Assembly: GCF_001570965.1 (NCBI RefSeq) | Contig: NZ_BCSR01000015.1 | Location: forward strand, 1-56,091 | DNA from: Janibacter corallicola NBRC 107790 | GTDB taxonomy: Bacteria; Actinomycetota; Actinomycetes; Actinomycetales; Dermatophilaceae | DNA length: 56,091 nucleotides | Direction of reading: 5' to 3' | Shown: piece after piece, positions 1-56,091 of the stretch | How positions within the stretch are numbered: position 1 is the first letter of the stretch | Layout of the letters: each line of letters begins with the position of its first letter | The notes under the pieces: model-generated | What the model was told of the DNA's origin: nothing | Database searches by the model: none | What the model saw: the letters and a program-made list of their open reading frames with translations, nothing else | Position numbers and translations under genes: made by a program

Positions 1-479
1 GGCTCGTGCTCGGCGAGCCGGCGCCGCTGCCGTGCACGCCGATGGGCTGCCTCGAGCTGCTGCGCCGGCACGACGTGCCGATCGAGGGGGCCAGGGTCGC
101 CGTCGTCGGGCGCGGCCTCACCGTGGGGCGTCCGCTCGGACTCATCCTCACCCGTCGCAGCGAGAACGCCACGCCGGTCCTGTGCCACACCGGGACCCGC
201 GACCTCGCCGCTGAGGTGCGCCAGGCCGACATCGTCGTCGCTGCTGCCGGCAGGCCCGGGATCATCACCGCCGACATGGTCAAGCCGGGCGCAGCGGTGC
301 TCGACGTGGGCGTGAGCCGTGTCGAGGGGCCCGACGGCAAGAGCAGGATCGCCGGCGACGTCGCGCCCGAGGTGGCCGAGGTGGCCGGCTGGGTCAGCCC
401 GAACCCCGGCGGTGTCGGGCCGATGACGCGGGCGCTGCTCCTGCGCAATGTCGTCGAGGCGGCGGAGCGGGCCCTCTAG
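1..479 (+). CDS. folD: FolD, methylene-THF dehydrogenase/cyclohydrolase (3' part only)
   Basis: The C-terminal ~158 residues of a bifunctional 5,10-methylenetetrahydrofolate dehydrogenase/methenyl-THF cyclohydrolase, a cytosolic enzyme of one-carbon metabolism. The 5' end lies outside the window and the reading frame runs in from base 3. Visible family motifs are PCTPMGC, the Rossmann segment [16 protein letters not shown] and the C-terminal [11 protein letters not shown], in the usual order and spacing. The stop is TAG at 477-479. The order folD, DUF3017, mdh is common in actinobacteria and supports the call, although here a surface-protein gene sits between folD and DUF3017. Confidence 0.95.
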
Positions 480-491
480 GAGGAGATCGCG

Positions 492-506
492 GGCGCCCTT
501 CGCGCC
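492..506. terminator. weak hairpin downstream of folD
   Basis: A 5-bp GC stem (492-496 with 502-506) around loop CCTTC, 12 nt after the folD stop. It is the only hairpin I see between folD and the next promoter. It has no T tract and is short, so termination is only a possibility. Confidence 0.3.
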
Positions 507-567
507 TGAGGGATCGGGCGCGCCGGCCTCGCTCGGTGATCCTGGTTCGTCGAGAATTTCCTCGGCG

Positions 568-599
568 TTTGCTTGTGCGAATAAGTTTGCGATGGTAAA
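568..599 (+). promoter_or_regulatory. two TTTGC-N4-GCAAA-like sites and a -10 box before the surface-protein gene
   Basis: This AT-rich patch holds TTTGC-TTGT-GCGAA (568-581) and TTTGC-GATG-GTAAA (586-599). They are imperfect copies of the palindrome found at the promoters of the two paralogous anchored proteins near 42.1 and 44.2 kb. TAAGTT (582-587) could be a -10 box and runs into the second site, as at those promoters. I see no good -35 box. The gene starts at 703, so the leader would be about 110 nt. Shared regulation is inference. Confidence 0.5.
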
Positions 600-702
600 T
601 TGCAGAGGCATCCCCGGGGGAGTCCTTTCGGACGAGTTCGAGCAATGGCCTCCGGGGGACTACGACAGCGCGGGGAACCTGCGCAGATTTGGGAGGGACT
701 GC

Positions 703-1254
703 GTGAAGCAGCAGCACACGAGGATCATCAGCACCGTCTTCGCGGCGGGCGGCCTGCTGGCCGTCGGCGCGTCGGGCGCGGTCGCCGCTCCGGCCGACAC
801 CGGGGACAGTGAGGGCATCGTCTGTCACGCCACCGGGGACGGGTACGAGCGGGTCAACATCCCCCTGAAGGAAATCACGAACGACCACGTCGGGCACGCG
901 GACGACATCATCCCGCCCTTCGAGTACACCGAGGACGGGGAGGGGTACACGTTCGACGGTCAGAACTACGACGGCGAAGGCCGCGACATCTGGAACAACG
1001 GGTGCAACGACCCGAACGAGGAGCAGACCGGCGACGACGAGACCGGTGACGACCAGGGCGAGGGCACCGAGGAGGCGCCCCCGGCCGAGGACGAGGGCGA
1101 CGACGCCGAGGCCCAGGCGCCCGAGGTCGTCCAGACCGACGGCACGGTCGCCGAGGACAACTCGATGCTCGCCGCGCTGGGCATCGGGATGCTCTTCGCC
1201 GGCGGGGCGACGCTCGTCGCCGTCGGGGCGGGGGTGACCGGCCGCCGCGACTGA
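703..1254 (+). CDS. secreted, C-terminally membrane-anchored small surface protein
   Basis: A 183-residue exported protein of unknown function. The GTG start at 703 is preceded by GGGAGGGA (691-698). An upstream in-frame extension is possible but would place the signal peptide internally. Residues 1-29 form a signal peptide (KQQHTR, then a hydrophobic run ending AVAA). The mature part begins with a conserved-looking segment, CHATGDGYERVNIPL, then GHADDIIPPF. I associate this pattern with small actinobacterial cell-wall proteins. A long Asp/Glu-rich linker follows, then one C-terminal membrane segment and the tail GRRD. The end resembles a sortase substrate but no LPXTG-like motif is visible. 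Its promoter region carries the operator-like sites described at 568-599. A strong terminator follows. Confidence 0.8.
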   Translation: MKQQHTRIISTVFAAGGLLAVGASGAVAAPADTGDSEGIVCHATGDGYERVNIPLKEITNDHVGHADDIIPPFEYTEDGEGYTFDGQNYDGEGRDIWNNGCNDPNEEQTGDDETGDDQGEGTEEAPPAEDEGDDAEAQAPEVVQTDGTVAEDNSMLAALGIGMLFAGGATLVAVGAGVTGRRD

Positions 1255-1271
1255 CGCCCTTCGCGTCCACA

Positions 1272-1309
1272 CGAGAGGCCCGCACCCCGTCGGGGGTGCG
1301 GGCCTCTCG
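1272..1309 (+). terminator. strong hairpin terminator
   Basis: A perfect 17-bp stem (1272-1288 with 1293-1309) and loop GTCG, starting 18 nt after the stop of the surface-protein gene. There is no T run, as is usual for high-GC actinobacteria. Confidence 0.8.
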
Positions 1310-1336
1310 CCGTGTCCCGGCAGCTCGGCCGGCGTC

Positions 1337-1675
1337 GTGGTGCACACTGGCCCCGTGGAGTCGGAGCAGCACGAGAGCGGTGGGCAGCCCCCTTCGCCTC
1401 GACCGCCGATCGCCGTGGCGCCGCTGCGGGCCTGGTGGATCGTCCTCGCGGGGCTGCTCGTGGCCGCGCTCTTCATCCTCACCGACCACATGCTGCGGGC
1501 CACCGCGAGCCTGGCCGGGACGCTGCTGCTCGCGGCGGCCTTCCGACTCGTCCTCACCCCCGAGCAGGCCGGCGGGGTGGCCTCCCGCAGCAAGGTCGTC
1601 GACGTCGCCGTGCTCGTCACCCTCGGGGTCCTCGTGCTGATCTCGGGCTTCTCGCTGGACCTCACCGCCCGCTGA
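1337..1675 (+). CDS. DUF3017 membrane protein
   Basis: A 112-residue small integral membrane protein. After a hydrophilic N-terminus (GQPPSPRPP), there are about three hydrophobic segments: WWIVLAGLLVAALFIL, LAGTLLLAAAFRLVL and VAVLVTLGVLVLIS. Sequence pattern and position between folD and mdh match the actinobacterial DUF3017 family, whose role is not known. Two starts are possible: GTG 1337 (given) or GTG 1355. Neither has a clear Shine-Dalgarno sequence. Convergent with mdh through a shared terminator. Confidence 0.75.
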   Translation: MVHTGPVESEQHESGGQPPSPRPPIAVAPLRAWWIVLAGLLVAALFILTDHMLRATASLAGTLLLAAAFRLVLTPEQAGGVASRSKVVDVAVLVTLGVLVLISGFSLDLTAR

Positions 1676-1707
1676 GACCACCCGCGCATCTTTCCCCGGC
1701 TGGACAA

Positions 1708-1760
1708 GAGAAACCGCCGCTCGGCACGAGTTTCGAACTCATGCCGAGCGGCGGTTTCTC
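1708..1760. terminator. bidirectional terminator between DUF3017 and mdh
   Basis: A perfect 19-bp stem (1708-1726 with 1742-1760). Its loop can pair further (GAGTT with AACTC). It lies between two convergent genes and serves both. The A-rich/T-rich ends give short T runs on both strands. Confidence 0.85.
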
Positions 1761-1794
1761 GGGTCACCCGAGAATCGGTGACGAAGGGAGCGCG

Positions 1795-2790
1795 TCAGCC
1801 CTTGATGAGGCCCAGCTTGGTCACGGCCTCGCGCTCCTCGGTGAGCTCGGCGACGGAGGCGTCGATCCTGCCGCGGCTGAAGTCGTTGATCTCCAGGCCC
1901 TGGACGATCTCCCACTCGCCGTTCTTGACGGTGACGGGGAAGGAGGAGATGAGGCCCTCGGGCACGCCGTAGGAGCCGTCGGAGCAGACCGACATCGAGA
2001 CCCAGTCGCCCTCGGGGGTGCCCTGGGCCCAGTCGCGGGCGTGGTCGACGGTCGCGGAGGCGGCCGACGCGGCGGAGGAGGCACCACGGGCCTCGATGAT
2101 GGCCGCACCGCGCTTGGCGACGGTCGGGATGAAGGTCTTCTCCAGCCACTCCTGGTCGCCCACGGCCTCGGCGGCGTTCTTGCCCGCGACCTCGGCGTGG
2201 AAGATGTCCGGGTACTGGGTGGCGGAGTGGTTGCCCCAGACCGTCATCTTCGTGATCTCGGTGACCGGGACATCCAGCTTCGAGGACAGCTGGCCGATCG
2301 CGCGGTTGTGGTCCAGCCGGGTCAGCGCGGAGAAGTGGTTGCGCGGGATGTCCGGGGCGTTGCTCATCGCGATGAGCGCGTTGGTGTTCGCCGGGTTGCC
2401 GGTGATCGTCACGTGCACGTCGTCGGCCGCGACCTTGTTCAGGGCGGCGCCCTGCGGGGCGAAGATGCCGCCGTTGGCCTCGAGCAGGTCACCGCGCTCC
2501 ATGCCCGGGCCGCGCGGGCGGGCGCCGACGAGGAGGGCGTGGTTGACGCCGTCGAAGACCTTCTCCGGGTCGTCGCCGATCTCGACACCGGCGAGGGTCG
2601 GGAAGGCGCAGTCGTCGAGCTCCATGACGACGCCCTCGAGGGCCTTCAGCGCGGGGGTGATCTCCAGGAGGCGCAGCTCGACGGGGGTGTCGGGCCCGAA
2701 CAGGGAGCCGCTGGCGATGCGGAAGAGAAGGCTGTAGCCGATCTGACCGGCCGCACCGGTGACGGCGACCTTGACGGGAGTGTTGCTCAC
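1795..2790 (-). CDS. mdh: malate dehydrogenase
   Basis: A 331-residue NAD-dependent malate dehydrogenase of the TCA cycle, cytosolic. The N-terminal Rossmann motif is [11 protein letters not shown]. The active-site region includes [15 protein letters not shown] (mobile loop arginines), [19 protein letters not shown] and [11 protein letters not shown] with the catalytic His. Length and motifs are normal for the 'cytoplasmic-type' MDH of actinobacteria. The start is GTG at 2790 with AAGGGG (part of CGAAGGGG, 2798-2805) as its ribosome binding site. That site is also a copy of the genome-wide motif described in the findings. Confidence 0.97.
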
Positions 2791-2883
2791 TGGGGTACCC
2801 CTTCGTGGCTTGGGAGTATGAAGACTGCCGTCATCGACGCTAGCAGCGTGTGCCCTCCGCCCGGCAGTCAGGTCGCCGTGCGG

Positions 2884-3600
2884 TCACCCCAGCTCGATGA
2901 GTGCCACGGGGTCCGTCGTCGGTTGCTTCGACCCGTCGGCCGGCTCCACGGACAGACCGACGCCGACCGCGGTCTCGATGTCGCCCTCGAGCACCGCCTC
3001 GCCGTCGCCCGGCACCACGCCGGCGGAGACCAGCGACCCGTCCGCGCGCTGCAGCCACGCCTGGTAGGCATGCCCCTGCCCGGGCTCAGGCAGGTTCTCG
3101 AGCCGGACCACCGCCTTGTCGAGGTGGTCGCTGCGCGTGACCGTGACGGTCCCGCCGTGGCTGGCCTCGGCCCACCAGCTGTGCGCGTCCGGGGCATCGG
3201 CCACCTGCTCGACGGGGTCGGGATCCTGGCGCAGCTGCTGCCAGGCGAGGCCTCCGCCGACCACGAGGGTGGCCGCGGCGGCGAGGGCCACCCAGGTGCG
3301 CCCACGCCGGGAGAAGGGGACGGCGCGGTGGCGGCCGACGGTCTCCCCGGCGTCGGGCTCCTCGACCGGCGGTGGGTCCTGCCGCGTCGTGCGGGCCCGG
3401 GCGAGCACCTCGTCGCGCAGCGCAGCCGGTGGCTCGGCGGCCGTGGTCTCGGCGAGCAGGGGAGTGACCTCGCGCAGCGATGCGACCTCGTCCCGGCAGG
3501 ACGAGCACCGCTCCAGGTGGCGCTCGAAGTCACGGCGCTCCTCGTCGGTGAGGGCGTCGAGGACGTAGGCCCCGGACAGGCTGTGCAGCTCCTCGCTCAT
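2884..3600 (-). CDS. rskA: anti-sigma-K factor RskA
   Basis: A 238-residue membrane-anchored anti-sigma factor. Residues 1-45 form the cytosolic anti-sigma domain with H28-x3-C32-x2-C35 (zinc-binding type). One membrane helix lies at ~103-120 (WVALAAAATLVVGGGLAW). The rest is an extracytoplasmic RskA domain that includes GHAYQAWLQRADG. The ATG start overlaps the stop of sigK (ATGA at 3597-3600), so the two are translationally coupled. By family knowledge it sequesters SigK until regulated proteolysis releases it. The signal sensed here is not evident. Confidence 0.9.
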   Translation of the reverse strand: MSEELHSLSGAYVLDALTDEERRDFERHLERCSSCRDEVASLREVTPLLAETTAAEPPAALRDEVLARARTTRQDPPPVEEPDAGETVGRHRAVPFSRRGRTWVALAAAATLVVGGGLAWQQLRQDPDPVEQVADAPDAHSWWAEASHGGTVTVTRSDHLDKAVVRLENLPEPGQGHAYQAWLQRADGSLVSAGVVPGDGEAVLEGDIETAVGVGLSVEPADGSKQPTTDPVALIELG

Positions 3601-4205
3601 GACGTCACCCCCAGCTGGTCCCGCAGGCGGATCAGGCCGTCCCGGATCCGGGTCTTGGCGGTGCCGAGCGGCAGCTCGAGCAGGCCGGCCACCTCGCGAT
3701 GGGTGTACCCGCCGAGGTAGGCGAGCGTCACCGCCTCGCGCTGGTGCTCGGTGAGTGCCGCCAGGGCCACGTGCACCCGCCGCGCCTCGAGCCGACCGGT
3801 CGCCTGCTCGGCCGTGGTGTCCGCCTCGGCCAGGTGGGTGCGGGCCTCGTATGCCCGGTCCCGCAGCACCTCGGCGTGGCTGCTGCGCACCCGGTCCACC
3901 GCCCGGCGGTGGGCGATCGTCATGAGCCAGCCGGGGGCCGAACCACGGGCCGGGTCGAAGCGGGCGGCGGTGCGCCACACCTCCAGGTACACCTCCTGGG
4001 TCACCTCCTCCGCCTGTGCCGGGTCGCGCAGGACGCGCAGCACCAGGCCGTACACCCTCGGCGCGGTCTCGTCGTACAACCGCGCGAAGGCGGCGTCATC
4101 CCCCTTCGCCACGCCCCGGAGGATCTCGGCGAGAGCGGTCCGGGCACCACTGTCGGCCCCGGCACGTCCGCCGGGACGGTCGGGGAGTGGGCGCACACCG
4201 TCCAT
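3597..4205 (-). CDS. sigK: ECF sigma factor, SigK type
   Basis: A 202-residue extracytoplasmic-function sigma factor. Region 2 includes FARLYDETAPRVYGLVLRVL, and AEEVTQEVYLEVWR follows. Region 4 includes LTEHQREAVTLAYLGGYTHREVA and the recognition helix around PLGTAKTRIRDGL. It is coupled to rskA, which identifies it as SigK-like rather than another ECF group. The ATG at 4205 was chosen because it begins just before the divergent N-terminus. A GTG at 4232 is also in frame and neither has a clear ribosome binding site. Confidence 0.88.
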   Translation of the reverse strand: MDGVRPLPDRPGGRAGADSGARTALAEILRGVAKGDDAAFARLYDETAPRVYGLVLRVLRDPAQAEEVTQEVYLEVWRTAARFDPARGSAPGWLMTIAHRRAVDRVRSSHAEVLRDRAYEARTHLAEADTTAEQATGRLEARRVHVALAALTEHQREAVTLAYLGGYTHREVAGLLELPLGTAKTRIRDGLIRLRDQLGVTS

Positions 4206-4251
4206 GATGGTGGTTCGGAGCCGCACCCGCACGCGGATGGGTCCGGACGGG

Positions 4252-4289
4252 CGAAGGGGGTCCGCGGCCGGTGCCGCAGACCCCCTTCG
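4252..4289 (-). terminator. terminator of icd made from an inverted pair of CGAAGGGGG
   Basis: A 17-bp stem with one mismatch (4252-4268 with 4273-4289) and loop CGGT, immediately after the icd stop. Each arm begins with one copy of the 9-mer CGAAGGGGG, in opposite orientations. Inverted uptake-sequence pairs acting as terminators are known from Neisseria and Pasteurellaceae, and the arrangement here is similar. Confidence 0.8.
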
Positions 4290-4305
4290 GGCGGAGCGTC
4301 CGGGC

Positions 4306-6525
4306 CTAGAGGGTGCCCAGGATCTCGTTCAGCGTGGCGCTGGGCCGCATCGCCGCGGCGGCCTTCGCCTCGTCGGGGCGGTAGTAGCCGTCGAGGTCGA
4401 CCGGGTTGCCCTGCACCCCGATGAGCTCCTCGTTGATCTTCGCCTCGTTCTCCCTGAGGGAGCCGGCGACCGACGCGAAGCGCTCGGCCAGCCCGGCGTC
4501 CTGTTGCTGGGCGGCGAGGGCCTCGGCCCAGTACAGCGCGAGGTAGAAGTGGCTGCCGCGGTTGTCGATCTGGCCGATCCTGCGGGCCGGGGACTTGTTC
4601 TCCTCGAGGAACGTCGCGATCGCCGTGTCCAGGGTGTCGGCGAGCACCTGCGCCTTGGGGTTCTCGAAGGTCTTGGCCAGGTGCTCCAGCGAGGCGCCGA
4701 GCGCGGAGAACTCACCGAGGGAGTCCCAGCGCAGGTAGTCCTCCTTGAGGAACTGCTGGACGTGCTTCGGCGCGGAGCCACCGGCACCGGTCTCGAAGAG
4801 CCCGCCGCCGGCGAGCAGCGGGACGATCGAGAGCATCTTCGCGCTCGTGCCGAGCTCGAGGATGGGGAAGAGGTCGGTCAGGTAGTCGCGCAGCACGTTG
4901 CCAGTGACGGAGATGACGTCCTCGCCCCTGCGGATGGTCTCCAGGGTCCAGGTGATCGCCTCGACGGGTGGGAGGATCCTGATGTCCAGGCCCTCGGTGT
5001 CGTGCTCGGGCAGGTACTGCTCGACCTTGGCGATGACCTGCGCGTCGTGGGCGCGCTCCTTGTCCAGGTAGAAGACCGCGGAGGCGCCGGTCGCGCGGGC
5101 GCGGGTGACGGCGAGCCCCACCCAGTCCCGGATCGGGACGTCCTTCGCCCGGCTCATCCGCCAGATGTCCCCGGCCTCCACGCGGTGCTCGTGGACGGTC
5201 CCACCGGCGCGGTCGGTCACCCTGACGGTGCCGTCGGCGGGCACGACGAAGGTCGTCGGGTGGGAGCCGTACTCCTCGGCCTTCTGTGCCATGAGACCGA
5301 CGTTGGGGACGCTGCCGATGGTGGCGGGGTCGAGCGCGCCGTGCTTCTTGTGCTCCTCGATGACGGCGGCGTACATCGGGCCGTAGGACCGGTCCGGGAT
5401 CATCGCCAGGGTCTCGGACTGGCCGTCGTCGGCGTTCCACATCTGGCCCGAGTCGCGGATGACGACCGGCATGGAGGCGTCGATGATGACGTCGCTGGAG
5501 ACGTGCAGGTTGGTGATGCCCTTGCTCGAGTCGACCATCGCCAGGGCGGGGCGCTCGGCGAAGACCGCGTCGATGTCGGCGCGGATCTCCTCCTGCTTCT
5601 CCCGGGGCAGCGACTCGATCGAGGTGTAGAGCGAGCCGAGACCGAAGTTCGGGTTCACGCCGGCCTCGGCGAGGGCGTCGGCGTGCTTGTCCATGACATC
5701 GCCGAGCCACACCGAGACGGCGTGCCCGAAGAGGACCGGGTCCGAGACCTTCATCATCGTGGCCTTCAGGTGCAGCGAGAGGAGCAGGTCCTCCTGCTTC
5801 GCGGCCTCGATCTGCCGGGAGTAGAAGTCCCGCAGCGCCGAGACCGACATGAAGGTGGCGTCGACGATCTCACCGGCGAGCACCGGCACGGACTCCTTGA
5901 GGACGGTCTCGGTGCCGTCCTGGGCCACGTGGGTGATCGTGAGGTCGTCGTCGGCGGACATCGTCGTGGACTTCTCGTTGCCGTAGAAGTCGCCCTCGGT
6001 CATGGACGCGACGCGGGCCTTGTTGTCCGCGGTCCACGGGCCGAGCTTGTGCGGGTGCCGCTTGGCGAACTCCTTGACCGACTGCGGGGCGCGGCGGTCG
6101 GAGTTCCCTTCGCGCAGCACGGGGTTGACCGCGGATCCGAGCACATTGGCGTAGGCGGCGTGGACCGCCTGCTCCTCCTCGGTCTTCGGCTCGCCCGGGT
6201 AGTCCGGCAGGTCGTAGCCCTGCTGCTGCAGCTCGGCGATGGCGGCGCGCAGCTGCGGCACCGAGGCGGAGATGTTCGGCAGCTTGATGATGTTGGTCTC
6301 GGGGGACTGGGTCAGCTCGCCGAGCCGGGCGAGGTGGTCCGGGACCCGCTGCTCCTCGGTGAGGCGGTCGGGGAACTGGGCGAGGATGCGCCCGGCCAGC
6401 GAGATGTCGCTGGTCTCGAGCTCCACGCCGGTGCCGGAGGTGAAGGCCTGGACGATCGGCAGGAAGGAGTGCGTGGCCAGTGCCGGTGCCTCATCGATCT
6501 TGGTCCAAATGATCTTCGCGGTCAT
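4306..6525 (-). CDS. icd: NADP-dependent isocitrate dehydrogenase, monomeric type
   Basis: A 739-residue monomeric isocitrate dehydrogenase (TCA cycle, isocitrate to 2-oxoglutarate with NADPH). The length (~740) and motifs such as [19 protein letters not shown] at the N-terminus, [36 protein letters not shown] and [13 protein letters not shown] match this family and not the dimeric one. The start is ATG 6525 with GGAAGGGA upstream. A longer in-frame extension to 6621 has no support. Monotonic gene with its own promoter region upstream. Confidence 0.97.
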
Positions 6526-6671
6526 GAAAGTCCCTTCCGTGGGGTGCATGGGCATGGGCTGGGTGCGTCGCCCCGATCTTCCCACGAAGGGGGACGTGCC
6601 GATCCGATGGTCCGCTGTCACCCTCCGTTCGCCGCGACGTCAAAAAAGAGGGTCCGGCATCTGGTCACCGA

Positions 6672-6690
6672 TGGTAAGGAATTGGTAAGG
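6672..6690 (+). promoter_or_regulatory. direct repeat TGGTAAGG x2 upstream of the polysaccharide genes
   Basis: TGGTAAGG at 6672-6679 and 6683-6690 (11-bp period) lies in an AT-richer patch that starts with an A run near 6640. It is 36 bp upstream of the first gene of the 6726-8516 pair. Spacing of one helical turn suggests a binding site for a regulator, possibly of response-regulator type. No regulator is identified. Confidence 0.4.
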
Positions 6691-6725
6691 TCATAGCAGT
6701 TTGATCCGGGGGAGGTTCGAGCAAC

Positions 6726-6977
6726 ATGGTGAGTGGATTCCTCGTCATGGCCGGGTGGGCCATGACGCCACTGCTGGTCTTCGTCATCGGTGGGATCGCT
6801 GTCCGCAGGCAGGTGCGTCGTGGGTGGGGCGCCGGCCCGCCGGCCCGACCTGCGGCGAGACTGGAGGAGCTGCGGCGGGAGAGCGCCCGGCAGCCGCACC
6901 GGGGCCGGATGGCGGAGGCGCTGCGCCTGGCCGAGGCGGCCCCCGGGGCCGGCACCTCGTTCCACGCGGGAGGCTGA
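6726..6977 (+). CDS. small membrane protein of unknown function
   Basis: An 83-residue protein with one N-terminal membrane segment (~5-25, GFLVMAGWAMTPLLVFVIGG), then a basic, charged cytosolic tail (RRQVRRGW...LEELRRESARQ). The ATG at 6726 has GGGGGAGG (6708-6715) about 10 nt upstream, which makes it a convincing gene. It ends 3 nt before the start of the sugar transferase, so the two are cotranscribed. A small partner of the polysaccharide-initiating enzyme is possible but unproven. Confidence 0.7.
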   Translation: MVSGFLVMAGWAMTPLLVFVIGGIAVRRQVRRGWGAGPPARPAARLEELRRESARQPHRGRMAEALRLAEAAPGAGTSFHAGG

Positions 6978-6980
6978 GCC

Positions 6981-9627
<2,647 letters not shown>

Positions 9628-9630
9628 CCC

Positions 9631-10170
9631 GTGCCCGTGCACGGTGTCTCGGTCGCGGTCCCCGAACCCTGGGGGACGCAGTTGCAGCAACACCGCGCGG
9701 CGGTGGGTGACCGGCTCGCGCACGCGATCCCGCCGCACGTGACGCTCCTGCCGCCCACGGACATCCCCACCGATGAGCTGGCGCCCTTCGTCCGCCATCT
9801 GCGGGCAGTGGCCTCGGCGCAGGCGCCCTTCACCATGGTCCTTCGGGGCACCGGGACCTTCCGCCCGGTGAGTCCCGTGGTCTTCGTCCAGGTCGCCCGG
9901 GGCATCCCGGAGTGCGAACGGCTCGAGCAGGCGGTGCGTGGCGGTCCGGTGACCAGGGCCCTCGAGTTCCCCTACCACCCGCACGTGACGATCGCCCACG
10001 GGATCGACACCCCGGGGCTGGACCGCGCCTTCGACGAGCTCGCGGGCTTCGAGGCCGTCTTCCCGGTCGACCGCTTCCACCTCTACGAGCACGGGGAGGA
10101 CGAGGTCTGGCGCCCCGTGAGGGAGTTCCCCCTCGCGGAGGGGCTACCCGGAACGCCTGCCGGACCCTGA
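9631..10170 (+). CDS. HXTX-type 2',5' RNA ligase/phosphoesterase family protein
   Basis: A 179-residue member of the 2H phosphoesterase superfamily. The two H-x-T-x motifs are visible as PHVTLL (~34-39) and PHVTIA (~120-125). Related proteins include bacterial ThpR (RNA 2',3'-cyclic phosphodiesterase). The substrate here is unknown. It starts with GTG 3 nt after trpS, so it is probably cotranscribed with trpS. Its last 27 nt overlap the end of the convergent epimerase gene. Confidence 0.82.
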
Positions 10171-11109
10171 GACGGGTTGGCTCGCGAAGTCGGCGATCGT
10201 GCGCTCCAGCCCCTCCCGCAGGGCGGTCCGTGGCTCCCACCCGAGGAGCTCGCCGGCCCGGCTGATGTCCGGACGGCGCCGGGCGGGGTCGTCCTGCGGC
10301 AACGACCGGTGCTCGACCCGTGAGCGACTCCCGGTCAGCTCGATGACCAGGTCGGCGAGCTCGAGCATGGTGAACTCCACGGGATTGCCGACGTTGATCG
10401 GGCCGGTGACCTCGTGGGGGGTCCCCATGAGCGCGATCAGCGCATCGACCATGTCGTCGACGAAGCAGAACGAACGCGTCTGACCGCCGTCCCCGTAGAT
10501 CGTCAGCGGCTCGCCGGCGAGCGCCTGGACGATGAAGTTGGAGACCACCCGACCGTCGTCGGGCTGCATCCGGGGGCCGTAGGTGTTGAAGATCCGGGCG
10601 ACCTTGATGTCCAGGTCGTGCTGGCGCCGGTAGTCGAAGAAGAGGGTCTCGGCGCACCGCTTGCCCTCGTCGTAGCAGGAGCGGATCCCGATCGGGTTGA
10701 CGTTGCCCCAGTAGTCCTCGGTCTGCGGGTGGACCTCGGGGTCGCCGTAGATCTCCGAGGTGGAGGAGAGCAGGATCTTGGCCTTGGTGCGCTTGGCCAG
10801 GCCGAGCATGTTGATCGACCCGTGCACGCTGGTCTTCGTCGTCTGCACCGGGTCGCGCTGGTAGAAGATCGGGCTGGCCGGGCACGCGAGGTGGTAGATC
10901 TCGTCGACCTCCACGTACAGCGGGAAGGTCACGTCGTGACGCATCAGCTCGAAGTTCGGGTGGTCCAGCAGATGGGTCAGGTTGCGCCTCGTGCTGGAGT
11001 AGAAGTTGTCGACCACGAGCACCTCGTGCCCGTGGTCCAGGAGTCGCTCCGTCAGGTGCGAACCGATGAACCCGGCACCGCCCGTCACCATCACACGCCT
11101 CGGCGTCAC
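10144..11109 (-). CDS. UDP-glucuronate decarboxylase-like NAD-dependent epimerase
   Basis: A 321-residue extended short-chain dehydrogenase with N-terminal [11 protein letters not shown] and active site Y-x3-K in [10 protein letters not shown]. The signature [18 protein letters not shown] and the phrase STSEIYGDP are typical of UDP-xylose synthase (UDP-glucuronate to UDP-xylose). The 321-residue length fits that family. A dTDP-glucose dehydratase-like activity cannot be excluded. GTG start at 11109 with AGGAAGG upstream. It lies 25 bp after the GT4 gene, probably the same operon, and supplies a nucleotide sugar for the surface polysaccharide. Confidence 0.85.
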
Positions 11110-11134
11110 GCCAGCTTCCTTCCTCGCACGGGCC

Positions 11135-12322
11135 TCACCGCTGCAGGGTATAGGCCGCGGGGGAGATCCCGGCGGGTGTCGTGACGACCCTCTCGTAGTG
11201 GCGGACCAGCTGCTCCGTCAGACTGCTCCACGACCGGTCCCGGATCGCCTCCCTGCCGGCGGCACCCATGGTGGCGCGAAGGGAGGGTGAGGCCACCAGC
11301 TCACGCACGTGCCGGTGCAGGTCGCCGGGGGCCTCCGGGTCGAAGAGGAAGCCGGTGCTCCCGTGCCCGACGAGGTCCACGGGACCGCCGACGGCCGGGG
11401 CCACGACCGGCAGGCCGGTCGCCGCCGCCTCCTGCAGGGTCTGACCGAAGGTCTCCCGCGTCCCGGTGTGCACGAAGACGTCCAGGGCCGCGAAGGCGCG
11501 GGCGAGGTCGGTGCCGGTGCGGGAGCCGAGGAAGACCGGGGGGCGGTTGGGGCGGCCGAGTCGCCGTGCGACGGCATCTGCCAGGCGGGCGCCGATCTCG
11601 TTGCGGGAGGGGCCCTCGCCGACGATGACCAGCCGCGTGCCCGGCAGGTGGGCCAGCTCCGCGAGGCGGTGCAGCTCCTTCTCCGGCGCCAGCCGGCCGA
11701 CGTACCCCAGGAGGACCTCGCCGCCGGGGGCGAGCTCCCTTCGCAGCGCCGCGGTGTCGGGGTCCTCCCGCCACGACGGGTGGAAGAGACGGGTGTCCAC
11801 GCCGCGGCCCCACAGGTCCGTCCGGGGGATCCGGTGCGCCCGCAGGTCGGCGAGGGTCGGCCGGCTCGGGGCGAGGGTGAGGTCCACCCGGGAGTGCAGC
11901 CGGCGGATCCACTCCCAGGTCACCGACGAGGCACCTCGACCGAGGACGCCCGACCCGTGCTGGCGGACGTAGGAGGGCATGTCGGTCTGGTAGATGGCCA
12001 CCGTCGGCAGGCCGAGCTCGTCGGCCCGGCTCGCTCCTCCGGAACCGACGAGGAAGGGGGAGGCCAGGTGCACGACGTCGGGGCGGAAGGAGCGCAGCGT
12101 GCGGCGCAGCTCACGGGTGGGCAGCCCGGCGCGGAAGCCGCGCACGGGAAAACCGGGAAGAGTCCGCACGGGGTGGCCGGCGAAGGTCGCGGGAGCCGGC
12201 CCGGGGGCGATGATGACCGCCTGGTGACCCTGCTCGCGGAGGCACTCGGCCACCCGGCAGACGCTCGTGGTCACGCCGTTGAGACTCGGGAGGAAGGACT
12301 CGGTCGCAATGGCAACTCGCAC
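11135..12322 (-). CDS. glycosyltransferase family 4, mannosyltransferase-like
   Basis: A 395-residue GT-B fold enzyme. The N-terminal domain begins [20 protein letters not shown], typical of the MgtA/PimB-like GDP-mannose-dependent branch. The C-terminal donor domain includes [35 protein letters not shown], the E-x7-E region [20 protein letters not shown] and [13 protein letters not shown]. It diverges from the GDP-mannose-producing gene at 12421, which supports GDP-mannose as donor (inference). GTG start at 12322. Acts on the cytosolic face of the membrane, adding to lipid-linked glycan. Confidence 0.88.
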
Positions 12323-12407
12323 GCCGCCAGCGTGGCCGGGCCAGGATGCCGAGAGGTGACCGGAAGACGGGTGGCGGGTGAGCAGTGGGTGATCTCCGGA
12401 CCCGCGG

Positions 12408-12413
12408 TAGCGT
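12408..12413 (+). promoter_or_regulatory. leaderless -10 box of the guanylyltransferase gene
   Basis: TAGCGT, then 7 nt, then ATG 12421. No ribosome binding site lies between, so transcription probably starts at the ATG. Confidence 0.65.
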
Positions 12414-12420
12414 GCCCACC

Positions 12421-13512
12421 ATGTCCAGCCCGCCCCACACCGACCGATTCTGGGCCGTCGTCCCCGCAGGTGGCGCCGGGACCCGGCTGTGGCCGGTCTC
12501 GCGAGCGGGCTCCCCGAAGTTCCTCCACGACCTCACCGGCAGCGGCCGGTCGCTGCTCCAGGGCACGACCGACCGGCTCCGGGGCCTCGTCGGGGAGCGC
12601 CTCGTCGTCGTCACGGGTGCCGCCCACGTCGCCGCGGTGTCCGAGCAGCTCCCGGACGTGCCCGCCGACCTGCTGCTCGCTGAGCCCTCGCCGCGGGACT
12701 CGATGGCCGCGATCGGGCTGGCGGCCGCCGTCCTCGAGCGCCGTGACCCGGAGGCGGTGATCGGCTCCTTCGCCGCCGACCACGTCATCACCGACGAGGA
12801 GGCCTTCGCCGACGCGGTCCACGAGGCACTGGAGGTGGCCACCTCCAGCCAGCGGCTCGTGACGATCGGGATCCGCCCGACCTACCCGGCGACCGGCTTC
12901 GGCTACATCCAGCTCGGGCCCAGGCTTCCGGAGCACCGCAGCGCCACCCGGGTGAGGCAGTTCGTCGAGAAGCCCGACGCGGCCAAGGCGGCCTCCTACC
13001 TCGCCACCGGTGAGTTCCGGTGGAATGCGGGGATGTTCGTGGTGCGGGCACGGGTGCTGCTGGACCTGCTCCACCGCTGGCACCCGGAGCTGGCCGACGG
13101 GTTGCGTGCCATCGCGGGCGACCCCGACCGGCTGGAGTCGGTGTGGCCGACGCTGGAGAAGATCGCCATCGACCACGCGGTCGCCGAGCCGGCAGCCGAC
13201 GAGGGGCTCGTGGCCGTGGTCCCCGCGAGCTTCGACTGGGACGACGTCGGCGACTTCCGCTCGCTGTCGAACCTGCTGCCGAGCCGGGACGGGCGGATGA
13301 CCGTCGTCGGCAGCGACGAGAACGTCGTCGGTGTCGATGCCGGCGGCCTGGTGCTCTCCGCCTCCGGCAGGCTCGTCGCCGTCGTCGGACTCGAGGACGT
13401 CGTGGTCGTCGAGACCGACGACGCCCTGCTCGTGGCCAGCCGGGACCGGGCACAGGACGTCAAGCAGGTCGTCGAGGAGCTCAAGCGGTCCGGGCGCTCC
13501 GACCTGGTCTGA
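12421..13512 (+). CDS. manC: mannose-1-phosphate guanylyltransferase
   Basis: A 363-residue nucleotidyltransferase producing GDP-mannose from mannose-1-phosphate and GTP. It contains the N-terminal PAGGAGTRLWPVSRAGSPK, PRDSMAAIGLAAAVL, and later FVEKPDAAKAASYL, RWNAGMFVVRA and FDWDDVGDF. It is the short single-domain form without the phosphomannose isomerase cupin domain. The start at ATG 12421 is set by the TANNNT box 7 nt upstream. It feeds the adjacent GT4 mannosyltransferase and possibly other mannolipid pathways. Confidence 0.92.
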   Translation: MSSPPHTDRFWAVVPAGGAGTRLWPVSRAGSPKFLHDLTGSGRSLLQGTTDRLRGLVGERLVVVTGAAHVAAVSEQLPDVPADLLLAEPSPRDSMAAIGLAAAVLERRDPEAVIGSFAADHVITDEEAFADAVHEALEVATSSQRLVTIGIRPTYPATGFGYIQLGPRLPEHRSATRVRQFVEKPDAAKAASYLATGEFRWNAGMFVVRARVLLDLLHRWHPELADGLRAIAGDPDRLESVWPTLEKIAIDHAVAEPAADEGLVAVVPASFDWDDVGDFRSLSNLLPSRDGRMTVVGSDENVVGVDAGGLVLSASGRLVAVVGLEDVVVVETDDALLVASRDRAQDVKQVVEELKRSGRSDLV

Positions 13513-13545
13513 GCGCGGTCGCCCCACTCGCTGGCCGTCGCTGGA

Positions 13546-13551
13546 TAAGGT
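13546..13551 (+). promoter_or_regulatory. leaderless-type -10 box of the M20 gene
   Basis: TAAGGT, followed after 9 nt by ATG 13561. There is no Shine-Dalgarno sequence. The spacing is slightly longer than for the other leaderless starts. Confidence 0.45.
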
Positions 13552-13560
13552 GCACTCGAC

Positions 13561-14757
13561 ATGACTGCTCCACTCGCCCCGACGCTGATGCGCGTCATCG
13601 ACGGACTCCACGACGAGCTGATCGACTTCCGGCGGGACCTGCACAGCCACCCCGAGCTCTCCTACCGGGAGCACCGGACCACCGAGCGGCTGCGCGAGCG
13701 GCTCCGCTCCGCCGGCCTGCGGCCTCGCCCCGCCCTCGAGACCGGGCTGGTCCTCGAGCTCGGTGATCCCGCCCCGCGCCGCCGCGTCGCGCTGCGGGCC
13801 GACATCGACGCGCTTCCGGTGCGGGAGCGCACCGGTCTGGACTGGAGCTCCACGACCGAGGGGGTGTGCCACGCCTGCGGTCACGACGTCCACACGACGG
13901 CGCTCCTCGGAGCGGCCCTGGCGCTCGGTGAGATCGAGGAGGAGCTGGCCCGCCGACACCTCGGCGTCCGGCTGATCTTCCAGCCCGCCGAGGAGGTCAT
14001 GCCCGGCGGCGCCTCCCGGCTCGTCACGGACGGGATCATGAAGGGGGTCGACGCTGCCTACGCCCTCCACTGCGATCCTTCGCTCGACGTCGGCGAGATC
14101 GGTCTGCGCACCGGGCCCCTCACCGCGGCCGCGGACCAGGTGACGGTCTCCCTCCGGGGCCGGGGGGGCCACACCTCCCGGCCCTTCCTCACCGAGGACC
14201 TCACCTACGCCCTGGCCAAGGTCGTCACGGACGTCCCCGCGGTCCTGGGGCGCCGGGTCGACCCGCGGGCCGGCCTCGTGCTCGTGTGGGGGCGGATCGA
14301 GGCCGGCGATGCGATCAACGTCATCCCCTCCGCAGGGCTGGCCGAGGGCACGCTGCGGATGCTCGACGTCGCCCTGTGGGAGCGGATCGGTCCGCTGCTG
14401 CGCGAGGTCGTCGGCGAGGTCGTCGCGCCCTACGGGGCGGAGGCCACCGTCGAGCACACCCGGGGGGTGCCCCCGGTGGTCAACGACGAGGCCGCCGTCG
14501 CCGCCCTGGAGCGCGCGACGATGACGGCCGGCCTGCGACCCGTGCCGGCGCCCCACAGCCTCGGCGGGGAGGACTTCGCCTGGATGCTGCACGAGGCCGA
14601 GGGAGCCCTGGCGCGACTCGGCACGCGCACCCCGGGCGGGCGCACCCTCGACCTGCACCAGGGTGACCTCGTCGTGGACGAGCGGGCGGTGCGCAGTGGC
14701 GCCGCCGTGCTGGCCCTCGTCGCCGCGGGGGAGTGGACCAGGGTGGATCCGGACTGA
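13561..14757 (+). CDS. M20-family amidohydrolase
   Basis: A 398-residue zinc-dependent amidohydrolase of the IAA-amino acid hydrolase/hippurate hydrolase subgroup. Metal ligands appear in FRRDLHSHPELSYREH, GVCHACGHDVHTTALLGAA, FQPAEEVMPGGA and ALHCDP, with the final His region in HSLGGEDFAWML. The dimerisation domain follows TVSLRGRGGHTSRP. It lies directly upstream of the nucleoside ABC transporter genes. I recall this adjacency from other actinobacteria, and it suggests a role in processing an imported compound. The substrate is unknown. Confidence 0.88.
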   Translation: MTAPLAPTLMRVIDGLHDELIDFRRDLHSHPELSYREHRTTERLRERLRSAGLRPRPALETGLVLELGDPAPRRRVALRADIDALPVRERTGLDWSSTTEGVCHACGHDVHTTALLGAALALGEIEEELARRHLGVRLIFQPAEEVMPGGASRLVTDGIMKGVDAAYALHCDPSLDVGEIGLRTGPLTAAADQVTVSLRGRGGHTSRPFLTEDLTYALAKVVTDVPAVLGRRVDPRAGLVLVWGRIEAGDAINVIPSAGLAEGTLRMLDVALWERIGPLLREVVGEVVAPYGAEATVEHTRGVPPVVNDEAAVAALERATMTAGLRPVPAPHSLGGEDFAWMLHEAEGALARLGTRTPGGRTLDLHQGDLVVDERAVRSGAAVLALVAAGEWTRVDPD

Positions 14758-14782
14758 GCGGGCCTCCTCCGGTGTCCCGCGG

Positions 14783-14798
14783 CGAGGGTTATCCCTCG
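14783..14798 (+). terminator. short hairpin after the M20 gene
   Basis: A 6-bp stem (CGAGGG 14783-14788 with CCCTCG 14793-14798) around loop TTAT, 26 nt after the M20 stop. It may end the M20 transcript. It is weak. Confidence 0.35.
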
Positions 14799-14873
14799 TG
14801 GGGTGTCGCCGGGAGACGGGAGGGTCACATCCGCATCGCGGTCTCATAACGGTTGATCCCATCCGTCCCGCAA

Positions 14874-14905
14874 CGTGGGTGCCGGGCACCCGCCCCACGT
14901 AGCAT
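14874..14905 (+). promoter_or_regulatory. promoter region of the nucleoside uptake operon
   Basis: A dyad GGGTGC-CGG-GCACCC (14877-14891) precedes TAGCAT (14900-14905), a good TANNNT -10 candidate. The gene begins at TTG 14968, so the leader is about 55 nt. The dyad would cover the -35/spacer region and could be an operator. A matching -35 hexamer is not obvious. Confidence 0.4.
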
Positions 14906-14967
14906 CCCGGGTTGGCTCGGCTTCGGCCTGCCCTCCCCCTGAAACCCCTGTCCCGAAGGAGAGCGCT

Positions 14968-16005
14968 TTGCGTCACATCGCCAAGGCCGCATCGATCATG
15001 TCCGTGGCTGCGCTGGCCCTGAGCGGCTGCGGCGGCAGCGACAGCGGCGGCGGCGACGGCGGCTCCAGCAGCAGCGGGAGCGACGTCAAGGCCTGCCTCG
15101 CCTTCGACGTGGGCGGCCGGGGTGACCAGTCCTTCAACGACTCGGCGGCGAAGGGCCTGGACCGCGCCAAGGAGGAGCTCGGCGTGCAGACCGAGGAGGT
15201 CGAGGCCTCGCAGAACGAGAACGACTCCGCCCGCGTGGACCGCCTCAACCAGCTCATCGACGCCGGCTGCACCAACATCATCGGTGTCGGCTACCTGTAC
15301 GCGCCCGCGATCGGCCAGGTGGCCAAGGCCAACCCCGACCTCGGTTTCGCGATCGTCGACGACGCCTCGGCGGCGTCCAAGGGTGACAACGTGGCCCAGC
15401 TGACCTTCCGCGAGCAGGAGGGCTCCTTCCTCGTCGGAGCGGCCGCCGCGCTGAAGACCAAGAGCGACAAGATCGGCTTCATCGGTGGCACCGACGTGCC
15501 GCTGATCAACAAGTTCGAGGCGGGCTACGTCGCGGGTGCCAAGGAGGTCAACCCCGACATCGACGTCCAGGTCAAGTACCTGGCCCCGGACGACTCGGGC
15601 TTCAACGACCCGGCGAAGGCCAAGACCGCCGCCGACGGCATGTACGACAAGGGTGTCGACGTCATCTACCACTCGGCGGGCGGGTCCGGCGCCGGCGTGT
15701 TCGAGGCGGCCGCGCAGGCGAAGAAGATGGCCATCGGTGTCGACTCCGACCAGGCCAAGACCGCGAACGAGAAGGTCCGCGACACGATCATCACCTCGAT
15801 GATCAAGAACGTCGACGTCGCGGTCTACGAGTACATCCAGGCCGCGACCGAGGGCAAGAACCAGAGCGGCAACATCTCCTTCGGTCTCAAGGAGGGTGGC
15901 GTCACCTACTCCACCACCGGCGGCAAGATCGACGACATCACCGACAAGCTCGACAAGTACAAGAAGCAGATCGTCGACGGGAAGATCACCGTCCCGTCGA
16001 AGTGA
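14968..16005 (+). CDS. BMP-family nucleoside-binding lipoprotein
   Basis: A 345-residue substrate-binding lipoprotein (PnrA/BmpA family). A lipobox LSGC puts the lipidated Cys at ~21. A Gly/Ser linker leads to the binding domain with CLAFDVGGRGDQSFNDSA, VDRLNQLIDAGCTNIIGVGY, REQEGSFLVGAAAAL and YHSAGGSGAGVFEAA. The start is TTG 14968 with GAAGGAG seven nt upstream. A longer frame from 14875 lacks a ribosome binding site. It is the first gene of a run with an ABC ATPase and two permeases, so it captures nucleosides outside the membrane for import. Confidence 0.93.
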   Translation: MRHIAKAASIMSVAALALSGCGGSDSGGGDGGSSSSGSDVKACLAFDVGGRGDQSFNDSAAKGLDRAKEELGVQTEEVEASQNENDSARVDRLNQLIDAGCTNIIGVGYLYAPAIGQVAKANPDLGFAIVDDASAASKGDNVAQLTFREQEGSFLVGAAAALKTKSDKIGFIGGTDVPLINKFEAGYVAGAKEVNPDIDVQVKYLAPDDSGFNDPAKAKTAADGMYDKGVDVIYHSAGGSGAGVFEAAAQAKKMAIGVDSDQAKTANEKVRDTIITSMIKNVDVAVYEYIQAATEGKNQSGNISFGLKEGGVTYSTTGGKIDDITDKLDKYKKQIVDGKITVPSK

Positions 16006-16048
16006 GCTCGCAGGTCCCCGTGACCCACCCGGTACCCAGGGAGCTGCC

Positions 16049-17575
16049 ATGACCACGGACGATCCCCCCTTCGCCGTCGAGGTGGAGGGCGTCACCAAGC
16101 GCTTCCCCGGCGTCGTCGCCAACGACGAGGTCACCTTCGCGGTCCGCCGCGGCACGGTGCACGCCGTCGTCGGTGAGAACGGCGCCGGCAAGTCGACGCT
16201 GATGAAGATGCTCTACGGCGTGCAGCGCCCGGACGAGGGCACGATCCGCATCGGTGGCGAGGAGGTCGCCCTCCACACGCCGGCGGATGCGATCAAGCAC
16301 GGCGTCGGCATGGTCTTCCAGCACTTCATGCTCGCGGACAACCTCACCGTCCTGGAGAACGTCGTGCTCGGGGCGGAGAAGCTGCACGGCATCGGGGCCC
16401 GCGCCCGGGCCGAGATCCGCCGCATCTCCGAGGAGTACGGGCTCGACGTCGACCCGGAGGCGCTCGTCGCCGACCTGGGCGTCGGCGCGCGCCAGCGCAT
16501 CGAGATCCTCAAGGTGCTCTACCGCGGTGCCCGCACGATCATCCTCGACGAGCCGACGGCGGTGCTCGTGCCGCAGGAGGTCGACGAGCTCTTCGGGAAC
16601 CTGCGGGAGCTGAAGCGTGAGGGCATCACGCTGCTCTTCATCTCCCACAAGCTCGACGAGGTCCTTGCCGTCGCGGACTCGGTCACCGTGGTCCGGAGGG
16701 GGACCACGGTCGCGACCGTCGACCCGCGGGAGGTCACCGCCCACGAGCTCGCCGAGCTCATGGTCGGCTCCGAGCTGCCCACCCCGGAGACCGAGGAGTC
16801 GACGGTCACCGACCACGTGGTCCTCGACATCGACGGGCTCACCCTCGCCTCCGGCAGCGGGGCGCGCAACGTCCTCGAGGGGATCACGCTGTCGATCCAC
16901 GCCGGCGAGGTCGTCGGCATCGCCGGTGTCGAGGGCAACGGCCAGGCCGAGCTGGTCGAGGTGCTCGTCGGCATGCGCGCGGCCACGTCGGGCCGGGTGC
17001 TCCTCGAGAGCGAGGACACCGCACGCTGGGACGTGCGCCGCATCCGCGAGGCGGGCGTGGGCTACATCCCCGAGGACCGCCACCGCCAGGGTCTGCTGCT
17101 GGACGCCCCGCTGTGGGAGAACCGGATGCTCGGGCACCAGACCCAGGCGCCGGCCTCCCGGAGCGGGCTGCTCACCGTCCGGGCCGCGAAGTCCGACACC
17201 GAGAGGATCGTGCAGGAGTACGACGTGCGCACCCCCGGCATCAACGTCACCGCCGGGTCGCTCTCGGGAGGCAACCAGCAGAAGCTCGTCGTCGGCCGCG
17301 AGATGAGCCACGCGCCCAAGGTGCTCATCGCGAGCCACCCCACGCGCGGCGTCGACGTCGGTGCCCAGGCCGCGATCTGGGACCTCGTGCGCCGGGCACG
17401 CCGCGAGGGGCTCGCGGTGCTGCTCATCAGCGCCGACCTGGAGGAGCTCATCGGCCTCTCCGACACCATCCAGGTGATCCTGCGTGGCCGGCTGGTCGGC
17501 GAGTTCGACCCCGAGTCGGTCTCCAGCCAGGAGCTCGGCAGTGCGATGACCGGCGCCGGGAAGGACGCGTCATGA
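16049..17575 (+). CDS. nucleoside ABC transporter, dual ATPase subunit
   Basis: A 508-residue protein with two ABC domains, of the NupA/YufO (RbsA-like) type. Domain 1 has Walker A GENGAGKST and Walker B IILDEPTAVL, with a divergent signature DLGVGARQRIEIL. Domain 2 has no normal Walker A (GVEGNGQAEL) and carries LSGGNQQKLVVGREM and ASHPTRGVDVGA. Such asymmetry is normal in this family. The ATG at 16049 follows CAGGGAG. Its stop overlaps the next start (ATGA at 17572-17575). Confidence 0.93.
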   Translation: MTTDDPPFAVEVEGVTKRFPGVVANDEVTFAVRRGTVHAVVGENGAGKSTLMKMLYGVQRPDEGTIRIGGEEVALHTPADAIKHGVGMVFQHFMLADNLTVLENVVLGAEKLHGIGARARAEIRRISEEYGLDVDPEALVADLGVGARQRIEILKVLYRGARTIILDEPTAVLVPQEVDELFGNLRELKREGITLLFISHKLDEVLAVADSVTVVRRGTTVATVDPREVTAHELAELMVGSELPTPETEESTVTDHVVLDIDGLTLASGSGARNVLEGITLSIHAGEVVGIAGVEGNGQAELVEVLVGMRAATSGRVLLESEDTARWDVRRIREAGVGYIPEDRHRQGLLLDAPLWENRMLGHQTQAPASRSGLLTVRAAKSDTERIVQEYDVRTPGINVTAGSLSGGNQQKLVVGREMSHAPKVLIASHPTRGVDVGAQAAIWDLVRRARREGLAVLLISADLEELIGLSDTIQVILRGRLVGEFDPESVSSQELGSAMTGAGKDAS

Positions 17576-18675
17576 CCCGGGGCGCGCGCCGCCTGGGACT
17601 GGTCCTCGCGGCCCCGCTGCTCGCGGTCCTCGTCGCCTTCGTCGTCACCTCCCTCGTCCTGCTCGCCGTGGGGGATCCGGTCGGTCAGGTCTGGTCGACC
17701 CTGCTCTCCGAGCCGAGCCCGCGCACGATCGTCAACATCCTCAACAGCAGCGTCACGTACTACGTCTCCGCGGTGGCCGTGGCCATCGGCTTCAAGATGA
17801 AGCTGTTCAACATCGGCGTCGACGGCCAGTACCGGATCGCCACCTTCGCTGCCGCGCTCTTCGCCGGGCAGGCCTGGCTCCCCGGGATGCTCAACGTCGT
17901 CGTCGCGATGCTCGTCGCGATGTTCGTCGGTGGCTTCTGGGCCGGGATCGCCGGCTACCTCAAGGTGACCCGAGGCGTCTCCGAGGTCATCTCGACGATC
18001 ATGCTCAACGCGATCTCGCTCGGCCTCGTCGGCTGGGCGCTGCGGTCCTGGGGCGAGCGTCCGGAGGGCAGCAACACGCGCCAGACCACCGACATCCCGC
18101 TGTCCAACCAGCTCGAGGGGCTGCCGCTCGTCCCGGACGCCACCAACCGTGTGTACACCCTCGTGGTCCTCGCGGTCCTGCTCGGGGTGGCCTACTGGTT
18201 CGTCCTGAGCCGGACCCGGTTCGGCTTCGACGTGCGTGCCACCGGCGAGTCCGAGTCCGCGGCCGTCGCCAGCGGGGTGAAGGTGGGGCGCATGGTCGCC
18301 CTCGCGATGGTCGCCTCGGGTGCGGTCGCGGGTCTCATCGGCATGCCGGCCTTCTTCGGCGCCGACCACAACTACGGGCTGAACATCCAGTCCGGCGTCG
18401 GATTCGTCGGCATCGGCGTCGCGCTGCTCGGCCGCAACCACCCGGTCGGCATCGCCTTCGCCGCGCTGCTGTGGTCCTGGCTGGAGAAGTCCAGCGATGC
18501 GCTGCAGCTGCAGGCCGACGTCTCGCCGGCCCTCGTCTACATCATCCAGGGAGTCATCCTGCTGGCCGTCGTCATCGCCTACGAGGTCGTGGCCCGCACG
18601 GAGCGGCAGCTGGAGCAGCGGCAGGTCGCCCGCCAGCTGGACGTCGGCTCCGCCCGGGAAGGAGCCCGGGCATGA
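17572..18675 (+). CDS. nucleoside ABC transporter permease 1
   Basis: A 367-residue integral membrane permease of the BPD_transp_2 (RbsC-like) family with about eight to ten helices. Recognisable stretches include FKMKLFNIGVDGQYRIA, GVSEVISTIMLNAI and the region FDVRATGESESAAVASGVKVG, which contacts the ATPase. It starts at ATG 17572 within the ATPase stop and ends with ATGA overlap into permease 2. The strict coupling implies stoichiometric production of the transporter. Confidence 0.92.
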   Translation: MTRGARRLGLVLAAPLLAVLVAFVVTSLVLLAVGDPVGQVWSTLLSEPSPRTIVNILNSSVTYYVSAVAVAIGFKMKLFNIGVDGQYRIATFAAALFAGQAWLPGMLNVVVAMLVAMFVGGFWAGIAGYLKVTRGVSEVISTIMLNAISLGLVGWALRSWGERPEGSNTRQTTDIPLSNQLEGLPLVPDATNRVYTLVVLAVLLGVAYWFVLSRTRFGFDVRATGESESAAVASGVKVGRMVALAMVASGAVAGLIGMPAFFGADHNYGLNIQSGVGFVGIGVALLGRNHPVGIAFAALLWSWLEKSSDALQLQADVSPALVYIIQGVILLAVVIAYEVVARTERQLEQRQVARQLDVGSAREGARA

Positions 18676-19940
18676 GCTCGGCACTGAGCGTCGGGACGGT
18701 CACCGAGACCGAGTCCGAGGCGCCGCGGCGCCGCCTGCCCTTCTGGTCCTGGCCGATCGGTCTCGCCGCGGTCATCGTCCTGCTCTCGGTCGTGCGTCTG
18801 GTCACCGGGCGCGGGGACGTCTCCGCCTCCGGGACGCTGAGCGCCGCGCTGGCCTGGGCGATGCCGTTGGCCCTGGCGGGTCTGGGCGGCCTGTGGTCCG
18901 AACGGGCCGGCGTGATCAACATCGGCCTCGAGGGGATGATGATCCTCGGGACCTGGGGCGCGGCCTTCGGCGGCCTGCACGGCGGGCCCTGGACGGGGGT
19001 CCTCGGCGCGATCGTCTGCGGGGCGATCGGCGGGCTCGTCCACGCGCTGGCCACGGTCACCTTCGGCGTGGACCACATCGTCTCCGGCGTCGCCCTGAAC
19101 ATCGTCGCGCTCGGCGCCGCCAGCTACCTGGCCTCCCGTTTCTTCGGTGAGCTCGAAGGGGGCAGCGACGTGCAGTCCCCGCCGCTCCCGTCGTTGCCGA
19201 AGGTCGGCATCCCGGGGATCTCCGAACCGCTGGGGGCGGTGGAGGAGAAGGGCTGGTTCTTCGTCTCCGAGCTGGCCGCGATCATCCGGGCCGTCACGAC
19301 GAACCTCTCGCTGCTGACGATCATCGCCCTGCTGCTCTTCGTGGGGACATACTGGGTGCTGTGGCACACCCCCTTCGGCCTGCGCATCCGCAGCTGCGGG
19401 GAGTCGCCGGCGGCCGCGGAGTCCCTCGGCGTGAACGTCTACCTCTACAAGTACATCGCCGTCACCGCCTCCGGCGGTCTCGCCGGGCTGGGCGGCGGCT
19501 TCCTCTCGATGGTGGCCTCCAACGCCTACCGCGAGGGTCAGACCGGCGGCCGAGGCTACATCGGTCTCGCGGCGATGATCTTCGGCAACTGGCGGCCCGG
19601 CGGCGTGCTCATGGGATCCGGCCTCTTCGGGTACATGGACGCCCTGCAGCTGCGCGGTGGCGGCGCCGCCATCCACGCCCTGCTGCTGCTCGTCGCGATC
19701 CTGCTGCTGGCCCTCGGTCTCTGGCAGCTGTTGCGCACGGGGCGCACGGTCCAGGGCGCCATCGCGCTCGCGTGCGGCATCCTCGTCGCGGTCTTCTGGA
19801 TGCTCACCGAGACCATCCCCGGCGACGTGACCGCCTTCGCCCCGCACCTGACCACCCTCCTGGTCCTCGCGCTGGCCAGTCAGCGGCTGCGGATGCCGGC
19901 AGCCAACGGGAAGGTCTACCGTCGAGGAGATGGACACTGA
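18672..19940 (+). CDS. nucleoside ABC transporter permease 2
   Basis: A 422-residue permease of the same superfamily as the preceding gene. A hydrophilic N-terminus (~1-25) precedes the helices. Typical motifs are SERAGVINIGLEGMMILG, GVDHIVSGVALNIVALG and GLRIRSCGESPAAAESLGVN. The C-terminal ~90 residues carry extra hydrophobic segments. It overlaps permease 1 by ATGA and overlaps cdd by 11 nt. It forms the heteromeric channel with permease 1. Confidence 0.92.
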   Translation: MSSALSVGTVTETESEAPRRRLPFWSWPIGLAAVIVLLSVVRLVTGRGDVSASGTLSAALAWAMPLALAGLGGLWSERAGVINIGLEGMMILGTWGAAFGGLHGGPWTGVLGAIVCGAIGGLVHALATVTFGVDHIVSGVALNIVALGAASYLASRFFGELEGGSDVQSPPLPSLPKVGIPGISEPLGAVEEKGWFFVSELAAIIRAVTTNLSLLTIIALLLFVGTYWVLWHTPFGLRIRSCGESPAAAESLGVNVYLYKYIAVTASGGLAGLGGGFLSMVASNAYREGQTGGRGYIGLAAMIFGNWRPGGVLMGSGLFGYMDALQLRGGGAAIHALLLLVAILLLALGLWQLLRTGRTVQGAIALACGILVAVFWMLTETIPGDVTAFAPHLTTLLVLALASQRLRMPAANGKVYRRGDGH

Positions 19941-20351
19941 TCTGACCCCGACCCTCGACGCTCCGGCGTGGGAGCGCCTGCACGCCGCCGCCGTCGAGGC
20001 CATGGGGCACGCCTACACGCCCTACTCCCGCTACCCGGTCGGGGTCGCCGGCTACGCCGACGACGGCCGGGTCGTGAGCGGCTGCAATGTCGAGAACGCC
20101 TCGTACGGCGTGGGTCTGTGCGCCGAGTGCGGCATGGTGAGCGATCTGGCCCGCACCGGGGGCGGCCGCCTCGTCGCGGTCTGGTGCGTGGACTCCGCAG
20201 GTGAGACGCTCATGCCGTGCGGCCGGTGCCGACAGCTCCTCTGGGAGCACGGCGGAGCCGGCTGCCGCATCCGGACCCCGGAGGGGGAGCGGTCCCTCGC
20301 CGATATCCTGCCGATGGCCTTCGGGGCCGAGGACCTGGCGAAGGGAGCGCA

Positions 20352-20355
<4 letters not shown>
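19930..20355 (+). CDS. cdd: cytidine deaminase
   Basis: A 141-residue zinc enzyme converting cytidine and deoxycytidine to uridine forms. The catalytic site is CNVENASYGVGLCAECGMV (with Glu of CAEC) plus PCGRCRQLL, giving the three zinc cysteines. The N-terminal YTPYSRYPVGVA is also typical. The start ATG 19930 has GAGGAG upstream, inside the end of permease 2. It is followed by deoA with a GTGA overlap. Its place in the operon links uptake to pyrimidine salvage. Confidence 0.95.
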
Positions 20356-21653
<1,298 letters not shown>

Positions 21654-21654
21654 G

Positions 21655-22011
21655 ATGCCGGAGGTCAACACCGCACCGTCGATCATCGACGTCCCCGGCG
21701 GCAAGGTGATCGCCGAGCACGTCGGCCGGGTCGCCACGGGCAGCCGGGCGATGTCGGTCGCGCACATGACGGCGCCGCCGGACTGGAGCGAGCCCGCGCA
21801 GACCCCGGACTTCGAGGAGGTGACGCTCGTCGTCGCGGGCACCGTCGTCGTCGAGCACGACGGGGGCAGGACCGAGGTCGGCGCCGGGCAGAGCATCGTG
21901 ACCCGGGCCGGTGAGCGGGTGCGCTACTCGACGGGACCCGACGGTGCCGAGTACGTCGCCGTCTGCACGCCCGCCTTCTCCCCGGAGACCGTGCACCGGG
22001 AGGAGGCATGA
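21655..22011 (+). CDS. cupin-domain protein in the nucleoside operon
   Basis: A 118-residue protein with a small beta-barrel cupin pattern: [19 protein letters not shown] in the first half and [16 protein letters not shown] in the second. The classical metal-binding histidines of cupin motif 1 are not obvious. It starts 1 nt after deoA and overlaps add (ATGA at 22008). No function is known. It may bind a sugar or base, or act as an accessory to one of the neighbours. It is tightly cotranscribed with nucleoside salvage genes. Confidence 0.75.
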
Positions 22012-23162
22012 GCACCGCGCAACCGAGCCGCGAGGCCATCCGGTCCCTGCCCAAGGTCCTGCTGCACGACCACCTCGACGGCGGGGTACGCCCCTCGACC
22101 GTGCTCGAGATCGCCGAGCAGCAGGGGCACGAGCTGCCGGTGAGTGGTACGGGCGCCACACCGGAGGGGCTGGTCGCGTGGTTCCGGGAGGCCGCCGACT
22201 CCGGCTCGCTGGAGCGCTACCTGGAGACCTTCGCGCACACCGTCGCGGTGATGCAGACGCCGGAGGCGGTCGCCCGGGTCGCGCGGGAGTGCGTGCTCGA
22301 CCTGGCCGAGGACGGGGTCGTCTACGCCGAGTCCCGCTTCGCGCCCGAGCAGCACCTGCGCGGCGGGATGGAGCTGCCGGAGGTGGTCGAGGCCGCGCTC
22401 GCCGGCTTCCGCGAGGGGGAGCGGCTGGCCGCCGAGGCCGGTCGTCCGATCGTGGTGCGGGCGCTGCTGACGGCGATGCGGCACGCTGCGAAGTCGCGGG
22501 AGATCGCCGAGCTCGCGGTGCGTTACCGCGACGACGGCGTCGGCGGCTTCGACATCGCCGGCGCCGAGGCGGGGTACCCGCCGAGCCGGCACCTCGACGC
22601 CTTCGAGTACCTGCGGACGGAGAACGCCCACTTCACGATCCACGCGGGGGAGGCCTTCGGGCTGCCGAGCATCTGGGAGGCGCTGCAGTGGTGCGGTGCC
22701 GACCGGCTCGGGCACGGCGTGCGCATCGTCGACGACATCGGCATCGGCGGGGCCACGGTGACCGACGACCCCGACGCCGCGCTCGCCGCCGTCCACGAGG
22801 ACCCCTCCCGGCTGCGCCTCGGGAGGCTGGCCGCCTTCGTCCGGGACACCCGGGTGCCGCTGGAGATGTGCCCGCACAGCAATGTCCAGACCGGGGCCGC
22901 CCGCTCGATCGCGAGCCACCCGATCACCCTGCTGACCCGGCTGCGCTACCGCGTCACCCTCAACACCGACAACCGGCTGATGTCGGACACCTCGATGACC
23001 AAGGAGATGTCCGCCCTGGTCACCGATGCCGGCTGGCAACTGGAGGACCTGCGGTGGGTGACGACCAACGCGATGAAGTCGGCCTTCCTGCCCTTCGACG
23101 AGCGACTGGAGCTCATCGACGGGACGATCAAGCCCGCCTACGCCGCTGCCGCTCGAGCCTGA
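22008..23162 (+). CDS. add: adenosine deaminase
   Basis: A 384-residue zinc hydrolase converting adenosine/deoxyadenosine to inosine forms. It shows the N-terminal [14 protein letters not shown] with metal histidines, the catalytic [16 protein letters not shown], the PHSNVQTG region and [15 protein letters not shown], in family order. The start ATG overlaps the cupin stop. It ends the + strand operon. Inosine formed can be split by the purine nucleoside phosphorylase at 28918-29736. Confidence 0.96.
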
Positions 23163-23169
23163 ACCCTGA

Positions 23170-23239
23170 TTCGAGGTACCACCGGTCGAGGTCCCTGCGC
23201 GCGGATAGTCGGTCGCTGGAACCTCGAACCGGTCGAGGT
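23170..23239. repeat. intergenic repeat with 12-bp direct and 8-bp inverted arms
   Basis: ACCGGTCGAGGT occurs twice (23181-23192 and 23228-23239). TTCGAGGT (23170-23177) is mirrored by ACCTCGAA (23221-23228). The element fills the gap between convergent add and deoC, and could act as terminator. Its CTCGAA/GAGGT words recall the repeat inside the mutase gene at 28594-28661, so it may be a decayed extragenic palindrome. Confidence 0.6.
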
Positions 23240-23244
23240 GCGGG

Positions 23245-24021
23245 TCAGTACCCGCCGCCGGGGGCCGCGGGTGCGTTCGTGCCCGGCTCGGGGACGACCA
23301 GCGCGTCCTCGCCGAGGTCCCGCGCCTCCTGCAGCAGCTTCATGGTGCTCGAGGTCCCGATGCGCGTGACGCCCTCGGCGAGCATCGCGAGCAGCGTCGG
23401 GACGTCCCGCACCCCGCCGGAGGCCTTGACCTCCATGCGCTCCGGGGTGTTGGCCCGCATGAGCGCGACGTCCTCGAGCGTGGCACCGCCACCGGCGAAG
23501 CCGGTCGAGGTCTTGGTGAAGTCGGCACCGGCCTCGGCGCTGACCCGGCAGGCGGCGAGCTTCGCCGACTCGTCCAGCAGCGCGGTCTCGAAGATCACCT
23601 TGACCAGGGCCCCGGCCCCGTGGCCGACCTCGACCACCGCCGCGACGTCCTCGCGCACGGCGTCCAGGTCACCGCCGAGCAGCCGGCCGATGTTGAGCAC
23701 CATGTCCAGCTCCACCGCCCCGTCGGCGAGGGCCTGGCGCGCCTCGGCGACCTTGCCGGCGGTCGACGTCGTACCGTGCGGGAAGCCGAGCACCGTGCAC
23801 ACGCGGGTGGGGCTCCCTTCGACCTGCGCGATGGTGGCCGCGGCGAGGGCGACGTCGCTCGGCCGCACGCACACGCTCCAGATCCGCTCGGCGGCGAGCC
23901 CACGGATGCTCTCGGTCACCTCCTGCGGGGTCAGCTCCGGCTTCAGCAGGGCGTGGTCGAAGAGGTCGGCGACATCCTGGACGGTCAGCCGGGCGCCGGG
24001 GGCGAAGGGGGGACGAGTCAT
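23245..24021 (-). CDS. deoC: deoxyribose-phosphate aldolase
   Basis: A 258-residue class I aldolase cleaving deoxyribose-5-phosphate to acetaldehyde and glyceraldehyde-3-phosphate. It contains VTVLGFPHGTTS-type sequence (here VCTVLGFPHGTTSTAGKVAE), ELDMVLNIGRLLGGD, the active-site region VKVIFETALL, FTKTSTGF with the Schiff-base lysine, and VKASGGVRD. The ATG 24021 start follows TAGGGT by 7 nt. It completes the breakdown of deoxynucleosides begun by deoA. Confidence 0.95.
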   Translation of the reverse strand: MTRPPFAPGARLTVQDVADLFDHALLKPELTPQEVTESIRGLAAERIWSVCVRPSDVALAAATIAQVEGSPTRVCTVLGFPHGTTSTAGKVAEARQALADGAVELDMVLNIGRLLGGDLDAVREDVAAVVEVGHGAGALVKVIFETALLDESAKLAACRVSAEAGADFTKTSTGFAGGGATLEDVALMRANTPERMEVKASGGVRDVPTLLAMLAEGVTRIGTSSTMKLLQEARDLGEDALVVPEPGTNAPAAPGGGY

Positions 24022-24028
24022 GTCCGTC

Positions 24029-24034
24029 ACCCTA
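24029..24034 (-). promoter_or_regulatory. leaderless -10 box of deoC
   Basis: TAGGGT on the - strand, 7 nt before the deoC ATG. The box overlaps the TAG stop codon of the upstream gene. Confidence 0.65.
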
Positions 24035-24661
24035 CGAGTCCACCCAGCGCGAGCCCACCTCGAGCGGCGTGGCCGCACCGCCCGTCAGCTCGGCGACGGC
24101 GGCGGCGAGGGCGCTCTCCTCGCCCGCGGCCACGCCGAGGCGCAGGGTGACCTGCGTGGCGAAGCCGGTGTCGAGGATCCGCACGCCCCGTGAGCGCAGC
24201 TCGTTCTCCACCCGCCCGGCCTCGGCGTGGGGGACGACGAGCTCGTGCTCCGTCAGCAGCGAACGCTCCAGGGTGCCCACCGACTCCACGCCGGCCCGGA
24301 CCGCGTCACCGTAGGCCCGGACGAGCCCGCCGGTGCCGAGCAGCACGCCCCCGAACCACCGGGTGACCACGGCGACGACGTCGCTCAGCTCGTGACCGCG
24401 CAGCACCTCCAGCATCGGGGCACCGGCGGTGCCCGAGGGCTCGCCGTCGTCCGAGGAGCGCTGGACCGACGCGTCGGGACCGAGCACGAAGGCCGAGCAG
24501 TGGTGCCGGGCGTCCCAGTGCTCCTTGCGCAGCCGCTCCACGACGGCGCGGGCGTCCTCCTCGGTCTCGACCCGCTCCAGCGTGCACCGGAAGCGGGATC
24601 GCCTGACCTCGATCTCGGCCTCGCCGTCCCGGGCGATCGTGCGGTACGAGGCGTCAGTCAC
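24032..24661 (-). CDS. YigZ/IMPACT-family protein
   Basis: A 209-residue protein of the UPF0029/IMPACT family. The N-terminal domain carries SRFRCTLERV, HHCSAFVLG, SSDDGEPSGTAGAPMLEVLRG and TRWFGGVLLGTGGLVRAY. A DUF1949-like C-terminal domain follows. Family members are linked to translation or stress control, but the biochemical role is unsettled. The start is GTG 24661, inside the end of the upstream regulator gene (8-nt overlap). Confidence 0.88.
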   Translation of the reverse strand: MTDASYRTIARDGEAEIEVRRSRFRCTLERVETEEDARAVVERLRKEHWDARHHCSAFVLGPDASVQRSSDDGEPSGTAGAPMLEVLRGHELSDVVAVVTRWFGGVLLGTGGLVRAYGDAVRAGVESVGTLERSLLTEHELVVPHAEAGRVENELRSRGVRILDTGFATQVTLRLGVAAGEESALAAAVAELTGGAATPLEVGSRWVDS

Positions 24662-25739
24662 CGGCCACCTCGGTGGCGCCTCGGCCCGCGGCCACCAGCG
24701 AGTCCGCGAGTGGGGTGCGGCGGTAGGCCACGGAGCCCCCCGAGCGTCGCTTGTCGACGAGACCGGCATTCGCGAGCACACCGAGATGGTAGGAGATGGT
24801 CGACTCCGAGCGCCCGTCGAGGCGGCTGAGGTCGCGGGTCGTGCGGGGCCGGTCGAGCCGGACGAGGATCTCGCGACGGCCGCGGCCGATGAGACCCACG
24901 ACGTCGGCTCCGGCACGCGTCGGCTCCCGTCCACCGGACCACAGCGGCGCCGTCCCCCGCGCGGTGTAGGTCATCACGGGGCTGTCGGGGCGCTCGGCGC
25001 AGAACTGCACGCGGCCGGAGTGGGCGACCGAGGGCACGAAGAGCACGCCGTCGTCGGCCCAGTCGACCACCCCCTCGTAAGGACGCTCGACGAGCAGCTC
25101 CGCGCCGGTCCACGTCAGGTCGCCGAGGTCGGCGAGCATGGCCGCCCAGCCGCGGGAGGAGATCTGCCCTCCCCGGTGGGCGATGTCGGCCTCGAGCACG
25201 GCACGCACCTCCGGCCACTCCTCGGCCATCGCCGCCGCGTACCAGGCCCCGACCGCGCGGGCGGCCTCCTCGGCGACGGCGCGCGGACCGGCGTCGACCA
25301 GCCGCGCGAGGGCCGGTGGTACCGGTCTGCGCCAGGCACGGTAGGCAGCCTCCGAGGGGAACTGCTCGGCGACCTCGGGCCGGACGGTGCGCCCGTCGAG
25401 GGCGATGTCGAGGTGGTACTCGACGACCTCCTCGGGCGTCGTCGCGATGGTCTCGGTCACCTGCTCGATGCCCTCCCGGGTCCCTGTGGGCCGCGGGGTG
25501 AGGAAGTCCGGTGTGTAGTCGTGGTCGGTGGGGTAGAGCGCGTGCAGCAGCTCCCTCGTGGCGGGGTCGAGGGCGGTGCGGGCGCGCTCGTTCCACCGGG
25601 CGACGTGGTGCAGCGCGCCGGTCGGCGTGACCGGCGCGCAGTCCCGCGAGCGGAGCGTGCCGAGCACCTCGAAGGCGGGGGAGAAGGCGAAGCGGGACCG
25701 GGCGAGCACCACGCCGTCGACGAGGATGTGGATGCTCAC
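24654..25739 (-). CDS. ArsR-type winged-helix regulator with long N-terminal domain
   Basis: A 361-residue protein. Residues ~1-260 resemble the DUF5937 domain often joined to actinobacterial HTH regulators (for example DCAPVTPTGALHHVARWNERA). The C-terminal ~80 residues form a winged helix: GRGRREILVRLDRPRTTRDL, SESTISYHLGVLANAGLVDK and RRSGGSVAYRRTPLADSL. Target genes are unknown. It is coupled to the YigZ gene. No cysteine metal site like that of metal-sensing ArsR proteins is evident in the winged helix. Confidence 0.8.
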   Translation of the reverse strand: MSIHILVDGVVLARSRFAFSPAFEVLGTLRSRDCAPVTPTGALHHVARWNERARTALDPATRELLHALYPTDHDYTPDFLTPRPTGTREGIEQVTETIATTPEEVVEYHLDIALDGRTVRPEVAEQFPSEAAYRAWRRPVPPALARLVDAGPRAVAEEAARAVGAWYAAAMAEEWPEVRAVLEADIAHRGGQISSRGWAAMLADLGDLTWTGAELLVERPYEGVVDWADDGVLFVPSVAHSGRVQFCAERPDSPVMTYTARGTAPLWSGGREPTRAGADVVGLIGRGRREILVRLDRPRTTRDLSRLDGRSESTISYHLGVLANAGLVDKRRSGGSVAYRRTPLADSLVAAGRGATEVAGD

Positions 25740-25764
25740 CCGGCCGCCTCCCGATCGGTGGATC

Positions 25765-26448
25765 TCAGCGTCGCCACACCTCCGCCTCGGTGATGAAGGC
25801 CGAGGAGCTGGGGCGCTCCGGCGTCCCGCTCGTGACGATCCCTCCCTCCATCATGGACCCACCGATGCGCCCGCGCCCGCGGAAGCACGGCCCGAGGACG
25901 AGGTGGAGGGAGTGGTCGACCCCGCCGAGGGGGAAGTCGTCGGTCGTGAAGCTGCGCTGGTCGCGCACGTCGCCCATCGCCAGGCTGAGCTCGCCCGCGC
26001 GCACCCGGGCTCCGGAGGCCATGTCGATGTCGATGTGCGCCGGTGCCCGGTGGAGGATCGGGGCCGGCCAGGGCAGCCCCTCCACTTCGGGGAAGTGCCG
26101 GGTGAAGTCCCGCTCCAGCCAGGAGGCGAGCGCGTGGTCACCGCTGTAGACGTGCACCTGCTCGCGGTACCAGCAGATGACCGCGGTCCCGCTGCCGTGG
26201 GGCGACCAGTCCACGCGCCACGCGGAGACGTAGGCGGTGACCCGGTCGCCGTCGAAGAGCTGGAAGCCGGGGTTGGCACCGATGAGCACGACGTCGCGGT
26301 CGGCCGGGTCGCTCGTGGTGCGGGACGAAGCGGCGGCGGCCGGTCCGGCGACGAGGGAGCCGGCGGCGGCGAGAGAGGCGGCCAGGCCGGTGCCGAGGAC
26401 GCCGCGGCGGGCGATCGTGCTCCGGGTGGGTGCGGTGGGGTGGTCCAT
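25765..26448 (-). CDS. Tat-exported protein of unknown function
   Basis: A 227-residue protein with a twin-arginine signal (STIARRGVLGTGLAASLAAA, cleavage after AAA near 40). The mature domain starts RDVVLIGANPGFQLFDGD and contains YREQVHVYSGDHALASWLERD and an HIDIDMASG segment. I do not recognise the family. The ATG 26448 has AGGAGG directly upstream, which fixes the start over a longer frame. Export in folded form suggests a bound cofactor or an enzyme. Confidence 0.75.
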   Translation of the reverse strand: MDHPTAPTRSTIARRGVLGTGLAASLAAAGSLVAGPAAAASSRTTSDPADRDVVLIGANPGFQLFDGDRVTAYVSAWRVDWSPHGSGTAVICWYREQVHVYSGDHALASWLERDFTRHFPEVEGLPWPAPILHRAPAHIDIDMASGARVRAGELSLAMGDVRDQRSFTTDDFPLGGVDHSLHLVLGPCFRGRGRIGGSMMEGGIVTSGTPERPSSSAFITEAEVWRR

Positions 26449-26506
26449 GGATCCTCCTGGTGTCTGGGAGGGTCCACTCTTCGGGCCGGCCGGGCAGTCC
26501 ACCAGC

Positions 26507-26526
26507 CTTTCGAAGGGGGTCGAAAG
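26507..26526 (-). terminator. hairpin terminator after the uridine-kinase-like gene
   Basis: A 7-bp stem, CTTTCGA (26507-26513) with TCGAAAG (26520-26526), loop AGGGGG, just downstream of the gene's stop on the - strand. The loop and stem contain one copy of CGAAGGGGG. Confidence 0.6.
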
Positions 26527-26535
26527 CCGCCTTCG

Positions 26536-27159
26536 CTACCGGGAAAGTGCCTGCTCGGCCACGCGCGGGGTGGCGCAGCGGGCGCCGAGCGCCAGGTGTC
26601 GGGCGATGACCTCGGGCTCGCGCCGCATGAGCACCGTTCCGCGGCGCAGCAGGGTCAGCGGGGGCTTGCGGCGCTCCCGCAGGTCGCGCACCAGTCGCAG
26701 ACCGAAGGTGTGCAGCCGGTGGTGGCGGATGCACCAGGCGGAGTGGAGCAGCCCCGTCGAGGCCAGCCCGGCGATCGTCTCGGCGGCGAAGATCCCCTCG
26801 GCCAGGACGAGGTCGGTGGGGCCGGCGGTGACGGCGTGCCGGTCGATGGCCCGGGAGACGGAGATGTCGTAGACGGGCAGCTCCACCGACCCGGACCGGC
26901 ACAGCCGGGCGAGCGCGGCAACCGCCGCCTCGCGGTCCCAGCTGTCCGGGTGGTCCCAGTCGACCATCCCGAGCTCCTCGCTGCGGGGCAGGTCGGGGGC
27001 GTCCAGATCCTTGTAGAAGTCGTCCAGCCGCACGATGGGCCAGCCGTGGCGGCGGTGCAGCCGCTCGGCGAGCCGCGACTTGCCGGAGCCGCTCGGACCG
27101 GAGAGGACGACGACGCGACCGGTACCCCCGTCGCCGGGCAGGGGGTGGGGAGTGGGCAC
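26536..27159 (-). CDS. uridine kinase-like P-loop kinase
   Basis: A 207-residue kinase with Walker A SGPSGSGKSRLAERL and the uridine-kinase-like IVRLDDFYKDLDAPDLP, WDHPDSWD and LAEGIFAAE. It probably phosphorylates uridine/cytidine, which fits its place among nucleoside genes. A generic zeta-like or other nucleoside kinase is possible. GTG start 27159 lies 8 nt after a TAGACT box, without a ribosome binding site. Confidence 0.82.
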   Translation of the reverse strand: MPTPHPLPGDGGTGRVVVLSGPSGSGKSRLAERLHRRHGWPIVRLDDFYKDLDAPDLPRSEELGMVDWDHPDSWDREAAVAALARLCRSGSVELPVYDISVSRAIDRHAVTAGPTDLVLAEGIFAAETIAGLASTGLLHSAWCIRHHRLHTFGLRLVRDLRERRKPPLTLLRRGTVLMRREPEVIARHLALGARCATPRVAEQALSR

Positions 27160-27167
27160 GGAGCAAG

Positions 27168-27173
27168 AGTCTA
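27168..27173 (-). promoter_or_regulatory. leaderless -10 box of the uridine-kinase-like gene
   Basis: TAGACT on the - strand, 8 nt before the GTG start. It lies in the short gap after the mutase gene. Confidence 0.6.
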
Positions 27174-27184
27174 CGAGGGCGCCC

Positions 27185-28918
27185 TCACAGGGCGGTGAGC
27201 GCCTCGGTGCTCGCCCGCACCGCAGCGAGCCGCTCGGCGGCTACCGCGCGGGCGGAGGTGAGTGCGTCCGGGCGGGGCACCGGCTCGATCACCTCGAGGT
27301 AGGCCTTGAGCTTCGGCTCGGTGCCGGAGGGCCGCACGATGATCCGGGAGCCGTCGGTGAGCAGGAAGCGCAGCCCGTCGGTCGGGGGGAGGCCGTCGGC
27401 CCCCTTCGCCAGGTCCAGGGCGGAGGCCACCGCCGTGCCGGCGAGGTCCGACGGTGGGTCCTGCCGCAGCCGCTGCATGAGCACGTCCAGGTCGGACAGG
27501 TCGCTCACCCGCACCGAGAAGGCATCCGTCGTGTGGACTCCGAACCGCCGGTCCAGGTCGTCGAGCACGTCCAGCAGCGTGCGGCCCTCCGCCTTGAGGG
27601 AGGCGACCATCTCGGCGATGAGCAGGGCCGCGGAGACCCCGTCCTTGTCGCGCACGATTTCCGGTGCGACGCAGTAGCCGAGCGCCTCCTCGTAGCCGTA
27701 GGCGAGGTCCGGTACGCGGGCGATCCACTTGAAACCGGTGAGGGTCTCCTCGTGCGGGATCCCGGCGTCGCGGCACATCGCGGCGAGCAGCCGGGAGGAG
27801 ACGATCGAGTTGGCCATCCCGCGCCCGTCTTCGACGCCGCGGGCGAGCAGGTGGGCGCCGATGAGGGCGCCCAGCTCGTCCCCGCGCAGCAGCCGCCAGC
27901 TGCCCTCCGCCGCTGCGTCGGGGACCGCGACGGCGCAGCGGTCGGCGTCCGGGTCGCTGGCGACGAGGACGTCGAAGGGGGCCGTCCGCGCCTGCTCCAG
28001 AGCCAGGTCGAGGGCGCCGTCCTCCTCGGGGTTGGGGAAGGTGACGGTCGGGAAGTCCGGGTCCGGCTCGGCCTGACGGCCCACGGTCGCCGGCTCGGGG
28101 AAGCCGGCCCGGGCGAAGGCGGCGCGCAGGGTGCCGTCCCCGACCCCGTGCAGCGAGGTGTGCAGCACCGAGAGCTCGCGCGGGGAGTCCGCGGCGACGA
28201 CGCCGGCCACCGCGTCGAGATAGGCCTCGAGGACCTCGTCGCCGAGCACCTCCCAGCCGGAGTCTGCGCGCGGCACGTCGGCGAGGCTGCCCACCTCGGC
28301 GATCCGGTCGGCGATCTGCCGGTCGCTGGGCGGGACGATCTGGCTGCCGTCGCCGAGGTAGACCTTGTAGCCGTTGTCCTGCGGCGGGTTGTGGCTCGCG
28401 GTGACCATGACGCCCGCGTCGGCGCCCAGGTGGCGGATCGCGAAGGCGAGCACGGGGGTGGGCAGCGGCCCGGGCAGCAGGGCGGCCCGCCCACCGGCGG
28501 CGGTGACCACGGCGGCGGTGTCGGTGGCGAAGTCCGCCGACCCGTACCGGGCGTCCCGCCCGATGACGACGAAGGGAGCCTCGCTCGCCGGTCCCTGAGG
28601 TGCGACGGAGGAGCCTCGAAGGGCCGCGTCCTGAGGTGCGACGGAGGAGCCTCGAAGGGCCCGCAGGTGGGCCACGAGGCCAGCGGCGGCCCGGATGACG
28701 ACGGCGCGGTTCATCCGGTTGGGACCCGCGCCGAGCTGGCCGCGCAGTCCGGCGGTCCCGAACTGCAGCATCCCGCTGAAGCGGTCGGCGAGGGCCTCCT
28801 CGGCGGCAGCGTGCCCGCCCTCGACCGCCGCGATGAGGTCGGTCAGCTCCCGCACGGTGGCCGGGTCGGGGTCCTCCGCGGCCCAGGCGCGGGCGGTCTC
28901 GAGGAGCCGGACGTCCAT
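27185..28918 (-). CDS. phosphosugar mutase (phosphomannomutase/phosphoglucomutase/phosphopentomutase type)
   Basis: A 577-residue alpha-D-phosphohexomutase. It contains FGTAGLRGQLGAG at the N-terminus, the phosphoserine loop VMVTASHNPPQDNGYKVY, metal loop SDPDADRCAV, sugar loop ETLTGFKW and phosphate loop RPSGTEPKLKAYL. Its position beside purine nucleoside phosphorylase suggests phosphopentomutase activity (ribose-1-P to ribose-5-P), as for PgcA/PGM2-like enzymes. Hexose phosphates are equally plausible. The residues ~88-112 contain a 12-residue duplication (ALRGSSVAPQ twice) encoded by a repeated DNA element. Without it the loop would have normal length. The start shares one base with the upstream stop. 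Confidence 0.9.
   Translation of the reverse strand: MDVRLLETARAWAAEDPDPATVRELTDLIAAVEGGHAAAEEALADRFSGMLQFGTAGLRGQLGAGPNRMNRAVVIRAAAGLVAHLRALRGSSVAPQDAALRGSSVAPQGPASEAPFVVIGRDARYGSADFATDTAAVVTAAGGRAALLPGPLPTPVLAFAIRHLGADAGVMVTASHNPPQDNGYKVYLGDGSQIVPPSDRQIADRIAEVGSLADVPRADSGWEVLGDEVLEAYLDAVAGVVAADSPRELSVLHTSLHGVGDGTLRAAFARAGFPEPATVGRQAEPDPDFPTVTFPNPEEDGALDLALEQARTAPFDVLVASDPDADRCAVAVPDAAAEGSWRLLRGDELGALIGAHLLARGVEDGRGMANSIVSSRLLAAMCRDAGIPHEETLTGFKWIARVPDLAYGYEEALGYCVAPEIVRDKDGVSAALLIAEMVASLKAEGRTLLDVLDDLDRRFGVHTTDAFSVRVSDLSDLDVLMQRLRQDPPSDLAGTAVASALDLAKGADGLPPTDGLRFLLTDGSRIIVRPSGTEPKLKAYLEVIEPVPRPDALTSARAVAAERLAAVRASTEALTAL
28594..28661. repeat. two 32-bp copies of a palindromic-type repeat inside the mutase gene
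   Basis: Identical 32-bp units at 28594-28625 and 28630-28661 are separated by 4 bp. The period is 36 bp, so the reading frame is kept. Core words are TGAGGTGCGACGG and GGAGCCTCGAAGGG. They resemble the dispersed TGAGGTGCG/AGCCTCGAA extragenic palindromes I associate with Intrasporangiaceae and relatives. The encoded peptide lies in a predicted loop before the strand FVVIGRDARYGS. Confidence 0.85.
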
Positions 28919-29736
28919 CAGATGCGCTCCACGATCGCCGCGAGCAGCTGGCCGATGCGGTCGGCGGAGGCCTTCCCCGCGGCGACGACCTCCGCGTGGT
29001 CCAGCGGCGCGTCCATGCCGGCGGCCGCATTCGTCACGAGCGAGATGCCCAGCACCTCCAGGCCCGCCTGGCGGGCGGCGATGGCCTCGAGGCTCGTGCT
29101 CATCCCGACGAGGTCACCACCGATCGTGCGGACCATCCGGATCTCGGCGGGGGTCTCGTAGTGCGGCCCGGGGAACTGGACGTACACCCCTTCGCCCAGG
29201 CCCGGGTCGACCTCGCGGGCGAGGTCGCGCAGCCGCGGGGAGTACAGGTCGGTGAGGTCGACGAAGTTCGCCCCCTCGATCGGCGAGGTGCCCGTGAGGT
29301 TGATGTGGTCGCTGATGAGGACCGGGGTGCCGGGGCCCCACTCGGGTCGCAGGCCGCCGCACCCGTTGGTGAGGACGACCGCGCGGCAGCCGGCGGCGGC
29401 CGCGGTGCGCACGGCGTGCACGACGGAGCGCACGCCCCGCCCCTCGTAGTAGTGGGTCCGGGTGCCGAAGACGAGCGCCCGCCGACCGGTCCCGGCGATG
29501 TCGACCGAGCGCATCGTCCCGGAGTGTCCGGCGACCGAGGCGCCCGCGAAGCCGGGGACGTCCGCCTGGTCGAAGCCGGTGACGGTCTCGCCGACGAGGT
29601 CGGCGGTCCTGCCCCAGCCGGAGCCGAGGACGAGGGCGACGTCGTGGCGTTCCACGTCGGTGCGCCGCGCGATCTCCGCGGCCGCCTCCCGGGCCAGGTC
29701 GAAGGGGTCCGTGCTGTCGGTGCTGTGCTGACTCAC
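28918..29736 (-). CDS. punA: purine nucleoside phosphorylase
   Basis: A 272-residue trimeric-type (PNP class II, PunA) enzyme splitting inosine and guanosine to base and ribose-1-phosphate. Motifs are [65 protein letters not shown] and [19 protein letters not shown] start 29736 follows TAGATT by 6 nt. The mutase gene is coupled through a shared base, so ribose-1-phosphate production and its use are cotranscribed. Confidence 0.96.
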
Positions 29737-29742
29737 GCCCGC

Positions 29743-29748
29743 AATCTA
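29743..29748 (-). promoter_or_regulatory. leaderless -10 box of punA
   Basis: TAGATT on the - strand, 6 nt before the punA GTG. It lies in the 33-bp gap between divergent punA and lpdA. Confidence 0.65.
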
Positions 29749-29769
29749 CAAGGATGATTGGATGGGACC

Positions 29770-31170
29770 GTGACACACGCGACATCTGTGGTGATCCTCG
29801 GAGGCGGCCCCGGAGGCTACGAGGCGGCTCTCGTCGCCGCGCACCTCGGCGCCGACGTCACGGTCGTCGACTGCGACGGCCTCGGAGGGGCGGCGGTCCT
29901 GACCGACGTGGTCCCGAGCAAGACCCTCATCGGGACCGCCGACTACCTCGGCGGCTTCGAGACCGCCGCGCACCTCGGCGTGCGCCTCGAGGACCACGAA
30001 GGGGATGAGCTGACCCGCGCCCGGGCCGAGCTGGGCGCCGTCAACGCCCGCATCCGGGACCTGGCCGAGGCCCAGTCCAGTGACATCGCCACCCGGCTCG
30101 GCGAGGTCGGCGTGCGGGTGGTGCGCGGCCGTGGGCGGCTGGTGAGTGCCACCCGGGTGCTCGTCGAGACCGACGCGGGCACCGAGACCGTGGACGCCGA
30201 CGTCGTGCTCGTCGCCACCGGCGCCACCCCACGGGTGCTGCCGACCGCGCAGCCGGACGGGGAGCGGATCCTCACCTGGAAGCAGCTCTACGACCTGCCC
30301 GAGCTCCCGGAGCGGCTCATCGTCGTCGGCTCCGGCGTCACCGGGGCCGAGCTCGCCCAGGCATACCTCGGCCTCGGCTCGGACGTCACCCTCGTCTCCT
30401 CCCGCGAGCTCGTCCTGCCCCAGGAGGACCAGGACGCGGCCGCCGTCATCGAGGACGTCTTCCGCCGCCGGGGGATGACGATCCTCAATCGTTCCCGGAT
30501 GGCCGCCGCCGAGCGGCGCGGCGACGGGGTCGTCGTGACCCTCGAGGACGGCCGCGAGGTCGAGGGCAGCCATGTGCTGATCGCGGTCGGGGCGGTCCCG
30601 CGCACCGAGGGCATCGGGCTCGAGGAGGTCGGGATCGACCTGACCGGCAGCGGCCACGTCGACGTCGACCGGGTCTCGCGCACGTCGGTGCGCGGGGTCT
30701 ATGCCGCCGGCGACTGCACCGGGGTCTTCCCGCTGGCCTCGGTCGCGGCCATGCAGGGCCGCACCGCGATGGCCCACGCCCTGGGAGACGCGGTCACCCC
30801 CCTTCGCATGTCCGCGGTCTCCAGCAACGTCTTCACCGACCCGGAGATCGCCACGGTCGGGGTCAGCGCCGCCGACGCCGAGGCCAACTCGGACATCGAG
30901 GCGGTCATGATGCCGCTCTCGCGCAACCCGCGGGCGAAGATGCTCGGGATCCGCGAGGGTTTCGTCAAGCTCTTCGCCTACCGGGGGACCGGCACCGTGC
31001 TCGGTGGCGTCATCGTCGCCCAGCGCGCCTCGGAGCTGATCTTCCCCGTCGCGATCGCGGTGCAGAACCGCCTGTCCGTGGACCAGGTGGCCTCGACCTC
31101 GACCGTCTACCCCTCGCTCACCGGCACCGTTGCGGAGTCGGCCCGCCGGTTGCACCCGACCCAGCGCTGA
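29770..31170 (+). CDS. lpdA: NAD(P)H-quinone dehydrogenase, LpdA type
   Basis: A 466-residue flavoprotein of the pyridine nucleotide-disulfide reductase fold. It has the FAD motif VILGGGPGGYEAALVAAHLG, the NAD(P) motif IVVGSGVTGAELAQAYLGLG and RGVYAAGDCTG. The redox-active cysteine pair of lipoamide dehydrogenases is absent (GLGGAAVLTDVVPSKTL). This matches the mycobacterial LpdA (Rv3303c) group, known to reduce quinones. GTG 29770 is given. A TTG at 29758 is an alternative. Convergent with the carboxylase gene. Confidence 0.88.
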   Translation: MTHATSVVILGGGPGGYEAALVAAHLGADVTVVDCDGLGGAAVLTDVVPSKTLIGTADYLGGFETAAHLGVRLEDHEGDELTRARAELGAVNARIRDLAEAQSSDIATRLGEVGVRVVRGRGRLVSATRVLVETDAGTETVDADVVLVATGATPRVLPTAQPDGERILTWKQLYDLPELPERLIVVGSGVTGAELAQAYLGLGSDVTLVSSRELVLPQEDQDAAAVIEDVFRRRGMTILNRSRMAAAERRGDGVVVTLEDGREVEGSHVLIAVGAVPRTEGIGLEEVGIDLTGSGHVDVDRVSRTSVRGVYAAGDCTGVFPLASVAAMQGRTAMAHALGDAVTPLRMSAVSSNVFTDPEIATVGVSAADAEANSDIEAVMMPLSRNPRAKMLGIREGFVKLFAYRGTGTVLGGVIVAQRASELIFPVAIAVQNRLSVDQVASTSTVYPSLTGTVAESARRLHPTQR

Positions 31171-31193
31171 GGAGCGAAGGGGGTCGCGCCCTC

Positions 31194-31213
31194 CGCCCCC
31201 CGGCGCGGGGGCG
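31194..31213. terminator. bidirectional terminator between lpdA and the carboxylase gene
   Basis: A 7-bp GC stem (CGCCCCC 31194-31200 with GGGGGCG 31207-31213), loop CGGCGC, abutting the carboxylase stop codon. A CGAAGGGGG copy precedes it at 31175-31183. Confidence 0.6.
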
Positions 31214-32977
31214 TCAGTCCTTGATGTCGGCCAGGACGGCGCCGTTGTTGACGGTCGCGCCGACCTCGGCGTCCAGGTTGGTGATCGTGCCGGACTTGTG
31301 GGCGTTGATCGGCTGCTCCATCTTCATCGCCTCGATGACGACCACGGTGTCGCCCTCGGCGACCTCCTGGCCCTCCTCGACGGCGACCTTGACGACGGTG
31401 CCCTGCATCGGCGCGGCGAGGCTGTCGCCCGAGACCGCGGCCTTGCCGCCGCCGGCACCGGAGCGCTTGGGCGCCTTCTTCTTCTTGGCGCCACCACCGC
31501 CACCGAGGGAGAGCTCGCCGGGCAGTACGACCTCGAGCCGGCGCCCGCCGACCTCGACGGTGATGCGCTGGCGCTCCTCGTCGTCCTCGGCCTGACCGCT
31601 CTCGCCGCCGTAGGGCTCGATCTGGTTGTCGAACTCGGTCTCCATCCAGCGGGTGTGCACCGAGAAGGGGCTGCCGTCGCTCGGCGCGAAGGCCGGGTCG
31701 GTCACGACCACGCGGTGGAAGGGGATGACGGTCGGCATGCCGTCGACGACGAGCTCGTCGAGGGCGCGGCGGGAGCGCTCGAGGGCCTGCTCCCGGCTGG
31801 AGCCGGTCACGATGAGCTTGGCGATCATCGAGTCGAAGGCACCGGCGACGGTGTCGCCCTGCTCGATGCCGGCGTCCCAGCGCACGCCGGGGCCGTGCGG
31901 CACGTGCATCGAGGTCACGGTGCCGGGGGCGGGCATGAAGTTGCGGCCCGCGTCCTCACCGTTGATGCGGAACTCGAAGGAGTGGCCGCGCACGACCGGG
32001 TCGTCGTAACCCAGCTCCTCGCCGTCGGCGATGCGGAACATCTCGCGGACGAGGTCGATGCCGGTGACCTCCTCGCTCACGGGGTGCTCGACCTGGAGCC
32101 GGGTGTTGACCTCGAGGAAGGAGATCGTCCCGTCCTGGCCGACGAGGTACTCGCAGGTGCCGGCGCCGACGTAGCCCGCCTCCTTGAGGATGGCCTTGGA
32201 GGCGCGGACGAGCTCGGCGTTCTGCTCGTCGGTGAGGAAGGGGGCCGGGGCCTCCTCGACGAGCTTCTGGTTGCGGCGCTGCAGCGAGCAGTCGCGGGTG
32301 GAGACGACCACGACGTTGCCGTGCTGGTCGGCGAGGCACTGCGTCTCGACGTGGCGCGGCTTGTCGAGGAACTTCTCCACGAGGCACTCGCCGCGACCGA
32401 AGGCGCCCACGGCCTCACGGACGGCGGACTCGAAGAGGTCGGGGATCTCCTCCATGGTGCGGGCGACCTTCAGGCCACGACCGCCACCGCCGTAGACGGC
32501 CTTGATGGCGATGGGCAGACCGAACTCCTCGGCGAGCTTCACGACCTCGTCGGCGTTCTCGACGGGATCCTTGGTGCCGGGGGCGAGCGGGGCGTCCGCC
32601 TTCGCGGCGATGTGCTTGGCCTTGGCCTTGTCGCCGAGACCGTCGATGGCGGCCGGCGGCGGGCCGATCCAGGTGAGTCCGGCGTCCATGACGGCCTGGG
32701 CGAACTCGGCGTTCTCGGACAGGAAGCCGTACCCGGGGTGGACCGCGTCGGCGCCGGCCTCCTTCGCGACCTCGAGGAGCTTCTCCTGGACGAGGTAGCT
32801 CTCGCCCGGCGTCGAGCCGCCCAGGGCGTACGCCTCGTCGGCGACCTTCACGTGGAGGGCGTCGCGGTCGGGCTCGGCGTAGACGGCGACGGAGCCGAGG
32901 CCGGCGTCACGGCAGGCTCGGGCTACTCGGACGGCGATCTCGCCGCGGTTCGCGATGAGGACTTTGCTGATGGCCAT
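31214..32977 (-). CDS. accA3: acyl-CoA carboxylase alpha subunit (biotin carboxylase + biotin carrier)
   Basis: A 587-residue AccA3-like protein. The biotin carboxylase domain (~1-450) has [34 protein letters not shown], the ATP loop [10 protein letters not shown] and [15 protein letters not shown] Gly/Lys/Ala-rich linker ([19 protein letters not shown]) leads to the carrier domain with the biotinylated lysine in EAMKMEQP. It supplies carboxybiotin to beta subunits, probably including the one at 46016-47632. The ATG start follows TAGTCT by 7 nt. Confidence 0.94.
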
Positions 32978-32984
32978 GGGCGGC

Positions 32985-32990
32985 AGACTA
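32985..32990 (-). promoter_or_regulatory. leaderless -10 box of accA3
   Basis: TAGTCT on the - strand, 7 nt before the accA3 ATG, with no ribosome binding site between. Confidence 0.6.
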
Positions 32991-33050
32991 CTGCGTCGCG
33001 CCCGTGAGCTCTGCGCCGCCGCTCGTGACCATCTTCACCCGGGGCTGGTC

Positions 33051-35582
33051 TCAGCGGGTCGCCAACCGGCAGTCCGTCGGGGGCGGGTGGTGCGCCCGGA
33101 TCTGCTCGGCGCGCTGCCGGGCGAGGTTCCACCCGGCGAGGGAGCCCTCGCCGCCCGGGGAGTGGGTCCTCCGGTCGGCGCCGAGGATGCAGGTCGTGAC
33201 CCCCTCCGGCAGGGGGCTGTCCTCGATCGCGGGCACCGCGTCCTCCGGCAGCGTGGCGAGGTAGAAGGTGTCGAGCTTGCCGGTCGCCTGCCACCGTTCG
33301 ATGTTGTGCTCGGCCACCCGGGCACTCGTGTTGCCGACCGTTCCGACGATCGTGAGGGCAGCGGCCGTGACGAGCACGACCCGGCCCACCCACCAGCGGC
33401 TCGAGGTGAAGAGCGAGACGAGCACCGCGAGCACGACGAGGCCGAGCCAGATCTCGAAGAGGTCGGCGTTCACCCGCAGCGTCGTGTACCCGTACGCCTC
33501 CTGGTACAGGGCCATCCGGCGCAGGGCCGAGGCCACGACGAGGAGGGTGAGCAGGCACAGGATCGCGCTCATCACCTGCATGACCCGCCGGTCACGCGCG
33601 GTGCGTGCGCGGCCGAGGGCACGAACCCCGCCGATGAGGAGGAGGACCAGTGCCGTCGCGACCGTCAGCTGACCGAAGCCCTGCCGGGCCGACTCGGCGT
33701 AGGTGACCCCGGCGGTGCGCAGGACGTAGTCGTGGCCCCCGATGACAGCCGCGCCCTGGGCAGCGAAGAAGGCAAGGAAGATCGCGATGACGACCCCGAG
33801 GGGCACCTGCCACTCGCGTTCGGGGATGCGGGCGGTCAGCCGGGCCCCGTCGACGAGCGGCGGGTTGATCGCGAGGTAGAGCCCGGCGAGCGTGACCCCG
33901 GCGAAGAAGACGAGGACGAAGCCCCGGAAGACGGTCATGTCGCTGATGTCCGGCACGAGCGCGGACGCCCAGGAGCCCAGCACGGCGTCGGCGGAGGCGA
34001 GCAGCCCACCGAAGACGAGCAGCAGGACCAGGCTCACGGCGCCGGTGCGCAGGACCGACCACGCGGTGCCCTGTCGGGCGACGACCCGGATGGTCCGGTC
34101 GAGCATCGGCAGTCCGCGCAGCGCGGAGAGCGGCCAGGCGATGACGGAGGCGGCGATGCCGGGCACCGTACGGGCACCGGTGCAGGCGGCAGCGGCGAGG
34201 ACCCCGGCGACGGCGACGGCGAAGAAGCTCACCACCGGGTCGTCGCGCAGGACCGTGCTCAGTCCGAGCGGCAGGGCGAGCGCGGCGGTGAACCACGACC
34301 ACGGAGTACCGCGGCGCGGCGAGGCGAGCCACAGCGAGGCACCGCCGGCGATGAGGACGATGAGCAGGCCGAGCCCGATCGCGTTGCCGGGCAGGAGGAT
34401 CGCGGCGAGGACGCCGACGGCCAGGGCGGCCAGGAGCAGGCGCGGACGGCCCTCGGCGACCCGTTCCGGCCACCACCGCGACACCGAGGACGAAGGGGGT
34501 GTCGCCGCCGGCGCGCCGTTGGCGGCCACCGTGGTGGGAGCCGTGTCGTGCGTGGTCAGCGGCGCGGGGGGCGGGGAGGCCGGCGGGGCCAGGGGGAGGG
34601 TCATCCGGATGTGGGCGCCCGTCGACTCCTCGTCACCGGGCAGGGCGCGGATGGTGCCCCCGTGCATGGAGGCGACCCAGGCGGCTATCGCGAGGCCGAG
34701 GCCGGTGCCACCCCCTTCGTCCCCGCCGGGGCCGAAGCGGTGGAACAGCCGCTCGACCCGCTCCGGGGAGAGCCCCGGGCCCTCGTCGGCGACGGTGAGC
34801 GACCACTGCTCGTCGTCGGCGCGCGCCGTGAGCGTGACCGTGCCGCCGGAGGGGCTGTGCCGGATGGCGTTGTCGAGCAGGTTCGCGGTGACCTGGGTCA
34901 GGCGGGGCCGGTCGCCCGTGACCGTGAGATCGGTGGGCCGGACGTCGGCGAGCAGGGCGATCCCGCGGTCCTGGAGCGCCGCCTCGGTGATGGCTTCCTC
35001 GAGGAGGTCGTGGACGCCGATACGGCTGGGGGAGAGAGGGACTCCCCGGCCGTCGGGACGAGAGAGGTCGAGCAGGTCGGTGACGAGGGAGCCGAGGCGT
35101 TCGGACTGCGCGAGCGTGGCCCGCAGCGCCTGCTCGTCCGGGGTGGTGACCCCGTCGGCGAGGTTCTCCAACAGCGCCTGCTGGGCGCTGAGGGGGGTGC
35201 GCAGCTCGTGCGCGACGGTCGCGACCAGCCGACGTCGGTGCTCCTCGGCCTCGGCGAGCTCGCCGGCCATGCTCGTGAACGCACGCGCCAGGACGCCCAC
35301 CTCGTCCTGGCCCGTCGTGGTGATCGGTGTCGAGTAGTCTCCCTTCGCCATCCGCTCGGCGGCCCCGGTCATCTCCAGGAGCGGCCCGGTCATGCCCGAA
35401 GCGAGCCACCGGGTGACGACGAGGGCGACGGCGATGGTCACCGGCAGGCCGATCCACAGGGGGACCCCTGCGTCGGTGCCCACGGAGCCGACCACGGCCG
35501 CGACGAGCACGCTCGCCCCGACGAGCACGGCGAGGCGGGTGCGGATGGAGTTGATCCCGACGAGCGGGGCGGTGCGGTTCAT
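33051..35582 (-). CDS. sensor histidine kinase fused to a DUF4153/DUF4173-like membrane domain
   Basis: An 843-residue fusion. Residues ~15-60 hold two membrane helices around a short loop, then a HAMP-like region and the H-box ATVAHELRTPLS (His ~125). The ATPase domain shows NLLDNAIRHS, ADEGPGLSPERVERLFHRF and GGGTGLGLAIA. After a Pro/Ala-rich linker (~355-400), the C-terminal ~440 residues form about ten helices and end VAEHNIERWQATGKLDTFYL, LPEDAVPAIED, a pattern I associate with DUF4153/DUF4173. The start is coupled to the response regulator (4-nt overlap). No sensor extracellular domain lies at the N-terminus, so the C-terminal domain may be the sensor. Confidence 0.85.
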   Translation of the reverse strand: MNRTAPLVGINSIRTRLAVLVGASVLVAAVVGSVGTDAGVPLWIGLPVTIAVALVVTRWLASGMTGPLLEMTGAAERMAKGDYSTPITTTGQDEVGVLARAFTSMAGELAEAEEHRRRLVATVAHELRTPLSAQQALLENLADGVTTPDEQALRATLAQSERLGSLVTDLLDLSRPDGRGVPLSPSRIGVHDLLEEAITEAALQDRGIALLADVRPTDLTVTGDRPRLTQVTANLLDNAIRHSPSGGTVTLTARADDEQWSLTVADEGPGLSPERVERLFHRFGPGGDEGGGTGLGLAIAAWVASMHGGTIRALPGDEESTGAHIRMTLPLAPPASPPPAPLTTHDTAPTTVAANGAPAATPPSSSVSRWWPERVAEGRPRLLLAALAVGVLAAILLPGNAIGLGLLIVLIAGGASLWLASPRRGTPWSWFTAALALPLGLSTVLRDDPVVSFFAVAVAGVLAAAACTGARTVPGIAASVIAWPLSALRGLPMLDRTIRVVARQGTAWSVLRTGAVSLVLLLVFGGLLASADAVLGSWASALVPDISDMTVFRGFVLVFFAGVTLAGLYLAINPPLVDGARLTARIPEREWQVPLGVVIAIFLAFFAAQGAAVIGGHDYVLRTAGVTYAESARQGFGQLTVATALVLLLIGGVRALGRARTARDRRVMQVMSAILCLLTLLVVASALRRMALYQEAYGYTTLRVNADLFEIWLGLVVLAVLVSLFTSSRWWVGRVVLVTAAALTIVGTVGNTSARVAEHNIERWQATGKLDTFYLATLPEDAVPAIEDSPLPEGVTTCILGADRRTHSPGGEGSLAGWNLARQRAEQIRAHHPPPTDCRLATR

Positions 35583-36292
35583 CGCCCGTCGCCGTCCTCG
35601 AGGGCGTAGCCGACGCCGTGGACGGTGCGGATTCGGCCGTGACCGACCTTGGCGCGCAGGGACTTCACGTGCGTGTCGAGGCTGCCGCGTCCCAGGCCGT
35701 CGTCCCAGCCCCACAGGTCGGCGACGATGCGCTCGCGTCGCAGGACGGTGCCGGGCCGGCGGGCGAGGAGCGCCAGCAGGTCGAACTCCGTCGGGGTGAG
35801 GTGGACCGCGTGCTCATCGACGGTGCAGCACCGAGTGCGCTCGTCGAGGAGGAGACCGGAGTGCTCGATGGGGTCGCCCGCGGAGTCGCTGGCGAGCTCG
35901 GCGGCCCGCTCGACGCGGCGGAGCAGGGCGCGCACCCGGGCGATCACCTCGCGCATCCGGAAGGGCTTGGTCAGGTAGTCGTCGCCGCCGACGCCCAGGC
36001 CGACGACGATGTCGCTCTCGTCGTCGCGCGCGGTGAGCATGAGGACTGGGACGGGGCGCTCGGCCTGGATCCGCCGGCACACCTCGAGGCCGTCGACGCC
36101 GGGGAGCATCAGGTCCAGGACCACGAGGTCGGGGCGCTCCTCGGCGAAGACGGTCACGGCGCCGGGGCCGTCGCTCGCCCGGACGACGTCGAAGCCTTCC
36201 GAGTGCAGCCGGTCGGTGAGTGCCTGGTTGATCGTCGGGTCGTCCTCGACGACCAGGACCCGGGCCGGGGGCGGAGGTGGGGCGGTTGCCAT
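35579..36292 (-). CDS. OmpR-family response regulator
   Basis: A 237-residue two-component regulator. The receiver domain has VLVVEDDPTINQALTD, the phosphoacceptor Asp in DLVVLDLMLPGVDG and the Lys in DDYLTKPFRMRE. The C-terminal winged helix has LTPTEFDLLALLARRPGTVL and RGSLDTHVKSLRAKVG. It is coupled to the kinase and expressed first. The ATG 36292 follows TAGATT by 6 nt. The regulon is unknown. The fused DUF4153-like domain hints at envelope stress. Confidence 0.93.
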   Translation of the reverse strand: MATAPPPPPARVLVVEDDPTINQALTDRLHSEGFDVVRASDGPGAVTVFAEERPDLVVLDLMLPGVDGLEVCRRIQAERPVPVLMLTARDDESDIVVGLGVGGDDYLTKPFRMREVIARVRALLRRVERAAELASDSAGDPIEHSGLLLDERTRCCTVDEHAVHLTPTEFDLLALLARRPGTVLRRERIVADLWGWDDGLGRGSLDTHVKSLRAKVGHGRIRTVHGVGYALEDGDGR

Positions 36293-36298
36293 GCACCC

Positions 36299-36304
36299 AA
36301 TCTA
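36299..36304 (-). promoter_or_regulatory. leaderless -10 box of the response regulator
   Basis: TAGATT on the - strand, 6 nt before the ATG. Confidence 0.65.
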
Positions 36305-36374
36305 GGCAGCCGGGTCGGGGGATCTCCGGGGCGAGATCTGGAGTTCCTCTGAAGATCCCGTGCCTCCGGAGGAC

Positions 36375-37886
36375 TCACATGACCGGCAGGCGGGAGACGA
36401 AGGCACGCAGCTGGTCGATGTTGCGGACCTCGTGCATGTCGATGAGCTCGGCGTAGCGGCCGGCGACGGAGTCGCCGGTGTCCCACTGCCGGGCCGGCTC
36501 CGGGTTGAGCCAGACCGCGTGGCGGGCGCGGGAGACGATCTCGCGCAGGGCGTCGGTGCGCGGGTCGGTGCCGTTGGTCCGGGCGTCCCCGAGCACCAGC
36601 ACCGTCGAGCGCGGGCCCACCGCGTCGAGATGCTCCTCGACGAAGTCCCGCATCGCCGACCCGTAGTCGCTGCTCCCGTGCCACCGGGTCAGCGTCGCCT
36701 CGCTCGTGATGCGTTCGCTGATGTCCTCCCCGACGCGGCTGCCGCGGACCAGCTCGGTGATGTCGTCCACCGTGTTGACGAAGCCGAAGAACCGCACCCG
36801 CCGGAACTGCCCCGCCAGCGACTGCAGCAGCAGGATCGTGAAGCGCGAGAAGCCCGAGACCGACCCCGACATGTCGCAGAGCAGCACGACGTCGGCCCGG
36901 CTGCGGGTCCGGCGCCGGTGGGCCGGCCGCACCGGTACGCCCCCGGTGGACATCGCAGCGCGCAGCGTGCGGCGGATGTCGATCGCACCCCGGCTCTGCC
37001 GCCGCTGCCGGGCGGCCAGCCGCGCGGCGAGCTTCCGCGAGAGCGGGTGGACCGCGGCATGCAGCTCGGCCGCCTCGGTGGTGCCCGTGAGCAGGAAGTC
37101 CTTGCGCTCCAAGGGATCACGCACCCCGTACCGAGAGATCCGGTCCCGCCCGCGCACCTGCGAGTTGCGTCGGGTCGCCTCGGTCTCCACGCGCCGCCGG
37201 AAGGCCCCGACCCGCGCCCGGATCTCGTCCCGGTCGAAGCGGTCGGTCAGCCGCTCCGGCCGCCAGCCGCTCCCGGGGCCGCCACCGCTGCCCGAGCCGG
37301 TCGCCCCGCCCGGCCCGCTGCCGGACCCGCCCGAGCCCTCACCGGAGCCGCCCGAGCCCTCACCGGAGCCGCCGACGACGTCGCCGGCGTCCCGGGCTCG
37401 TTGCAGCGCAGCGGCGATCGCGGTCCGGGGCGCGAGCCGGTCCAGCGCCTGGTGCGCGGAGTAGCCGCCGGTCGTGGCCTGGTTGGCCAGCCGCCCCAGC
37501 TCGGCGACGGTCCGTGTCGCGAGCTGTTCCAGCGCCTGCTCGTCACCGTCGGCGAGGGCCGCGACGAGCTCGTGTCGGATCGCCTCGGCCCGCTCCCGGG
37601 CCTCCCTCGTGTCCACCGCCGGGTCGGGCGGGTCCTGACCCGTGCGCTCACCCACGGCCGCGGGGAAGTGGATGTCGAAGAGCTGGTCGAAGGTGTCCCG
37701 GTCGGCCGAGCGGCGCAGCATCGCCGCGGCCAGCCCCGCCCGCAGCCGCTCACGGTCGGTCAGCCCGAGCGTGCGGGCGACGGCCGCCGCGTCGGTCACC
37801 TCGGTGGTGCCGACGTTCAGCCCGTGGCCCCGCAGCGACCGGCCGAGGTCGACCAGCCGCGCGCCGAGCGGATCAGACGAGGGCAC
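36375..37886 (-). CDS. CoxE-like VWA-domain protein
   Basis: A 503-residue cytosolic protein. A helical N-terminal region is followed by a low-complexity GSG linker (~165-205), then a basic segment and the VWA domain with MIDAS motif VVLLCDMSGSVSG. RWHGSSDYGSAMRDFVEEHL and VLVLGDARTNGTDPR carry the other metal-site residues. It overlaps the MoxR gene by 14 nt (GTG start 37886), the standard MoxR-VWA pair. Such pairs act as chaperones or metal-insertion machines on partner proteins. The client here is not evident. A 21-bp tandem duplication lies in the linker. Confidence 0.88.
   Translation of the reverse strand: MPSSDPLGARLVDLGRSLRGHGLNVGTTEVTDAAAVARTLGLTDRERLRAGLAAAMLRRSADRDTFDQLFDIHFPAAVGERTGQDPPDPAVDTREARERAEAIRHELVAALADGDEQALEQLATRTVAELGRLANQATTGGYSAHQALDRLAPRTAIAAALQRARDAGDVVGGSGEGSGGSGEGSGGSGSGPGGATGSGSGGGPGSGWRPERLTDRFDRDEIRARVGAFRRRVETEATRRNSQVRGRDRISRYGVRDPLERKDFLLTGTTEAAELHAAVHPLSRKLAARLAARQRRQSRGAIDIRRTLRAAMSTGGVPVRPAHRRRTRSRADVVLLCDMSGSVSGFSRFTILLLQSLAGQFRRVRFFGFVNTVDDITELVRGSRVGEDISERITSEATLTRWHGSSDYGSAMRDFVEEHLDAVGPRSTVLVLGDARTNGTDPRTDALREIVSRARHAVWLNPEPARQWDTGDSVAGRYAELIDMHEVRNIDQLRAFVSRLPVM
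37330..37371. repeat. 21-bp tandem repeat (two copies) in the VWA gene linker
   Basis: Identical 21-bp units at 37330-37350 and 37351-37371 encode GSGEGSG repeats. Copy-number change would lengthen or shorten the linker in steps of seven residues without a frameshift. Confidence 0.85.
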
Positions 37887-38793
37887 GGCCGAGGTCCAGG
37901 CGTTCGGCGGCCACCGCGATGTCCTCGCGGTGTTTGAGCACCACGCCGAGGGTCTCGCGGACCAGCTGCGGGTCCAGCTCGCCCTGCGGTCCCTCGTCCG
38001 CGCCGAGGCTGAGGAGGGTGCGGGCCCAGTCGATGGTCTCCGCCACCGAGGGTGACTTGCGCAGCCGCATCTCCCGCAGCGCGCCGACCAGCCGCACGAT
38101 CGAATCGGCGAGGCTCTCCTCGAGGCCGGGCACGCTCAGGCGCACGATGCGCCGCTCCAGCTCCGCCTCCGGGTAGTCGATGTGCAGGTACAGGCAGCGT
38201 CGCCGCAGTGCCTCGGACAGCTCCCGGGTGGCGTTCGAGGTCAGGACGACGAAGGGGGTCTGCCGCGCCCTGATCGTGCCGAGCTCCGGCACCGTCACCT
38301 GGTGGTCCGAGAGCACCTCGAGCAGCAGCCCCTCGATCTCCACGTCCGCCTTGTCCAGCTCGTCGACGAGCAGGACGGTCGGCTCCTCGGTACGGATCGC
38401 GGTGAGCAGCGGCCGGGACAGGAGGAACTCGTCGGTGAAGATGTCCTCCTTCACCGAGGCCCAGTCGGCCCCGTCCTCCCCGGTGGGGTCCGTGTGGGCG
38501 CCGGCGGCGGTGATGCGCAGCAGCTGCTTCGCGTGGTTCCACTCGTACAGCGCCCGGGCCTCGTCGACCCCCTCGTAGCACTGCAGGCGCACCAGCCCGC
38601 TGTCGGTGGCCGCGGCCACCGCGCCGGAGAGGGCGGTCTTGCCGACCCCGGCCGGTCCCTCGATGAGCAGCGGCTTGCCGAGCTGGTCCGCGAGGAAGAC
38701 CGTGGTCGCGATCGCGTCGGAGGCGAGGTATCCGTGCTCGGCCAGCCGGTCGCGCACGTCCTCGACGGAGGCGAAACGTGGGGAGTGGGTCAT
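37873..38793 (-). CDS. MoxR-family AAA+ ATPase
   Basis: A 306-residue AAA+ ATPase. Walker A is EGPAGVGKTALS, Walker B VLLVDELDKAD, sensor 1 VVLTSNATRELSEALRRRC. ADWASVKEDIFTDEFLLSRP and the C-terminal lid complete the family pattern. ATG 38793 follows CAGACT by 6 nt. It is coupled with the CoxE-like VWA gene. Together they probably remodel a protein complex. Confidence 0.93.
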   Translation of the reverse strand: MTHSPRFASVEDVRDRLAEHGYLASDAIATTVFLADQLGKPLLIEGPAGVGKTALSGAVAAATDSGLVRLQCYEGVDEARALYEWNHAKQLLRITAAGAHTDPTGEDGADWASVKEDIFTDEFLLSRPLLTAIRTEEPTVLLVDELDKADVEIEGLLLEVLSDHQVTVPELGTIRARQTPFVVLTSNATRELSEALRRRCLYLHIDYPEAELERRIVRLSVPGLEESLADSIVRLVGALREMRLRKSPSVAETIDWARTLLSLGADEGPQGELDPQLVRETLGVVLKHREDIAVAAERLDLGRALV

Positions 38794-38799
38794 GCCCGC

Positions 38800-38805
38800 A
38801 GTCTG
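38800..38805 (-). promoter_or_regulatory. leaderless-type -10 box of the MoxR gene
   Basis: CAGACT on the - strand, 6 nt before ATG 38793. It differs from TANNNT in one base. Confidence 0.45.
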
Positions 38806-38878
38806 CCGGACGCGACCGGCGGCCCCGGAGGGAGACCCGCGGGCCGGTGGCGCTCCGCGCCCCGGCACGGACCACATC

Positions 38879-38884
38879 TAGGAT
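38879..38884 (+). promoter_or_regulatory. -10 box of the HTH/kinase operon
   Basis: TAGGAT (38879-38884) predicts transcription from about 38891. This rules out the earlier in-frame ATG at 38883. It leaves the GTG at 38910, which has CGAAGGGGA (38894-38902) as ribosome binding site. Confidence 0.6.
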
Positions 38885-38909
38885 GGCCGCGAACGAAGGG
38901 GAAGAATCC

Positions 38910-39374
38910 GTGGCCGACGATCTCGAGAGCAACCTGGACCGGCAGCGCGAGCTGTACGGCGAGACGCTGCGCGATCTCGCGGACCGCGTGATGTCCGCGC
39001 TCGACCTGACCCAGGGGCGACTCGCGGAGGCACTCGGCCTGTCCGCGCCGATGCTCTCCCAGCTCCTCTCGGGGCGGCGGGTCAAGATCGGCAACCCGGC
39101 GGTCGTGCCGCGACTGCAGGCGCTGCTCGAGCTCGCCGAGGAGGCGCCGTCCCTGACGCGGGAGCAGGTCGCCTCCCGGGTGGCGGCCGCCCACGACGTG
39201 CAGGGGACCTTCACGACCGGGATGACCACCCGCGACGAACGGCGCGCCGGGGCCCTGGACGTCCTGCGTGCCACGGCGAGCGGGCCGGAGCTGCTCGACG
39301 CCGCCCGCCTGCTCGACGAGAAGCACCCCCGGCTGGCTGCGCTGCTGCGGGAGGCGGGGCCTGCAGGTGGGTGA
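38910..39374 (+). CDS. helix-turn-helix DNA-binding protein coupled to a Ser/Thr kinase
   Basis: A 154-residue protein. Residues ~20-75 form an XRE-like helix-turn-helix (LADRVMSALDLTQGRLAEAL, SAPMLSQLLSGRRVKIGNP). The C-terminal half is helical (RRAGALDVLRATASGPELLD, EKHPRLAALLREAG). It overlaps the kinase gene by 8 nt, so the two are made together, and the kinase may phosphorylate it. That is inference. I recall similar HTH-kinase pairs in other actinobacteria. The start is decided by the -10 box and ribosome binding site upstream. Confidence 0.85.
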   Translation: MADDLESNLDRQRELYGETLRDLADRVMSALDLTQGRLAEALGLSAPMLSQLLSGRRVKIGNPAVVPRLQALLELAEEAPSLTREQVASRVAAAHDVQGTFTTGMTTRDERRAGALDVLRATASGPELLDAARLLDEKHPRLAALLREAGPAGG

Positions 39375-40659
39375 GGTCTTCGCCGGCAGGTACGAGCTGC
39401 TCGAGCTCATCGGGCAGGGCGGCATGGGCTCGGTGTGGCGGGTCCACGACCGCCGCACCGACCGGATCGTCGCGGCCAAGGTGCTGCGCCAGTCCGATGC
39501 CGCCTCGCTGCTGCGCTTCGTGCGGGAGACCGCCTTCCGGGTCCAGCACCCGCACGTCGTCACCCCGCTCGGCTGGGTGGGGGAGGACGACCGGGTCCTC
39601 TTCACGATGCCGGTCGTCGACGGCGGGTCGGTCTCGACCCTCGTGGGGGACCACGGGCCGCTGCCGGCCCCCTTCGTCGCGGAGATCCTGCGTCAGCTCC
39701 TCGACGCGCTCGCCGCGGTGCACACCTCGGGGATCGTCCACAGGGACGTCAAACCGGCGAACATCCTGCTCGCGGCGACGGGGAGCGACCGGCCGCACAT
39801 CTACCTCACCGACTTCGGGATCGCTTCGGAGCTGGAGGGCCCACGCCTGACCGAGACCCACATGGCGCTCGGCACCCGCGGCTACATGGCACCGGAGCAG
39901 AGCCGGGGCGAGCTGGCCACGGCCAGCGACCTCTACGCCGTCGGGGCGGTCGCGGGCTACATGCTCACGGCGCAGTCACCGACCGGGGTCGGCCCCACGG
40001 CCTTCGCCCGGCCCCCGGGGGTACCCGACCCGATGTGGGGGCTGATCATGGAGCTGCTCGCGGAGCACCCGGCGCAGCGCCCGGTCTCCGCGACCGTCGC
40101 CCGGCAGCGGTTGGAGATCCCCGAGCTCGCCTGGACCCCGGAGGCTTCGGGTGAGGTCACGGTGCTGCGCCAGGTCGAGGCGCCCGAGTCCGAGGGGGAG
40201 AGCCCGCCCCCACCGCTGCGCCCGGAGTCCGCGCGGCCCTACCCGCCACCGCCGAACGTCCCCGCCCAGGCCGGTTCGCCTCCTCCCGGGCAGCCTGCGC
40301 CCCCCGGGCCGACGCAACCGGCGGGTCCCGGCCCGACCCAGCCCGCGGCCCCCGGCCCCACGACGCCCGAGCCGGGCGCCGGAGCGTCCCGGCGACGAGG
40401 CCGCGTGCTCGTCCCGCTCGGAGTCGTGACCGTCCTCGCCGTGCTCGTCGCGCTCTCCTTCGTCGTCGTCTGGGCACCGTGGTCCGGCGGCGGGGGAGAG
40501 GACGCCACGGACCTGCCCACCGTCACCCAGGACGTGGGGGACGAGTGCGACTTCACCGAGGTCGGCCTGCGCGGCGCGACCGAAGGGGGCGACGCCGTCC
40601 TGTGCACCCGGGCCGAGGACGGCACCTACTCCTGGGAGAGCGGGACCGAGCAGGACTAG
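39367..40659 (+). CDS. transmembrane Ser/Thr protein kinase
   Basis: A 430-residue eukaryotic-type kinase. The cytosolic kinase domain (~1-260) has IGQGGMGSVW, Lys38 in AAKVL, HRDVKPANIL, DFGIAS and MAPEQSRG. A Pro-rich linker (~290-345) leads to one membrane helix (LVPLGVVTVLAVLVALSFVV). The outer tail of ~45 residues contains two cysteines (DECDFTE, AVLCTRAEDG), possibly disulfide-bonded, and is too short for PASTA domains. GTG start 39367 lies inside the HTH gene. The stop TAG shares a CTAG with the convergent anchored-protein gene. Confidence 0.92.
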   Translation: MGEVFAGRYELLELIGQGGMGSVWRVHDRRTDRIVAAKVLRQSDAASLLRFVRETAFRVQHPHVVTPLGWVGEDDRVLFTMPVVDGGSVSTLVGDHGPLPAPFVAEILRQLLDALAAVHTSGIVHRDVKPANILLAATGSDRPHIYLTDFGIASELEGPRLTETHMALGTRGYMAPEQSRGELATASDLYAVGAVAGYMLTAQSPTGVGPTAFARPPGVPDPMWGLIMELLAEHPAQRPVSATVARQRLEIPELAWTPEASGEVTVLRQVEAPESEGESPPPPLRPESARPYPPPPNVPAQAGSPPPGQPAPPGPTQPAGPGPTQPAAPGPTTPEPGAGASRRRGRVLVPLGVVTVLAVLVALSFVVVWAPWSGGGGEDATDLPTVTQDVGDECDFTEVGLRGATEGGDAVLCTRAEDGTYSWESGTEQD

Positions 40660-41930
40660 CTCAGGCGCCGGATCACCAGCCAGATGCCGCCGCCGAGCAG
40701 CACGAGGAGCACCACGCCCCCGCCCAGCCACGGGAGCACCGCGCCGATGTCCGTCGACGACCCCTCGGCGGAATCGCCCCAGTCACCGGCGGTGAGGTCG
40801 TAGTCCACCTTCTTCGAGGCGGACCCGTCGACCTCGACCGTGAAGGCCACCTTGATCTTCTGCCCCTTGAGGGACTTGCCGAGGCCGGCGGTCCCGACGT
40901 TGACGGCGTAGTAGTACCACCCGCCCATGTGCGAGGACCACGTGTAGTCCTCGTAGCGGTTGAGGTAGCGCACCTCGGCCGTGTTCACCGACGACAGCAT
41001 GTTGTAGCCGCCGCCGTAGCTGCCGGTGTTGGGGTCCTCGACCAGGGTCCGGTCCGGCGCGTAGAGGACGCCGGCGATGTTGAGGGAGTCCAGCCCGTCC
41101 GAGGGGTACCGGAAGCCTCCGGTGGGCCCGTTGACGGTGAAGCGGGCGGTCTGCCCGTAGTCGACCCGGACCCGGTAGACCCGGGTCTGGCCCGGCGCGA
41201 TGGTGTCGGTCCAGGTGCCGGACGTGATCTCCGGGGCGTCGGTGAAGCCGGTGCCGCCCTCGACCGGCGTCGGGTCCGATGCCTTGAGGTCCTTGATGTC
41301 GGGAGCCTCCTCGACCCCCTTCGGCAGGTCCTTCAGGTCGCCCACCGGAGGCTCCTCGAGGACCTGGATCTCGGCCGGCAGGGTCTTGGTCGGCCCGTCC
41401 CTGCCCACGAGGACGGTGAAGGTGCCGGTGTTGCGACAGGAGGGCTCTCCGGAGGTGTCCGAGGCCGGCCACTTGCCCCACACGACGCCGGAGATCGTGA
41501 CGAACGGGGTGGTGCCGCTGCTGGAGTCGCCGAGGTAGGTCTCGTCGTCGAAGCACTCCGTGCCGTCCGGGGCGAGGAGGCGCAGGCGCAGGTCCTCGGT
41601 GTTGTAGTCGTCCGGGTCGCCGTAGGAGGTGGGCCGGGTGGTCAGCGAGACGTGCAGCGTCGAGCCCGGGGCGGTGCGCTCGACCCGGTAGGCCCGCCAC
41701 CCCTCCTCGCTGGAGGTGATCTTGTCGCGGTACACCCCGGGGGAGAGCGTGGGGGCGTCGTCGGGGAGCTGCTCGGCGCCCTTGAGATCGACGCCCTGCA
41801 CCGGGGTGCCGGCGAAGGGGGCTGACGTCCCGTCCCCGTCCGCCGCGGCCGGGGCCGTGGCGGGCAGCGAGAGCCCGCCGATCAGGGCAGCGCCGACGAG
41901 CGCTCGTGCCGCGATGGTCCTTCTGCTCAT
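40656..41930 (-). CDS. secreted, C-terminally anchored protein, VWA-less paralogue
   Basis: A 424-residue exported protein of unknown function. A signal peptide (~1-32, RRTIAARALVGAALIGGLSL to AAA) is followed by a globular region. It begins FAGTPVQGVDL and includes YRDKITSSEEGWRAYRVER, TLHVSLTTRP, GTFTVLVGRDGPTKTLP and FTVNGPTGGFRYPSDGLDSL. A membrane helix and RRLS end the chain. It aligns throughout with residues ~245-668 of the neighbouring VWA protein but has no VWA domain. ATG 41930 is the only start giving a proper signal peptide. Its promoter and leader are described separately. Its stop overlaps that of the kinase gene. Confidence 0.85.
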   Translation of the reverse strand: MSRRTIAARALVGAALIGGLSLPATAPAAADGDGTSAPFAGTPVQGVDLKGAEQLPDDAPTLSPGVYRDKITSSEEGWRAYRVERTAPGSTLHVSLTTRPTSYGDPDDYNTEDLRLRLLAPDGTECFDDETYLGDSSSGTTPFVTISGVVWGKWPASDTSGEPSCRNTGTFTVLVGRDGPTKTLPAEIQVLEEPPVGDLKDLPKGVEEAPDIKDLKASDPTPVEGGTGFTDAPEITSGTWTDTIAPGQTRVYRVRVDYGQTARFTVNGPTGGFRYPSDGLDSLNIAGVLYAPDRTLVEDPNTGSYGGGYNMLSSVNTAEVRYLNRYEDYTWSSHMGGWYYYAVNVGTAGLGKSLKGQKIKVAFTVEVDGSASKKVDYDLTAGDWGDSAEGSSTDIGAVLPWLGGGVVLLVLLGGGIWLVIRRLS

Positions 41931-42015
41931 GCCCCGTCCTGGTGATCCGGTGGTGCCCCGCCGGATACTAGTCGCCGCGGCCGAGGCCCGAGCACCTGCC
42001 ACACCCAGCACAGTC

Positions 42016-42113
42016 GGGAAGCCCCGGCCGGCGCCGCCGTCCACCCCCCTGCGATGGACGACGGGCCGCGACCCTGTCCACCCCCCTGCGATGGACAAGG
42101 ACCGGGGCTTCCC
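42016..42113 (-). promoter_or_regulatory. structured leader: 12-bp stem enclosing two identical hairpins
   Basis: In the predicted untranslated leader of the 40656-41930 gene, read on the - strand, GGGAAGCCCCGG (42113-42102) pairs with CCGGGGCTTCCC (42027-42016). Enclosed are two identical 21-nt units (42096-42076 and 42059-42039). Each has a GTCCA/TGGAC stem and an 11-nt loop TCGCAGGGGGG. The linker between them (42075-42060) can form a GGG/CCC mini-hairpin. It may be a regulatory RNA, an attenuator, or a DNA-level pair of binding sites. It also lies downstream of the VWA gene and might act as its terminator. Confidence 0.6.
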
Positions 42114-42122
42114 GCTCCCCTG

Positions 42123-42163
42123 TTTGCAATAGCAATCTAATGGTTTGCGTATGCAAAAGTCAA
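42123..42163 (-). promoter_or_regulatory. promoter with two operator copies for the VWA-less paralogue
   Basis: On the - strand there is TTGACT (42163-42158), an 18-nt spacer and TAGATT (42139-42134). The palindrome TTTGCATACGCAAA (42157-42144) fills the spacer. A second copy, ATTGCTATTGCAAA (42136-42123), overlaps the -10 box and start point, 21 bp away. This layout fits a repressor. Transcription would begin near 42127, giving a leader of about 195 nt. Confidence 0.7.
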
Positions 42164-42197
42164 CCTCGGGGCGTGCTCGCCGGGGGTCGGCCGGGTG

Positions 42198-44204
42198 TTA
42201 CGTGTTTCCGCGGATGCGACGGATGCCGAACCATGCCCCGGCTGCGAGGAGGAGCGCGGCGAGCAGTCCGCCACCGACCCAGGGGAGGAGGGAGCCCCCT
42301 TCGTCCTCGTCGCTGTCGGCGGCGCCGGCCTCCTCGCTCGTCCCGTCCGGGCCGGAGGGGTCCGGCTTCTCCCCGATGGCCGCTGCCTGCCAGTCCTCGT
42401 CCCCGGCGTACTCCGGCCCGCCCGAGGGCTTGCCCTCGAGGTCCACGGTGAAGGCCACCTTGATCGGCTGCCCGGCGAGCTCCTGGCCGAGGTCGCCCGC
42501 GCCGACGCCGACGGCGTAGTAGTACCAGCCGCCCATGTTGGATGCGCCGAGGTTGTCCCTGAGGTGGGTGTCGGCGTACCGGTTCCGGTAGCGCACGGGT
42601 GGCCCGGCGACAGACTTCGGAGAGCGCCCGTAGGTCTGGCTGAAGTTGCCGGTGATCAGGGTGTTGTCGGTGAGCGCCTGCCTGTCGGGGCCGAAGGCGC
42701 GCCCGTCCACGAAGAGGGAGTCCAGCTCGGACCCCTCGGGGTAGCGGAAGCCCCCGGTGGGTCCGTTGGCGGTGAACCGTGGTGTCTGGCCCGGCTCGAC
42801 CCAGACCCGGTACACGAGGGTCTCGCCGGGCACGAGGGTGTCGACCCAGGACCCCTCGGTGATCTCGGGGGCGTCGGCGAAGGAGAGTCCGCCGGTGATC
42901 GACCTGGTCCTGCCTGCCTTCAGCGTCTTCTCCGCCGGGTAGTCCTCGGCCGCCTTCGGCAGCTCGCCCAGGTTGGTCACGCGGGGTTCCTCGATGACCT
43001 GGATCTCGGTCGGGGTGGTCTGCGTGGCGCCGTCCCGCGTGACCAGGACGGTGAATTCTCCCTTCTTGGTGCAGGCGCGCGGGATGTCGCCGTCGGGCGA
43101 CTGGCCGCTGAGGCGTGCGGTGACCGTGGAGATCGGGTTCAGCCCCTGGTCGTACTCCCCGGTCCCGTCGTGGCTGCTGACGCACTCGGTGCCGTCCTGG
43201 GCGATGATCTCCAGGTCGAAGGTCTCCAGCCCCGACGGTTCGTCGCCCGCCCGGTAGTCGGAGGGCTTGGTGGCGAAGGAGACGTGCAGGGTGGACTTCT
43301 TCTGGGTGCGCTTGATGCTGTAGGCGCGCTGGGGGCCCTCGCCGGCGGCGAGTCGGTCGGTGAGCTCGTCGGTGTACAGGCCGGGCTTGAGGACGGGCAG
43401 GTCGGCGGGGAGCTGCTCGTCGGGATCGACCTCGACCCCCCTGACGGGCTGGCCGCTGAAGGAGAAGTCGCGCACCGCCCGGGTGGAGATCTTGTTCAGG
43501 CTCGTGGCCAGCTCGTCGGCGTCCGCGGCGTCGTAGTAGGTGCCGTTGCCGGTGTCGGCGAGGCACTCCAGCTGCTTGCGGGCCTTGTCGTCGACGGCGA
43601 AGCCGACGGTGTCGATGCGCAGGTCGACGCCCTTGCCGACGAGCTTCTTGATGGTGGGGCAGGGGTCGGGCACGCAGGACTCCTTGCCGTCGGAGACGAG
43701 GATGATGTTGCGCTTGCCCGTGTCGCCGAGGTCGTCGAGGCCCTTCTGCAGGGAGTGGGCGATGGGGGTCTCGCCCTTGGCCCTGAAGCCGTTGGCCGCC
43801 TTCTTCATGGCGGGTTTGTCCAGGGGGCCGACGGGGACGGCGAGCTGGGTGTCGTTGCAGGCGGCCTTGGTCGGTGTGCCGCCTTCCTCGGTGGCCCCGT
43901 AGACGCGCAGGCCGACGTCGGCGTCGTCGGGGAGGGAGTCCACGACCCCGGTCAGGGCCTTCTTCGCGGCCTGCATCTTGGTGCCGCCGGAGGGGTCCGG
44001 TTCCTTCATCGAGCCGGACGCGTCGAGCATGAGCAGCAGCTTGCCGTCGTCCGTGTTCGCGGCCGGCGCGGCAGCCGACGTGGTGGGTGCCGAGGAGGCT
44101 GCTCCCACGCTCGCGCCGGAGGTGCCGACGCCGGTGAGGACCAGCGCGCCGGCGAGGCCGGTGACGAGCAGAGTCCGTCGCAGGGCGGGTGTGGTGATGG
44201 GCAT
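42198..44204 (-). CDS. secreted, C-terminally anchored VWA-domain protein
   Basis: A 668-residue exported protein. After a signal peptide (~1-35) comes a VWA domain with a complete MIDAS: LLLMLDASGSMKEPDPSGGT (Asp61, Ser63, Ser65), KGETPIAHSLQKGL and IILVSDGKESC. The second half (~245 on) is a beta-rich region shared with the paralogue at 40656-41930 (for example FSGQPVRGVEVDP, TNGPTGGFRYP-like NGPTGGFRYPEG, GGWYYYAVGVGAGDLG). An acidic linker, a membrane helix and IRRIRGNT end the chain. The domain faces outward and could bind a metal-dependent ligand. No characterised homologue comes to mind. Confidence 0.88.
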   Translation of the reverse strand: MPITTPALRRTLLVTGLAGALVLTGVGTSGASVGAASSAPTTSAAAPAANTDDGKLLLMLDASGSMKEPDPSGGTKMQAAKKALTGVVDSLPDDADVGLRVYGATEEGGTPTKAACNDTQLAVPVGPLDKPAMKKAANGFRAKGETPIAHSLQKGLDDLGDTGKRNIILVSDGKESCVPDPCPTIKKLVGKGVDLRIDTVGFAVDDKARKQLECLADTGNGTYYDAADADELATSLNKISTRAVRDFSFSGQPVRGVEVDPDEQLPADLPVLKPGLYTDELTDRLAAGEGPQRAYSIKRTQKKSTLHVSFATKPSDYRAGDEPSGLETFDLEIIAQDGTECVSSHDGTGEYDQGLNPISTVTARLSGQSPDGDIPRACTKKGEFTVLVTRDGATQTTPTEIQVIEEPRVTNLGELPKAAEDYPAEKTLKAGRTRSITGGLSFADAPEITEGSWVDTLVPGETLVYRVWVEPGQTPRFTANGPTGGFRYPEGSELDSLFVDGRAFGPDRQALTDNTLITGNFSQTYGRSPKSVAGPPVRYRNRYADTHLRDNLGASNMGGWYYYAVGVGAGDLGQELAGQPIKVAFTVDLEGKPSGGPEYAGDEDWQAAAIGEKPDPSGPDGTSEEAGAADSDEDEGGSLLPWVGGGLLAALLLAAGAWFGIRRIRGNT

Positions 44205-44231
44205 CGAAGGCCCCCCCCGGGGTGGCGTGTA

Positions 44232-44272
44232 TTTGCGGTCGCAAACTACATGTGTGCGAACGGGAATGTCAA
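44232..44272 (-). promoter_or_regulatory. promoter with operator for the VWA protein
   Basis: On the - strand there is TTGACA (44272-44267), an 18-nt spacer and TAGTTT (44248-44243). The perfect palindrome TTTGCGACCGCAAA (44245-44232) overlaps the -10 box. A weaker copy, TTCCCGTTCGCACA (44266-44253), sits 21 bp upstream in the spacer. The arrangement is the same as at 42123-42163. Confidence 0.7.
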
Positions 44273-44294
44273 CCGTCCGGCGTCGCCCGGGCGC

Positions 44295-44717
44295 TCAGAG
44301 GTTCGCGAGGTCCTCGCGGCAGCCCTGCTCGACCGCGGCGAGCTCGGTGAGGGTGTCCTCGATGTCCCGGCGGCGCTGCTCGAGGTCGACGCGCCGCTGC
44401 TCGATCTGGGCCAGGAGGTACTCCAGCTGGCTCCGCCGACCGCGGGGAGCGTCGTAGAGGTTGATGATCGTGGCGATCTCGTCGAGGGGCAGGCCCAGGC
44501 GCTTGCCGCGCAGCACGAGGGCTAGGCGGGTGCGGTCCCGCCGGTGGAAGATCCGGGCGGTGCCCTGCCGCTCCGGGGAGATCAGCCCGACGTCCTCGTA
44601 GTAGCGCACCGTGCGGGTGGTCACGCCGAACTCGTCCGCGATCTCGCGGATGGTCCAGGTGCGCTCCCGGCCGCCGTCGGTGGCGGGGGAGGGGGCTCCC
44701 TTCGTCGGGCTTGTCAT
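44295..44717 (-). CDS. MerR-family regulator (LiuR-like)
   Basis: A 140-residue regulator. The N-terminal winged helix has WTIREIADEFGVTTRTVRYYEDVGLISPERQG, followed by the MerR wing RIFHRRDRTRLALVLRGKRLG. A coiled coil follows (~85-130, LEYLLAQIEQRRVDLEQRRR). There is no metal-binding Cys pair, so an organic effector is likely. It diverges from an acyl-CoA dehydrogenase/carboxylase operon across a palindrome. This is the arrangement of LiuR-type regulators of branched-chain amino acid breakdown. The precise effector is inference. Confidence 0.87.
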   Translation of the reverse strand: MTSPTKGAPSPATDGGRERTWTIREIADEFGVTTRTVRYYEDVGLISPERQGTARIFHRRDRTRLALVLRGKRLGLPLDEIATIINLYDAPRGRRSQLEYLLAQIEQRRVDLEQRRRDIEDTLTELAAVEQGCREDLANL

Positions 44718-44730
44718 GGCACGGGATCAT

Positions 44731-44756
44731 GCTTTACGTTGACGTCAACGTCAAGC
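44731..44756. promoter_or_regulatory. MerR operator palindrome
   Basis: The perfect 16-bp palindrome ACGTTGACGTCAACGT (44736-44751) extends to 26 bp with one mismatch pair. It is centred between the divergent MerR and acyl-CoA dehydrogenase genes. It resembles the TTTACGT-type palindromes known for LiuR regulators. It would control both promoters. Confidence 0.8.
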
Positions 44757-44804
44757 ACAGGTGCTGGCGCGGGCCACCGCCCGGCGGCACCGGGAAGGCC
44801 CCAC

Positions 44805-46001
44805 ATGTTCGAGCTCTCGAAGGACCACGAGGACTTCCGCGCCGCGGTCCGCGACTTCGCCGAGAAGGAGGTCGACCCCCACGTCGCGCAGTGGGACAAG
44901 GACCACCACCTGCCGCTCGACGTCGTGGCGAAGATGGGCGAGATGGGCTTCTTCGGCCTCGTCGTCCCCGAGGCCTGGGGCGGCTCCGCCGAGACCGTCG
45001 ACGGGGTCGTGCAGTCCGACTTCACCGCGCTGTGCGTCGCGATCGAGGAGCTCGGCCGGATCGACCAGTCGATCGGCATCACCCTCTCCGCCGGCGTCGG
45101 CCTGGGCATCAACCCGATCCTCATCTTCGGCAGCGACGAGCAGCGCGACGCCTGGCTGCCCGACCTCGTGGCCGGCAGGCGCCTGGCCGGCTTCGGCCTC
45201 ACCGAGCCGGACGCCGGCTCCGACGCGGGCGGCACGCGCACGAGCGCCAAGCGCGAGGGCGACGAGTGGGTCATCAACGGCGCCAAGTCCTTCATCACCA
45301 ACTCCGGCACCGACATCACCTCCGTGGTGACCGTGACCGCCCGCACCGGCACGAGCGACTCCGGCCGGCCGCTGATCTCAGCGATCCTGGTCCCGAGCGG
45401 TACCCCCGGCTTCACCGTCGAGGAGCCCTACGACAAGCTCGGCTGGAACATCTCCGACACCCACGGGCTCAGCTTCGCCGACTGCCGCGTGCCCGCGAGC
45501 AACCTCCTCGGCGGCGAGGGGGAGGGCTTCCGCCAGTTCCTCAAGACCCTCGACGACGGTCGCATCGCGATCTCCGCGCTCGCCACCGGCCTGACCCAGC
45601 GGATGCTCGAGCTCGCGACCGACTACGCGAGCACCCGCACCGCCTTCGGCAGGCCGATCGGGGCCAACCAGGGGATCTCCTTCCAGGTCTCCGACCTGGC
45701 CGTCATGGCCGAGACCTCGCGGCTGCTCACCTACAAGGCCGCGTGGCTGAAGGACCAGGCCGACCGCGGGCAGCGCTCGAGCGCGGAGGTCGCCCGGGCC
45801 GCCTCCGTCGCCAAGCTCTACACCTCCGAGGCCGCCGTGAGCGCGACCCGCATCGCCACCCAGGTCTTCGGCGGCAACGGCTTCATGGAGGAGTACCCCG
45901 TGGCACGCTTCTACCGTGACGCCAAGATCCTCGAGATCGGCGAGGGCACCTCCGAGGTCCAGCGGATGGTCATCGCCCGTCACCTGGGCCTGCCGGCCTG
46001 A
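44805..46001 (+). CDS. acyl-CoA dehydrogenase
   Basis: A 398-residue FAD enzyme oxidising acyl-CoA to enoyl-CoA. It has FGLTEPDAGSDAGGTRTSA, FITNSGTDITSVV, the second signature QVFGGNGFMEEYPVARFYRD and catalytic Glu in EIGEGTSEVQRM. Its order before an acyl-CoA carboxylase beta subunit and behind a LiuR-like regulator suggests isovaleryl-CoA or short branched-chain acyl-CoA as substrate (inference). ATG 44805 has GGGAAGG upstream. It is 14 nt from the next gene, forming an operon. Confidence 0.92.
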   Translation: MFELSKDHEDFRAAVRDFAEKEVDPHVAQWDKDHHLPLDVVAKMGEMGFFGLVVPEAWGGSAETVDGVVQSDFTALCVAIEELGRIDQSIGITLSAGVGLGINPILIFGSDEQRDAWLPDLVAGRRLAGFGLTEPDAGSDAGGTRTSAKREGDEWVINGAKSFITNSGTDITSVVTVTARTGTSDSGRPLISAILVPSGTPGFTVEEPYDKLGWNISDTHGLSFADCRVPASNLLGGEGEGFRQFLKTLDDGRIAISALATGLTQRMLELATDYASTRTAFGRPIGANQGISFQVSDLAVMAETSRLLTYKAAWLKDQADRGQRSSAEVARAASVAKLYTSEAAVSATRIATQVFGGNGFMEEYPVARFYRDAKILEIGEGTSEVQRMVIARHLGLPA

Positions 46002-46015
46002 GCGAAGGGAGCGCC

Positions 46016-47632
46016 ATGACCACCGATGCACGATCCCCGAGGCGCGACGACGCGGGTCCCACGTTCGGCGTGGGCACCTCGAAGGGGGACTCCGGCGTCG
46101 CGGACCTGCGCCAGCGACTGCGCAACGCCCACGCCCTCTCCGAGCGACCCACCGAGCGGGGCGCGGCGAAGCTGGAGTCGCAGAACAAGCTCTACGTGCG
46201 GGACCGGATCGCGCTGCTGCTCGACGAGGGCAGCTTCGTCGAGGACGGGCGCTACGCGAACTCCACCGCAGGCAACCTGCCCGCGGACGGCGTCGTCACC
46301 GGCCGGGGCCTGCTCGACGAGCGGCCCGTGATCGTCATCGCCAACGACCCGACCGTCAAGGCCGGCTCCTGGGGCAAGCGGACGGTCGAGAAGATCGTGC
46401 GCGCCACCGAGATGGCGCTCCGGGAGGAGCTGCCGGTCTGCTGGCTGGTGGACTCCGCGGGGGCGCGGATCACGGACCAGGTCGAGATGTTCCCCGGCCG
46501 CCGCGGCGCCGGGCACATCTTCCACAACCAGGTCGCCCTCTCCGGCAAGGTCCCCCAGGTCTGCTGCCTCTTCGGCCCGAGCGCGGCGGGCGGTGCCTAC
46601 ATCCCCTCCTTCACCGACCTGGTCATCATGGTCGACGGCAATGCCTCGATGTACCTGGGCAGCCCCCGCATGGCCGAGATGGTCGTGGGGGAGAAGGTCT
46701 CGCTCGAGGAGATGGGCGGTGCCCGGATGCACTGCACCGTGAGCGGCGTCGGGGACGTCCTCGTCGAGGACGACTCCGAGGCGATCGAGGTCGCCCGACT
46801 GTGGCTGAGCTACCTCCCGCAGAACTGGCACTCGGAGCTGCCGACGTACCAGCCGGAGCCGCCTGCCGTACCCCTCACGGAGGCGACCGTCCCGGAGCGG
46901 GAGTCCGAGCCCTTCGACGTGCACGACGTCATCGACGGCCTCGTCGACGAGGACTCCTTCTTCGAGGTCAAGGAGCTCTTCGCCCCCGAGCTCGTCGTCG
47001 GCCTCGGCCGGATGGACGGCGAGACCGTCGGCATCGTCGCCAACAACTCGATGGCCAAGGGTGGGGTGCTCTTCACCGACAGCGCGGACAAGGCGGCCCG
47101 CTTCATCTGGCTGTGCGACGCCTACTCCATCCCGCTGATCTACCTCGCGGACGTGCCCGGCTTCATGATCGGCTCCGAGGTCGAGCGCGGCGGCATCATC
47201 CGCCACGGCGCGAAGATGGTCTCCGCGGTCTCCTCGGCGACCGTCCCGCAGTTCTGCGTCGTCGTGCGCAAGGCCTACGGCGCCGGCCTCTACGCGATGG
47301 GCGGGCCCGGCTTCGCCCCGGACGCGACGATCGCGCTGCCCACCGCGCGGATCGCCGTCATGGGTCCCGAGGCGGCGGTCAACGCGGTCTACGCCAACAC
47401 GATCGCGCAGATCGAGGCCGAGCAGGGCGAGGAGGCACGCGAGGAGTTCATCGCCGCCAAGCGCGCGGAGTACCTCGAGGACGTCGACCTCGAGCGCCTC
47501 GCGAGCGACCTCGTCATCGACCAGGTGACCGAGCCCGAGGACCTGCGCGGCGAGCTGCTCGCCCGGCTGCGCCACGCCCGCGGTCGGGAGCGCGCCTTCT
47601 CCACCCGCCGACGGGACATCCCGCCGGTGTGA
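46016..47632 (+). CDS. acyl-CoA carboxylase beta (carboxyltransferase) subunit
   Basis: A 538-residue carboxyltransferase. The N-terminal half has LYVRDRIALLLDEGSFVEDG, WLVDSAGARITDQVEMFPGR and FGPSAAGGAYIPSFTD. The C-terminal half has IYLADVPGFMIGSEVERGGI and KAYGAGLYAMGGPGFAPD, the oxyanion-hole regions. Together with a biotinylated alpha subunit (one is at 31214-32977) it carboxylates an acyl-CoA. Context favours methylcrotonyl-CoA (AccD1-like), but propionyl- or acetyl-CoA cannot be excluded. ATG 46016 has GAAGGGAG seven nt upstream. No enoyl-CoA hydratase or lyase follows in this window. Confidence 0.9.
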   Translation: MTTDARSPRRDDAGPTFGVGTSKGDSGVADLRQRLRNAHALSERPTERGAAKLESQNKLYVRDRIALLLDEGSFVEDGRYANSTAGNLPADGVVTGRGLLDERPVIVIANDPTVKAGSWGKRTVEKIVRATEMALREELPVCWLVDSAGARITDQVEMFPGRRGAGHIFHNQVALSGKVPQVCCLFGPSAAGGAYIPSFTDLVIMVDGNASMYLGSPRMAEMVVGEKVSLEEMGGARMHCTVSGVGDVLVEDDSEAIEVARLWLSYLPQNWHSELPTYQPEPPAVPLTEATVPERESEPFDVHDVIDGLVDEDSFFEVKELFAPELVVGLGRMDGETVGIVANNSMAKGGVLFTDSADKAARFIWLCDAYSIPLIYLADVPGFMIGSEVERGGIIRHGAKMVSAVSSATVPQFCVVVRKAYGAGLYAMGGPGFAPDATIALPTARIAVMGPEAAVNAVYANTIAQIEAEQGEEAREEFIAAKRAEYLEDVDLERLASDLVIDQVTEPEDLRGELLARLRHARGRERAFSTRRRDIPPV

Positions 47633-47681
47633 CCGGGGGCGGATCCCCCTTCGTCCTGCACGCGGAGCACTTCATCCTTAC

Positions 47682-47696
47682 CGTGGGGTAACCACG
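47682..47696 (+). promoter_or_regulatory. small dyad upstream of the subtilase
   Basis: CGTGG-GGTAA-CCACG lies 20 nt before the subtilase start, beside CTTACC. It could be an operator or a leader hairpin. It overlaps no recognisable -10/-35 pair. Confidence 0.3.
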
Positions 47697-47716
47697 TTCC
47701 CGACGAAGGATTCCCC

Positions 47717-48787
47717 ATGAAGTGCTGGACTGCCCCCGTCGCCGCTGCTGCCTGCGCGATCGGCCTCGTGGCCACCGCGGGCACGGCAGGTGCCGCGACC
47801 GACGACCCGCTCCGCAAGGACCTGTGGGGCCTGGACCAGACCCATGCCGAGCAGGCGTGGTCCACCTCCACCGGTGAGGGGGCCGTCGTCGCGGTCGTCG
47901 ACACCGGTGTCGACCTGGGCCACCCGGACCTGCAGGGCCAGCTCGTGCCCGGGGCCGACTTCGTCTGCGGCGAGCAGGCCGGCTCCTGCGGCGACGGGGG
48001 CTGGAAGGGCAAGGACGGCAAGGGCCAGGAGAGCGACTCCCACGGCACCCACGTCGCGGGCACCATCGCCGCCGCGGCCGGCAACGGCACCGGGGTCGCC
48101 GGTGTCGCGCCGGACGCGAAGGTCATGCCGGTCAAGGTCCTCGAGGACGGCCAGGGCACGAGCGAGGACATCGCCGAGGGCATCCGGTACGCGGCCGACC
48201 ACGGCGCCGATGTCGTCAACCTCAGCCTCGGCGGCCTGCCGGGCACCCAGATCTTCACCATCCTCGGCTCGGACACGGCGATGAAGGACGCGATCCAGTA
48301 CGCCAGTGACAAGGGCACCCTCACCGTCGCCGCGGCCGGCAACACCTCGACCCTGCTGTGCAACGATCCCGCCTTCAGCAGCGACTCGCTGTGCGTCGGG
48401 GCGACCGACCGCAACGAGCTGAAGTCCTACTTCTCCGAGTTGCCGGTGCAGCTGGGCAAGCTCGGGGTCGCCGCTCCGGGCGGCTCGGGGCGCCTCCTCG
48501 GCGGCCCCTGCAGCGACGACATCGTCTCCACGGTGCCGCGGGGCACCGGCAGCGGGGAGTGCTACGGCAAGGACTACGACGCGTACGCCGGCACCTCGAT
48601 GGCGACCCCGCACGTGGCGGGCGTGGCCGCACTGCTGGCCGCCCAGGGGCGGGACGCCGAGCAGGTCGAGCAGACGCTGCTGGAGACCGCACGCAACCCG
48701 CTGACGGGGGTCCGTGGCGGCCTCAGCGTCCTCTACGGTCGCGGCATCGTCGACGCCAAGGCGGCCGTCGCCACGAAGGTGGGCTGA
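47717..48787 (+). CDS. secreted S8 subtilisin-like serine protease
   Basis: A 356-residue secreted protease. A signal peptide (~1-27, ending GTAGA) precedes only a short pro-segment, then the S8 domain. The catalytic triad is Asp in VVAVVDTGVDLGHPDL, His in DSHGTHVAGTIAA and Ser in YAGTSMATPHVAG. The oxyanion Asn is in TVAAAGNTS. There is no C-terminal membrane helix, so it differs from mycosins and is free or wall-associated. Extra cysteines (VCGEQAGSCGDG, LLCNDPAF, DSLCVG) suggest disulfides. ATG 47717 has GAAGGA upstream. Confidence 0.93.
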   Translation: MKCWTAPVAAAACAIGLVATAGTAGAATDDPLRKDLWGLDQTHAEQAWSTSTGEGAVVAVVDTGVDLGHPDLQGQLVPGADFVCGEQAGSCGDGGWKGKDGKGQESDSHGTHVAGTIAAAAGNGTGVAGVAPDAKVMPVKVLEDGQGTSEDIAEGIRYAADHGADVVNLSLGGLPGTQIFTILGSDTAMKDAIQYASDKGTLTVAAAGNTSTLLCNDPAFSSDSLCVGATDRNELKSYFSELPVQLGKLGVAAPGGSGRLLGGPCSDDIVSTVPRGTGSGECYGKDYDAYAGTSMATPHVAGVAALLAAQGRDAEQVEQTLLETARNPLTGVRGGLSVLYGRGIVDAKAAVATKVG

Positions 48788-48795
48788 CCTCGCGC

Positions 48796-49434
48796 TCAGC
48801 TCGGCACGGCCAGGTCCCACCAGGCCGTGCCGAGCTCGGCGAGCATCGTGCGCAGCAGCGGCAGGCAGACCCCGACCACCGTGCTCGGGTGGCCCTCGAT
48901 GCCCTCGACGAAGGGGGCTCCCCGCCCGTCGATCGTGAACCCGCCCGCGACGTGCAGCGGCTCGCCGGTGGCGATGTAGCCCTCGATCTCCGCGTCGCCG
49001 ACGTCGGCGAAGGTCACCCGGGCCGAGGCGGAGCGACCCACCGCGGGGCTGACACCACCGGCGCCGTCGGTCATCGTGAGCCAGTGCCCGGTGTGCAGCA
49101 CGCCGGTGCGGCCGCGCATCCGGGCCCACCGCTCGCGCGCCCGCCCGGCCGTGTGGGGCTTGCCGAAGATCTCCCCGTCCAGCTCGAGCACCGAGTCGCA
49201 GGCCAGGACCGGCCCCGGTGACCCGGCGCGGGGGGCGACGTCCGCCCCCTTCGCCTCCGCGAGCAGCTGCGCGACCTCGCCCGGGGTGATCGCCGGGTCC
49301 CCCTCCCGCGCCCGGGCCTCCACGGCGGTCTCGTCGACGTCGCTGACGAGCACCGCGGGCTCGATCCCGCAGGCGCGGAGCAGTCCCAGGCGGGCGGGGG
49401 AGGCCGAGGCGAGGGTGAGTGTGTGCACGCGCAC
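48796..49434 (-). CDS. maf: Maf-family nucleotide pyrophosphatase
   Basis: A 212-residue Maf/YhdE-type nucleoside triphosphate pyrophosphatase (house-cleaning; dTTP/UTP or modified nucleotides). It has the N-terminal LTLASASPARLGLLRACGIEP, VSDVDETAV, LACDSVLELDGEIFGKP, and the catalytic region YIATGEPLHVAGGFTIDGRG and IEGHPSTVVGVCLPLL. GTG 49434 was chosen as the codon directly before RVHTLTLASAS, with AAAGGA upstream. In mycobacteria maf lies near accA3/accD5. Here the carboxylase genes are also near but not adjacent. Confidence 0.93.
   Translation of the reverse strand: MRVHTLTLASASPARLGLLRACGIEPAVLVSDVDETAVEARAREGDPAITPGEVAQLLAEAKGADVAPRAGSPGPVLACDSVLELDGEIFGKPHTAGRARERWARMRGRTGVLHTGHWLTMTDGAGGVSPAVGRSASARVTFADVGDAEIEGYIATGEPLHVAGGFTIDGRGAPFVEGIEGHPSTVVGVCLPLLRTMLAELGTAWWDLAVPS
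48799..48835 (+). terminator. subtilase terminator inside the maf 3' end
   Basis: A perfect 13-bp stem (48799-48811 with 48823-48835), loop of 11 nt, starts 12 nt after the subtilase stop. It lies wholly within the last codons of the convergent maf gene. Confidence 0.75.
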
Positions 49435-49447
49435 AGTTCCTTTCCGG

Positions 49448-49475
49448 TTGCGAAGTTGTGACCGGCGAGTAGGTT
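49448..49475 (+). promoter_or_regulatory. sigma-A-like promoter of the lipase gene
   Basis: TTGCGA (49448-49453), a 16-nt spacer and TAGGTT (49470-49475). Start of transcription would be near 49482, with a ~33-nt leader ending in AGGAA before ATG 49515. Confidence 0.55.
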
Positions 49476-49514
49476 GCGAGGCGCAGCCCACGCCACACCA
49501 CAGACAGGAACACC

Positions 49515-50801
49515 ATGTCAGCGACGATGAAGTCAGCGACGACGAAGCGGGTGGCCCTCGCCGGGGCCCTCAGCCTTGCACTGGTCATCCCCATGGCCGG
49601 CACCGCCTCCGCCGGACCGGACGACATCCCCGGGACCGCAGGGGCCGCCACGCTCACCGACACCCCGGAGCCGGAGCGCCCTGACTTCTACGAACCGCCG
49701 GAGCAGATCCCGAGCACGCCGGGCACGATCATCCGCACGGAGCCGGCGACCTTCCTGCTCGACCCGCTGGGCCTCTCCTCGAATGTCGTCACCGCCACCC
49801 GGGTCATGTACTCCTCGACGGACGTCGACGGCAACCCGATCGCGGTCACCGGCACCGTCTTCGTGCCGAAGACGAAGTACATCGGGGCCTCGGAGCGCCC
49901 GCTGATCTCCTACACCGCCGGCACCCAGGGAATGGCGGACGCGTGTGCACCGTCCCGGCAGATGTCCGAGCTCGTGGAGTACGAGGGCATCGGCATCGCC
50001 CGGACGGTCAGCCGTGGCTACGCGGTGGCCATGTCCGACTACCAGGGCCTCGGGACCCCCGGCTCCCACACCTACATGGTCCGTGAGGCCCAGGGGCACG
50101 CGAGCCTGGACATGGCCCGTGCCGCCCGGCAGCTGACGGGTGACGACGTCGACACCTCGAACCCGATCGGCCTCATGGGCTACTCCCAGGGTGGGGGTGC
50201 CGCGGCGGCAGCCGCGGAGCTGGCCGAGAGCTACGCGCCCGAGCTGCCGATCAAGGGGTCGGCCATCGGCGCCCCGCCGGCCGACCTGGGCAAGGTGGCC
50301 CAGAACATCGAGGGGGGCCTGTACAACGCCTTCGCCCTCTTCGCCACCCTCGGCCTGGCCCAGGCCGAGCACATCGACCCCGGGCCGGTGCTCAACGACA
50401 AGGGGGAGGAGCTCGCCGCCTCGGTCGAGGGCTCCTGCGTCTACAACCTCTTCGACTACGCCTTCAAGGACAGCGGGCAGTACACCGAGAGCGGGAAGAA
50501 GCTCACCGAGCTGCTGAAGGAGGAGCCCTTCGCCTCCGCCGTCGAGGAGCAGCGCATCGGCAGGTTGACGCCGAACGCCCCGGTCGAGATCAACCATGCT
50601 GTCGCCGACGACGTGATCCCCTACGAGGTCGGCAAGCAGCTGGGCCGCGACTGGTGCGCGAAGGGGGCCCGGGTCACCCTCAACCCCGGCCTGACCCCGA
50701 CGCACGTCGGCGGCATGGTCCCGCACGTGGAGAAGTCGATGTACTTCTTCGAGAAGCGCTTCGCCGGGAAGAGCACCGCGAACAGCTGCTGGCGCCTCTG
50801 A
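49515..50801 (+). CDS. secretory lipase (triacylglycerol lipase-like)
   Basis: A 428-residue secreted alpha/beta hydrolase. A signal peptide (~1-33, ending TASAG) precedes the mature enzyme. The catalytic Ser is in GLMGYSQGGGAAAAAA. The preceding SYTAGTQGMADACAPS and YAVAMSDYQGLGTPGSHTY match the secretory lipase (LIP) family. The late PTHVGGMVPH segment supplies the probable catalytic His. Cysteines at NACAPS-like DACAPS, GSCVYN, DWCAKG and NSCWRL could form disulfides. It may release fatty acids or hydrolyse esters outside the cell. Confidence 0.9.
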   Translation: MSATMKSATTKRVALAGALSLALVIPMAGTASAGPDDIPGTAGAATLTDTPEPERPDFYEPPEQIPSTPGTIIRTEPATFLLDPLGLSSNVVTATRVMYSSTDVDGNPIAVTGTVFVPKTKYIGASERPLISYTAGTQGMADACAPSRQMSELVEYEGIGIARTVSRGYAVAMSDYQGLGTPGSHTYMVREAQGHASLDMARAARQLTGDDVDTSNPIGLMGYSQGGGAAAAAAELAESYAPELPIKGSAIGAPPADLGKVAQNIEGGLYNAFALFATLGLAQAEHIDPGPVLNDKGEELAASVEGSCVYNLFDYAFKDSGQYTESGKKLTELLKEEPFASAVEEQRIGRLTPNAPVEINHAVADDVIPYEVGKQLGRDWCAKGARVTLNPGLTPTHVGGMVPHVEKSMYFFEKRFAGKSTANSCWRL

Positions 50802-50805
50802 GGGT

Positions 50806-50827
50806 CACCGGGTGTGTGCACCCGGTG
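50806..50827. terminator. bidirectional terminator between lipase and lipoprotein genes
   Basis: A 9-bp stem (CACCGGGTG with CACCCGGTG), loop TGTG, lies in the 27-bp gap between convergent stops. Confidence 0.65.
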
Positions 50828-50828
50828 G

Positions 50829-51698
50829 TCAGGACGTGGCCACGTAGTAGGCCGCGTCGCCCACCCCGGCGGAGACGGTGGCCGGGTCGACGAAGATCGT
50901 GATCCGGTCCCCGGCGCCGTTCTCGTAGGTCGCCGAGCTGTCCGTGCTGCCGGTGCGGGCCCAGTCGCTCTGCCCCGGGGTGAGGGAGTCGAAGAGCGTG
51001 CTCGTCGCGCCGCTCGTCGCGTAGTCCGCGGCCGAGGTGCGGTTGTCCGCGCCCCAGGCGCGCACGAGCGCGTCGCAGTAGGGACCCACGGTGCTGGGCA
51101 GCCCGCGGGCCTCCTCCTCGGTCGGCTCGGGGGCCGGCTCCGGGGCGACGTCGCCGGTCCACTCCACGTTGCCGGCGACGATCGCGCCGCCCTTGCCCGC
51201 TCCCGCCGTCGCGGTGTCGAGCAGCACGTAGAGCGTGCTGCCGTTGCCGTCGGTGTAGCGCACCTGGGTCCGCTCGCCCTGCGTGGTGCTGCCGGCGCGC
51301 TGCCAGGTCGAGCCGCCGCGTGGGTCGTAGGCGAAGAGTGCCGAGACCGCCTCCGGGGTCGCGTACCGGGTCGCGGCGGGGCGGTCCCCGATGCCCCAGG
51401 CGCGCACGAAGGCGTCCGCGTAGTCACCCGGATCGCCCGGCAGCCCGGAGACCGACGAGCCCTCGTCGGAGGTCTCCTGGGAGGTCTCGCTCGTACTGCT
51501 CGTGCTGCTCGACTCCGGCTCCTCGCTCTCCTCGGAGGAGGTGCTCGAGCTGCTCGACTCCGCCGGGCTGGACGTCTCCGTCACCGTGACCGTCCCGCCG
51601 CCCTCCGACGCGCCGGCGTCGGACGAGCAGCCCGACATGCCGAGCGCGAGCATCGCGGCGAGCGCGGCGGATCCCCTCACCATCCGTGGTGTCCCCAT
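50829..51698 (-). CDS. lipoprotein with two internal repeats
   Basis: A 289-residue lipoprotein of unknown function. The lipobox is LGMSGC with Cys at ~24. A Ser/Glu-rich linker (~25-80) leads to two similar domains. The first begins DYADAFVRAWGIGDRPAATR, the second YCDALVRAWGADNRTSAADY. Each then has a W-x-R-x-GST segment (WQRAGSTTQGE and WARTGSTDSSA). The repeats point to internal duplication. ATG 51698 follows TAACCT by 6 nt. No enzyme motif is visible; a binding role at the membrane surface is plausible. Confidence 0.82.
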   Translation of the reverse strand: MGTPRMVRGSAALAAMLALGMSGCSSDAGASEGGGTVTVTETSSPAESSSSSTSSEESEEPESSSTSSTSETSQETSDEGSSVSGLPGDPGDYADAFVRAWGIGDRPAATRYATPEAVSALFAYDPRGGSTWQRAGSTTQGERTQVRYTDGNGSTLYVLLDTATAGAGKGGAIVAGNVEWTGDVAPEPAPEPTEEEARGLPSTVGPYCDALVRAWGADNRTSAADYATSGATSTLFDSLTPGQSDWARTGSTDSSATYENGAGDRITIFVDPATVSAGVGDAAYYVATS

Positions 51699-51704
51699 GG
51701 CTGC

Positions 51705-51710
51705 AGGTTA
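51705..51710 (-). promoter_or_regulatory. leaderless -10 box of the lipoprotein gene
   Basis: TAACCT on the - strand, 6 nt before ATG 51698. Confidence 0.6.
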
Positions 51711-51741
51711 CGACCGGCGTGCGATCGGGACAACGGCGGTC

Positions 51742-53430
51742 TCAGATCTCGCCGAGGACGGCACCCCGCAGCGTGTCCAGGCCCATCCCACCGAGGTCGA
51801 GCGCCCGCCGGTGGAAGTCGGCCAGGTCGAAGGCCGCACCGGCACGGCGGCGGGCCTCCTCGCGCAGCTGCAGCCAGAGTCGCTCGCCGACCTTGTACGA
51901 GGGCGCCTGCCCCGGCCAGCCGAGGTAGCGGTCCAGCTCGAAGCGCAGGAAGCCCTCCTCCATGTTCGCGTGGGCGCTGAGGAAGGACCAGGCCTTGTCG
52001 TGGTCCCAGTGGCCGCCGCCGACCTCGGCCGGGGCCTCGAAGCCGCAGTGCACGCCGATGTCGAGCACGACCCGCGCCGCGCGCAGACTCTGCCCGTCGA
52101 GGAGTCCCATCCGGTTGCCCGGGTCGTCCATGTGGCCCAGCTCGGCCATGAGCCACTCGGCGTACAGCGCCCACCCCTCGGCGTGGCCGGAGGTGAAGGA
52201 GGAGTGCCGCCGCCACCGGTTGAGCAGCTCGCGCCGGTGCACGGTCTGCCCGATCTGCAGGTGGTGACCGGGCACGCCCTCGTGGTACACGGTCGTCAGC
52301 TCGCGCCACGTGCCGAACTCCGTGACCCCCTTCGGCACCGACCACCACATCCGACCGGGCCGGCTGAAGTCGTCGCTCGGCCCGGTGTAGTAGATCCCGC
52401 CGGTCTGGGTCGGGGCGATCATGCACTCGATGGTGCGCACCGGCTCGGGGATGGCGAAGTGCCCGGACCCGAGCAGCTCGACGGCCTCGTCGGCGGTGCG
52501 CTGCATCCACTCCTGCAGCGCCTCGGTGCCCTGCAGCCGGTAGCGCGGGTCGCGGTCGAGCGCGGCGACGGCCTCCTCGACGCCCGCGCCGGGGAGGATC
52601 TGCTCGGCGACCTCCTGCATCTGCGCGGTGATCCGGGCCAGCTCCTCCTGCCCCCACGCGTACGTCTCCTCGAGGTCGACCTCGGCGCCGAGGAAGGCGC
52701 GCGAGTGCAGCCGGTAGTTCTCGATCCCGCAGCCATCGGCCTGCGGAGCCTTCTCCCGCAACGTCCCCAGCCGTCCGGCGAGGTCGCGGTAACCGGCTGC
52801 CGCGGTCTCGACACCGCGCCGCAGGTCCGCCGCGACGGAGTCGGGGAGTGCGCCCCCGCCCTCGAGCGCGGCACCGGAGAGCAGCGCCGCGAAGTAGCCG
52901 TCCGGGGCGGTGAGGTCACCGCACTGGTCGATGCACCGGTCGTACTGACGAAGGGGGGCGATCTCCCCCTTCGCCGCGGCGGCGGAGAGGGACTCGGTCC
53001 ACTGCTCCAGGGCGGTCGGGATCCGCTCCAGGCGGCCGGCGATCCGCCCCCAGTCCTCCGACGTCGCCGTGGGCATCAGATCCAGGACGTCGCGCACCTC
53101 CTGCATGGGGGAGGCGAGCACGTTGATCGTGGCCAGGTCCAGACCCGCCTCGTGGATCTCCTCGGCGAGGCCGAGACGCTCGCGCATCGCCGCGAGCGTC
53201 ACCCGGTCCACGTCGTCGACGGGGCTCGCCTGCTCCAGCGAGGCGAGGGTCGAGCGTCGCAGCCGGGAGGCGGCGGCGTACCCGTCCGGGGAGAAGTCGT
53301 CGACCTCGGTGTCGTGACCGGGGATCCCCAGGTACGTGGCGGCGAGGGGGGAGAGGTCGACCTCGGCGTCGAAGTGTGCCTCGGCGATGCGGTCGACGTC
53401 GGTCTGCGGGCGGCTCTGCTCACTGATCAC
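51742..53430 (-). CDS. DUF885 metallopeptidase-like protein
   Basis: A 562-residue protein of the DUF885 family, related to zinc carboxypeptidases/oligopeptidases. The putative metal site is VYHEGVPGHHLQIGQ (HExxxxHH-like), with a downstream FTSGHAEGWALYAEWLM that supplies the third ligand region. It has no signal peptide, so it is cytosolic. The start is GTG 53430, 7 nt after TACCGT. An inverted pair of CGAAGGGGG within the gene (52949-52973) forms a 9-bp hairpin. Confidence 0.88.
   Translation of the reverse strand: MISEQSRPQTDVDRIAEAHFDAEVDLSPLAATYLGIPGHDTEVDDFSPDGYAAASRLRRSTLASLEQASPVDDVDRVTLAAMRERLGLAEEIHEAGLDLATINVLASPMQEVRDVLDLMPTATSEDWGRIAGRLERIPTALEQWTESLSAAAAKGEIAPLRQYDRCIDQCGDLTAPDGYFAALLSGAALEGGGALPDSVAADLRRGVETAAAGYRDLAGRLGTLREKAPQADGCGIENYRLHSRAFLGAEVDLEETYAWGQEELARITAQMQEVAEQILPGAGVEEAVAALDRDPRYRLQGTEALQEWMQRTADEAVELLGSGHFAIPEPVRTIECMIAPTQTGGIYYTGPSDDFSRPGRMWWSVPKGVTEFGTWRELTTVYHEGVPGHHLQIGQTVHRRELLNRWRRHSSFTSGHAEGWALYAEWLMAELGHMDDPGNRMGLLDGQSLRAARVVLDIGVHCGFEAPAEVGGGHWDHDKAWSFLSAHANMEEGFLRFELDRYLGWPGQAPSYKVGERLWLQLREEARRRAGAAFDLADFHRRALDLGGMGLDTLRGAVLGEI
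52949..52973. repeat. inverted pair of the CGAAGGGGG motif inside the DUF885 gene
   Basis: CGAAGGGGG (52949-52957) and CCCCCTTCG (52965-52973), separated by 7 nt, give a perfect 9-bp stem within coding sequence. Confidence 0.85.
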
Positions 53431-53437
53431 GCAGTGG

Positions 53438-53443
53438 ACGGTA
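53438..53443 (-). promoter_or_regulatory. leaderless -10 box of the DUF885 gene
   Basis: TACCGT on the - strand, 7 nt before GTG 53430, with no ribosome binding site. Confidence 0.55.
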
Positions 53444-53476
53444 CCCGCGTCGCGGCCCCGATGCGCCGCGGGATCC

Positions 53477-55363
53477 TCAGACGAGGGTCTCGTCGACGAA
53501 GCACCAGCGCCACGCCTCACCCGGCTCGAGGGAGCGCATCACGGGGTGCCCGGTCTGCTCGTGGTGGGCGGTCGCGTGGCCGTGGGAGGAGTCGCAGCAG
53601 CCGACGTGACCGCAGCTGAGGCAGACGCGCAGGTGCAGCCAGGTGAGCTCCTTCGCGAGGCACTCCTCGCAGCCGTCGGGTTCGCGGGGGACGACCGACT
53701 CGGGAAGGTCGCGCTGGTGCTCGCACTCGCCGGTGATCCGCTCCGGGGCCAGCAGCGGCGCACTGCGCACCGCGTCGGTGCGGGCGCCGATCGACTCGAG
53801 CGTGGACTCCTCGGCGTCGAGCGCCCCGAGGACCTGGGCGAGGACCTGGTGGTCGACCAGCCCTGAGTCGCGGATGCGCAGCAGCTCGGCGCGCTCGGCC
53901 TGCAGGACCGGTAGCCGGATGCGGCGGTAGGCATCGCTCGGTGACTCGGTCTCGCTGCGTCCCAAGCGTTCCCACACCCGGTTGACACGTTGGCGAGCCT
54001 GCTGGCGCAGTCGGGCGGCGGCGTCCTCGTCGACGTCGGGCAGCTCCTCGAGGCGGCGCAGCCCGGCGACGACGGCGGCCTGGGTGACCGTGGCCTCCTG
54101 GAGGGCGTCCTCGCGCGGGTCCGGCCCGTGGACGCCGAGGGTGCGGGCGAGCAGCGGCAGCGTCGTGCCCTGGATGAGCAGGGTGCCGATCGTCACCGTC
54201 ATCGCGACGAGGACGAGGGTCGGGCGGTGCGGGGTGTCGTGCGGCAGCAGCAGCGCCGCGGCGAGCGTCACGACACCTCGCATGCCCGCCCAGCTGACGA
54301 CGAGGCTCTCCTGCCACGGCCGCAGCCGGTCCCGCTCCCGACGGGAGAGGCGGGCGCGCAGCCAGCGCAGGGGGAAGATCCACGCCGGGCGCAGCGCGAG
54401 CACGGTCACGAGGACCGCCAGGCCGATGAGCAGGGTGGAGCCGAGACCGAGCACGGAGGCGCGGACGTCGTCGACGAGCGAGCTCAGCTGCAGCCCGATG
54501 ACGAGGAAGACGGCGTTTTCGAGGATGAACTGGATGCTCGCCCAGTTGGACCGCTCCGACAGCCGGGAGCGGGCGTTCTGCAGGACCGGCGCACGGTGGC
54601 CGAGGAGCAGCCCCGTGGTGACGACCGCGAGCACGCCGGAGGAGTGGACCAGCTCGGCCGGCAGGTAGGAGGCGAAGGGGGCGATGAAGCTGATCGTCGT
54701 GTCGACCACCGGGGAGTGGGTGTGCGTGCGCAGCACGGCCAGCGCCTTGTAGGCGAGGTACCCGATGAGCACGCCGCCGAGGGCGGCGCGCACGAAGTCC
54801 CGGCCGACGGAGGCGATCGTCACCTCGGTGTCCCCGACGCCGGCGTGGCCGGCGGCCAGCCCCGCGGCAGCCATGGCGGTGCGCAGCGAGACGAGCGCGG
54901 TGGCGTCGTTGAGGAGGGACTCGCCCTCGAGGAGGGTGACCGCCCGGCGCGGCAGCCCGATGGCCCGGGCGACGGCGGTGGCGGCCACCGCGTCCGGCGG
55001 CGCGACGATCGCGCCGAGGGCGAAGGCCAGGGCGAAGGAGATCGGCAGCAACGCGCTCGCGACGACCGCGACGCCGAGGGCCGTGACGAGCACGAGCGCG
55101 ATCGACAGCCCGGCGATGGCCACGCGCTGGGCCTTGAGGTCGACGAGCGAGGTCGAGATCGCGGTGGCGTAGAGGAGGGGCGGCAGCAGCCCGATGAGGA
55201 CGACCTCCGAGGAGAGCGTGATGTCGGGGACCCACGGGACGAAGGAGATCGCGGCCCCGGCCGCCAGGAGGAGCAGGGGCGTGAGCAGGCCCAGTCGCGA
55301 CGCGATGCCGTGGACGAGCAGCGAGGCGAGGGCGATGGCGAGCAGGGTGAGGGCGAGCTGCAC
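53477..55363 (-). CDS. CPA1-type Na+/H+ antiporter with C-terminal UBP zinc finger
   Basis: A 628-residue monovalent cation/proton antiporter. About 12 helices span ~1-415, with the family motif GESLLNDATALVSLRTA (ion-binding Asn-Asp) and SWAGMRGVVTLAAALLLP. A helical cytosolic region (~430-540) leads to a UBP-type zinc finger at ~550-620. That finger has CEECL, CLSCGHVGCC and the histidines of SSHGHATAHHEQTGHPV. Free-standing bacterial UBP fingers are small proteins of unknown role. Here one is fused to the transporter tail, where it may sense or bind a partner. GTG start 55363 follows GACAAT by 6 nt. Confidence 0.9.
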   Translation of the reverse strand: MQLALTLLAIALASLLVHGIASRLGLLTPLLLLAAGAAISFVPWVPDITLSSEVVLIGLLPPLLYATAISTSLVDLKAQRVAIAGLSIALVLVTALGVAVVASALLPISFALAFALGAIVAPPDAVAATAVARAIGLPRRAVTLLEGESLLNDATALVSLRTAMAAAGLAAGHAGVGDTEVTIASVGRDFVRAALGGVLIGYLAYKALAVLRTHTHSPVVDTTISFIAPFASYLPAELVHSSGVLAVVTTGLLLGHRAPVLQNARSRLSERSNWASIQFILENAVFLVIGLQLSSLVDDVRASVLGLGSTLLIGLAVLVTVLALRPAWIFPLRWLRARLSRRERDRLRPWQESLVVSWAGMRGVVTLAAALLLPHDTPHRPTLVLVAMTVTIGTLLIQGTTLPLLARTLGVHGPDPREDALQEATVTQAAVVAGLRRLEELPDVDEDAAARLRQQARQRVNRVWERLGRSETESPSDAYRRIRLPVLQAERAELLRIRDSGLVDHQVLAQVLGALDAEESTLESIGARTDAVRSAPLLAPERITGECEHQRDLPESVVPREPDGCEECLAKELTWLHLRVCLSCGHVGCCDSSHGHATAHHEQTGHPVMRSLEPGEAWRWCFVDETLV

Positions 55364-55445
55364 GGGCCCATTGTCCTCTCCTCCGGGGCGTCTCGGGATG
55401 CGACGGCGGGTGTGGGCGGTGGCCGCCCGGTGCCACGATCGAGGG

Positions 55446-56091
55446 GTGACGCGCTACCTCCACGGCCATGCCGCCCCGGTCGTCGCCGCGCACGCGGCCC
55501 GCACCGCCGAGACCTCCGCCGGCTACCTCCTCCCGCACCTGCAGCCGGGGCAGCGGGTCCTCGACGTCGGGTGCGGCCCGGGCTCGGTCACGCTCGACCT
55601 GGCCCGGCGCGTCGCCCCGGGCGAGGTCGTCGGCGTCGACGCCTCGGAAGAGGTGGTCGAGCAGGCGCGGGCAGCCGCCCGGGAGGCGGGGATCGGGCAG
55701 GTGACCTTCGAGGTGGCGGACGCGATGCATCTGCCCCACGACGACGACTCCTTCGACGTCGTGCACGCGCACCAGGTGCTCCAGCACGTCGCCGACCCGG
55801 TCGGGTTGCTGCGCGAGATGGCGCGGGTGACCCGTCCCGGCGGGATCGTCGCCGCCCGCGACGCCGACTACGAGGCAATGACCTGGGCCCCGGCGCACCC
55901 GGGGCTGACCCGTTGGCTCGAGCTCTACCGCGCGGCCGCACGCGGGACCGGCGCCGAGCCCGATGCCGGCCGGTACCTGCTTGGCTGGGCGCACGAGGCC
56001 GGCCTGACCGATGTCGCGGCGAGCGCCTCGGTGTGGTGCTACGCGGACGACGAGGCCCGCCGGTGGTGGGGCGGGCAGTGGCAGCGGCGGG
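55446..56091 (+). CDS. class I SAM-dependent methyltransferase (5' part)
   Basis: The first 215 codons of a methyltransferase running off the window. SAM-binding motif I is VLDVGCGPGSVTLDLARRV, acidic motif VVGVDASEEVVEQA, and EVADAMHLPHDDDSFDVVHA follows. VLQHVADPVGLLREMARVTRPGG is typical of UbiE/methyltransferase type 11 proteins. The substrate is not predictable. GTG 55446 begins the frame. It diverges from the antiporter gene with an 82-bp gap. Confidence 0.85.
   Translation, partial: MTRYLHGHAAPVVAAHAARTAETSAGYLLPHLQPGQRVLDVGCGPGSVTLDLARRVAPGEVVGVDASEEVVEQARAAAREAGIGQVTFEVADAMHLPHDDDSFDVVHAHQVLQHVADPVGLLREMARVTRPGGIVAARDADYEAMTWAPAHPGLTRWLELYRAAARGTGAEPDAGRYLLGWAHEAGLTDVAASASVWCYADDEARRWWGGQWQRR

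What the first reader, a model, noticed from the sequence alone, without database searches (positions are those of the whole stretch)
1388..54681. CGAAGGGGG is about 19-fold over-represented, in both orientations
By reading the sequence I count 17 CGAAGGGGG and 15 CCCCCTTCG (listed from 1388 to 54673), about one per 1.75 kb. With 72% GC about 1.7 would be expected. Within genes, 13 copies are on the coding strand and 13 on the template strand; six are intergenic. Balanced orientation argues against an mRNA or codon effect and against a KOPS-type polarity signal. Density and inverted-pair hairpins resemble DNA uptake sequences or HIP1-like genome motifs. Function is unknown.
Basis: seen in the sequence. 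Interest (0 to 1): 0.8.

Follow-up and report, generated by a model that had tools for sequence, protein, structure and literature searches.

The report
DNA-uptake-like signature words in Actinobacteria
A nine-letter DNA word is scattered about 1,700 times through this Janibacter genome, on both strands, and many related genera carry a different word in the same pattern, which looks like a Gram-positive counterpart of the self-DNA tags that Neisseria and Haemophilus use when they take up DNA; uptake itself has not been tested.

Summary
CGAAGGGGG occurs 32 times in the window (1 expected) and 833+833 times in the 3.1-Mb genome, mirrored word 22. All 19 genomes of two Janibacter genera are enriched, the other 167 family genomes are not. 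Synonymous codon shuffles give 29 where 195 are seen. Many relatives carry another word, CGGCATAC (380 or more copies in 107 of 186 family genomes); three genera carry CGGCATCC. CGAAGGGGG and CGGCATAC behave alike: balanced strands, intergenic excess, and an unexpected rule: same-orientation copies avoid each other within about 1 kb, opposite copies do not. Close inverted Janibacter pairs mostly sit just behind stop codons. RecBCD-Chi is disfavoured, since RecC is missing from many word-rich genomes. Best explanation (0.65): a DNA-uptake-sequence-like self-recognition system with dialects, in Gram-positives, directional in action. No receptor was found and no uptake tested; ComEC presence does not track the word, and six genomes without a ComEC match, all incomplete or fragmented, carry CGGCATAC, five of them more than 1,000 copies.

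The parts
1388..1396 (-). CGAAGGGGG, intergenic by my gene calls
   Evidence: gene context
4100..4108 (-). CGAAGGGGG, sense in gene 3597-4112(-)
4252..4260 (+). CGAAGGGGG, one arm of intergenic hairpin
4281..4289 (-). CGAAGGGGG, other arm of the same hairpin
4252..4289 (-). Inverted pair forming a stem-loop 16 bp downstream of the stop codon of the isocitrate dehydrogenase gene 4306-6525(-); terminator position
   Evidence: fold of 4244-4300(-): -39.8 kcal/mol, z -5.5; IDH by Pfam
6585..6593 (+). CGAAGGGGG, intergenic
9539..9547 (+). CGAAGGGGG, sense in gene 8614-9627(+)
16065..16073 (-). CGAAGGGGG, antisense in gene 16049-17575(+)
19154..19162 (+). CGAAGGGGG, sense in gene 18672-19940(+)
19369..19377 (-). 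CGAAGGGGG, antisense in gene 18672-19940(+)
24003..24011 (+). CGAAGGGGG, antisense in gene 23245-24030(-)
26511..26519 (+). CGAAGGGGG, intergenic, with a degenerate inverted partner CGAAGGCGG at 26527-26535(-); the stretch does not fold better than shuffles (z 0.20)
27400..27408 (-). CGAAGGGGG, sense in gene 27185-28918(-)
27973..27981 (+). CGAAGGGGG, antisense in gene 27185-28918(-)
30798..30806 (-). CGAAGGGGG, antisense in gene 29788-31170(+)
31175..31183 (+). CGAAGGGGG, intergenic
34491..34499 (+). CGAAGGGGG, antisense in gene 33051-35582(-)
34711..34719 (-). CGAAGGGGG, sense in gene 33051-35582(-)
38250..38258 (+). CGAAGGGGG, antisense in gene 37873-38793(-)
39668..39676 (-). CGAAGGGGG, antisense in gene 39367-40659(+)
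40581..40589 (+). CGAAGGGGG, sense in gene 39367-40659(+)
41315..41323 (-). CGAAGGGGG, sense in gene 40656-41801(-)
41813..41821 (+). CGAAGGGGG, intergenic
42295..42303 (-). CGAAGGGGG, sense in gene 42198-44204(-)
46080..46088 (+). CGAAGGGGG, sense in gene 46070-47632(+)
47645..47653 (-). CGAAGGGGG, intergenic, 12 bp downstream of gene 46070-47632(+)
48909..48917 (+). CGAAGGGGG, antisense in gene 48796-49434(-)
49245..49253 (-). CGAAGGGGG, sense in gene 48796-49434(-)
50659..50667 (+). CGAAGGGGG, sense in gene 49527-50801(+)
52326..52334 (-). CGAAGGGGG, sense in gene 51742-53430(-)
52949..52957 (+). CGAAGGGGG, antisense in gene 51742-53430(-); arm of an intragenic inverted pair
   Evidence: fold z -2.4
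52965..52973 (-). CGAAGGGGG, sense in gene 51742-53430(-); arm of the same pair
   Evidence: fold z -2.4
54673..54681 (+). CGAAGGGGG, antisense in gene 53477-55363(-)

Best explanation
CGAAGGGGG is the Janibacter dialect of a genome-wide self-DNA mark that works like the DNA uptake sequences (DUS/USS) of Neisseriaceae and Pasteurellaceae. A surface or wall-spanning DNA receptor prefers DNA that carries the word. DNA of the same kind therefore enters preferentially through the ComEA-ComEC channel and recombines, and this bias (molecular drive) spreads and maintains copies wherever coding constraint allows. Each copy seems to act in one direction over about 1 kb, so two copies in the same orientation are redundant and avoided, while opposite copies are not. 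Related genera use other words (CGGCATAC, CGGCATCC), and the Janibacter ancestor changed word, or gained one, on its own branch. Shown: over-representation, strand balance, dialects, orientation-specific spacing, terminator-position pairs, turnover of sites, presence of comEA-comEC and of a tad-type locus in the own genome. Inferred: uptake, the receptor, the drive, and that one system underlies all the words.
For: Density resembles DUS/USS: 1,666 copies in 3.1 Mb, mirrored word 22. 19 of 19 Janibacter-type genomes carry 797-1,939 copies; the other 167 family genomes at most 80. Not codon-driven. Dialects: CGGCATAC at 380 or more copies in 107 of 186 family genomes, and 7 to 41 copies in the 19 Janibacter-type genomes; CGGCATCC in g9, g15, g51; both words together in G051 and G052. 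None of 272 sampled genomes of 18 other families exceeds 177 copies of CGGCATAC. ComEC tree: the six Janibacter rows form one clade, CGGCATAC is spread widely through the family. Same anatomy for the two unrelated words: intergenic density 1.39 against 0.48 per kb and 0.94 against 0.57; sense and antisense 105/90, 66/66 and 138/163; same-orientation pairs fewer at 100-600 bp (28 same, 83 opposite; 42 same, 119 opposite), with control 7-mers at 0.54 and 0.53 same against 0.28 and 0.29 for neighbours 100-1,000 bp apart and ordinary 9-mers showing the opposite trend. 38 of 48 inverted pairs closer than 60 bp are intergenic, 31 of those 38 within 30 bp of a gene 3' end. 7 of 8 low-GC 5-kb bins hold no copy. 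Sites turn over: 88 of 337 aligned sites shared between species against 49.6 expected. comEA-comEC in G000, ComEC in 180 of 186 family genomes, a tad-type locus in G000. A neisserial DUS10 sample shows the same spacing tendency (20 same, 45 opposite).
Against: ComEC is present in word-less genomes too and T2SSF genes are in 183 of 186, so no competence gene tested tracks the word. Six genomes without a ComEC match (G031, G066, G121, G128, G168, G181) carry CGGCATAC, five of them more than 1,000 copies; they are 58-95% complete in 30-760 contigs, so absence is not proven, but it counts against the reading. No receptor was identified; a classical type IV pilin N-terminus (PF07963) was found in only 3 of 51 genomes. 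No held paper joins Janibacter or Intrasporangiaceae with natural transformation, or Ornithinimicrobium with natural competence. In H. influenzae uptake is reported not to depend on USS orientation (PMC1939737, passages), so orientation-specific spacing is not what a plain USS predicts, and the small Haemophilus-type sample does not show it (10 same, 5 opposite). The variants CGAAGGGAG and CGAAGGGGA are also enriched. G012 shows a weak difference between its sampled halves (41+/51- and 58+/37-), and G078 a local imbalance (7+/21- in two neighbouring stretches). CGGCATAC is not clean everywhere: in g4 and g18 the mirrored word reaches up to 40% of its count.
Confidence: 0.65

Rival explanations
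1. A Chi-like recombination signal: a helicase-nuclease that reads one strand recognises the word in one orientation and switches to loading RecA, so each strand needs a copy every 1-2 kb.
For: Orientation-specific spacing is what a directional reader would produce; CGAAGGGGG is G-rich, as known Chi words are (recalled). RecC is present in all 10 Janibacter-type genomes tested.
Against: RecC is absent from many genomes rich in the family word (for example G020, G054, G058, G060, G061, G071, G093, G137, G148, G169) and present in genomes where no word was found (G016, G035, G053, G069, G095, G183). No consistent replication polarity. CGGCATAC is not G-rich. AdnAB or another reader was not tested.
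Confidence: 0.16
2. A genome-wide binding site for a chromosome-organising or segregation protein (KOPS/AIMS-like, nucleoid protein, gyrase-like site).
For: Fairly even spread in two genomes: counts per 20-kb stretch have a variance below the mean in G000 (9.1, mean 11.4) and G012 (10.1, mean 11.7), though not in G001 (18.0, mean 7.9).
Against: No consistent replichore polarity: G078 halves 59/64 and 57/68, G001 halves 39/37 and 42/40, G012 only weak. Dialect change inside one family, low counts in single species of positive genera and close inverted pairs at gene ends are not expected.
Confidence: 0.07
3. A self-mark for a defence or restriction-modification system (modified word = self).
For: Near-absent from low-GC, possibly acquired DNA and confined to one clade.
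Against: Restriction sites are usually avoided, not enriched (recalled). A 9-bp non-palindromic word with orientation-specific spacing and gene-end inverted pairs is not explained. No methyltransferase was searched for.
Confidence: 0.05
4. A compositional or codon-usage artefact, or a dispersed mobile repeat.
For: Both words fit favoured reading frames.
Against: Synonymous shuffles give 29 against 195; mirrored word 22 against 1,666; flanks carry little information (two bases before, one after, and a C-rich bias 16-19 bases on), so it is not part of a longer conserved repeat.
Confidence: 0.01

Closest known systems
DNA uptake sequences (DUS) of Neisseriaceae
   Same: 10-12 bp word in thousands of copies, dialects with a shared core that follow phylogeny, two dialects in one genome in one case, some family members without any (PMC3630211, passages); intergenic inverted repeats proposed as terminators (PMC2346458, part 1 of 3). 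In the phage-contig sample used here, neisserial DUS10 also has fewer same-orientation pairs at 100-600 bp (20 same, 45 opposite).
   Different: Gram-positive actinobacteria; unrelated words; no classical type IV pilin domain in 48 of 51 genomes, so a ComP relative recognisable by that domain is not expected; the Janibacter word shares no obvious core with the family word.
Uptake signal sequences (USS) of Pasteurellaceae
   Same: 9-10 bp word at an average spacing of about 1 kb with close inverted pairs at gene ends (PMC7811141, passages and section 19); excess in non-coding DNA and no orientation bias round the chromosome (PMC1939737, passages); unlike subtypes in one family (PMC2346458; PMC3630211).
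   Different: Uptake of USS DNA is reported to be independent of orientation (PMC1939737); the words here show orientation-specific spacing.
Chi recombination signals
   Same: Short over-represented word that acts in one orientation (recalled).
   Different: No consistent replication polarity; RecC presence and word presence are dissociated both ways; dialect change within one family.
HIP1 of cyanobacteria
   Same: Very dense genome-wide short motif (recalled).
   Different: HIP1 is a palindrome (recalled); this word is not, and its orientation matters.
Natural transformation of Micrococcus luteus (comEA-comEC plus tad/Flp pili)
   Same: G000 has comEA-comEC and a tad-type locus, the kind of machinery shown to be needed in M. 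luteus (PMC8467076 and PMC6370729, passages).
   Different: The terms 'uptake sequence', 'uptake signal' and 'specificity' do not occur in PMC8467076; no uptake word is known to me for M. luteus. No pilin family was hit in the G000 locus.

Membership tests
DUS/USS-type uptake sequences (general) | Short non-palindromic word in hundreds to thousands of copies, far above expectation | tested here: met
   1,666 copies, mirror 22; 19 of 19 Janibacter-type genomes
[quoted passage not shown]
   833/833; G001 and G078 sampled around single contigs, halves balanced; G012 weak difference between halves, G078 one local imbalance 7/21
DUS/USS-type uptake sequences (general) | Excess in intergenic DNA and close inverted pairs in terminator position | tested here: met
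   48 pairs under 60 bp, 38 intergenic, 31 of these within 30 bp of a gene 3' end; termination itself not tested
DUS/USS-type uptake sequences (general) | Dialects conserved within genera and following phylogeny | tested here: met
   single exceptions inside genera (G023, G083, G113)
DUS/USS-type uptake sequences (general) | Single deviations from the word are rare | tested here: inconclusive
   Most one-mismatch forms at background, but CGAAGGGAG, CGAAGGGGA, CGAAGGGGT and CGAAGAGGG are enriched
DUS/USS-type uptake sequences (general) | Depleted in foreign DNA | tested here: inconclusive
   7 of 8 bins with GC under 0.66 are empty; acquired origin of these bins not shown, and one 20-kb empty stretch includes core genes
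DUS/USS-type uptake sequences (general) | Competence machinery present | tested here: met
   comEA-comEC and a tad-type locus in G000; ComEC in 180 of 186 family genomes, word-less ones included; the six without a match, all incomplete or fragmented, carry CGGCATAC, five of them more than 1,000 copies
DUS/USS-type uptake sequences (general) | DNA with the word is taken up preferentially | not testable with these tools
   Needs an uptake or transformation experiment
Neisseriaceae DUS with the ComP receptor | Type IV minor pilin receptor (ComP family) | tested here: not met
   PF07963 found in 3 of 51 genomes, 1 of the 10 Janibacter-type genomes tested; so it is not filed as a Neisseria-type DUS
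RecBCD Chi | Reader enzyme present wherever the word is enriched | tested here: not met
   RecC in 24 of 51 genomes, absent from many rich in the family word; present in all 10 Janibacter-type genomes tested
RecBCD Chi | Bias to the leading strand | tested here: not met
   origin located (by DnaA boxes) only for G078
KOPS/AIMS | Strong polarity on each replichore | tested here: not met
HIP1 | Palindromic octamer (recalled) | tested here: not met
   The reverse complement CCCCCTTCG differs from the word

The most novel reading that the evidence does not exclude
A self-DNA recognition system that evolved independently in Gram-positive actinobacteria, read through a cell-wall-spanning (tad/ComEA-ComEC) route, with several dialects, one complete change of word in Janibacter, and a reader that is directional: each copy promotes entry or recombination of about 1 kb on one side or one strand. 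The same orientation rule may have gone unnoticed in Neisseria.
Probability: 0.5. Interest if true: 0.95.

Novelty: new variant of a known kind. Interest (0 to 1): 0.86.

Why it matters
A 2016 review names two families, Pasteurellaceae and Neisseriaceae, as having evolved such sequence tags (PMC5031613, passages). A convergent case in a large Gram-positive family would show that sequence-selective DNA uptake is a recurrent outcome, give a second phylogeny of dialects on which drive, loss and switching can be measured, predict which actinobacteria are naturally transformable and with what DNA, and offer a practical route to genetics in Janibacter, Knoellia and their kin. The orientation-specific 1-kb spacing rule gives a directly testable prediction about the direction of uptake or recombination, possibly for Neisseria too.

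Tried and rejected
Codon or dipeptide effect: rejected by synonymous shuffles. Longer mobile repeat: rejected, flanks carry little information. KOPS/AIMS polarity: rejected. Apparent long runs of one strand in the place lists: an artefact of how capped lists are printed; checked in fetched DNA. RecBCD-Chi: disfavoured by double dissociation. Deletion between direct repeats as cause of the spacing rule: rejected, ordinary repeated 9-mers show the opposite trend. Hairpins as cause of the alternation: members of pairs closer than 100 bp removed, the rule stays.

Led nowhere: ComEC as a marker of word presence (180 of 186 genomes have it); T2SSF (183 of 186); comEA, called in 66 of 84 loci and without a dialect-specific feature by eye. 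A search for further words in 40 kb each found nothing clear in g46 (two genomes), g11, g31, g53, g37, g16, g28, g2, g5, g12, g34, G023 and G113, nor in 20 kb of G083; G017 (CGGCGTAC, 23 against 5.0) and G029 (GGGCGTAC, 15 against 2.2) gave weak hints that were not followed (a first run timed out). Single 20-kb stretches of other families are too short to decide (3 of 20 stretches, under 10 kb, were skipped). The Haemophilus yardstick was too small. Intragenic position: antisense copies lean to the 5' part of genes (41, 36, 32, 23, 24 over quintiles of G000 and G012 together); no test was made.


Full report
Observation. The word CGAAGGGGG is present 32 times in the window, 17 on the + and 15 on the - strand, where dinucleotide shuffles give 1.02. 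With up to one mismatch there are 90 against 34 expected. In the whole genome (3,107,415 bases, 92 contigs; the window is contig 15) there are 833 forward and 833 reverse copies, and 22 copies of the word read backwards. In 456,091 bases sampled from the genome (20 stretches plus the window) an order-3 Markov model expects 14.0 and 259 are seen. Most one-mismatch variants are at background; CGAAGGGAG (68 against 13.5), CGAAGGGGA (42 against 9.1), CGAAGGGGT (25 against 11.1) and CGAAGAGGG (20 against 10.6) are enriched, CGAAGGGGC and CGAAGGGTG are depleted. Flanks carry little information: G preferred at -2, purine at -1, rarely G after the word, and a C-rich bias about 16-19 bases on that fits inverted partners.

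It is not codon usage. When synonymous codons are shuffled over all genes with every protein kept, G000 gives 29.4 +/- 5.0 (largest 45 of 100 shuffles) against 195 seen in coding DNA, and G012 19.3 +/- 3.5 against 132; for CGAAGGGAG the figures are 3.1 against 52 and 1.7 against 58. Copies lie on the sense and the antisense strand about equally (105/90 in G000, 66/66 in G012), mostly in two of the three frames.

Whose word it is. All 16 genomes held of the window's genus are enriched. In the family, 186 genomes of 53 genera, the 19 genomes of two genera (g1, g35) carry 797 to 1,939 copies and the other 167 at most 80. In a sample of 396 genomes of the order (35 of the family), only g1 and g35 members are enriched; the 361 of other families have at most 101 copies. 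That g1 is Janibacter is inference, because the own genome may be left out of that collection.

The other dialects. Testing the named loci of related genera for over-represented words gave CGGCATACC and its forms in Knoellia, Phycicoccus, Pedococcus, Terrabacter, Intrasporangium, Humibacillus, Ornithinimicrobium and others, for example 48 copies in 89 kb of Knoellia where 1.0 is expected. Streptomyces and Micromonospora loci hold 4 and 1 copies of CGAAGGGGG; their own top words, such as CAAGGGCAA, were not examined and may come from shared genes. Family-wide, CGGCATAC has at least 380 copies in 107 of 186 genomes, 30 of 53 genera (my count from the listing; the cut is arbitrary, and some genomes below it are weakly enriched). 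Forward and reverse are nearly equal, for example 2,348 and 2,376 in G099. In g4 and g18 the mirrored word reaches up to 40% of the count. The 19 Janibacter-type genomes have 7 to 41 copies. Single species lack it inside genera that have it (G023, G083, G113), and g46 lacks it in 12 of 12 genomes. A third word, CGGCATCC, was found in G178 and G032 and stands at 1,850 to 2,258 per strand in G032, G049 and G178, with G033 and G050 similar; G051 and G052 carry about 1,000 per strand of CGGCATCC and 600 of CGGCATAC. Elsewhere in the family CGGCATCC has 111 to 674 copies per strand, commonly about twice its mirror. None of 272 sampled genomes from 18 other families exceeds 177 copies of CGGCATAC. 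In a ComEC tree of 55 rows the six Janibacter rows form one clade (support 99/87, sister Kribbia at 86/97), and the labels need 11 changes where shuffled labels need 20.6. The labels there come from one locus of 10-22 kb per row, so 'none' can be a small-sample miss, and one row (L131) has a very long branch.

A shared and unexpected rule. Pooled Janibacter DNA (1,176,091 bases, 604 sites) and DNA of the CGGCATAC dialect (1,017,610 bases, 636 sites; G078 and 31 named loci chosen for more than 0.25 copies per kb) show the same pair correlation. Same-orientation pairs at 50-1,000 bp occur at 0.42-0.59 and 0.45-0.72 of expectation and return to 1 by 1.5-2 kb; opposite pairs do not fall in the same way (0.86-1.23 and 1.21-1.38). 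Among neighbours 100-1,000 bp apart, 49 of 176 and 72 of 252 have the same orientation; 376 and 343 control 7-mers average 0.54 and 0.53, and the lowest controls are pieces of the words themselves, followed by near-palindromes such as CAGCTGC and CGCGCGA. With every site that belongs to a pair closer than 100 bp removed, 100-600 bp still gives 28 same to 83 opposite and 42 to 119; opposite pairs are then above expectation (1.45-1.66). Ordinary repeated 9-mers show the reverse tendency (0.59-0.66 direct at 100-600 bp in the Janibacter set, 0.57-0.62 in the other). The third dialect has too few sites to judge. As a yardstick, neisserial DUS10 in 63 non-redundant phage-associated stretches (of 103 over 2 kb with at least 0.3 per kb) gives 20 same to 45 opposite at 100-600 bp; Haemophilus USS9 in 36 stretches (of 92) gives 10 to 5 and is too small.

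Other anatomy. Intergenic density exceeds coding density (1.39 against 0.48 per kb in G000, 1.84 against 0.45 in G012; 0.94 against 0.57 for CGGCATAC), also for unpaired Janibacter copies (0.65 against 0.40). Of 48 inverted pairs closer than 60 bp, 44 are ordered forward-reverse; 38 are intergenic, and 31 of these lie within 30 bp of a gene 3' end. In the window the pair 4252-4289 lies 16 bp behind the isocitrate dehydrogenase gene, and 4244-4300 folds at -39.8 kcal/mol. There is no consistent replichore polarity: G078, whose contig starts at a cluster of DnaA boxes, has 59/64 and 57/68 in its halves with one local imbalance (7/21 in L253-L254), G001 has 39/37 and 42/40, and G012 has 41/51 and 58/37, a weak difference; origins of G001 and G012 were not located. 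Bins of 5 kb with GC under 0.66 hold 0.25 copies on average (8 bins) against about 3 at GC 0.71-0.73 (87 bins); a 20-kb stretch of G001 without any copy includes core cell-wall genes next to transport genes, so emptiness is not proof of foreign origin. Between ten Janibacter samples 88 of 337 aligned sites are shared where flank-matched 9-mers predict 49.6; 249 are found on one side only, and at 60% flank identity retention (1 of 45) is not above control (5%). The comparisons are not independent, but they show moderate retention and fast turnover.

Mechanism. The best fit is a DNA-uptake-sequence-like system. From the literature that I saw: uptake words exist in Pasteurellaceae and Neisseriaceae, in hundreds to thousands of copies, with dialects, and their strandedness can influence transformation (PMC5031613, passages); eight dialects in Neisseriaceae with a common core, two in one genome in one case, and family members without any (PMC3630211, passages); [quoted passage not shown] a gene-terminus bias of intragenic copies in Pasteurellaceae (PMC2346458, part 1 of 3), of which only an untested lean of antisense copies to the 5' part is seen here. 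The kind of machinery needed for transformation in the actinobacterium Micrococcus luteus, comEA-comEC and tad pili (PMC8467076 and PMC6370729, passages), is present in G000: comEA with SLBB and HhH domains, comEC, and a locus with a T2SSE ATPase, two T2SSF genes and a ParA-like ATPase, though no pilin family was hit there. The weak points: ComEC is present in 180 of 186 family genomes whether or not they carry a word; the six without a match (G031, G066, G121, G128, G168, G181) carry CGGCATAC, five of them more than 1,000 copies, though all six are incomplete or fragmented (58-95% complete, 30-760 contigs); T2SSF is in 183 of 186; no receptor was found; classical type IV pilins are rare (3 of 51).

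Chi is the main rival because the rule is directional. RecC is present in 24 of 51 genomes tested, in all 10 Janibacter-type ones, but absent from many rich in the family word and present in several where no word was found. Other readers, AdnAB for one, remain open. Because the same spacing rule holds for two unrelated words, one directional process probably reads both; that it is uptake is inference.

Literature. None of six spellings (CGGCATACC, GGTATGCCG, CGAAGGGGG, CCCCCTTCG, ACGGCATAC, GTATGCCGT) was found as a whole word in the held library. Searches that joined uptake sequences, competence or transformation with these taxa or with actinobacteria showed no paper on the subject among those listed: searches found none, one unrelated paper, six, and searches listed 20 of 32, 15 of 724 and 10 of 29. 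The library lacks most subscription journals and preprints, so this does not prove that nothing is in print.

Noticed in passing
window 1782, 7229, 11277, 11735, 20339, 23813, 28570, 35339, 44696, 46003: Ten copies of the variant CGAAGGGAG, which is itself 17-fold (G000) to 34-fold (G012) above synonymous shuffles in coding DNA; probably a second accepted form of the word.
   Followed up: partly
L103, L129, L133: CCGCATAC is the top or among the top words (7, 6 and 6 copies, 0.5 expected), perhaps a fourth dialect one base from CGGCATAC.
   Followed up: no
L218 and L216 (G219, G204; another family, f18): CGGCATCC is raised in L218 (23 and 8 copies on the two strands of 20 kb, 4.9 expected) and the overlapping GGCATCCG in L216; unequal strands in L218, so a codon effect or a distant dialect.
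   Followed up: no
phage-associated Neisseria-type stretches: Neisserial DUS10 copies also have fewer same-orientation pairs at 100-600 bp (20 same, 45 opposite); worth testing in complete genomes.
   Followed up: partly
L080 (G012:2800001-2820000): ACCCTAGG occurs 8 times on each strand in 20 kb, 0.5 expected: an unexplained local repeat.
   Followed up: no
L197, L198 (G030): ACCGTCGAA and neighbouring words occur 26-30 times almost wholly in one orientation in 40 kb: a repeat array, possibly CRISPR or a repetitive gene.
   Followed up: no
L130 (QEUR01000011.1, 'Acidobacteria bacterium'): Its ComEC falls among Ornithinimicrobium and the locus carries CGGCATAC at 0.32 per kb; probably a mis-binned contig.
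   Followed up: no
window 33051-35582 (-): One open frame joins HAMP, HisKA and HATPase domains to DUF4153; a fused sensor kinase, or a frame that runs through two genes.
   Followed up: no
window 53477-55363 (-): Na+/H+ exchanger with a C-terminal zf-UBP zinc finger, which struck me as an unusual pairing.
   Followed up: no
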